In this document: piece by piece, positions 1-33,427 of the stretch | Numbering within the stretch: the stretch's first letter is position 1 | Layout of the letters: each line of letters starts with the position of its first letter | Origin: Lentisphaerota bacterium | GTDB lineage: Bacteria; Verrucomicrobiota; Kiritimatiellia; UBA8416; VGWI01 | NCBI GenBank assembly: GCA_016873655.1 | Contig: VGWI01000018.1 | Location: 1-33,427, forward strand | DNA length: 33,427 bases | Reading direction: 5' to 3' | The notes under the pieces: generated by a model | The model's input: the letters and a program-made list of their open reading frames with translations, nothing else | Told to the model about the DNA's origin: nothing | The model's database searches: none | Made by a program: the position numbers and the translations under genes

Positions 1-2
1 GT

Positions 3-134
3 GAACGGATTCAGGTCGGCCTCGAGCCGCAAACCGGTGAAGGTACGCCGAAACACGAGCGATTCGAAGTCGGGGTGGCCGCCTGCACGGCGGCGATGGA
101 GATAAAAAGGAGCAGGCCATGTCAAGACCGGTAA
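3..134 (+). CDS. C-terminal fragment of an upstream CDS (possibly Gfo/Idh-type oxidoreductase)
   Basis: Frame 3 is open from the window edge (ERIQVGLEPQTGEGTPKHERFEVGVAACTAAMEIKRSRPCQDR*) and overlaps the next start codon by 16 nt. The family guess rests on its neighbour and weak sequence resemblance only. Confidence 0.35.
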   Translation, partial: ERIQVGLEPQTGEGTPKHERFEVGVAACTAAMEIKRSRPCQDR

Positions 135-1111
135 CACTGTTCACGGGCCAGTTCGCCGATATTCCGTTCGAGAAACTCGCCGCAAAGGCCGCCGAGTGGG
201 GATATGACGGGTTGGAACTCGCCTGCTGGGGCGACCATATGGACGTGGCGCGCGCCGCGCGCGACAAGACCTACGCTAAAAGCCGCCGCGAAATCCTGGC
301 GCGCCACGGACTCGAAGTGCACGCGATAAGCAACCATCTCGCCGGCCAGCTTGTCTGCGACTCCAACAACGACTCACGCTCCGACGTCTTCGCGCCAAAG
401 TCGTGCAAGGGCAAGGCAGAGGCCAAGCGGAAGTGGGCAATCCAGGCGATGAAGGATACCGCGCGCGCCGCCCGTAACCTCGGAGTCGAGGTCGTAAACG
501 GCTTCACAGGTTCGTCCATCTGGCACCTGTTATACAGCTTCCCGCCGGTTTCGGAAGAAATGATCGAGGCCGGGTTCAAAGACTTCGCAAGGAGATGGAA
601 CCCTATCCTCGACGTCTTCGACAAGAGCAAGGTACGCTTCGCGCTCGAGGTACATCCAACTGAAATCGCTTTCGACATCATCACCGCCCGCCGCGCGCTC
701 TCGGCGATCGGGAACCGGGAAACGTTCGGATTCAACTTCGACCCCAGCCACCTGCACTGGCAGATGGTTGACCCTGTCCGCTTCCTGAAAGCCTTCCCGG
801 ACCGCATATACCACGTGCATATGAAGGACGCGGCCGTAACGCTGGACGGCGAGAGCGGCATCCTTTCGTCGCACCTGAACTTCGGCACGCCAGGACGCGG
901 GTGGGATTTCCGCAGCCTTGGCCGCGGCGGCGTGGATTTCGAGGACATCGTACGCACGCTGGCGGCAATCAATTACGACGGCCCGCTGTCGGTCGAATGG
1001 GAAGACGCCATGATGGACCGCGAATTCGGCGCGGCGGAAGCCTGCGCCTTCGTGAAATCGCTCCAGTTCCCGCCGTCCGATCGCGTGTTCGACGAAGCCT
1101 TCGGCGACTGA
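119..1111 (+). CDS. Sugar phosphate isomerase/epimerase (AP endonuclease 2-like TIM barrel)
   Basis: Full ORF with an AAGGAG-like RBS. Motifs include WGYDGLELACWG, FNFDPSHLHWQ, YHVHMKDA and LSVEWED. Confidence 0.9.
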   Translation: MSRPVTLFTGQFADIPFEKLAAKAAEWGYDGLELACWGDHMDVARAARDKTYAKSRREILARHGLEVHAISNHLAGQLVCDSNNDSRSDVFAPKSCKGKAEAKRKWAIQAMKDTARAARNLGVEVVNGFTGSSIWHLLYSFPPVSEEMIEAGFKDFARRWNPILDVFDKSKVRFALEVHPTEIAFDIITARRALSAIGNRETFGFNFDPSHLHWQMVDPVRFLKAFPDRIYHVHMKDAAVTLDGESGILSSHLNFGTPGRGWDFRSLGRGGVDFEDIVRTLAAINYDGPLSVEWEDAMMDREFGAAEACAFVKSLQFPPSDRVFDEAFGD

Positions 1112-1120
1112 TCCGAGCCC

Positions 1121-4100
1121 CTACTCCCGTGGACCAACGGCCGGCGCAACGCCGGCCGCTGCATCCGAGGGACGCGCATGACCGTTCTTCCCGGACACGG
1201 CCTTCACCGCGCTCTCGATAACACTTACGAGCACGGGCACCAGCACGAGCGTCAGGACCGTGGCCACGGACAGCCCGAATATCACGGCCACTGCCATCGG
1301 CGCCCACCAGGCGCTGGATTCCTGCCCGGCCACGATTGCCGGCGGCCACCTGTGAATCTCCAGGCTGTAGCCCACGGCCATGGGGATGAGGCCGAGTATC
1401 GTCGTTATCGCGGTGAGCAGCACCGGTCTCAACCGCGTGCGCGCGGCCTCGACAATGGCCTCCGTCGTTGCCATGCCGTCCTGCTGGCGCTTGAGAATGC
1501 AGTCAACCAGCACGATCGCATTGTTCACCACGACGCCGGCCAGGCTGATCACACCGACGCCGGTCATGATGACGCCGAACTTCAACCTGCAGATCAGCAA
1601 CCCCCACATGACGCCAACCATGGACATGATTACAGATGTCATGATGACCGACGGAAGAACCGCCGAATTGAACTGGAGCACGAGGATCACCGCTATGCCA
1701 CCGATGGCCACAAGAAACGCCTTCGCCAGGAACGCCCCCGATTCCTGCATCTCCTTGGTGTCGCCGGCATAGGTGACGGCGTAGCCGGTGGGAACACGCA
1801 GATCTGCCAGGCGCGTACGGACATCAACCATGATCTCGTCAACGCCCCTCCCGTCATCGTTGCCCATCACGGTTATGGTTCTTCTCCGGTCCTTGCGAAG
1901 GATCTCGCCGCGGCCGCCCCGGTATTCCACCTTCCCGAGCGCCGACAGTGGAACGCTGGAACCGCCTGGCCTGGGCACGAAGATGCCGTCGAGCAGGCTC
2001 ATGTCGTTCCGCCTGTTTTCCGGCAGCCGCAGCCTGATGTCGTACTCTTCCTCACCCACCCGCAACTTGCCCGTTTCACGGCCGTAGATGGCCATCCGCA
2101 GGAAGTCGCCAATGTACGAAGTGTCAAGCCCATGGAGCGCCGCACGCTGCCGGTCCACGACGAAGCGCACTTCCGGCAGCGCGTCCTCCATGTCGTCGCG
2201 GACATCGACAAGGCCCGGGATCGTTCTCAGCCGGCGGACCACTTCGGCCGCCAGCCCGGACAACGTCGAGTAATCGGCCCCCGAAATCTCGACCGAAACG
2301 GGCGCGCCTGTGGGCGGCCCTTCCTCCTGTTTCTCCACCGTGACCTCGGCGCCGGGGATTGCGCCTATCTCCTTTCGGATCGCGGCCACCTGCTCGGAGG
2401 AACTCCCCTTCCTGTCAGCAGCGTCGCGAAACTCGATGAAGGTCGACCCCAGGTGGCTGCCAACACCTCCACCCAGCAAACCGTTGTCGCCGCCCTGCCC
2501 CACCACCGTGAGATAGAACTCTATGTCCTCGTATCCGGCCAGCACGGATTCGGCATGAAGCAGCGCGGCATCAGTCTTCTCAATGGATGTTCCCTGCGGA
2601 AACGCCACGCTCACGGTGGCGTTTCTCGGCTCCGTTTCCGGGAAGAGTTCCAGCCCGGCACCGAACAACCCGTAAGCAAGCGCTGTTGACGCAAGAGCCG
2701 CGAAGGCTATCAGGACAACCTGCGTCCTGTTGCGCAGCGCGCCCCTCAAGAGCCCTTCATACCACTCCAGAATTCCTTCGCCGGCGCTCTTGATCCGCTC
2801 CCTCTTGCCCAGTTTAGGCTTCTCGACCATCCATGAACAGATGGCCGGGTTGATCACAACACCGACAAACAGGGAAGACACCAGCACCACGATGAGCGTC
2901 TTGGGCATGAACGACATGAACTGCCCCATCATGTCGGGCCAGAAGAGAAGCGGGCAGAAAGCCGCCACGGTCGTCAGGGTGGACGTTATGACAGGCCAGG
3001 CGACTTCTCCCGCTCCCCGTCGGGCGGCTTCCAGGCGTGAGACACCCTCCGTTCTCAACCTGAACGTGTTCTCCACGACGACAATCGCGTTGTCAACCAG
3101 CATGCCCACCGCCAGCACCAGGCTGAAGAGCACGATCATGTTCAGCGAAAAACCCGTGATAGCCATGAACACGAAGCCTGTGAGCATGGACATCGGTATA
3201 GCCAGTCCGACCAGCAGGCTGTTCCTGAGCCCCATGACAATCAGCAGCACGGCAACAACCAGGATGAAGCCGGTAGCGATGTTGTTTTCCAGCTCATTGA
3301 CCATCATCGCGATGTGCTCGGACTCGTCGTATACCGCCGTCACCTCATGGCCCGGCGGCATGATCGTTTCAGCCACGGCTTTCTTCACCGACCGGATCAA
3401 CGCGACCGAGTTCTCGCCGACACGCTTCTTTACCGCGATGGAAACACCGGGCGCGCCGTTGAGCCGGGTAATGCTTTCCACGTCCTTGAACCCGTCCACG
3501 ACCGTGCCCAGGTCGCGCAGAAACACCGGCCGGCCGCCCCGGTCCTCGACCAGGATGTCGCCTATCGGGGCTGCCATCCCGAACTCGCCTGGCACTCGAA
3601 CCTGGAACTTGTTGCCGCTGACCTCGATGTTGCCGGCGGAGACTGTCCGGTTCTCGCCCATGATCCTCTGCATGACGCGCTCGACGGGAATGCCGAACGC
3701 CGCCATGCGGGTGGGATCAAGTTCGACGCGAACCTCTCTCTCCCGAAGACCGGATATCACCGCGTCCTTGACTCCCGGAAGTCCGTCGAGCCTTTCTTCA
3801 ATTTCCTCGGCCAGTCCGCGCAGGCGCCCCACGTCCGGCCCGGACAACGCAAGCCTGAAGACCGGGAAATCGGAACTCGTGTTGAATGCGTCAACGTAGG
3901 GCTCGTCCAGGTCGCTCGGAAGCTCCGCGCGCGCAAGGTCGAGCTTGTCTTTGACCTTCTGCTTAGCGCGCTCGATATCCTGCCCGGCACGGAACTCGAT
4001 CGAGATGCTGCACACGCCCTCGCGCGAGACCGACCTCATTTCCTTCACGCCGTCCGCCTCGTTCACGCGCTTCTCGATCGGGATGGTGATCAGCTTCTCC

Positions 4101-4276
4101 ATCTCCTCCGGAGAAGTCCCTTCGTAGAAAGCGCTGATGAAGATATAGGGGATCGTTATGTCCGGCATGCCTTCCCGCGGAAGAGTCACGTAGGCGATGG
4201 CTCCGGCTATCGCCAGAACACCGGCAAGAAAAGCGACCGCTGTGCGGGTCTTTACGGCGTAGTTGGTGAGGATCAT
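1121..4276 (-). CDS. Efflux RND transporter permease subunit (AcrB/MMPL type)
   Basis: 1051 aa with RND motifs (LPREGMPDITIPYIFISAFYEGTSPEEMEK, LAVGMLVDNAIVVVEN, GVVVNNAIVLVD). Adjacent to adaptor and TolC genes. Confidence 0.95.
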   Translation of the reverse strand: MILTNYAVKTRTAVAFLAGVLAIAGAIAYVTLPREGMPDITIPYIFISAFYEGTSPEEMEKLITIPIEKRVNEADGVKEMRSVSREGVCSISIEFRAGQDIERAKQKVKDKLDLARAELPSDLDEPYVDAFNTSSDFPVFRLALSGPDVGRLRGLAEEIEERLDGLPGVKDAVISGLREREVRVELDPTRMAAFGIPVERVMQRIMGENRTVSAGNIEVSGNKFQVRVPGEFGMAAPIGDILVEDRGGRPVFLRDLGTVVDGFKDVESITRLNGAPGVSIAVKKRVGENSVALIRSVKKAVAETIMPPGHEVTAVYDESEHIAMMVNELENNIATGFILVVAVLLIVMGLRNSLLVGLAIPMSMLTGFVFMAITGFSLNMIVLFSLVLAVGMLVDNAIVVVENTFRLRTEGVSRLEAARRGAGEVAWPVITSTLTTVAAFCPLLFWPDMMGQFMSFMPKTLIVVLVSSLFVGVVINPAICSWMVEKPKLGKRERIKSAGEGILEWYEGLLRGALRNRTQVVLIAFAALASTALAYGLFGAGLELFPETEPRNATVSVAFPQGTSIEKTDAALLHAESVLAGYEDIEFYLTVVGQGGDNGLLGGGVGSHLGSTFIEFRDAADRKGSSSEQVAAIRKEIGAIPGAEVTVEKQEEGPPTGAPVSVEISGADYSTLSGLAAEVVRRLRTIPGLVDVRDDMEDALPEVRFVVDRQRAALHGLDTSYIGDFLRMAIYGRETGKLRVGEEEYDIRLRLPENRRNDMSLLDGIFVPRPGGSSVPLSALGKVEYRGGRGEILRKDRRRTITVMGNDDGRGVDEIMVDVRTRLADLRVPTGYAVTYAGDTKEMQESGAFLAKAFLVAIGGIAVILVLQFNSAVLPSVIMTSVIMSMVGVMWGLLICRLKFGVIMTGVGVISLAGVVVNNAIVLVDCILKRQQDGMATTEAIVEAARTRLRPVLLTAITTILGLIPMAVGYSLEIHRWPPAIVAGQESSAWWAPMAVAVIFGLSVATVLTLVLVPVLVSVIESAVKAVSGKNGHARPSDAAAGVAPAVGPRE

Positions 4277-5373
4277 TCCCCGTTCCCCGGAAGCTTCCCG
4301 GCAACCTCAACCGGAGCGCCGTCGCGAAGCCCGCGATGCCCCTCCACAACAAGCATGTCGCCGGGAACCAGCCCGGACGAAATCACCGCCGTACCGCCCG
4401 TAATGCTCCTGAGGACAACCGCCCGCCTGACAGCCGCATCACCTTCGACGACGAAGACAACATGCCCGTCCTTCTGAGGAATCACGGCCGATAGCGGCAC
4501 AGCCACCGCGCCTGCCACGGATGGACGAACCAGCTCCGCCGAAACGATCATCCCGGGAAGGAGGCTGCCATCCGCGTTGCCGGTCTCCGCCTCGCACAGG
4601 AACGCGCCCGTCCCGTCCCTGGCTGCGCCGGACGCCCTGGTTACCGTCGCCGAAAACGACCTGCCCTGAAGCGACAACACCTTGAAGGGCACCTTCGAGC
4701 CCGGCGCTGGAAAGTAGGCCCTCAACTGCTCCGGCACCTCGATCTCAATCTTCAAGCGGCTGGAATCAACAACCCGGAACGCCGGCGCCCCCTCGTGAAT
4801 GTACTCGCCTCCGTCCACAAAACGGTCCTCGACGATTCCATCCACCGGGCTGGCAATCTCGTGGTTGGACAGAAACACCTCCGCCTGCGAAAGCGCTATG
4901 GCAGCCGCGTCTCTTCTCTCCTTCACGGTGTCCCAGTCGCTTTCGGATACCGCGCCCGTCTCCTTCATCGCCTCCCAACGCGAGACGGCCTTTTCAGCCT
5001 CGCGCAACTCAAGTTCAGCCCGCTTTTTCGTCAACTCGGCCATCCGCGAATCCATGCGCATCAGGATATCGCCTTCCTTCACCGCCTTCCCCTTCCCCGC
5101 CGGCGCACCCACCACCCGTCCGCCAATCACCGCAGGAACCCGAACGTCCGCAACAGCGGCGATGCGGCCTGGAAGCACCACGATTTCACGAACCTGCTCG
5201 CCGGACACTTCCATGGCAACAACGACCGACGGCTTCTCGCCCGACGGTTCCAGCTTCTCGCGCTCCCTCGTCAGCGCAAAGATTGTCAACGCGACAAAAC
5301 TGGCCGCAAGCAAGCCGAAGACCACCCAAAGCACTCGACGGGCATGTCCCGTCGCTGATCCGTCGGATTTCAT
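4273..5373 (-). CDS. Efflux RND transporter periplasmic adaptor subunit (HlyD/MFP family)
   Basis: N-terminal TM helix; lipoyl-like and barrel motifs (GRVVGAPAGKGKAVKEGDILMRMD, IASPVDGIVEDRFVDGGEYI). Start placed at MKSDGSATG, giving an ATGA overlap with the upstream gene. Confidence 0.92.
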   Translation of the reverse strand: MKSDGSATGHARRVLWVVFGLLAASFVALTIFALTREREKLEPSGEKPSVVVAMEVSGEQVREIVVLPGRIAAVADVRVPAVIGGRVVGAPAGKGKAVKEGDILMRMDSRMAELTKKRAELELREAEKAVSRWEAMKETGAVSESDWDTVKERRDAAAIALSQAEVFLSNHEIASPVDGIVEDRFVDGGEYIHEGAPAFRVVDSSRLKIEIEVPEQLRAYFPAPGSKVPFKVLSLQGRSFSATVTRASGAARDGTGAFLCEAETGNADGSLLPGMIVSAELVRPSVAGAVAVPLSAVIPQKDGHVVFVVEGDAAVRRAVVLRSITGGTAVISSGLVPGDMLVVEGHRGLRDGAPVEVAGKLPGNGE

Positions 5374-6701
5374 TGAATCTCCTTCCCCGCGTAATCCGCG
5401 GACCCGCTCCCGCACGCATATTCGATCGCTGCAGAGGCCTTTGCCAGGTCGCATACGGCGGACAGGTATTGAAGCCGGGCCACCCTGTATCCGACGCTCG
5501 CCTCCGAGAAATTCAGGAATGTCGTCATTCCGTTGCGAAATCTCTCTCTGGCGATATCCACGGCCCTGGCGGCGAGTTCCACGTTGCCGCGCGCGGCATT
5601 CACCACGAGCAGCGACCGGTCATAGTCAAGGACCGCCGCGCGCAGTTCCATCACCACCGACCGCCTCATCTCCTCGCGCTCGGTCTCGGCCCGCTCCAGG
5701 GCGATCTTCTTCTCGCGTATCTTCCCGCTCGTCATCCCGCCGTCCCACAGCTTCCAGTCAAGCGCCAGCCCCGCAGTCCAGCGCGACTCCCACTTGTCGC
5801 CGAACGATGGCATGGAGCTGTTGGAGTGACGCCAGTCGAAGAAACCGCGCAGTTCCGGCAGGACTCCGGACCGCGCAACCCGGACCTCCTCGGCCCTGAG
5901 CGCCGTCAGCACATCCTGCGCACGTATCATGGGCCTTCTCTCAAGCGCGTCTTTCAACAGCGACTCGCTGTCACGGCCGCCCCCCAGCTCCGAAAGCCCG
6001 CCCGAAACCTCGAATCCATCGGACCTGTCCAGCCCCATCCGACGGGCCAGTTCCAGCTTCGCAAGTTCCTGTGCGTTCCGCGCCCTTATCGCCTCCGGCC
6101 GCTCGTTCCCGAGCTTGACCCCGGCCTGAAGAACGTCGAATTCCGACGCGGCGCCGTGCTCGCGACGCCGTTCGGAATCCGCCAACACATCCTCCAACTG
6201 CCTGACGGCGGCATCACGAACAACCACCGACTCGCGGGCCAGCAACAAGTCGTAAAATGCGCTGCGGACATCACGCACGAGGCGGTTCCTGCGTTCGGCC
6301 TCCAGCAGACTGGAATACTGCTCATACTTGCCCGCAGCCCGCAGCCCCGCCTTCACCCGCCCGCCCGAGTAGACAAGCTGGTCGACGCCCGCCCCGATTT
6401 CCCATGCGTCCGGCGTGCCGATATCCATCTCCGTTCCGCCGAAAGAGAAGCTGTCCACAGAATCCAGGCGCGTGTAGCCCGCCCGCGCACTGAAGTGAGG
6501 AAAGAGCTCCGACCACGCCTGGTCGGAATAGGCATCGGCCGTTTCCTTTTCCAGCCGCGCCAGCCGCGCTTCGGACGACCGCTCGAGAGCTATGCGTATA
6601 CAGTCCGCTTCCCCGTAGACCGGCAGGGATGGCCTGTTCGTTTCAGACTGTGCCGACACAGCGACGCCGGCCAGCAGAACCAATGCCGCAAGTCCCTTCA
6701 C
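5370..6701 (-). CDS. TolC family outer-membrane efflux protein
   Basis: Signal peptide VKGLAALVLLAGVAVSAQS and OEP repeats. Start assigned to the GTG at 6701, overlapping the tetR stop codon. Confidence 0.9.
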   Translation of the reverse strand: MKGLAALVLLAGVAVSAQSETNRPSLPVYGEADCIRIALERSSEARLARLEKETADAYSDQAWSELFPHFSARAGYTRLDSVDSFSFGGTEMDIGTPDAWEIGAGVDQLVYSGGRVKAGLRAAGKYEQYSSLLEAERRNRLVRDVRSAFYDLLLARESVVVRDAAVRQLEDVLADSERRREHGAASEFDVLQAGVKLGNERPEAIRARNAQELAKLELARRMGLDRSDGFEVSGGLSELGGGRDSESLLKDALERRPMIRAQDVLTALRAEEVRVARSGVLPELRGFFDWRHSNSSMPSFGDKWESRWTAGLALDWKLWDGGMTSGKIREKKIALERAETEREEMRRSVVMELRAAVLDYDRSLLVVNAARGNVELAARAVDIARERFRNGMTTFLNFSEASVGYRVARLQYLSAVCDLAKASAAIEYACGSGSADYAGKEIQ

Positions 6702-7345
6702 GCAGCGCCCCCTCTTCCATGCTTCCTCGTCTTCAGGCCGTTCAGGAAAATGCCTGTCGCGGTGTCTACAACCCGTCGCACAAACGAAGCCGAGTACGCA
6801 TTCCTTCGTCCGTCCGTCACCAGGGGTTCCAGAAGGATATAGGCCGCCAGCATCCCGAAATAATTCCACGCGGCCACCTCCGTGTCGCATTCCCCGAAAA
6901 CGCCTTCCTTCTGCCCCTGCCGCACGATCGCCGCAAAAGCGGCGTTGCGGCGCCGCAGAAGATTACGCGCGCGCTTCGGCAGGCGGCTTGACCCGGAGAC
7001 GCACTCCGCCAGAAGAACCCGCAGACGGGGGCGCTCCCGCAGAACTCGCTCGGCGTAGAACCCGAGCATGAACTTGAGCTTCTCCTCCGGCGATTGACCC
7101 GACACCTCAATCCCGGAGACCGCGTTCTCGAACACTTCCATCTCGCGGCCAAGAACCTCCGCGAAGAGGCCTTCCTTCCCGCCGAAATGGTACGTGATCG
7201 CGCCCAGGTTGGCCTTCGCCGCCCCGGTTATGTCGCGTATCGAAACCCCGTCGTAGCCTCGTTTCGCGAACATTTCACCGGCGGTCTTGAGAATCCGGTC
7301 CCTCGTAGCCTTCTCCGTCCGCCTTCCCGCCCTGAGTCTGTTCAT
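6698..7345 (-). CDS. TetR/AcrR family transcriptional regulator
   Basis: N-terminal HTH (RDRILKTAGEMFAKRGYDGVSIRDITGAAKANLGAITYHFGGKEGLF). Second Met (7345) preferred, because the first Met (7381) would put the putative operator inside the CDS. Confidence 0.9.
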   Translation of the reverse strand: MNRLRAGRRTEKATRDRILKTAGEMFAKRGYDGVSIRDITGAAKANLGAITYHFGGKEGLFAEVLGREMEVFENAVSGIEVSGQSPEEKLKFMLGFYAERVLRERPRLRVLLAECVSGSSRLPKRARNLLRRRNAAFAAIVRQGQKEGVFGECDTEVAAWNYFGMLAAYILLEPLVTDGRRNAYSASFVRRVVDTATGIFLNGLKTRKHGRGGAA

Positions 7346-7354
7346 ACGTTTGTA

Positions 7355-7376
7355 TGGTACAACCGTGCCTGTACCA
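7355..7376. promoter_or_regulatory. Palindromic operator candidate for the adjacent TetR regulator
   Basis: Perfect inverted repeat TGGTACA-N8-TGTACCA, 9 bp upstream of the preferred tetR ATG. Confidence 0.65.
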
Positions 7377-7395
7377 ATCAACCAGAAAGCGAGCT

Positions 7396-8223
7396 TCAGA
7401 CGGCATGCGGGTTCATGCTGCCGGTCCTGTATCCCTCCAGGTCGGCCGCGATGTGACGGAAACCGAGGCGCTTCGCCTCGGCGCAGACGGCAGAACGCAT
7501 CGAGTCATCCGCAAGACGGCCGAACTGGTCGGCCGACACCTCTATGCGCAGTATCTCGCCGTGGTGGCGCGCCCGGACCCGAATGAACCCCATCCCGCGC
7601 AGGAACTCCTCCATGGCGTCGACGGCCGCGAGGCGCCCGGTCGTTATTTCTTCGCCGTGAGGAATACGCGATGCAAGACAGGCCATCGAGGGAGCATCCG
7701 CCGTCGGCAGTCCCATCGCACGCGAGGCGCGCCGGACATCGTCTTTCGTGAAACCGGCCTCCAGCAGCGGCGACAGAACTCCAAGTTCGCCCAGCGCGCG
7801 GCGGCCGGGGCGGTAGTCCGACAGGTCGTCAACGAGTGTTCCGTCCGCAACGATGTCCAGCCCCTCATCCTTCGCCAGCGCCTTCAGGCGGCTGAAGAGT
7901 CCGTGTTTGCAGTGATAGCAGCGGTCCGGCGGATTGTGCCGGAAGTAAGGCTGATCGAGGTCGTCGCATTCGAGAATCCTGTGCCGTATCCCTATCCCGG
8001 CGGCAATCACCGGCGCTTCCTCGCGCTCTATCCTGGGCTGCAGCGGCGAGATGATCGTCACCGCAAGCGCATTGTCGCCCAGTTCCTCCCTCGCAACCGC
8101 GGCGAGGAACGTGCTGTCAACTCCGCCGGAAAATGCAACCACCATTCCCCCGGTTGACCGCACTATTTCGCGCAGTCTCTCCATCTTCGCCGGATCACTG
8201 ATAGCCGCCATACTCTTTCCCAC
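7396..8223 (-). CDS. larE: ATP-dependent sacrificial sulfur transferase LarE-like (PP-loop)
   Basis: PP-loop VVAFSGGVDSTFLA; PPDRCYHCKHGLF cysteine motif; ADGTLVDDLSDYRPGRRA; C-terminal VRARHHGEILRIEV. Confidence 0.88.
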   Translation of the reverse strand: MGKSMAAISDPAKMERLREIVRSTGGMVVAFSGGVDSTFLAAVAREELGDNALAVTIISPLQPRIEREEAPVIAAGIGIRHRILECDDLDQPYFRHNPPDRCYHCKHGLFSRLKALAKDEGLDIVADGTLVDDLSDYRPGRRALGELGVLSPLLEAGFTKDDVRRASRAMGLPTADAPSMACLASRIPHGEEITTGRLAAVDAMEEFLRGMGFIRVRARHHGEILRIEVSADQFGRLADDSMRSAVCAEAKRLGFRHIAADLEGYRTGSMNPHAV

Positions 8224-8330
8224 CGTCCTTCTTTTCGGCTGGTAGCCGCCGCCCCCATAGAATACCGTACGCCAGCCCCGCCGATACAGATCATTCCGGG
8301 GTTCCGACTACCAGCGAGGACGGCAGACTG

Positions 8331-9323
8331 ATGAGCGACAAACCCGGCGTTTCGATAGTCATCCCGGTATTCAACGAACAGGAGAGTCTTCCCCACCTCG
8401 CGGAAAACCTGCACAGGGCCGCGTCGGCGCTCGGGCATTCGTACGAGGTAATACTCGTGGACGACGGCAGCAGCGACTCCACGTGGGAAGAGATGCTCAA
8501 GGCGGCCTCGACCTACCCGCACTTCCGCATGGCAAGGCTGCGCAGGAATTTCGGGCAGACCGCGGCGATGAGCGCCGGATTCCACATGGCTCGCGGAGAC
8601 GTGGTCGTCACGCTCGACGCCGATCTCCAGAATGACCCGGCTGATATTCCCCTCCTGCTGGAAGCTGTCCGCAACGGCGCGGACGTGGCAAGCGGCTGGC
8701 GCAAGAAGCGGCGCGACCCGTTCATCAACCGCAGACTGCCTTCAATGCTGGCCAACGCGCTGATAAGCAAAATAACGGGAGTGCGCCTTCACGACTACGG
8801 ATGCACACTCAAGGCGTACAGGCGCGAAGTTATCGCGAACCTCCGCCTCTACGGAGAAATGCACCGATTCATCCCCGCCTTGGCAAGCTGGGTTGGATGC
8901 ACCGTCGCCGAGGTGCCGGTCCACCACAATCCAAGGCGGTTCGGATCGTCAAAATACGGCATTTCACGCACGCTCCGCGTGGTTCTTGACCTGATGACCG
9001 TGAAGTTCCTGCTGCGCTACAGCGCACACCCGATCCAGATGTTCGGCAAAATCGGCCTGGCGTTCGGACTTCCCGGCGCCGCCATGCTGCTGGCGATCAT
9101 CGCGGCCCATCTTTCGTTCCGGATGTTCGGAACACACATCGGAGCCGACCTGGTGAAGCGCCCTATCTGGGTCATCGCGCCTTTCATGCTGATACTCTTC
9201 TGCATCCAGTTCATCATCATGGGGCTGCTCGCGGAAATCCAGATCCGCACGTATCACGAATCGCAGGACAAGCCGACCTACGTAGTCCGGGAAACCGCTG
9301 AATCACCGCCTTCGGCCGTCTGA
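8331..9323 (+). CDS. Family 2 glycosyltransferase (DPM1/GtrB-like) with C-terminal TM helices
   Basis: VSIVIPVFNEQESLPHL; VILVDDGSSDSTW; TLDADLQNDP; two C-terminal TM segments. Confidence 0.92.
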   Translation: MSDKPGVSIVIPVFNEQESLPHLAENLHRAASALGHSYEVILVDDGSSDSTWEEMLKAASTYPHFRMARLRRNFGQTAAMSAGFHMARGDVVVTLDADLQNDPADIPLLLEAVRNGADVASGWRKKRRDPFINRRLPSMLANALISKITGVRLHDYGCTLKAYRREVIANLRLYGEMHRFIPALASWVGCTVAEVPVHHNPRRFGSSKYGISRTLRVVLDLMTVKFLLRYSAHPIQMFGKIGLAFGLPGAAMLLAIIAAHLSFRMFGTHIGADLVKRPIWVIAPFMLILFCIQFIIMGLLAEIQIRTYHESQDKPTYVVRETAESPPSAV

Positions 9324-9327
9324 ATCA

Positions 9328-10245
9328 ATGGAATCTGCAGCCCTGCCAGTTCCGGAACCTGCTCTGACGGCCATCTACACGGCCGTGTTCTGCATTGTCG
9401 CAACGGGAGTCGCCATTGATGCGATACTCCTTGTGCGCGCCGGAAGAGGCAGGTGCAAGCTGCGACGGGCCGGGCTTATCAGGCGCAGGGGCTCGCTGCT
9501 CGGACAGGACGGTCCACTGCTGCTCTCGATGCTCGCCGCCGTCTATGTTCTCCTGCTGTCCGTACTCTCCAGGAACATCGCGATTGATGAAGGTCAGCTT
9601 TTCAGGACGCTGGCCATGCAGACGCTCGGCATCCACGGCACTGCTGTTGGCGGCGCCGTCGTCCTGCTCCGCCTGCGAGCGACGTCGTGGAAGAAGGCCT
9701 TCGGGATCGGCCGACGTCAGACCGCCGCCGGAATCATGCACGGAATCGTCGCCTACCTGGCGGCCGTTCCGGCGGTGGCGGCCGGAACCGTCTTGTGGAA
9801 CATGCTGCTGGACAGGGCCGGGGTTTCACCCGGCCGGCAGGAAGTGGCTCAGGTCTTCGTCGAGACCGGCCATTCAGCCGGCGTGTACATCCTAATTGCC
9901 GCACTCGCGCTTGTCGCCGCGCCTTTCGCGGAAGAACTCGTCTTCCGCGGCGTGGCCCTCCCGCTTCTCGCGCGCATGACAACCCCCCTGCTGGCGATCG
10001 CCGCGGCATCCGTTGTCTTCGCGGCGCTGCACTTCCACATGGCATCGCTCGTGCCGTTGTTTATCATCGGATCGGCGCTCGGAACGGCCTACGTGTGCAG
10101 CGGCTCGCTCGCAGCACCCGTCACGGCCCACGCTCTGTTCAACGCGGGGAGTCTCGCCGCCTACTACGCCGTGCGCCTCTTCCCGGCACTCGAGTCAGGG
10201 GCGCTGTCTGTGCTGATGCCGGCAATGGGCATGCCCGGCCGCTAG
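9328..10245 (+). CDS. CPBP family intramembrane glutamic endopeptidase
   Basis: Multi-TM protein with motifs EELVFRGVALPLL and AALHF, and a terminal AHALFN motif. Confidence 0.9.
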   Translation: MESAALPVPEPALTAIYTAVFCIVATGVAIDAILLVRAGRGRCKLRRAGLIRRRGSLLGQDGPLLLSMLAAVYVLLLSVLSRNIAIDEGQLFRTLAMQTLGIHGTAVGGAVVLLRLRATSWKKAFGIGRRQTAAGIMHGIVAYLAAVPAVAAGTVLWNMLLDRAGVSPGRQEVAQVFVETGHSAGVYILIAALALVAAPFAEELVFRGVALPLLARMTTPLLAIAAASVVFAALHFHMASLVPLFIIGSALGTAYVCSGSLAAPVTAHALFNAGSLAAYYAVRLFPALESGALSVLMPAMGMPGR

Positions 10246-10419
10246 CGCACATTATTCATGTTCTTCGTCGCGAGAGGGCGCAGGGTGCGTCAGATCAACG
10301 GCTTGCCGAAGAGGGCCGGATGGCGGCGTGTTGACACACGTCAAAGTCGGTCATCAAGGTAAGTCGCTGAGATGGCGTATCATGTGCCCTCGCAGCAGAA
10401 GGTTCATGAATAATGCGCG
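10246..10419 (+). repeat. MITE-like repeat, copy 1 (174 bp), flanked by CTAG direct repeats
   Basis: Ends are CGCACATTATTCATG and, as reverse complement, CGCGCATTATTCATG (14/15). CTAG lies at 10242-10245 and 10420-10423. A 143-bp core is about 92% identical to the reverse complement of 26852-26995. Confidence 0.8.
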
Positions 10420-10429
10420 CTAGATTGAG

Positions 10430-11876
10430 CCTGTCGGGGGAAAAGCAAAAGTGGAAGGTGGGAGCGAGCAAAAGTGGAAAGAGGATAGAGGGAGGAAGAG
10501 CAGGATGCTGGGAGGTGGGAGGGGTTGATGGGCAGTGGGTTGTGAAAGGGAGAGGCGAGGAGGAGGCGCCCCCGAGGGGGCGAGCGCCCGTGGAGCGAGC
10601 AAAAGTGGAAAGCGGCCTATGATGGCCGCATGAAGAAACAAATTGGATCGCGGTTGGGCTTGCCGCACGTCCATGACGTGCTCAAGCAGGTTTGTGAGCA
10701 GACGATCTCGGTCGAGCAGGCGTGCGAATCCCTCGGGGTGGGCAAGAGCCGGCTCTACACGTTGCGCAGCGTATATCTGAAGGCGCGGGCGGCGGGAAAG
10801 GTCGAGGTCTGGTGTCCTGGCGTGTCCGGCGGTAACCATGCCCCGCCTTGGGGTGAGCGGGTTGTAACCTTCCTGCGATCGGCGATCCACAAGGGCTACA
10901 ACTATGCGTTCGCGGCCAGCGAGGTGGACCGTCTCTACGGTGTCGTGCTGGCCCGTTCTCAAGTCCGGCATTGGGCAATACGGGAGGGGATCTGCCCGGT
11001 CCCCAAGCCGCCGCGTCTTCCTGCCCATCTGAGGCGCTGGCAGCGGCAAGCTGTGGGTGAGCTCTGGCAGATGGATGCGACGCCGGACTATTGGTTCGGG
11101 GCTGAGGAGCCATCGTACCCCTTGCTGGATATGCTCGACGACTGCAGCCGTCTGCAAGTCGGCTGTGCGATCTACCGCCATGAGAACGTGCCTGCCTACC
11201 TGCACTTCTTCCACGACGCCTTCATGGAGTACGGCCTGCCTCTGGAGGTCTACGTCGATCAGGCCGGTATCTTCACGGGCAACAAAGAAGACAGTGTGAC
11301 CAGGATCGGGCAACGCCTGAAGTTCTACGATGTCTCGTTCGTGGTCGCCAATACCCCTGAGGCCAAGGGCAAGGTCGAGCGCATTCATCAGGTCTGGCAG
11401 GATCGCCTGCCGCCCTACTTCGCCCTGAACGGCGTGACGCCGTCTTCCGATTTGGAGGACGTCAACCGCCACATCGATGCCTTGCGTGAACACCGTAACC
11501 GGCGCGAGCGGCATCGAGAACTGGGAATGACACCGCAGACGGCCTGGGATGAAGCCACGGCACAGGGGCGCAACAAACTGCGCCCCGTGCCCAAGGAACC
11601 CTGGTGGAACTACGTCTGGTCCCTATGGCATCCCGTCACCATCGCCGTCGGCGGCCGCGTCTACTTCGCACAAGACTCTTTCCCTACTCAAGGCATCCCG
11701 GGCACCAAGGCCGTTCTCTATGAACACCTGGACGGAACCATCTCGATCCTCAGGGAACGCCCAGATAAGAAGAAGCTGCCTGTCGTTCTCTTCACCAACC
11801 GCCCTCGCTGAACACAGCTTCCTCGTTCCACTTTTGCTCGCTCCAAGAATTCCACTTTTGAAAACTCCCCGGCAGG
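10430..11876 (+). mobile_element. Insertion sequence with multi-copy end repeats and one DDE transposase (IS21/IS481/ISNCY-like)
   Basis: Imperfect terminal inverted repeats CCTGTCGGGG...CCCCGGCAGG. AGCAAAAGTGGAA-type motifs at 10444, 10467 and 10598 on the left; inverted copies at 11826 and 11850 on the right. Single transposase ORF between. Confidence 0.82.
10630..11811 (+). CDS. DDE integrase-core transposase (IS21/IS481/ISNCY-like)
   Basis: N-terminal HTH (ISVEQACESLGVGKSRLYTLR). Candidate catalytic residues in LWQMDATPDYW, VYVDQAGIF and AKGKVERIHQVWQDRLP. Confidence 0.9.
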   Translation: MKKQIGSRLGLPHVHDVLKQVCEQTISVEQACESLGVGKSRLYTLRSVYLKARAAGKVEVWCPGVSGGNHAPPWGERVVTFLRSAIHKGYNYAFAASEVDRLYGVVLARSQVRHWAIREGICPVPKPPRLPAHLRRWQRQAVGELWQMDATPDYWFGAEEPSYPLLDMLDDCSRLQVGCAIYRHENVPAYLHFFHDAFMEYGLPLEVYVDQAGIFTGNKEDSVTRIGQRLKFYDVSFVVANTPEAKGKVERIHQVWQDRLPPYFALNGVTPSSDLEDVNRHIDALREHRNRRERHRELGMTPQTAWDEATAQGRNKLRPVPKEPWWNYVWSLWHPVTIAVGGRVYFAQDSFPTQGIPGTKAVLYEHLDGTISILRERPDKKKLPVVLFTNRPR

Positions 11877-11991
11877 TGACAAGAAACCTCTTGCAGTGGG
11901 TCGTGCAAACGGCTATTTATTACGGACTTTGCAGGGAACATGGCTGCCGTTTCGCCGCACATTCAGACCTATCCGAGGTGCCTGTATAACC

Positions 11992-13962
11992 ATGGCCAAG
12001 AAGAAGACGCCGTCCGGGAAGAAGACTGTCAGCACAAGCAAGAGCGGGGAGCCGGTAGAGCGCAAACCGGTGAAGAAGCCTCCGGCTGCCCCTGCGAAGC
12101 CCGCAAGGAAGGGGACGATTGCTCCGACCGCCGCGAAGCCGAAGCCTGATTCGAAGAAGACCGTCCCTTCCTCGGCCAACTCGGAACCTGCTGCTGAAGA
12201 GACGAAAGTCCGGGAGATACGTTCCCATCACGCGCCGGTTCGTGAGCGAGATATCGAGGACGAAGCCTACGTCGAGCCGCAGGAGGATGAGTCTTCTGAA
12301 GCATCGCCCGAGGACGACGTTGAGCCCGGAGAAGCTGTTCCCACCCGCGAGGAGCGTTCTGAACGGCTCAAGGACCTGATCAAGCTTGCGGAGGATCAGG
12401 GGTACATCACCTACGACGATGTAAACGAGGTTCTTCCCGACAACGTTACGAATCCTGATGAAGTTGAATCATATCTCATGCTGCTTCGCAGTATGGATAT
12501 CGAGATAATCGAACCTTCCGCGGTGGAGAAGCACCGCAAGGACGCGGAGAAGCAGGAAAAGGCCACCCGAAAGGCCAGGCTCGATTTCTTCGACGACCCG
12601 ATCCGCATGTACCTGCACCAGATGGGGCAGGTGCCGCTCCTGACGAGAGACCAGGAGGTGGAAATCTGCAAGAGGATTGAGGACGCGGAGACCATGTGCA
12701 GAACACTCTTCAACTCCGTCGGGTTTGCGCCGTTGCTGTGCCTGGACCTCATAGACCGGCTGGAGCAGGGAAAAGAGCGTTTCGACCGCATCGTGACAGA
12801 CAAGTTCGTTGACAACCGCGACAAGTACATGGTGGCCCTGCCGAAGACGAAGGATTCGATACGCAAGACACAGACGAAGATGCGGCAGCTGTTCACAGTG
12901 GCTTGTGCGTCGAAGGGCACGAAGCAGTCCAAGGCAAAGGCAGAGAAGGCGCTCGAGGCGGAGAGGCGCCGGATGTCGTCCCTGCTGGACTCGCTCCATC
13001 TGAAGCAGAAGGTTATTGAGGCGTTGGCGGCATCGGCCGGCGAACTCTACAGGCGGTACGCCGATGTCAGCCAGGAATTCAGCCGTCTCGAATCGCAGCG
13101 CAGGAGCAAAGGCCGCGAAGCTGCCATGCGCGCACTCAAGGCGGAGATCAGGAAACTGACGGCGGACGTGTGTCTGCCTCGTGAGCAGTTCGAGGGTCAG
13201 TGTGAGCGGCTGAAGGAGGTAATGCGGAGCGGGCAGCAGGCGAGAACCGAGATGGTTGAAGCCAACCTGCGCCTTGTAATCAGTATAGTGAAGAAGTACA
13301 TGAACCGCGGGCTGTCGTTCCTGGACTTGATTCAGGAAGGCAATACAGGCTTGATGAAGGCGGTTGAGAAGTTCGAATACCGCCGCGGCTACAAGTTCAG
13401 CACCTACGCAACGTGGTGGATACGCCAGGCTGCGACCAGGGCCATAGCCGACCAGGCCAGGACGATCCGTATCCCGGTTCACATGATTGAAACGATCAAC
13501 AAGCTCCTGCGCGTTCAGAAGAAACTTGTACAGGAGCTGGGTCGCGAACCCACCCCGGAGGAAGCGGCGGCCGAGATGGAGATGCCGGTCGAGCGTGTGC
13601 GAGCCGTATACAAGATGGCGCAGCAGCCGATATCGCTGCAAAGCCCCATCGGCGACGGCGAGGACGCGCATTTCGGCGATTTCATCGAGGACAAGAGCGC
13701 CGAGAATCCATCGGAAATGACGGCCTTCAGCATGCTGAAGGAACGTTTGCAGGATGTTCTGCACACCCTTACGCCGCGCGAAAAGTCGGTTCTGGACTAC
13801 CGTTTTGGCCTTACCGACGGCTATTCGCGTACGCTGGAAGAGGTCGGCAAGCAGTTCAACGTCACGCGCGAACGCATCAGGCAGATCGAAGCCAAGGCGC
13901 TTCGGAAACTGAGGCACCCCACGCGCATGCGGAAGCTTGAAGGCTTCCTTGAAGTTAAGTAA
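11992..13962 (+). CDS. rpoD: RNA polymerase primary sigma factor (RpoD/SigA)
   Basis: Regions 1.1, 1.2, 2, 3 and 4: [92 protein letters not shown]. Start set at [11 protein letters not shown]. Confidence 0.97.
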
Positions 13963-13992
13963 CCCGGTTCACACCTTGAGGAGTTCTCATCA

Positions 13993-14415
13993 ATGATTGC
14001 TACGTTGTTTTACGGTATGACGTCTGTGCAGGTATCGGTTCTGGCGCTTCTTCTGGTTGTCCTGTCGTACTTCCTGGGGGTCCTGGCCGGCCGGAGATCG
14101 GCGGGCGGAGGCGGGGCCGGCCGTTCTTCAGCCGGAAGACCCGACATTGACCAGGACCTCGAGCTCTACGTCGGCAACCTGCCGTACGACACGAGCGACA
14201 GGGACCTGCAGGGCCTGTTCTCCAAGCACGGCAAAGTGACGAGCGCCCGTGTTATCCGCAACCGCGGCAGCGGCAAGTCCAAGGGCTACGGTTTTGTCGT
14301 GATGGGCTGCGCCAGGGACGTGGAAACGGCGGTAAGCGCTCTCGAAGGCTCCCAGTACAAGGGACGGAAGCTTGTCGTAAGCGAAGCCAAATCCCGGGCG
14401 CGCGACAACGAGTAA
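13993..14415 (+). CDS. RRM-domain RNA-binding protein with N-terminal transmembrane anchor
   Basis: TM segment VQVSVLALLLVVLSYFLGVLAG, Gly/Ser linker, then RRM with RNP2 (LYVGNLP) and RNP1 (KGYGFVVM). GAGGAG RBS upstream. Confidence 0.9.
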   Translation: MIATLFYGMTSVQVSVLALLLVVLSYFLGVLAGRRSAGGGGAGRSSAGRPDIDQDLELYVGNLPYDTSDRDLQGLFSKHGKVTSARVIRNRGSGKSKGYGFVVMGCARDVETAVSALEGSQYKGRKLVVSEAKSRARDNE

Positions 14416-14434
14416 CGCGCACGGAAAGACGCCG

Positions 14435-14980
14435 TCATGCGACCATTCCGGCCCTGACCCGTTCAGCCGCGGCGGGGCCGTCCGTGTGTTCGATCACCGC
14501 CAGGGCGAACTCCACTGCCGTTCCGGCGCCCTGGCTTGTCAGCACGTGCCCGTCAACCGCGACGCGTGTACCAGTCAGTTCCACGCCCTTCAGCATGCCT
14601 TCGACTGACGGGTGACAGGTGATGCGCCGGCCCGAGAGGATGCCGGCGGCCTGCAGAACCAGCGGAGCGGCGCAGATCGCGGCGACTGTCTTCCCTGCCC
14701 GGTCGAACTCCCGGACGATCCGGACGACACTTTCCGACTCCTCCATGGTTTTTGTTCCCGCCGCGCCACCGGGCAGGACCAGGACATCAAACTCATCGGG
14801 GGCGACTTCCTCCCACGGAACGTCCGGGAGAATGCGCACGCCGCGCGAACAGGTGACTGTCCGGCCGGTCAGTCCGGCCACGACAACCCGCCATCCGGCC
14901 CTGCGCAGCGTGTCTATGACGGCTACGGCCTCTAGTTCTTCCGTGCCGTCCGCGAGCGGAACGAGAACGCTTGTAGTCAT
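14435..14980 (-). CDS. DJ-1/PfpI family protein
   Basis: MTTSVLVPLADGTEELEAVAVIDTLRRAG; VLPGGAAGTKTMEES; nucleophile-elbow-like VAAICAAPLVL; ITCHPSVE; LTSQGAGTAVEFALAVIE. Confidence 0.92.
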   Translation of the reverse strand: MTTSVLVPLADGTEELEAVAVIDTLRRAGWRVVVAGLTGRTVTCSRGVRILPDVPWEEVAPDEFDVLVLPGGAAGTKTMEESESVVRIVREFDRAGKTVAAICAAPLVLQAAGILSGRRITCHPSVEGMLKGVELTGTRVAVDGHVLTSQGAGTAVEFALAVIEHTDGPAAAERVRAGMVA

Positions 14981-15132
14981 TGCTGCCTCTCCGTTCGGGA
15001 TTGTAGCCGTCGGGGCGCGGCCTTGCAGCCGAAAAAGAGGATACGGGCCTGACCCGACTTCCCCGGCGGAAGCCCGCTGAGACGGGGCGTTTGAGCTTGA
15101 AGGCCGAAGTCCCTGTCTATACCGTCCGGCGA

Positions 15133-16518
15133 ATGGACTACATAAGCACACGCGGCTTGAGTCCGGGCGCAGGTTTTTCCGACGCCGTGATGACTGGCAT
15201 GGGGCAGGACGGTGGATTGCTCCTGCCAGCGTCGATACCCGAGGTCGGCGACAGGCTGAATGCATGGCAGAACCTGTCCTATGTCGATCTCGCGTCCGAC
15301 TTGATGAGCCTCTACACGGACATTCCATCCGCCGATCTACGTCGGTTGGTGGATGAAAGCTGCGCAACTTTCCGCGATCCGGAAGTTACGCCCGTGAAGC
15401 GTGTGGGTGACGTCTGGATACTTGAGCTCTTTCACGGCCCCACGCTGGCTTTCAAGGATGTCGCGCTTCAGTTTCTAGGGCGTCTCTTCGAGCACCTGCT
15501 GAAGGAGCGCGGGGAGCTTCTGAACATAGTGGCGGCAACCAGCGGCGATACCGGAAGCGCGGCAATTCACGGTGTGCGCGGCAGGCCCGGCATGCGGATA
15601 TTCGTAATGCATCCGCAAGGAAGGGTAAGCGCTCTGCAGGAGCGCCAGATGACGAGCGTTCTGGACTCAAACGTGTTCAACGTGGCTGTTCGCGGCACTT
15701 TTGATGACTGCCAGCGGATACTCAAGACGCTGCTCGGCGACCCGGCGTACAGAAAGCAGCATTCGCTCGGCGCCGTGAACTCGATCAACTGGGCGCGTGT
15801 GCTGGCGCAGATGGTGTACTACTTCTATTCCGGTCTGAGGGTCATGAAACAGACAGGCGCAAAGACAGTCAGTTTTGCCGTGCCGACGGGTAATTTCGGC
15901 GACATTCTTTCCGGCTACTTCGCGGCGCGGATGGGTTTGCCGGTCTCCCGTCTCGTGCTGGCCACCAATGAGAACGACATACTTGACCGGTTCCTGACCA
16001 CCGGCATCTACTCCCTTGGCCAGGTGTCGGCCACGTTAAGCCCATCGATGGACATACAGGTAGCGAGCAACTTCGAACGGTATCTCTACTACCTGGTCCG
16101 TCGTGATTCCGGCCTGCTGCGTTCGCTCATGGATGCCTTTGAACGCAGGGGTTCAATGGAACTGCCCGGCGGATACGGCGAGCCGGGCGGCGGTATCTTC
16201 GTCTCGGGTTCTGCGCGGAGAGATGAAACACTGCGGACGATAAAGCGCTTCATGGAACAGCACGACTACCTGCTGGACCCGCACACCGCGGTCGGCGTTG
16301 CCGTTGGCGAGCGGCATGTCGGGGCAGAACCGATGATCTGCCTTGCGACGGCGCACCCGGCAAAGTTCCCTGATGCGATAAGGGAGGCGGTCGGCCGTGA
16401 TCTTGCTCATCACCCAATCCTCGACGGGCTTTCAGGTCTTCCGACCCGTTGCGACACCCTTCCGGCAGACGCGAACGCGGTGCGCGAATACGTTGCCGCG
16501 AGGACTGAATGTCCGTGA
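15133..16518 (+). CDS. thrC: Threonine synthase
   Basis: MDYISTRG N-terminus; LFHGPTLAFKDVALQFLG with PLP lysine; AATSGDTGSAAIHG; VPTGNFGDILSGYFAARMGLPV. Confidence 0.95.
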   Translation: MDYISTRGLSPGAGFSDAVMTGMGQDGGLLLPASIPEVGDRLNAWQNLSYVDLASDLMSLYTDIPSADLRRLVDESCATFRDPEVTPVKRVGDVWILELFHGPTLAFKDVALQFLGRLFEHLLKERGELLNIVAATSGDTGSAAIHGVRGRPGMRIFVMHPQGRVSALQERQMTSVLDSNVFNVAVRGTFDDCQRILKTLLGDPAYRKQHSLGAVNSINWARVLAQMVYYFYSGLRVMKQTGAKTVSFAVPTGNFGDILSGYFAARMGLPVSRLVLATNENDILDRFLTTGIYSLGQVSATLSPSMDIQVASNFERYLYYLVRRDSGLLRSLMDAFERRGSMELPGGYGEPGGGIFVSGSARRDETLRTIKRFMEQHDYLLDPHTAVGVAVGERHVGAEPMICLATAHPAKFPDAIREAVGRDLAHHPILDGLSGLPTRCDTLPADANAVREYVAARTECP

Positions 16519-16585
16519 AACACAAGGCTGATGCCGGCTTTTCTGTTTCTGCCGATCCGAGTGACAACAGTGAGGTCAACCCGGA

Positions 16586-18832
16586 ATGAAACACGACGCA
16601 GTCAAGTCCGGCATCGTGCGCCTTCTGCTTGAGAGCGGCAGGGCCATGAGCGCTTCCGAGCTTTCATCACGCATGGGACTGCGTGGAGCGGCCAAGAAGA
16701 AGCTACAGGGCTACCTCGTGGAACTGTCCCGTTCCGGCGCGGTAGTCCCCGCCGGGCGCAGTTCCTACTCGCTGGGCCAGGGAAATGGCGCGCTGACAGG
16801 AGAGCTTGCGATTGTACGTTCAGGCAAAGGCTACGTTGAGACGGGCCGCGGCGCCGCGGTACGGATCGAGGCGACGGACACGGGCACGGCCCTGCCGGGC
16901 GACCGTGTTCTCGTGCGGTTGGACTCTGGCGCCGGCAGCGGGCACGGGGAAACGCCCGCCGGCAAGATTGTCCGGGTCGTTGAGCGTGCCCGTCGCGACA
17001 TAGTGGGCACTCTGCGCCTCACGGACGGCGTTCTGCGGGTTGTTCCTATCGATCCGGCCTACAGACAGCCGTTTATTGTTCACAACGCTGATCCCGGAGA
17101 TGCGGGGAAGCGTGTCGTGATGCGTTTCACCAGTTGGGATGAGCGCGGGACGGATCCGCAGGGCGAGATCATCGAAGTCATGGGCGTGCCGGAGAAGGTT
17201 TCCGACGAGTCCGATGCGGCGGTACGGCATTTCGGCCTGTGCGCCGAGTTCTCCCCGGAGGCGCTGAGGGAGGCAGAACAAGCCTCGCGCCTGATGGATG
17301 ACTTCGGGACGCGAACCGACCTGAGGGGCAGGGGAATAGTGACGATTGATCCGGAAAGGGCGCGCGATTATGACGACGCGCTTTCGCTGGAGGTTCGCGA
17401 TGACGGAATGCGGGTGTTGGGGGTTCACATCGCCGACGTGTCGCACTTCGTGACTGAAGGCAGTGCGCTGGACATGGAAGCCCGTTTGAGAGGGAACAGC
17501 ACTTATCTTCCGGACAGGGTGCTTCCGATGCTTCCGGAGCAACTTTCCAACGGCGTGTGCAGTCTCAAGCCGGATTCCGACAGGCTGGCATTCTCGGCCT
17601 TCCTCGTTTTTGACGAGGATGGCGCCTTGAAAGAGAAATCGTTCGCGCGGACGGTCATCCGGTCAGCCTGCCGGCTGACATATACGCAGGCGATGGTAAT
17701 TCTTGACGGCGGCGCGGGGCCTGATGGCATGCCGCCGTTCGTTCCGTCGCTTCTTGAAGGAATCAACACGCTGTCAGGGCAGTTGAGACGAAGACGCTTC
17801 GCGGCCGGCGCGCTTAACCTCGATACGGCCGAGTGCGAGATACGGATAGGACCGGACGGGAGAATTGCCGATGTCATCTCCGTGCCCGACGACGATTCGC
17901 ACCATCTGGTTGAAGAATGCATGGTGGTGGCCAACGAGGCCGTGGCCGATGAGTTGCGGTCGGCGTCGGTTCGATACATAAGCAGGCGTCACGATCCGCC
18001 TTCTCCGCTCAAGATCGAGGCGCTTGAAGAGGAACTGTCTGAACTCGGGCTCAGGCCGGGCGACCTGCGGGACAGGCGAAGGATAGCCTCGCTTCTCAAG
18101 GAGACGCAGGATCACCCCCTGGCGCGTCACATACGCTTCGCGGTGTTGCGCAGCATGAGCAGGGCTGTCTATTCCGTGGAATCGGACGGACATTTCGGCC
18201 TGGCCAAGAAGTGTTACGCACATTTCACTTCCCCCATCAGGCGCTACCCGGACCTGACCCTGCACCGCGCGCTCGCGCGGCATCTTGCTTCGAGGGACGC
18301 GGGCAGCCGGCCTGTCGGCAGGGTGGTGAATGGGAAGTCAGGGGCAACCGACGATGACCCGCTGGCGGCCACCGCGAACCATTGCACGAAAACCGAGTAC
18401 ATGTCCGAGATGGCGGAGCGCATGGTGGACGAGATAATGAAACTGCGGTTCCTTGCTCAATCGGCGGCGTCCGACAGCCCGAGAAGTTTTGATGCGGTTG
18501 TTGTTCGAGCCACACCTTTCGGCGTCTTCGTGGAGCTTCCCGATCTTCAGATCCAGGGCCTGGTGCATGTTTCCGCCCTGTCCGGAGACCACGCGGGGTT
18601 TAACAGGAAAAACCGGTCACTGTCGGTCGGCGGGAAGGTGTACAGGCTTGGAACGAGCCTGAAGGTCCGTCCGGCGGCTGTAGATACGGAATCCAGACGT
18701 GTCGACTTCAGGCTGGAGGAGGGGCCGGCATGCACTCCGCCGCCGCGAAGGCCGGGAAAGAAGACCGGGGGCATGCGGGGTCCGAAGGGTGCGCGGAAGA
18801 GGATTCGCGGCCGCGGACAAGTCCGCGCTTGA
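16586..18832 (+). CDS. rnr: Ribonuclease R (RNase II/VacB family)
   Basis: RNB domain (GIVTIDPERARDYDDALSLE, HIADVSHFV, YAHFTSPIRRYPDLTLHRAL), C-terminal S1 domain and basic tail. Confidence 0.95.
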   Translation: MKHDAVKSGIVRLLLESGRAMSASELSSRMGLRGAAKKKLQGYLVELSRSGAVVPAGRSSYSLGQGNGALTGELAIVRSGKGYVETGRGAAVRIEATDTGTALPGDRVLVRLDSGAGSGHGETPAGKIVRVVERARRDIVGTLRLTDGVLRVVPIDPAYRQPFIVHNADPGDAGKRVVMRFTSWDERGTDPQGEIIEVMGVPEKVSDESDAAVRHFGLCAEFSPEALREAEQASRLMDDFGTRTDLRGRGIVTIDPERARDYDDALSLEVRDDGMRVLGVHIADVSHFVTEGSALDMEARLRGNSTYLPDRVLPMLPEQLSNGVCSLKPDSDRLAFSAFLVFDEDGALKEKSFARTVIRSACRLTYTQAMVILDGGAGPDGMPPFVPSLLEGINTLSGQLRRRRFAAGALNLDTAECEIRIGPDGRIADVISVPDDDSHHLVEECMVVANEAVADELRSASVRYISRRHDPPSPLKIEALEEELSELGLRPGDLRDRRRIASLLKETQDHPLARHIRFAVLRSMSRAVYSVESDGHFGLAKKCYAHFTSPIRRYPDLTLHRALARHLASRDAGSRPVGRVVNGKSGATDDDPLAATANHCTKTEYMSEMAERMVDEIMKLRFLAQSAASDSPRSFDAVVVRATPFGVFVELPDLQIQGLVHVSALSGDHAGFNRKNRSLSVGGKVYRLGTSLKVRPAAVDTESRRVDFRLEEGPACTPPPRRPGKKTGGMRGPKGARKRIRGRGQVRA

Positions 18833-18897
18833 TCCCGAAAGGGCGCGCGATCATAATCCCGCCCTCGTTTCTTGGACAGCCTTAGCGCGAGGAGACC

Positions 18898-19086
18898 ATG
18901 GGCACAGACAGACAGAAGCTCAAAGCGAAGCCGGGCAACCGCCCGAAGAAGTCGGAAAGAGAACGCAGGCGGCGTGTGAAGAACCAGGTGAAGCGGCTCG
19001 TCGGTCTTGGCTGCCAGGAAGCGGATTTGAAGCATATGAATCCCTCCCAGATGCGGGCCAAGCTGCGTCAGCTCGAGCGCAAGTAG
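18898..19086 (+). CDS. Small, highly basic hypothetical protein (62 aa)
   Basis: GCGAGGAG RBS just before the ATG; sits in a co-directional gap between rnr and pabBC; about one third Lys/Arg. Confidence 0.7.
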   Translation: MGTDRQKLKAKPGNRPKKSERERRRRVKNQVKRLVGLGCQEADLKHMNPSQMRAKLRQLERK

Positions 19087-19143
19087 CCCGTCTGCTACAC
19101 CCGGTGCTTCCATGGCGGCGCCTGCCGTGGCGGAGGGCGAGCC

Positions 19144-20919
19144 ATGTCCGCAACGGGGCAGACGAATCTTTCTTCCGCGAAACTCCCCGGCCGGGGAAGC
19201 GTACTCATTCGTCGTCTGGATTCCTGGCAACTGTTCAGTAATCCGCGGCGGATCCTGACGGCATCGTCGCCAGACGAAGTGATGCCGGTCATAGATGAGG
19301 CCGAGGCAGCCGCCTCGGAAGGGCTGTGGGCATGCGGGTTTGTCGCATACGAGGCGGCGCCGGCGTGTGATCGGGCTCTTGTGTGCCGCCCGTCTGCAGG
19401 AGTGCCGCTTGCATGGTTCGGCATCTACGATACGCCGGAAGACGCCGGAGATCTGTCGGAGCATGCCGCCGCCTGCATGGTCAGCAGTCCTGGTTTCGCC
19501 CCTGATCGTGACCGCTACACGGCCTCGGTCAACAGGATACTTGACTACATAAGGGCCGGCGACACTTACCAGGTCAACTACACGATCAGGCTCCGCGCCG
19601 GGTTTCGAGGAGATCCCCTGGCTCTATTTGCCGCAATGTACCGTGGTCAGCCGACCCGCTACGCGACGTTCATCAATACGGGCACGCACGCGATATGTTC
19701 GGCCTCGCCCGAACTGTTCTTCGAACGTGATGGCGGGGTACTGCGGTGCAAGCCGATGAAGGGAACGGCAGCCAGGGGGATGCGGACCGTGGATGACCTG
19801 GCAGCCTGCCATGCACTTGGCGTCTCGGACAAGGACCGCGCCGAGAACGTCATGATCGTTGACATGGTGAGGAACGACCTGGGACGGGTTGCTGAGCCGG
19901 GGTCTGTCCGTGTGGTGAGTCTGTTCGATGTGGAGAAGCACCCGACGGTGTTCCAGATGACATCGACCGTGGAGGCTCTATCCGGGGCTGGACTGCAGGG
20001 CGTATTCAAAGCCCTGTTCCCGTGCGCCTCGGTGACTGGAGCGCCCAAGGTCCGCACCATGCAGATCATCGACGAGTTGGAAACAGCACCGCGTGGTGTC
20101 TATTGCGGGGCGATTGGATATGCGCATCGTGACGAAGTCCGTTTCAGCGTGGCAATACGCACCGCGGTGGTGGATCTTGCGGCCGGGACGGTCGAGTACG
20201 GGACCGGCGGCGGAATAACGGCCGGATCCGCCCCGGCATCCGAGTACGAAGAGTGTCTTGCCAAGGCGCGGGTGTTTTCCTCGCGCCCGCCGCAATTCGA
20301 TCTGCTTGAGACCATGCGGTGGGATGCCGAAGGGTACTACCTTCTGGATGGCCACATCGCCAGGATAAGGGATTCGGCTGAGTTCTTCGGGTTCCGTTTT
20401 GACGAAAGAGCCGCAAGGGAACTTCTTGGGCGGGAGAGTGCCGGCTTCGGCCGCGCAGGTATGCGTGTGCGAATGACTCTGTCTCAGTCCGGCGTTCTGC
20501 GGGTATCGTCATCCCCGCTGGAGCAGGATGCAGTCCGGTTTCGCATAGCCCTTGCGGCGGAACCGGTTGACGCTTCCGACCGCTTTCTCTACCATAAAAC
20601 GACCTTTCGGACCTTGTACGAGAAAGCCAGGAATGCGCGCCGGTCGGCTGACGACGTCATTCTGTACAACGCTGCCGGCGAGGTGACTGAAAGCACCATG
20701 GCCAACGTGGTTGCCGAGCGTTCCGGGCGGTTTGTGACGCCGCCGGTCAGTTCGGGATTGCTGGCCGGCGTCTTCCGGGAGCACCTGCTTTCGTCCGGGC
20801 GGATCGAGGAAGGCTTGATCAGGGTTGAGGATCTCAGGGGGTTCGACAGGATCTGGCTTGTGAATTCGGTGAGGGGCTGGATCGAGACCGAGTGGGCTGA
20901 CGGTTCAGGGGGAGTCTGA
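19144..20919 (+). CDS. Aminodeoxychorismate synthase component I fused to an aminodeoxychorismate lyase-like class IV aminotransferase domain
   Basis: Chorismate-binding motifs (GDTYQVNYTIRLR, KPMKGTAARG, FPCASVTGAPKVRTMQII, YCGAIGY, GGGITAGSAP), then a PabC/IlvE-like domain (YHKTTFRTLYEKARN, NAAGEVTESTMANV). Confidence 0.92.
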   Translation: MSATGQTNLSSAKLPGRGSVLIRRLDSWQLFSNPRRILTASSPDEVMPVIDEAEAAASEGLWACGFVAYEAAPACDRALVCRPSAGVPLAWFGIYDTPEDAGDLSEHAAACMVSSPGFAPDRDRYTASVNRILDYIRAGDTYQVNYTIRLRAGFRGDPLALFAAMYRGQPTRYATFINTGTHAICSASPELFFERDGGVLRCKPMKGTAARGMRTVDDLAACHALGVSDKDRAENVMIVDMVRNDLGRVAEPGSVRVVSLFDVEKHPTVFQMTSTVEALSGAGLQGVFKALFPCASVTGAPKVRTMQIIDELETAPRGVYCGAIGYAHRDEVRFSVAIRTAVVDLAAGTVEYGTGGGITAGSAPASEYEECLAKARVFSSRPPQFDLLETMRWDAEGYYLLDGHIARIRDSAEFFGFRFDERAARELLGRESAGFGRAGMRVRMTLSQSGVLRVSSSPLEQDAVRFRIALAAEPVDASDRFLYHKTTFRTLYEKARNARRSADDVILYNAAGEVTESTMANVVAERSGRFVTPPVSSGLLAGVFREHLLSSGRIEEGLIRVEDLRGFDRIWLVNSVRGWIETEWADGSGGV

Positions 20920-20926
20920 CCAGGGG

Positions 20927-21715
20927 ATGCGCGGACTTGCATATTCGGTGTGGCTGAGGCGCGAACTTCTTCTAACGCTTGTCCTGCGCAACCTGAAGAT
21001 CCGGTACAAGAGTTCTGTTCTCGGCTTCTTCTGGTCCTTGCTTACGCCGTTGTGTTTCATACTCATCTACGGGTTTTTCGCCGGGATTCTGAAGTTCAAC
21101 GACGGCCGGCCGAGATACTTCGAGTTCCTGGTTGTCGGCATAGTCTGCTGGCAGTTCTTCCTGTCGTGCATGAACGATTCGCTCCATGCCGTAACGGGCA
21201 ACGTTAACCTGATCAAAAAGACTTCGTTTCCGAGGATTGTCCTGCCTCTTTCCACCGTGCTTGCGAACATGGTTAACTTTCTGCTGACCTCGGCGGTGCT
21301 GCTGGCCTATCTTCTCGTCTCGGGCGTTGTCCCGGTCAACTTCCTGTGGCTCATTCCGGCGCTCGCGGTTCAGGCGGTGCTTTGCCTTGGCATCTCTATG
21401 CTGGTCTGTGCCGGAAACGTGTTCTTCCGCGATACGGAGCATTTTGTCGGGATCCTGTCGCTGGCATGGTTCTTCGTGACGCCCGTTTTCTACCCTCTGG
21501 AGCTCCAGATGGAGCGGCTGCCGGACGGACTGGAGTGGGCCGCGTTTCTGAATCCGATGACGGGCATAGTGTGTCTCTACAGGCGCGGGTGGATGGGGCA
21601 CCCGTTGCCGCCGGGCGCCGGCCTGTTGGTGTCCGCGGCGGCGGCATGCGCGCTGCTTGCGGCCGGGCTTGCAGTGTTTCAGTCAACGCAGTCGCGTTTT
21701 GCGGATGAGCTGTAG
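20927..21715 (+). CDS. ABC-2 type polysaccharide export permease (Wzm-like)
   Basis: Multi-TM protein; LVLRNLKIRYKSSVLGFFWSLLTPL; directly followed by a Wzt-like ATPase. Confidence 0.92.
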   Translation: MRGLAYSVWLRRELLLTLVLRNLKIRYKSSVLGFFWSLLTPLCFILIYGFFAGILKFNDGRPRYFEFLVVGIVCWQFFLSCMNDSLHAVTGNVNLIKKTSFPRIVLPLSTVLANMVNFLLTSAVLLAYLLVSGVVPVNFLWLIPALAVQAVLCLGISMLVCAGNVFFRDTEHFVGILSLAWFFVTPVFYPLELQMERLPDGLEWAAFLNPMTGIVCLYRRGWMGHPLPPGAGLLVSAAAACALLAAGLAVFQSTQSRFADEL

Positions 21716-21718
21716 AAG

Positions 21719-22912
21719 ATGAACGAACCCGTCATAACCGTCCGGAACCTGCGCAAGGAGTACAGGCTCAGGGCCGCGCAGCGTACGCTCAAGTCCAGCG
21801 TTCTCGGCATGGTCCGCGGCGGCGCGGCGCGCGGTCGCAGGTTCGTCGCGCTCGACGACGTTACCTTCGATGTCTTTCCTGGCGAGACACTGGGCATCAT
21901 AGGGGCGAACGGCGCGGGGAAGAGCACGCTTCTATCCCTGCTGACCGGCACAGTGAAGCCGACGTCGGGCTCGCTGAGTGTCAAAGGCGCGCTTTCCTCG
22001 CTGCTTGAGCTTGGCGCGGGTTTCCATCCGGACCTGACCGGCCGGGAGAATGTCTTCCTTTACGGCGCAATAATGGGAATCGGCAGACGGCAGATGCGAG
22101 AGAGGTTCGACTCGATCGTTGAGTTTGCCGGGCTTGAGCAGTTCATAGACCAGCCGGTGAAGCACTATTCTTCGGGGATGTACGTTCGTCTGGGGTTCGC
22201 TGTTGCGGTCGAGGTAAACCCGGACATTCTTCTTGTTGACGAGGTGCTTGCCGTCGGCGATGCCGATTTCCAGCGGAAGTGCATCAGACGCATGGGCGAG
22301 TTCCGAGATTCGGGCAAGACGATGCTAATCATTTCGCACGACCTTCCGACCATCCAGTCGATCAGCACACGGATACTCTTCCTGGATAAGGGCGGGATAC
22401 TTGGCATCGGCGACCCTCAGCACATGGTTGAGGAATACGAGTCTCTCAACCGGTTGCGCGCCACCCGTGACGTAAGGCGCGAGTGGGGGACTGGGGAGGC
22501 TCGCATTGCCGGCGTGCGATTTCTCGACAGCGGCGGCGCACAGGTGGAAAGGGTCGCGTGGGGTTCGCCTGTAACCGCAGAGGTCTCGTTCTCTGCCATG
22601 AAGAAGATAGACAACCCGGTTTTCGGTTTTGCTCTTTCCGATTCAGCCGGCCGGTTGATCTACGGCAACAACACCCAGATAGAGGGATTCCGTATCCCGT
22701 TCATCGAGGGCGAGGGGCGGATCAGGCTGGTGTTGGACGGGGTTCCGATGTCATCCGGGCTGTACCTGTGGTCGTTCTCCATACACTCATCCGACCACAA
22801 GGTGAACTACCACCGTGCGGACAACTGCTTCCCGCTCGAAGTGGAGTCTGAGAAACAGTTTGAGGGGCTGTGTCACGTTCCGTGCCACTGGGAGGGGCTG
22901 GAGAATGGCTGA
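21719..22912 (+). CDS. ABC transporter ATP-binding protein with Wzt-type C-terminal domain
   Basis: Walker A GANGAGKST, signature YSSGMYVRLGFAVA, Walker B DILLVDEVLAVGD, and a C-terminal carbohydrate-binding-like domain. Confidence 0.93.
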   Translation: MNEPVITVRNLRKEYRLRAAQRTLKSSVLGMVRGGAARGRRFVALDDVTFDVFPGETLGIIGANGAGKSTLLSLLTGTVKPTSGSLSVKGALSSLLELGAGFHPDLTGRENVFLYGAIMGIGRRQMRERFDSIVEFAGLEQFIDQPVKHYSSGMYVRLGFAVAVEVNPDILLVDEVLAVGDADFQRKCIRRMGEFRDSGKTMLIISHDLPTIQSISTRILFLDKGGILGIGDPQHMVEEYESLNRLRATRDVRREWGTGEARIAGVRFLDSGGAQVERVAWGSPVTAEVSFSAMKKIDNPVFGFALSDSAGRLIYGNNTQIEGFRIPFIEGEGRIRLVLDGVPMSSGLYLWSFSIHSSDHKVNYHRADNCFPLEVESEKQFEGLCHVPCHWEGLENG

Positions 22913-23774
22913 TCCCGGATGGGGCCTGGTTCCGGAAAAGGAATGGCGCCGGCTGATTGACAACGCGTTGGCGGAGGATCTGAACGAGGCCGGAGACGTC
23001 ACCTCAATTGCCACGGTTCCAGCCGATGCGAGGTGCACGGCCGTGATAGTTGCCCGGGAACCGTGTGTCACCGCCGGCATTCCACTCGCCGTTGAGGTGT
23101 TCCTGAAATGCGAGCCGTCGCTGAATTTCTCCGGGGCCGTGCGGGATGGCGAGGCCGTCAGGGCAGGCGCCGTTCTGGCCAGGATTGCCGGTTCTGCGCG
23201 CGGTGTGCTGGCGGCGGAAAGAACCGCATTGAACCTGCTGCAGCGTCTTACGGGAGTTGCCACCCTGACGCGCCGGTACGCCGATGCGGTGGCGGGACTG
23301 CCGACGCTGATCCTCGATACGAGGAAGACTACGCCGGGATTGCGCGCCGTCGAGAAGTACGCCGTACGCTGCGGGGGCGGCGCGAATCATCGCATCGGGC
23401 TGTATGACAGGGTTCTCATAAAGGACAACCACCGCGCCCTGCTTGGCAGGGAAGGTGAATCTCTCGGGGCAGCGGTCAGGCGGGCGCATGCGTGCTATCC
23501 GTCGCTCGAGATCGAGATAGAGGTGGAATCGCTTGATGAACTCAAGTCCGCTCTCGAGGGGAGGCCGGACTGGGTGCTTCTCGACAACATGCCGTTGCCG
23601 CTGATGCGCGAGTGCGTTGGTCTGTGCCGCGGCAGGTGCCGCACCGAAGCGTCCGGCGGGATATCGCTTGAAACCGTCCGTGCTGTGGCGGAGACGGGGG
23701 TTGACGCCATATCCGTCGGGCGTCTTACCCATTCCGCTGTGGCGGCCGATCTTTCGCTGGAGATCGAAGCGTGA
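22905..23774 (+). CDS. nadC: Nicotinate-nucleotide pyrophosphorylase (carboxylating)
   Basis: EDLNEAGDVTS; ERTALNLLQRLTGVATLTRRY; LDTRKTTPGLRAVEKYAVRCGGGANHR; IKDNH; EASGGISLETV. Confidence 0.95.
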   Translation: MADPGWGLVPEKEWRRLIDNALAEDLNEAGDVTSIATVPADARCTAVIVAREPCVTAGIPLAVEVFLKCEPSLNFSGAVRDGEAVRAGAVLARIAGSARGVLAAERTALNLLQRLTGVATLTRRYADAVAGLPTLILDTRKTTPGLRAVEKYAVRCGGGANHRIGLYDRVLIKDNHRALLGREGESLGAAVRRAHACYPSLEIEIEVESLDELKSALEGRPDWVLLDNMPLPLMRECVGLCRGRCRTEASGGISLETVRAVAETGVDAISVGRLTHSAVAADLSLEIEA

Positions 23775-24517
23775 GCCGCTGCCTGCTTGTTGACGTCGGA
23801 AACACCAATACCGGCATGGCCCTTTACGTCAACGGCCGGATGGCGAGGCAGACGTGTATTGCCACGGAACCAAGGAAGGTTTCCGCGGCCGTGTTGAGGA
23901 AACTGGCCGGAAGAACCATGGCCGACGGGGGGATAGTCAGTTCCGTTGTTCCCGGCATGGCTTCCCGGTGGGTTTCACTTCTGGCCGGTCTGTCCGCGGG
24001 ACGGCCGATGGTCCTGGACGCAAGCCTGGAACTCAACGTGAAGCTGGACTATCCGCGGCCCGGGACTCTCGGGCCTGATCGCATCGCGGATGCATGTGGA
24101 GCGTACCTTCTCGCCCGCGGGCCCGTCGTGGTCGTTGACGTCGGGACCGCGGCCACGGTGGATGCCGTGACCGTTGACGGGCGGTTTGTGGGCGGTGCGA
24201 TAGCGCCCGGACCCGCGATGATGACAAGGGCGCTGGCAGAGGGCACTGCACTGCTGCCGAATGTGAAGTGGGGCGGGCCGTGCGGCGCCGTGGGACGCAG
24301 CACGGTGAGCGCGATCAGGACGGGTGTGAGAATCGGCTATCGCGGCATGATAGACGCTCTGATCGAATCGGCGCGGTCGGTTGCCGGCCGGGGCGCGGCC
24401 GTGGTGGCAACGGGCGGGTGGGCGGCGCGTGTGTTCGGCGCGAACCCGGCCGGGGTCGAGATACGTCCGTGGCTGACATTTGACGGGATGGTCCACATAT
24501 GGGAATTGAATCGCTGA
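23771..24517 (+). CDS. coaX: Type III pantothenate kinase
   Basis: VDVGNTNTGMAL; GPDRIADACGAYLL; VVVDVGTAATVDAV; GGAIAPGPAMM; ATGGWA. Confidence 0.93.
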   Translation: MSRCLLVDVGNTNTGMALYVNGRMARQTCIATEPRKVSAAVLRKLAGRTMADGGIVSSVVPGMASRWVSLLAGLSAGRPMVLDASLELNVKLDYPRPGTLGPDRIADACGAYLLARGPVVVVDVGTAATVDAVTVDGRFVGGAIAPGPAMMTRALAEGTALLPNVKWGGPCGAVGRSTVSAIRTGVRIGYRGMIDALIESARSVAGRGAAVVATGGWAARVFGANPAGVEIRPWLTFDGMVHIWELNR

Positions 24518-24550
24518 CGGCCCGGCGGCCGCGCGAACGGGAGGTGCTCC

Positions 24551-25630
24551 TTGGGTAATGTCTACGCAATTGTCCTTGCCGGCGGCCGCGGTGTGCGCTT
24601 CTGGCCGCTCAGCACGCGCGAGCGTCCGAAGCAGGTGCTGGATATCTTTGGCGGAACCCCGCTCATCCGCATGGCGGTCGAGTATCTGGAGGGTATAGTC
24701 ACTCCCGACCGCACATTCGTAATTACCAGCGAGGAGCTTGCCGGGCCCCTGCGCGAGACGCTGCCGGGCGTGCCGCCCGAGCAGATCGTCGGTGAGCCTG
24801 TCGGACGCGACACGGCGGCCGCCGTTGCCGTTGGCATGTCGCTTGTCGCCGCGCGTGACCCGGAAGGCGTGGCGGTGGTGGTCACGGCAGACCACATCAT
24901 CGGCGATCTTCCTGTCTTCAGGACAACCATGCGGGACGCCGCCTCAATCGCTTCCGGCTCGGATGTGCTTGTCGTGATCGGCATGCGCCCGTCCGCCCCG
25001 TCCACCGGTTACGGCTACATCGAGGCAGCGGATGCCGTGGAGGGCGGGGGTGGAACGGGGTTTCGCAAGGTGACTCGCTTTGTCGAAAAGCCGGACCTCG
25101 ATACGGCCAGGCGATACGTCGAGTCCGGCAGGCATTTCTGGAACTCGGGCATGTTCGTGTGGAGCGTTGCCGCTTTCCGGTCGGCCCTGGGCAGGTACGC
25201 CCCGGAGTTGAGGGAGCTGATGGACTTGATTTCGGCAGCGGGCCTCGCGGGCGTCGGCGAAGTCATGCGGCGCGCATATCCCGGTTTGCAGAGGATCTCC
25301 GTGGACTACGCGATAATGGAAAAGGCGCGCAACATCGTGATGGCTGTCGGCGAGTTCGCGTGGGATGACGCGGGCACATGGTCTTGCGTCGAGCGCCACT
25401 TCTGCCGTGACGCGGCCGGCAATACCGCCCTTGGCCAGGCAGAGCTGCTTGATTCGACCGGTTGCGTTGTGGTTTCGGGAGAAAGGCTGACCGCAGTCAT
25501 CGGGCTTGAAGACGTCGTTGTGGTCCAGGCTCCGGGGGCGACGCTTGTATGCCGGAAGGACCGCGTGCAGGACGTGAAAAAGCTGGTTACGCGCATGGAA
25601 GAGAACGGCGGTTACGATGGGCTCATCTGA
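24551..25630 (+). CDS. manC: Mannose-1-phosphate guanylyltransferase
   Basis: VLAGGRGVRFWPLSTRERPKQ; GRDTAAAVAVG; ADHIIGD; GYGYIE; FVEKPD; WNSGMFVW; DYAIMEKA; WDDAGTW. TTG start at 24551. Confidence 0.93.
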   Translation: MGNVYAIVLAGGRGVRFWPLSTRERPKQVLDIFGGTPLIRMAVEYLEGIVTPDRTFVITSEELAGPLRETLPGVPPEQIVGEPVGRDTAAAVAVGMSLVAARDPEGVAVVVTADHIIGDLPVFRTTMRDAASIASGSDVLVVIGMRPSAPSTGYGYIEAADAVEGGGGTGFRKVTRFVEKPDLDTARRYVESGRHFWNSGMFVWSVAAFRSALGRYAPELRELMDLISAAGLAGVGEVMRRAYPGLQRISVDYAIMEKARNIVMAVGEFAWDDAGTWSCVERHFCRDAAGNTALGQAELLDSTGCVVVSGERLTAVIGLEDVVVVQAPGATLVCRKDRVQDVKKLVTRMEENGGYDGLI

Positions 25631-26087
25631 AGAGCCGGCGGTTCCATCGTTCGGCAAGCTGCTGGGCATTGACTACGGCCGCAGGCGTATCGGCGTCGCG
25701 GCGAGCGACGAGACCCAATCCATCGCCATGCCGGTCAGGCGCCTCGACGTAAGGAGCGACGACGAGGCCGTGCGTGAGACTGCCCGTGTCGCGGCGGACT
25801 CGGATGCAGTGGGGATAGTCGTGGGCATGCCCGTCAACATGAACGGGACGCACGGCGAAATGGCCGTTGCCGCGGACGGATTTGCGGCGCGGCTCAGGAG
25901 AGTTTCCTGTCTTCCTGTCGTCACATGGGACGAGCGCCTTACCAGCGCCGCGGCTGAGCGCTGCCTTCTTGAAGGCGACATTTCCCGCGGAAGAAGGAAA
26001 GAACTGCGCGACAAACTGGCTGCGCAGATACTGCTCCAGGGATATCTCGATTCGCGCGTGGGCGGATCGGGTTCCGGCGGAGGTTGA
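25617..26087 (+). CDS. ruvX: Holliday junction resolvase RuvX/YqgF family
   Basis: LGIDYGRRRIGVAASDE; VVGMPVNMNGTHGEMA; WDERLTSAAAE; internal AAQILLQGYLD. Confidence 0.93.
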   Translation: MGSSEEPAVPSFGKLLGIDYGRRRIGVAASDETQSIAMPVRRLDVRSDDEAVRETARVAADSDAVGIVVGMPVNMNGTHGEMAVAADGFAARLRRVSCLPVVTWDERLTSAAAERCLLEGDISRGRRKELRDKLAAQILLQGYLDSRVGGSGSGGG

Positions 26088-26860
26088 GCCCGGTGCGCCT
26101 TCGCATGGAAATAGCCTACGACGGCACTGACTTCTACGGCTGGCAGGCCCAGCGTGATCATCGCACCGTGCAAGAGGAGTTGGAGGAGGCGCTTGCGACC
26201 GTTACAGGCGAGACTCCGCGTGTCTTCGGCAGCGGACGCACCGACCAGGGCGTCCATGCCTTGAGGCAGATCGCGCATTTCGACGTGCAGAAGAAGGTTG
26301 ATCCGCGTCGTCTCATGAGGTCGCTGAACGCGGTGCTTTCCCCTGACGTGCGGATAACACGGACAGCCGTTGCCCGTTCCTCGTTCCATGCGCAGTTTGA
26401 CGCCGTTGCCAAGGAATACCGCTACTTCATCTGGAACGGCGAGGTGCCGAGTCCCTTCGATCGGCGCTACCGTGCGCACGTGCGCCGGCCGCTCGATGCG
26501 CCTGCCATGGCGGTGGCAGCCCGAATGCTGGAAGGAGAACATGATTTCGCCGCCTTCACGGCCAACCCGAACCGGAACGTGGAAACCACCGTAAGGTCCA
26601 TTATGAGCCTCACGGTGCACAGCCGCGGGCCGCTCATAGAAATAAGGGCGCTGGGCCGTGGGTTCCTCTACAAGATGGTCAGGAGCCTGGCGGGTTTTCT
26701 CATAAGAGTGGGGGAGGGCGCCGAGAAACCGGCCTCGGCCGGCGGGATACTGGAATCCCGGACCAGAACGGCGAGGGTTCCGACAGCGCCTCCAAACGGC
26801 TTGTTCCTGTGGCGGGTCTACTACCGGGAACCGGCGCCGCGCCGCCGCCAGCGCACATGA
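26084..26860 (+). CDS. truA: tRNA pseudouridine synthase A
   Basis: EIAYDGTDFYGWQAQ; GSGRTDQGVHALRQIAHFD with catalytic Asp; EYRYFIWN; GRGFLYKMVRSLAGFLI. Stop codon lies inside repeat copy 2. Confidence 0.95.
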   Translation: MSPVRLRMEIAYDGTDFYGWQAQRDHRTVQEELEEALATVTGETPRVFGSGRTDQGVHALRQIAHFDVQKKVDPRRLMRSLNAVLSPDVRITRTAVARSSFHAQFDAVAKEYRYFIWNGEVPSPFDRRYRAHVRRPLDAPAMAVAARMLEGEHDFAAFTANPNRNVETTVRSIMSLTVHSRGPLIEIRALGRGFLYKMVRSLAGFLIRVGEGAEKPASAGGILESRTRTARVPTAPPNGLFLWRVYYREPAPRRRQRT

Positions 26861-26994
26861 TACGTCACCTCATCGACTTACCTTGATCGCCGAATTTGAC
26901 GTGTGTCAACACGCCGCAATCAGGCCCTCTTCGGCAAGCCGTTGATCTGACGCACCCTGCGCCATCTCACGACGAAGAGCATGAATAATGAGCG
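26852..26994 (-). repeat. MITE-like repeat, copy 2 (143 bp), inverted relative to copy 1, flanked by CCAG direct repeats
   Basis: Same 143-bp core as copy 1, ungapped, with about 12 mismatches. CCAG at 26848-26851 and 26995-26998. Ends CGCACATGATACG and CGCTCATTATTCATG (minus strand). Confidence 0.8.
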
Positions 26995-27061
26995 CCAGGC
27001 CCACGCCCATTCGGTCAGGAATGGCTGGCGTGCCGGCCGCGCTTTTGTCATACTGCGCCGG

Positions 27062-27724
27062 ATGCGAATACGGATACTCCCTTCACTCCTGGCGGCTGAT
27101 TTCGGCAATCTGGAGGCCGCTGCAAGACGAGCTGAAAAGGCCGGAGCGGACGCCCTGCACATCGACGTGATGGATGGGCATTTCGTTCCGAACATCAGCT
27201 TCGGGCCGGGGATCGTGCAGATGGCCAGGCGATGCGTTACGATTCCGCTGAGCGTCCACCTGATGCTGTCGAGACCGGACAAGTACATCTCGCGCTTCAT
27301 CGAAGCAGGCGCTGACGCTTTGCTGATTCACATTGAATCCGAATGCGATGTGCCCTCCGCACTTCGGGAAATACGGAAGCTCGGAGCGGAGCCTGGCATA
27401 ACGCTCAACCCGGCGACGCCGGCGGAAAGCGTTTTCGGCGTTCTGGACGACGTTGACGAAGTGCTCTGTATGACGGTCAACCCGGGCTACGGTGGTCAGT
27501 CGTTCATGCCGTCCGTGTTGCCGAAGATAAGGGATATCCGCGACAGGGCGGGAGAGCGGGTGTCCATTCTTGTTGACGGCGGCATAAACGAATCCACTGC
27601 GCGCGAGTGCGCCGGCAGCGGGGCGGATTCCATGATTGCGGGCACGAGCCTGTTCGGCCTGGGCGACATGGCCGAAGGAATCAGCTCAATGCGGGCGGCA
27701 GCCCTCAAGTCAATGCGCCTCTGA
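27062..27724 (+). CDS. rpe: Ribulose-phosphate 3-epimerase
   Basis: MRIRILPSLLAADFGNLEAA; LHIDVMDGHFVPNISFGPGIV; VHLMLSRPDKYI; MTVNPGYGGQSFMPSVLPKI; VDGGINEST. Confidence 0.95.
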   Translation: MRIRILPSLLAADFGNLEAAARRAEKAGADALHIDVMDGHFVPNISFGPGIVQMARRCVTIPLSVHLMLSRPDKYISRFIEAGADALLIHIESECDVPSALREIRKLGAEPGITLNPATPAESVFGVLDDVDEVLCMTVNPGYGGQSFMPSVLPKIRDIRDRAGERVSILVDGGINESTARECAGSGADSMIAGTSLFGLGDMAEGISSMRAAALKSMRL

Positions 27725-27749
27725 CCAACTTTGCCCGGAATGGAACGAG

Positions 27750-29564
27750 ATGATATCAATAGAACATGTTAGGAACTTCTGCATCATCGCCCATATTGAC
27801 CACGGCAAGTCCACACTGGCCGACAGGCTGCTCCAGTTGACCGGCACTATCGAGGAACGTGACTTCAGGGCGCAGGTGTTGGACGGCATGGACTTGGAAC
27901 GGGAGCGGGGCATCACGATCAAGTCGCATCCCGTCACGATGAACTACAGGCTCCCGGACGGGACAGCGTACACGCTCAACCTGATAGACACGCCGGGACA
28001 CGTTGATTTCGCCTACGAGGTGTCCCGCAGCATGGCGGCGTGCGAGGGGGCTGTGCTTGTTGTCGATGCAGGGCAGGGTGTCGAGGCGCAAACGGTGGCA
28101 AACGCTTTCATGGCGATGGAACGGGGACTCGAGATCATCCCGGTGATAAACAAGGTTGACCTGCCGAGCGCCAACGTTGATGCCACGGTGAAGCAGATAG
28201 AGGACATCCTGGCCATCCCGTTCGATGAGCCACTCCTGGTCAGCGCCAAGACTGGACAGGGCATCCAGGATGTGATGGACGCGATCGTGCGCCGTGTGCC
28301 GCCGCCGAAGACGTCGTCCGATCCGGCGGAAGCCAGGCCCAGGGCTCTGGTGTTTGATTCGGTGTACGACGCGTTCAGGGGCGTCGTGACCTACGTGCGA
28401 GTGTTTGACGGAACTCTGTCGGTTGGCGACAAGGTCCGGATGCTCGGCACGGGGGTCGATACGTACCTCAAGGAAGTGGGCATTTTCAAGCCGGCCGCGG
28501 TGCCGACGAAGATCTTGACCGCCGGCGATGTCGGTTATTTAGTCGGGACAATAAAGTCGCCGTCGGAGATCCGCATCGGCGATACCGTGACGCTTGCCGA
28601 CAGGGCGTCAACGGAGCCGCTGCCTGGCTTCCGCGAGGTCCATCCGATGGTGTTCTGCGGACTGTATCCGATCGACTCCAACGAATACGAGAAGGTGCGC
28701 CAGGGGCTTGAGAAGCTTTGCCTGAACGACTCATCCGTGCAGTACCGCTCGGAAACCTCTGCCGCGCTCGGGTTCGGATTCCGGTGCGGTTTCCTGGGGC
28801 TCCTTCACATGGAGGTCGTGCAGGAGCGGCTCCGTCGCGAGTTCGACCTGGACATCATCGGCACGACGCCCGGAGTCGTCTACAGGGTCCACCAGCGGGA
28901 CGGCAGCGTCGTCGAAGTGGACAACCCAGTGCTTCTGCCGGATCCGGCCCTGATCGAGTTGATAGAGGAGCCGATGATCAAGGCGTTCATCATCTGCCAC
29001 AATGAAAACATCGGCGACCTTCTGAAGCTGGTGATGGACCGCCGCGGCGAAGTCACCAAGACCGAATCGCTGGACACGTTGCGGGTGATGATGACTGCCC
29101 GGATGCCTCTTAACGAGATACTGACCGACTTCCATGACTGTCTTAAGAGCATAAGCCACGGGTACGCCTCCATGGATTACGAGCACAGCGGGTACCAGGA
29201 TAGCGACATAGTGCGGATGGACATACTGCTCAACGGAGAACCGGTGGACGCTTTTTCATGCATGGTGCACAGGAGCAAGGCTGCGACTCGTGGCCGGCAG
29301 ATATGCAAGGCGCTTGCGGATTCAATCCCGTCGCACATGTTCACTATCCCTGTTCAGGCTGCATTAGGTAGAACGATCATCGCAAGGGAGACAATCAGGC
29401 AGTTCCGCAAGGACGTCACGGCGAAGCTGTACGGCGGGGACGTGACTCGAAAGCGAAAGCTCCTGGAGAAACAGAAGGCCGGGAAAAAGCGGATGAAACA
29501 GTTCGGGAAAGTGAACGTTCCCCAGAAGGCATTCATCTCTGTGCTGAAATCGGGTGGGGCATGA
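27750..29564 (+). CDS. lepA: Elongation factor 4 (LepA)
   Basis: MISIEHVRNFCIIAHIDHGKSTLADRLLQLTG; DTPGHVDFAYEVSRSMAACEGAVLVVDA; C-terminal FRKDVTAKLYGGDVTRKRKLLEKQKAGKKRMKQFGKVNVPQKAFISVLK. Confidence 0.97.
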   Translation: MISIEHVRNFCIIAHIDHGKSTLADRLLQLTGTIEERDFRAQVLDGMDLERERGITIKSHPVTMNYRLPDGTAYTLNLIDTPGHVDFAYEVSRSMAACEGAVLVVDAGQGVEAQTVANAFMAMERGLEIIPVINKVDLPSANVDATVKQIEDILAIPFDEPLLVSAKTGQGIQDVMDAIVRRVPPPKTSSDPAEARPRALVFDSVYDAFRGVVTYVRVFDGTLSVGDKVRMLGTGVDTYLKEVGIFKPAAVPTKILTAGDVGYLVGTIKSPSEIRIGDTVTLADRASTEPLPGFREVHPMVFCGLYPIDSNEYEKVRQGLEKLCLNDSSVQYRSETSAALGFGFRCGFLGLLHMEVVQERLRREFDLDIIGTTPGVVYRVHQRDGSVVEVDNPVLLPDPALIELIEEPMIKAFIICHNENIGDLLKLVMDRRGEVTKTESLDTLRVMMTARMPLNEILTDFHDCLKSISHGYASMDYEHSGYQDSDIVRMDILLNGEPVDAFSCMVHRSKAATRGRQICKALADSIPSHMFTIPVQAALGRTIIARETIRQFRKDVTAKLYGGDVTRKRKLLEKQKAGKKRMKQFGKVNVPQKAFISVLKSGGA

Positions 29565-30742
29565 TCGCCGGCTATCTTGCAGCCAGACGGGCAAGGAAGC
29601 ACGCCGCGAACCTGCTGCGGCACGCGGTTCACCTGAAGAACATGCGCGGCGACCTTCTCTGTCCGGAAGACCTGGCGAGGCTGCATTCAATCATCGGAAG
29701 GCTACGTGCTGCTGCGGCGCAGAAGGACCTATCCGGAATCGGCGATGCGAACAGCGAAGCAGAGGAAGTGATCCTGCAGCTTGCGCCGAAACGCGGCTCC
29801 GCCGTACTCCGCGAGAACATGGAAATGCTCTTCGTCGCGGTGGCTGTGGCAATGGCATTCCGGTCGTACTTCATGCAGCCGTTCAAGATCCCGACAGGTT
29901 CTATGCAGCCGACGCTGTACGGGGTGCACAGCCGGATGCAGGACCATCCGGGGTGGACCGACCGGGTGCCCTGTAAGGCCGTGAAATGGCTGGTCACCGG
30001 AGAATGGTATCGCGAGGTCAGGGTAGGGGCATCCGTATCGGACCATTGGCCGTTCAAGCCGGTAAAGTACCTTCTCACACGCAGGTGGTACCGTCCGTTA
30101 AGAGGGAGCGCTCCACTGCTCGGCCCCTTCACCTCCGAGGCCACAAAGCCGGAGTCATTCATCTTCGTGGTGGGGCCGAACCGTTACGATATCCCGAAGG
30201 ACGCAGTCATGCGGGGTGAGCTGGCAGTTATGCCCGGCCAGTATGTGCAGGAAGGCGACCTGCTCTGGCGCGGTGTTGTAACATCCGGCGACCATCTCTT
30301 TGTGAACCGTGTGGCATGGAACTTCACTCGTCCGTCACGCGGCGATGTCGCTGTCTTTTCGACCAGCGGCATACACGACCTGATTCAAGGCACCCACTAC
30401 ATCAAGCGTCTCATCGGGCTTCCCGGTGAGACAGTTTCCGTGGATCCTCCCGAGGTCTTGGTTGACGGTCGGCCGGTTGAAGTTCCCGAGTCAGTCGGCC
30501 GGATCAGCAGGCGGGAACCCGGATACGAGTTCGGCTGGACCCTCGCGACGTCGCCTGATGCCATCCTTCGCCGTCCAGGCGACTCGTTGCGAATTGGGGC
30601 TGCTTCGTACTTCGTTCTTGGCGACAACACCGTGAACAGTCGTGACGGCCGCTACTGGGGCACGGTTCCCGACAGGAATCTGGTCGGACCGGCGTTCGTC
30701 GTCTACTGGCCAATCTCAAAGCGGTGGGGCCTCATCCGATAG
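29561..30742 (+). CDS. lepB: Signal peptidase I with enlarged N-terminus and long insertion
   Basis: TM helix then FKIPTGSMQPTL (catalytic Ser), HYIKRLIGLPGE (catalytic Lys), VLGDNTVNSRDGRYWGTVP. ATGA overlap with lepA. Confidence 0.93.
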   Translation: MIAGYLAARRARKHAANLLRHAVHLKNMRGDLLCPEDLARLHSIIGRLRAAAAQKDLSGIGDANSEAEEVILQLAPKRGSAVLRENMEMLFVAVAVAMAFRSYFMQPFKIPTGSMQPTLYGVHSRMQDHPGWTDRVPCKAVKWLVTGEWYREVRVGASVSDHWPFKPVKYLLTRRWYRPLRGSAPLLGPFTSEATKPESFIFVVGPNRYDIPKDAVMRGELAVMPGQYVQEGDLLWRGVVTSGDHLFVNRVAWNFTRPSRGDVAVFSTSGIHDLIQGTHYIKRLIGLPGETVSVDPPEVLVDGRPVEVPESVGRISRREPGYEFGWTLATSPDAILRRPGDSLRIGAASYFVLGDNTVNSRDGRYWGTVPDRNLVGPAFVVYWPISKRWGLIR

Positions 30743-31218
30743 GTATCGCGCGCACCGGACTCCGCCTGTAAAGGCCGGGAGCCGCGTCCAGACAGGTTCG
30801 CTTGCTCCTGGCATTACGGCGGTCCAGCGTAAATAAGCCAGACTGAATCTCGCAGATCAATTCTCGCAATCCTCGGGGTTACGGCACGTCGCATAATATA
30901 TCTTATGTCTACTCATGATGCGGCCCGGCCACAAAATGTGGGGTTCGGGATGGCTGTAAGGCTGTCTGACACACGAATACAAGAAGACCGTTCTGGGCCG
31001 CGGCATGGCAAACAGCAAAGCCTGCGACCGGAATCCCGTCTACGTCTTGGCCGGAGGCAAGTGTGTCGAGCCGTGGGCGCGCGATGATGGTGTTTGAACG
31101 GTCGTGATAAGCGCCAGGAATGTAGACGTTCGGTTCTCGGATGGCGTACATGCAGAACCTCAGTGACACGGCGAGTCAGAATCGCGCAGCCAGAATTGCT
31201 GGCCGTGGCGTGTCGCAG

Positions 31219-32133
31219 CTAGCGGACCTCGTAGACCAGTCGCATGTCCTGTCCGTCGCGGTCAACGTCGAGCACGAAGACGTTTGCCTTGTCCTGGACG
31301 AACTGCGAGATCAGGAACTCAGCGCGGCGTCGGCTGCTCATTTCTATCGAGTTCGCCTTCCTGACGATGTCGCCTTCGCGCAGGCCCACTGAGTCGAAGA
31401 ATTCCTTCTCGCCCTCTATTCCGAGCCTGTACCCATTTATGCGGCGGTTCTCGCCATACACCGGCTTCAGAGAGTCGAATACGGCGACAAGCCGCTCAGG
31501 GCTGTCTCGAAGGGTGCTGTAGTAATCAACGAGCGCCTTTCTGCTGTAGACCCATCGGTTCTCACCCGTGCGAACTCCGCCGAACGCGTCGGGCGATCCA
31601 GGAATGCCTGACGATGCAGCGCCGACTAACCCGGTGGAATCGTGTGACACGGCTTCCGCTGTCGGCCCCGAGAAAGTAAGGAGCAGGTCCTCTTCGACGC
31701 TGCCGAGTTTCACGACCACCTTGTCAGCGGAAATTCTCACTATGACGGCATCTCCGATTGCGCTGCCTTCGGAGACGACGTGTTGTGCTCTTGCCGACAA
31801 CTCGTCAATTACCGCGCGTCTGTGTTCGGTACCGTCGTCGTCGCCATCCGCCGTAAACGTTCCGGCCAGCCGGAACCGTTGGGAGACGGGCCCGCCTTGC
31901 AAGGTGCCGGCCCCCACCCCGCCGAAGACGCCGGCATTCAGACTGCCTGGAAGGAAGGGCGTGACCCAGTCAGACGACGACATACGTTCGCGCTGAGCCG
32001 CGTTCTCCTGCATGCCTGACGCGACTTCAGCAGAACGCCGCAAGAGGAATACGGAGACCGCCGCGGAGGCGGCGAGAATCAGGGCCCCAGCGCCTGGTCT
32101 GAAAAAGAATGAGTGTCGGTTGACGGGAGTCAT
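31219..32133 (-). CDS. Type II secretion GspC/PDZ-like membrane protein
   Basis: N-terminal TM helix; FRLAGTFTADG; C-terminal PDZ-like stretch (YRLGIEGEKEFFDSVGLREGDIVRKANSIEMSSRRRAEFLISQF). Start codon position is uncertain. Confidence 0.7.
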   Translation of the reverse strand: MTPVNRHSFFFRPGAGALILAASAAVSVFLLRRSAEVASGMQENAAQRERMSSSDWVTPFLPGSLNAGVFGGVGAGTLQGGPVSQRFRLAGTFTADGDDDGTEHRRAVIDELSARAQHVVSEGSAIGDAVIVRISADKVVVKLGSVEEDLLLTFSGPTAEAVSHDSTGLVGAASSGIPGSPDAFGGVRTGENRWVYSRKALVDYYSTLRDSPERLVAVFDSLKPVYGENRRINGYRLGIEGEKEFFDSVGLREGDIVRKANSIEMSSRRRAEFLISQFVQDKANVFVLDVDRDGQDMRLVYEVR

Positions 32134-32511
32134 AAGCCGGATTCTGTATCCGAATGAACGGACCCGGTCATTTGTCTGATGCGATCTACCCGGAACTGTG
32201 CTCCAGACGTCTGAGACGCCGGGAGACCGGAGCGGGCAGCTCCCAGTCCCCTATTTGATCTTGCTCCGGACGGGGCTTGCCTTGCGGCCTTCATCGCTGT
32301 CGGCCCGGTGGTCTCTTACACCACCTTTTCACCCTTACCCCTGTGCTCCCTGGAGAGCACGGGGGCGGTCTGTTTTCTGTGGCGCTATCCGTCTCTTCCG
32401 CTTCACCGGAAAAGCCCCCGCTTGCGCGGGGCATCCTGCCCTTCGGAGTCCGGACTTTCCTCCACCGACGCATTGAGCGCAGGCAGCGACCGGTCATCCC
32501 GTCAACCGACA
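32114..32511 (-). ncRNA. rnpB: RNase P RNA, bacterial class A
   Basis: On the minus strand: GGAGGAAAGTCCGGACTCCG, CCACAGAAAACAGACCGCC, GGTAAGGGTGAAAAGGTGGTGTAAGAGACCACC and ACAGAATCCGGCTTATG. Ends set by a perfect 15-bp P1 pairing, TGTCGGTTGACGGGA with TCCCGTCAACCGACA. Confidence 0.96.
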
Positions 32512-32515
32512 CAAC

Positions 32516-33205
32516 TCAGTATACCAGGCGCCCGCAGTAACTGCACTTCACCATTTCAGCCTGCTTGCGGGCGTCGTGAACTACGAACCGGGGCACCTTC
32601 ATGTGGCAACCCCCGCAGACGCCGTCCTCTATCGGCACCAGCGCCAGGTCGCGCCTGGAGAAGATGGTCCGGTATGTCGATAGCCAGACCGGGTCAATCA
32701 ATGCGGCCTTCTGCTCACGTTCCGCCTTGAACTTCGATATTTCAGACTCGATCTCCACAAGCTTTGCTTCCCAAGTATGTATGTCCTTGCGTATGACGGC
32801 CTCTTCGGACGCCAGGCTGGATCGCGAGTTTTCAACGGAGGTCTTTGCCTCCTCCGTTTCCTGCATGAGGACGAGTTCCCGGTCCTCCAGTCCGTTGATC
32901 TGGGCCTCTATCCCCGAGATTTCGTCCTGTATGGCCTTGAATTCCTTGTTGGTCTTGAGATCCATCTGCTGCATCCGAAGCTTCTTGATCTTCTCGCGAA
33001 GGCACCCCGCGTCGACTTCGATGTCCTTTACCGCGGCCTGCTTCGTCTTCAGGTAATCCTCCGCCGCCTTCACGGCTGCGCGGTGACCGTCAAGTCTGGA
33101 TTCCTCAAGCGCCTTTCGCGCCGGGATGTCCGATTGCAGCCGCTCCAGCTCTCGAATGCGGCAGTCCGTTTCTTGCAGGGAAAGCAGATTCTCAATTTGG
33201 CTCAC
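32516..33205 (-). CDS. Coiled-coil C4-type zinc-ribbon protein (CT398/DUF164-like)
   Basis: Long coiled coil followed by CGGCHMKVP...VKCSYCGRLVY zinc ribbon. GTG start. Confidence 0.88.
   Translation of the reverse strand: MSQIENLLSLQETDCRIRELERLQSDIPARKALEESRLDGHRAAVKAAEDYLKTKQAAVKDIEVDAGCLREKIKKLRMQQMDLKTNKEFKAIQDEISGIEAQINGLEDRELVLMQETEEAKTSVENSRSSLASEEAVIRKDIHTWEAKLVEIESEISKFKAEREQKAALIDPVWLSTYRTIFSRRDLALVPIEDGVCGGCHMKVPRFVVHDARKQAEMVKCSYCGRLVY
32518..32526 (-). promoter_or_regulatory. Candidate extended -10 promoter element for rnpB
   Basis: TGGTATACT on the minus strand. The seventh base downstream is 32511, the first base of the P1 stem. Confidence 0.55.
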
Positions 33206-33369
33206 GGTCCGTTGGTCCCCCAGCGATCCGACAATCGGCTGTCGTCAAGGACGCCGACAATAACGTCGCTGAGGTTCTCCTGTCAACATCGAGGAGGATG
33301 GAAGATAGCGGTCGGGTGCATGACGGATTTCTAGCAAAGAGCGAAAGAAGGGCTTGCATTGGCCATAGG

Positions 33370-33389
33370 GTCCCTAGTAGCCTAGGGAC
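33370..33389. promoter_or_regulatory. Perfect palindrome abutting a start codon (operator or hairpin)
   Basis: GTCCCTAG-TAGC-CTAGGGAC followed immediately by ATG at 33390. Confidence 0.55.
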
Positions 33390-33427
33390 ATGACAGACAC
33401 CAGCCGTTCGTTGTCGGAACAGCGCCG
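33390..33427 (+). CDS. N-terminal fragment of a CDS truncated by the window edge
   Basis: ATG followed by open frame MTDTSRSLSEQR. A TTGCAT hexamer lies upstream. Confidence 0.4.
   Translation, partial: MTDTSRSLSEQR

Follow-up and report, generated by a model that had tools for sequence, protein, structure and literature searches.

Repeat copies in the window

The window, by which we mean the whole 33,427-nucleotide stretch of contig VGWI01000018.1 from a Lentisphaerota bacterium, carries two copies of a short repeat, each abutting a protein-coding gene. The TAG stop codon of a CPBP-like gene (9328-10245) is part of the left CTAG duplication of copy 1, and the TGA stop of truA comes from copy 2 (ORF end 26860). 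A repeat search within the window aligned the 155 nt at 10242-10396 with 26844-26998 in reverse complement (90% alike), confirming the first-pass annotation in that the two copies are inverted relative to each other. The end sequence that it had noticed at three termini, CATTATTCATG, was located at 10250-10260 (+), 10405-10415 (-) and 26980-26990 (-), three occurrences against 0.15 expected from shuffles, and the flanking tetranucleotides, CTAG on both sides of copy 1 and CCAG on both sides of copy 2, were also found as described. The parts of the two copies are:

10242-10245, no strand: left target duplication of copy 1, CTAG
10246-10419, +: copy 1, 174 bp (plus is the best-folding strand)
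10246-10260, +: left terminal inverted repeat of copy 1, CGCACATTATTCATG
10262-10402, +: conserved hairpin core of copy 1 (covariance model R1, 161.5 bits)
within 10262-10402: basal motifs of the copy 1 core, TTCGTCGCGAGAG on the 5′ arm and CTCGCAGCAGAA on the 3′ arm
10405-10419, -: right terminal inverted repeat of copy 1, CGCGCATTATTCATG
10420-10423, no strand: right target duplication of copy 1, CTAG
26848-26851, no strand: low-coordinate target duplication of copy 2, CCAG
26852-26994, -: copy 2, 143 bp, ending at an internal pseudo-end
26852-26864, +: pseudo-end of copy 2, CGCACATGATACG, replacing the right terminal repeat
26980-26994, -: terminal inverted repeat of copy 2, CGCTCATTATTCATG
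26995-26998, no strand: high-coordinate target duplication of copy 2, CCAG

The fourth terminus had been taken for a degenerate terminal repeat, but CGCACATGATACG turned out to be an internal position of full-length copies, about 31 bp short of the true right end, and the CCAG duplication there matches that at the other end of copy 2.

A MITE family in the genome and beyond

What had been called a two-copy family is larger: the source genome (class Kiritimatiellia) holds 10 full-length copies of 174-175 bp at separate sites in addition to the shorter copy 2 (143 bp). The full-length copies are 94-98% identical to copy 1 and have CGCRCATTATTCATG as a terminal inverted repeat at both ends, with few mismatches, and 8 of the 10 lie between identical 4-bp duplications (six CTAG, one CTGG and one CAAG). 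Single ends with one mismatch were also seen in this genome (C2:65982, C20:5154 and C115:93), at a number barely above chance level. Being short, multicopy and non-coding (11 copies, 143-175 bp), the element is a MITE, a known kind of element, but one with an unusual conserved strand-specific fold. The 11 copies at different sites and the duplications bear out the proposal of a non-autonomous element that duplicates 4 bp and depends on a transposase outside the window; further copies and duplications, whose absence would have spoken against it, were both found. No empty site was seen, the nearest genomes compared being of the same order only.

Across all genomes examined, the target duplications are identical in 49 of 77 elements and differ by one base in 23. 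The identical ones are mostly CTAG (30 of 49), with TTAA (7), CTAA (6) and TTAG (4), so that the 4-bp length of the proposed CYAG target stands while its consensus is better written YTAR. Of 346 Kiritimatiellia genomes, 13 carry homologous bodies, and the Nitrospirota have related elements. Between genomes the terminal repeats vary and the inner motifs stay constant; the basal motifs TTCGTMGCGAG and TTCTRCTRCGAG, which adjoin the terminal repeats on both sides, are common to the Nitrospirota elements.

Gene context

Copies tend to lie at gene ends. A stop codon falls inside the YTAR end at 10 of 17 ends in the source genome, compared with 2 of 42 YTAR sites in the background; genes were called heuristically for this count, and some sites entered it twice. 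Flanking gene pairs are convergent in 26 cases and divergent in 9. Both biases could be read as an extragenic repeat that the host has domesticated as a 3′-end or terminator element, an alternative that the first-pass annotation had raised and for which no direct support was obtained. Such a position bias is expected if insertions elsewhere are harmful, given that YTAR contains TAA/TAG. Moreover, the folded strand shows no orientation bias relative to co-directional flanking genes (14 vs 15), leaving an effect on host transcripts unsupported, and a simple 3′-UTR role was therefore not adopted. Given also the patchy occurrence (13/346 genomes), the clean insertion sites and the absence of a T run, we regard domestication as very improbable.

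In one genome (G043), 5′-truncated copies retain the 3′ arm more often than the 5′ arm. Reverse transcription was considered for these copies and set aside, since a DDE enzyme, together with terminal repeats and duplications fixed at 4 bp, suffices to explain the family; YTAR was present at the broken end in only about five truncated copies.

A conserved strand-specific hairpin

The whole body of the element, not its ends alone, forms one long hairpin. For copy 1 the folding energy is -95.5 kcal/mol (z -10.3), compared with -63.8 for the opposite strand. Among 14 sequences, 28 of 71 pairs have changed on both sides (7.4 in shuffles, 0/500 as high; 3-7 in slid controls), and in 21 core matches, whose alignment was fitted to the covariance model, compensatory changes affect 40 of 52 core pairs (223 cells vs 70.6 +/- 6.5), the apical helices 3 and 4 included. 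RNA folding favours one strand in every one of about 50 elements: the listed strand was the more stable in 14/14, 39/39 and 10/10 Nitrospirota/gammaproteobacterial elements folded, in sets that overlap. Core pair cells hold 134 G-U against 5 A-C, an excess with some circularity in it, as RNA rules had been used to call the pairs; the independent evidence for a strand-specific fold consists of the two-strand energies and the covariation. At the gathering threshold no Rfam family matched the window copies (best E 7.6, for copy 1). The body is a strand-specific hairpin with fixed internal loops, conserved through compensatory changes.

Could the body be kept merely as double-stranded subterminal binding sites for a transposase, with the hairpin a by-product of an inverted-duplication origin and of arm-to-arm correction? 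Quasipalindrome repair can imitate compensatory change, and the motifs TTCGTMGCGAG and TTCTRCTRCGAG lie beside the terminal repeats on both sides, in Nitrospirota too. Correction between the arms, however, would remove fixed left/right differences and internal loops, both of which persist across families, and it predicts no strand preference, whereas every element has one strand that is more stable than the other. The covariation of the apical region and the lack of the basal motifs at the complete IS1380 ends examined also count against this reading, which we consider unlikely.

The body probably functions as RNA or as single-stranded DNA. DNA parameters favour the same strand in all Kiritimatiellia elements and in most Nitrospirota ones, and folding therefore does not separate the two. 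A folded strand that works as single-stranded DNA in replication or transposition, comparable to IS200/IS605, REP/RAYT and integron attC sites, would account for a hairpin that is specific to one strand and in which bulged or mismatched bases are conserved, and GTAG/CGTC-like tetramers in the basal motif resemble REP tags (PMC3733652). Terminal inverted repeats and 4-bp duplications point instead to a DDE enzyme, not to HUH enzymes or integrases, and the lack of orientation bias relative to co-directional genes, which stand in roughly for replication direction, also disfavours such a role, to which we give a low probability.

IS1380 as the presumed mover

The class contains IS1380 transposases whose duplications and terminal repeats agree with those of the MITE, which gives substance to the mobilising transposase that the first-pass annotation had postulated. 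Complete IS1380 elements in Kiritimatiellia measure 1.56-2.02 kb, and seven of them have the same end class together with YTAR duplications:

L315: CTAG, then CCCGGATTATTCACGA
L307: CTAG, then CCCGGATATTGCATGA
L309: CTAA, then CCTGAATAATTCATCA
L308: duplication TTAA
L317: duplication TTAG
L304 and L313: duplication CTAG

All four IS1380 transposases tested belong to Pfam DDE_Tnp_1_4 (E 1e-109 to 1e-165). In the genome of a relative (G018), ends reading CTAG followed by CGCGCATTATTCAYG adjoin an IS1380 transposase, its N-terminal part on one contig and its C-terminal part on another; one 15-bp end is common to this IS1380 and the MITE family, and its other ends are one base off. The source draft genome yielded no intact IS1380 but a fragment (G000:C133), 86% identical to the G018 transposase over 73 aa. 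A convincing IS1380 is absent from most hairpin-carrying genomes as well; since draft genomes lose multicopy ISs, such absences count only weakly against the mover. Among the Nitrospirota IS1380s, the repeat of the family is absent from L129-L133, and only L135 matches it, at a single end. A tblastn search of plasmids found IS1380 relatives at <60% identity, and a pattern scan of viral contigs gave no match. The shared ends and target suggest that an IS1380-type transposase moves the MITE in trans. The basal motifs are missing from the ends of the complete IS1380s examined, and those ends are not the source of the MITE sequence enclosed by the terminal repeats.

Proposed mechanism and its meaning

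We consider it highly probable (about 0.85) that the element is a MITE which depends for its movement on a DDE transposase of the IS1380 family, acting in trans, and that its body is a selected strand-specific hairpin. The transposase would insert the element at YTAR tetranucleotides, mostly CTAG but also TTAA, duplicating 4 bp, and copy 2 may be a transposition product in which an internal pseudo-end served as one end; IS1380 elements, in which one end is known to be flexible, offer a precedent. Selection would act on one strand in its folded state: most likely an RNA produced by transcription across the element, less likely single-stranded DNA. The fold would serve the persistence or spread of the element itself rather than one host gene. 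More tentatively, the MITE could be a transposable structured RNA common to Kiritimatiellota and Nitrospirota, its cargo a conserved non-coding hairpin on which its spread or persistence would depend and its interchangeable terminal repeats re-matched to the resident IS1380.

Bacterial hairpin MITEs are usually regarded as debris and their stem-loop as incidental. Here the terminal repeats vary, but many families keep a covariation-backed fold that belongs to a definite strand and has invariant internal loops. This makes the role of the RNA or single-stranded fold in the way of life of a MITE directly testable. The family is linked to IS1380 via complete autonomous elements that share its target and ends; the open-access papers searched gave no account of such a MITE fold or of an IS1380-linked MITE family.

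Comparison with known systems

ISEcp1, a member of the IS1380 family, uses an aberrant second end and makes 5-bp duplications. An aberrant second end is used by TMos of this family, as in copy 2, and the duplications of IS1247 are 5 bp compared with 4 bp here (PMC3281130). The complete IS1380s found here match the MITE in terminal repeats and 4-bp YTAR duplications; the MITE differs in having no transposase gene and in a body that bears no relation to the examined IS ends. The eukaryotic piggyBac elements, to which IS1380 is the outgroup in published trees (PMC10813416), have a similar 4-bp target of TTAA type, and their excision and re-insertion involve the 4-nt flank (PMC7351741), whereas the MITE target is YTAR with CTAG preferred.

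GTAG- and CGTC-tagged REPs are likewise palindromic, extragenic and close to gene ends, with a possible RNA role, and GTAG REPs are associated with HUH transposases (PMC3733652). The element does not fit the REP format, a palindrome of 20-40 bp with a tag tetranucleotide at its end and without such terminal repeats (PMC3733652), being 174 bp long with terminal repeats and 4-bp duplications. The bacterial hairpin MITEs Correia/NEMIS, ERIC and RUP are likewise <200 bp, with terminal repeats, a target duplication and transcripts predicted as long stem-loops; RUP, like the MITE here, is linked to an IS through its ends (PMC2229807). The termini of those elements carry TA, and the IS linked to RUP is IS630, in contrast to YTAR and IS1380 here, and the present MITE is further set apart by a covariation-supported fold kept across families and phyla.

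Copies in the Source Genome

The element under study, a gene-less hairpin of the MITE type, is present twice in the window:

10246-10419 (+), copy 1
26852-26994 (-), copy 2

The first-pass annotation had described two related stretches, and a repeat search of the window bears this out, with a 155-nt match at 90% between 10242-10396 and the reverse complement of 26844-26998, and CATTATTCATG at three of the four ends of the two copies (0.15 expected from shuffles); the likeness is real and far above chance. Its main interpretation, a non-autonomous element with 4-bp duplications, is upheld by copy number, duplications and ends. A whole-genome search (3.08 Mb, 243 contigs) yielded 10 full-length copies in addition to copy 2, the others being 94-98% identical to copy 1, and alignment gave a length of 174 bp, with a single copy of 175 bp. 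Full copies are flanked by duplications of CTAG (six), CTGG and CAAG, and two have a one-base mismatch (CTAG/CCAG and CTAG/CTAA); the non-CTAG duplications are the most telling, because these cannot belong to the element. In copy 2 the left end is genuine but the right one is aberrant: the sequence stops at CGTATCATGTGCG, about 31 bp short of the true right end of the other copies, and reads CTGG on both flanks (CCAG on the plus strand); a tabulation of the copies counts its right duplication within the element.

A Hairpin Conserved on One Strand

The fold-back spans the entire element, ends included, and for the plus strand of copy 1 the minimum energy is -95.5 kcal/mol (z -10.3 vs. shuffles), compared to -63.8 kcal/mol for the other strand. 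The fold is kept in homologues from four other genomes of the class Kiritimatiellia at an identity of just 68-77%. In a 14-sequence alignment, 28 of 71 pairs changed on both sides, against 7.4 in a shuffled control (0/500 reach 28) and 3-7 when the partner was slid by 1-3 columns. Among 21 core matches the figures are 40 of 52 pairs and 223 both-side changed cells vs. 70.6 +/- 6.5, in an alignment that leans towards structure because it was fitted to the model and one row is the opposite strand of another. Certain features are fixed beyond the need of pairing, namely a G-U pair near the hairpin tip (20/21), a U-G pair in the basal motif (19/21), and the two basal motifs themselves, TTCGTMGCGAGA and YCGNAGYAGAA, which adjoin the terminal repeats. 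In every element folded, stability favours the same strand: 14 in one set, 39 in a second and 10 in a third, drawn from Nitrospirota and a gammaproteobacterium, with overlap between the sets. Together these results are evidence that selection acts on a single folded strand, with RNA and single-stranded DNA alike compatible.

Complete IS1380 Elements as Probable Partners

In another genome, G018, ends of exactly this type run into an IS1380 transposase (C-terminal 244 aa vs. NF033539, E 3.6e-50), the N-terminal part of which adjoins CTAG followed by CGCGCATTATTCACG and by CGCGGATTATTCATG; the two sides lie on different contigs. The source genome holds only an IS1380 fragment (contig C133:4600-4755, L053), interrupted by an IS3-like element and 86% identical to the G018 enzyme over 73 aa, lower to the others compared. 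A class-wide search recovered complete elements on single contigs, and by a boundary search for inverted ends and equal 4-bp flanks, with a scoring bonus for YTAR (the target class CTAG, TTAA, CTAA, TTAG), seven have YTAR duplications and ends of the element's type.

Complete IS1380 elements (duplication, end where given, length)
CTAG, CCCGGATTATTCACGA, 1,703 bp
CTAG, CCCGGATATTGCATGA, 1,558 bp
CTAA, CCTGAATAATTCATCA, 1,620 bp
TTAA, 1,563 bp
TTAG, 1,679 bp
CTAG, 1,600 bp
CTAG, 2,017 bp

Pfam DDE_Tnp_1_4 was found in all four transposases tested from these seven. From the close agreement of anatomy and target, we infer that an IS1380 enzyme moves the element.

Distribution and Separable Ends

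In a collection of named genomes, the end CTAG followed by CGCNCATTATTCATG also occurs in assemblies of Kiritimatiellota and Nitrospirota, as well as in one from Bacteroidota and in one gammaproteobacterium; the Nitrospirota copies measure 157-210 bp and are flanked mostly by CTAG. Assemblies entered in that collection as Kiritimatiellae/Kiritimatiellia share an order with the source genome, which places the window in class Kiritimatiellia. A covariance model built from the core, terminal repeats left out, had matches in 13 of the 346 Kiritimatiellia genomes, spread over about ten families; one matching core (L169) has 30% G+C. The terminal repeat varies by genome (CGCGCATTATTCATGA; CCCGCATTTCTCACCA; CCTGATCTATTCATCA; CCCGGAYATCTCACAC; ACCTGGAATAAGCGAG; CCAGATTTATTCATAA) but the same basal motifs recur; ends and body are thus separable. 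One degenerate end pattern matched 85 ends in genome G043, 27 in G021 and 11 in G037, and its reversed control none. Basal motifs are absent from the IS ends read, so that simple internal deletion from these IS1380s does not appear to account for the body.

Internally deleted forms of 50-100 bp have YTAR flanks, and genome G006 carries, at several sites with YTAR flanks, 26-bp palindromes consisting solely of two terminal repeats fused together (C19:8585-8618, C65:8417-8450, C3:32176-32209, C34:16228-16261, C52:51; loci L072-L096, L108), four of them perfect and the fifth carrying one mismatch; this may be the smallest mobile form. G043 has at several sites a minimal 50-bp hairpin, both terminal repeats flanking TTTTTCGTAGTAGGAAAA (C13:18230-18287, C48:129510-129567; L245, L252), and many truncated copies (L263-L302), which retain the 3' arm far oftener than the 5' arm and often break close to the hairpin tip. 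YTAR stands right at the broken end in about five (L282, L283, L286, L270, L294), with flanks TTAA/TTAA in L282 and CTAG/CTAG in L283 and L286. Among 77 elements of all genomes, unequal flanking 4-mers are mostly one base apart (23 elements; 17 transitions, 15 at position 1 or 4), which is compatible with piggyBac-like pairing of a donor-derived 4-nt flank with the target, and also with mutation. An IS1380-piggyBac link is in use in the literature (PMC10813416).

Genomic Context

Copy 1 lies where a CPBP-like gene stops, the gene's TAG codon falling within the CTAG duplication, and copy 2, between truA and rpe, provides the truA stop. Counted with a home-made gene caller and some sites entered twice, stop codons occur at 10/17 YTAR ends of elements in the source genome vs. 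2/42 background sites, and at 11/64 vs. 27/341 in G043. Relative to co-directional neighbours, the favoured strand shows no preferred orientation (14 vs. 15), and position therefore lends no support to a role in host transcripts. Two further features of the window were observed:

10630-11811 (+), IS481/ISNCY-like transposase gene starting about 200 bp past copy 1 (NF033594, E 4.9e-44, under the curated cut-off); GAGCAAAAGTGGAAAG, repeated upstream, is a candidate for its terminal repeat
32116-32505 (-), RNase P RNA (bacterial class A), 218.5 bits

Comparison with Known Repeats

By the features tested the element is a MITE and works like one. Three findings are new: the tie to IS1380, which comes with complete partner elements; how large the family is and how far it has spread; and a hairpin, conserved on one strand, with a putative function. 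The IS1380 family is known to use a second, aberrant end (PMC3281130). The nearest described relatives in kind are Correia/NEMIS, ERIC and RUP, which have TA at their termini, RUP being tied to IS630 (PMC2229807); REPs are shorter than the element and have no such terminal repeats (PMC3733652).
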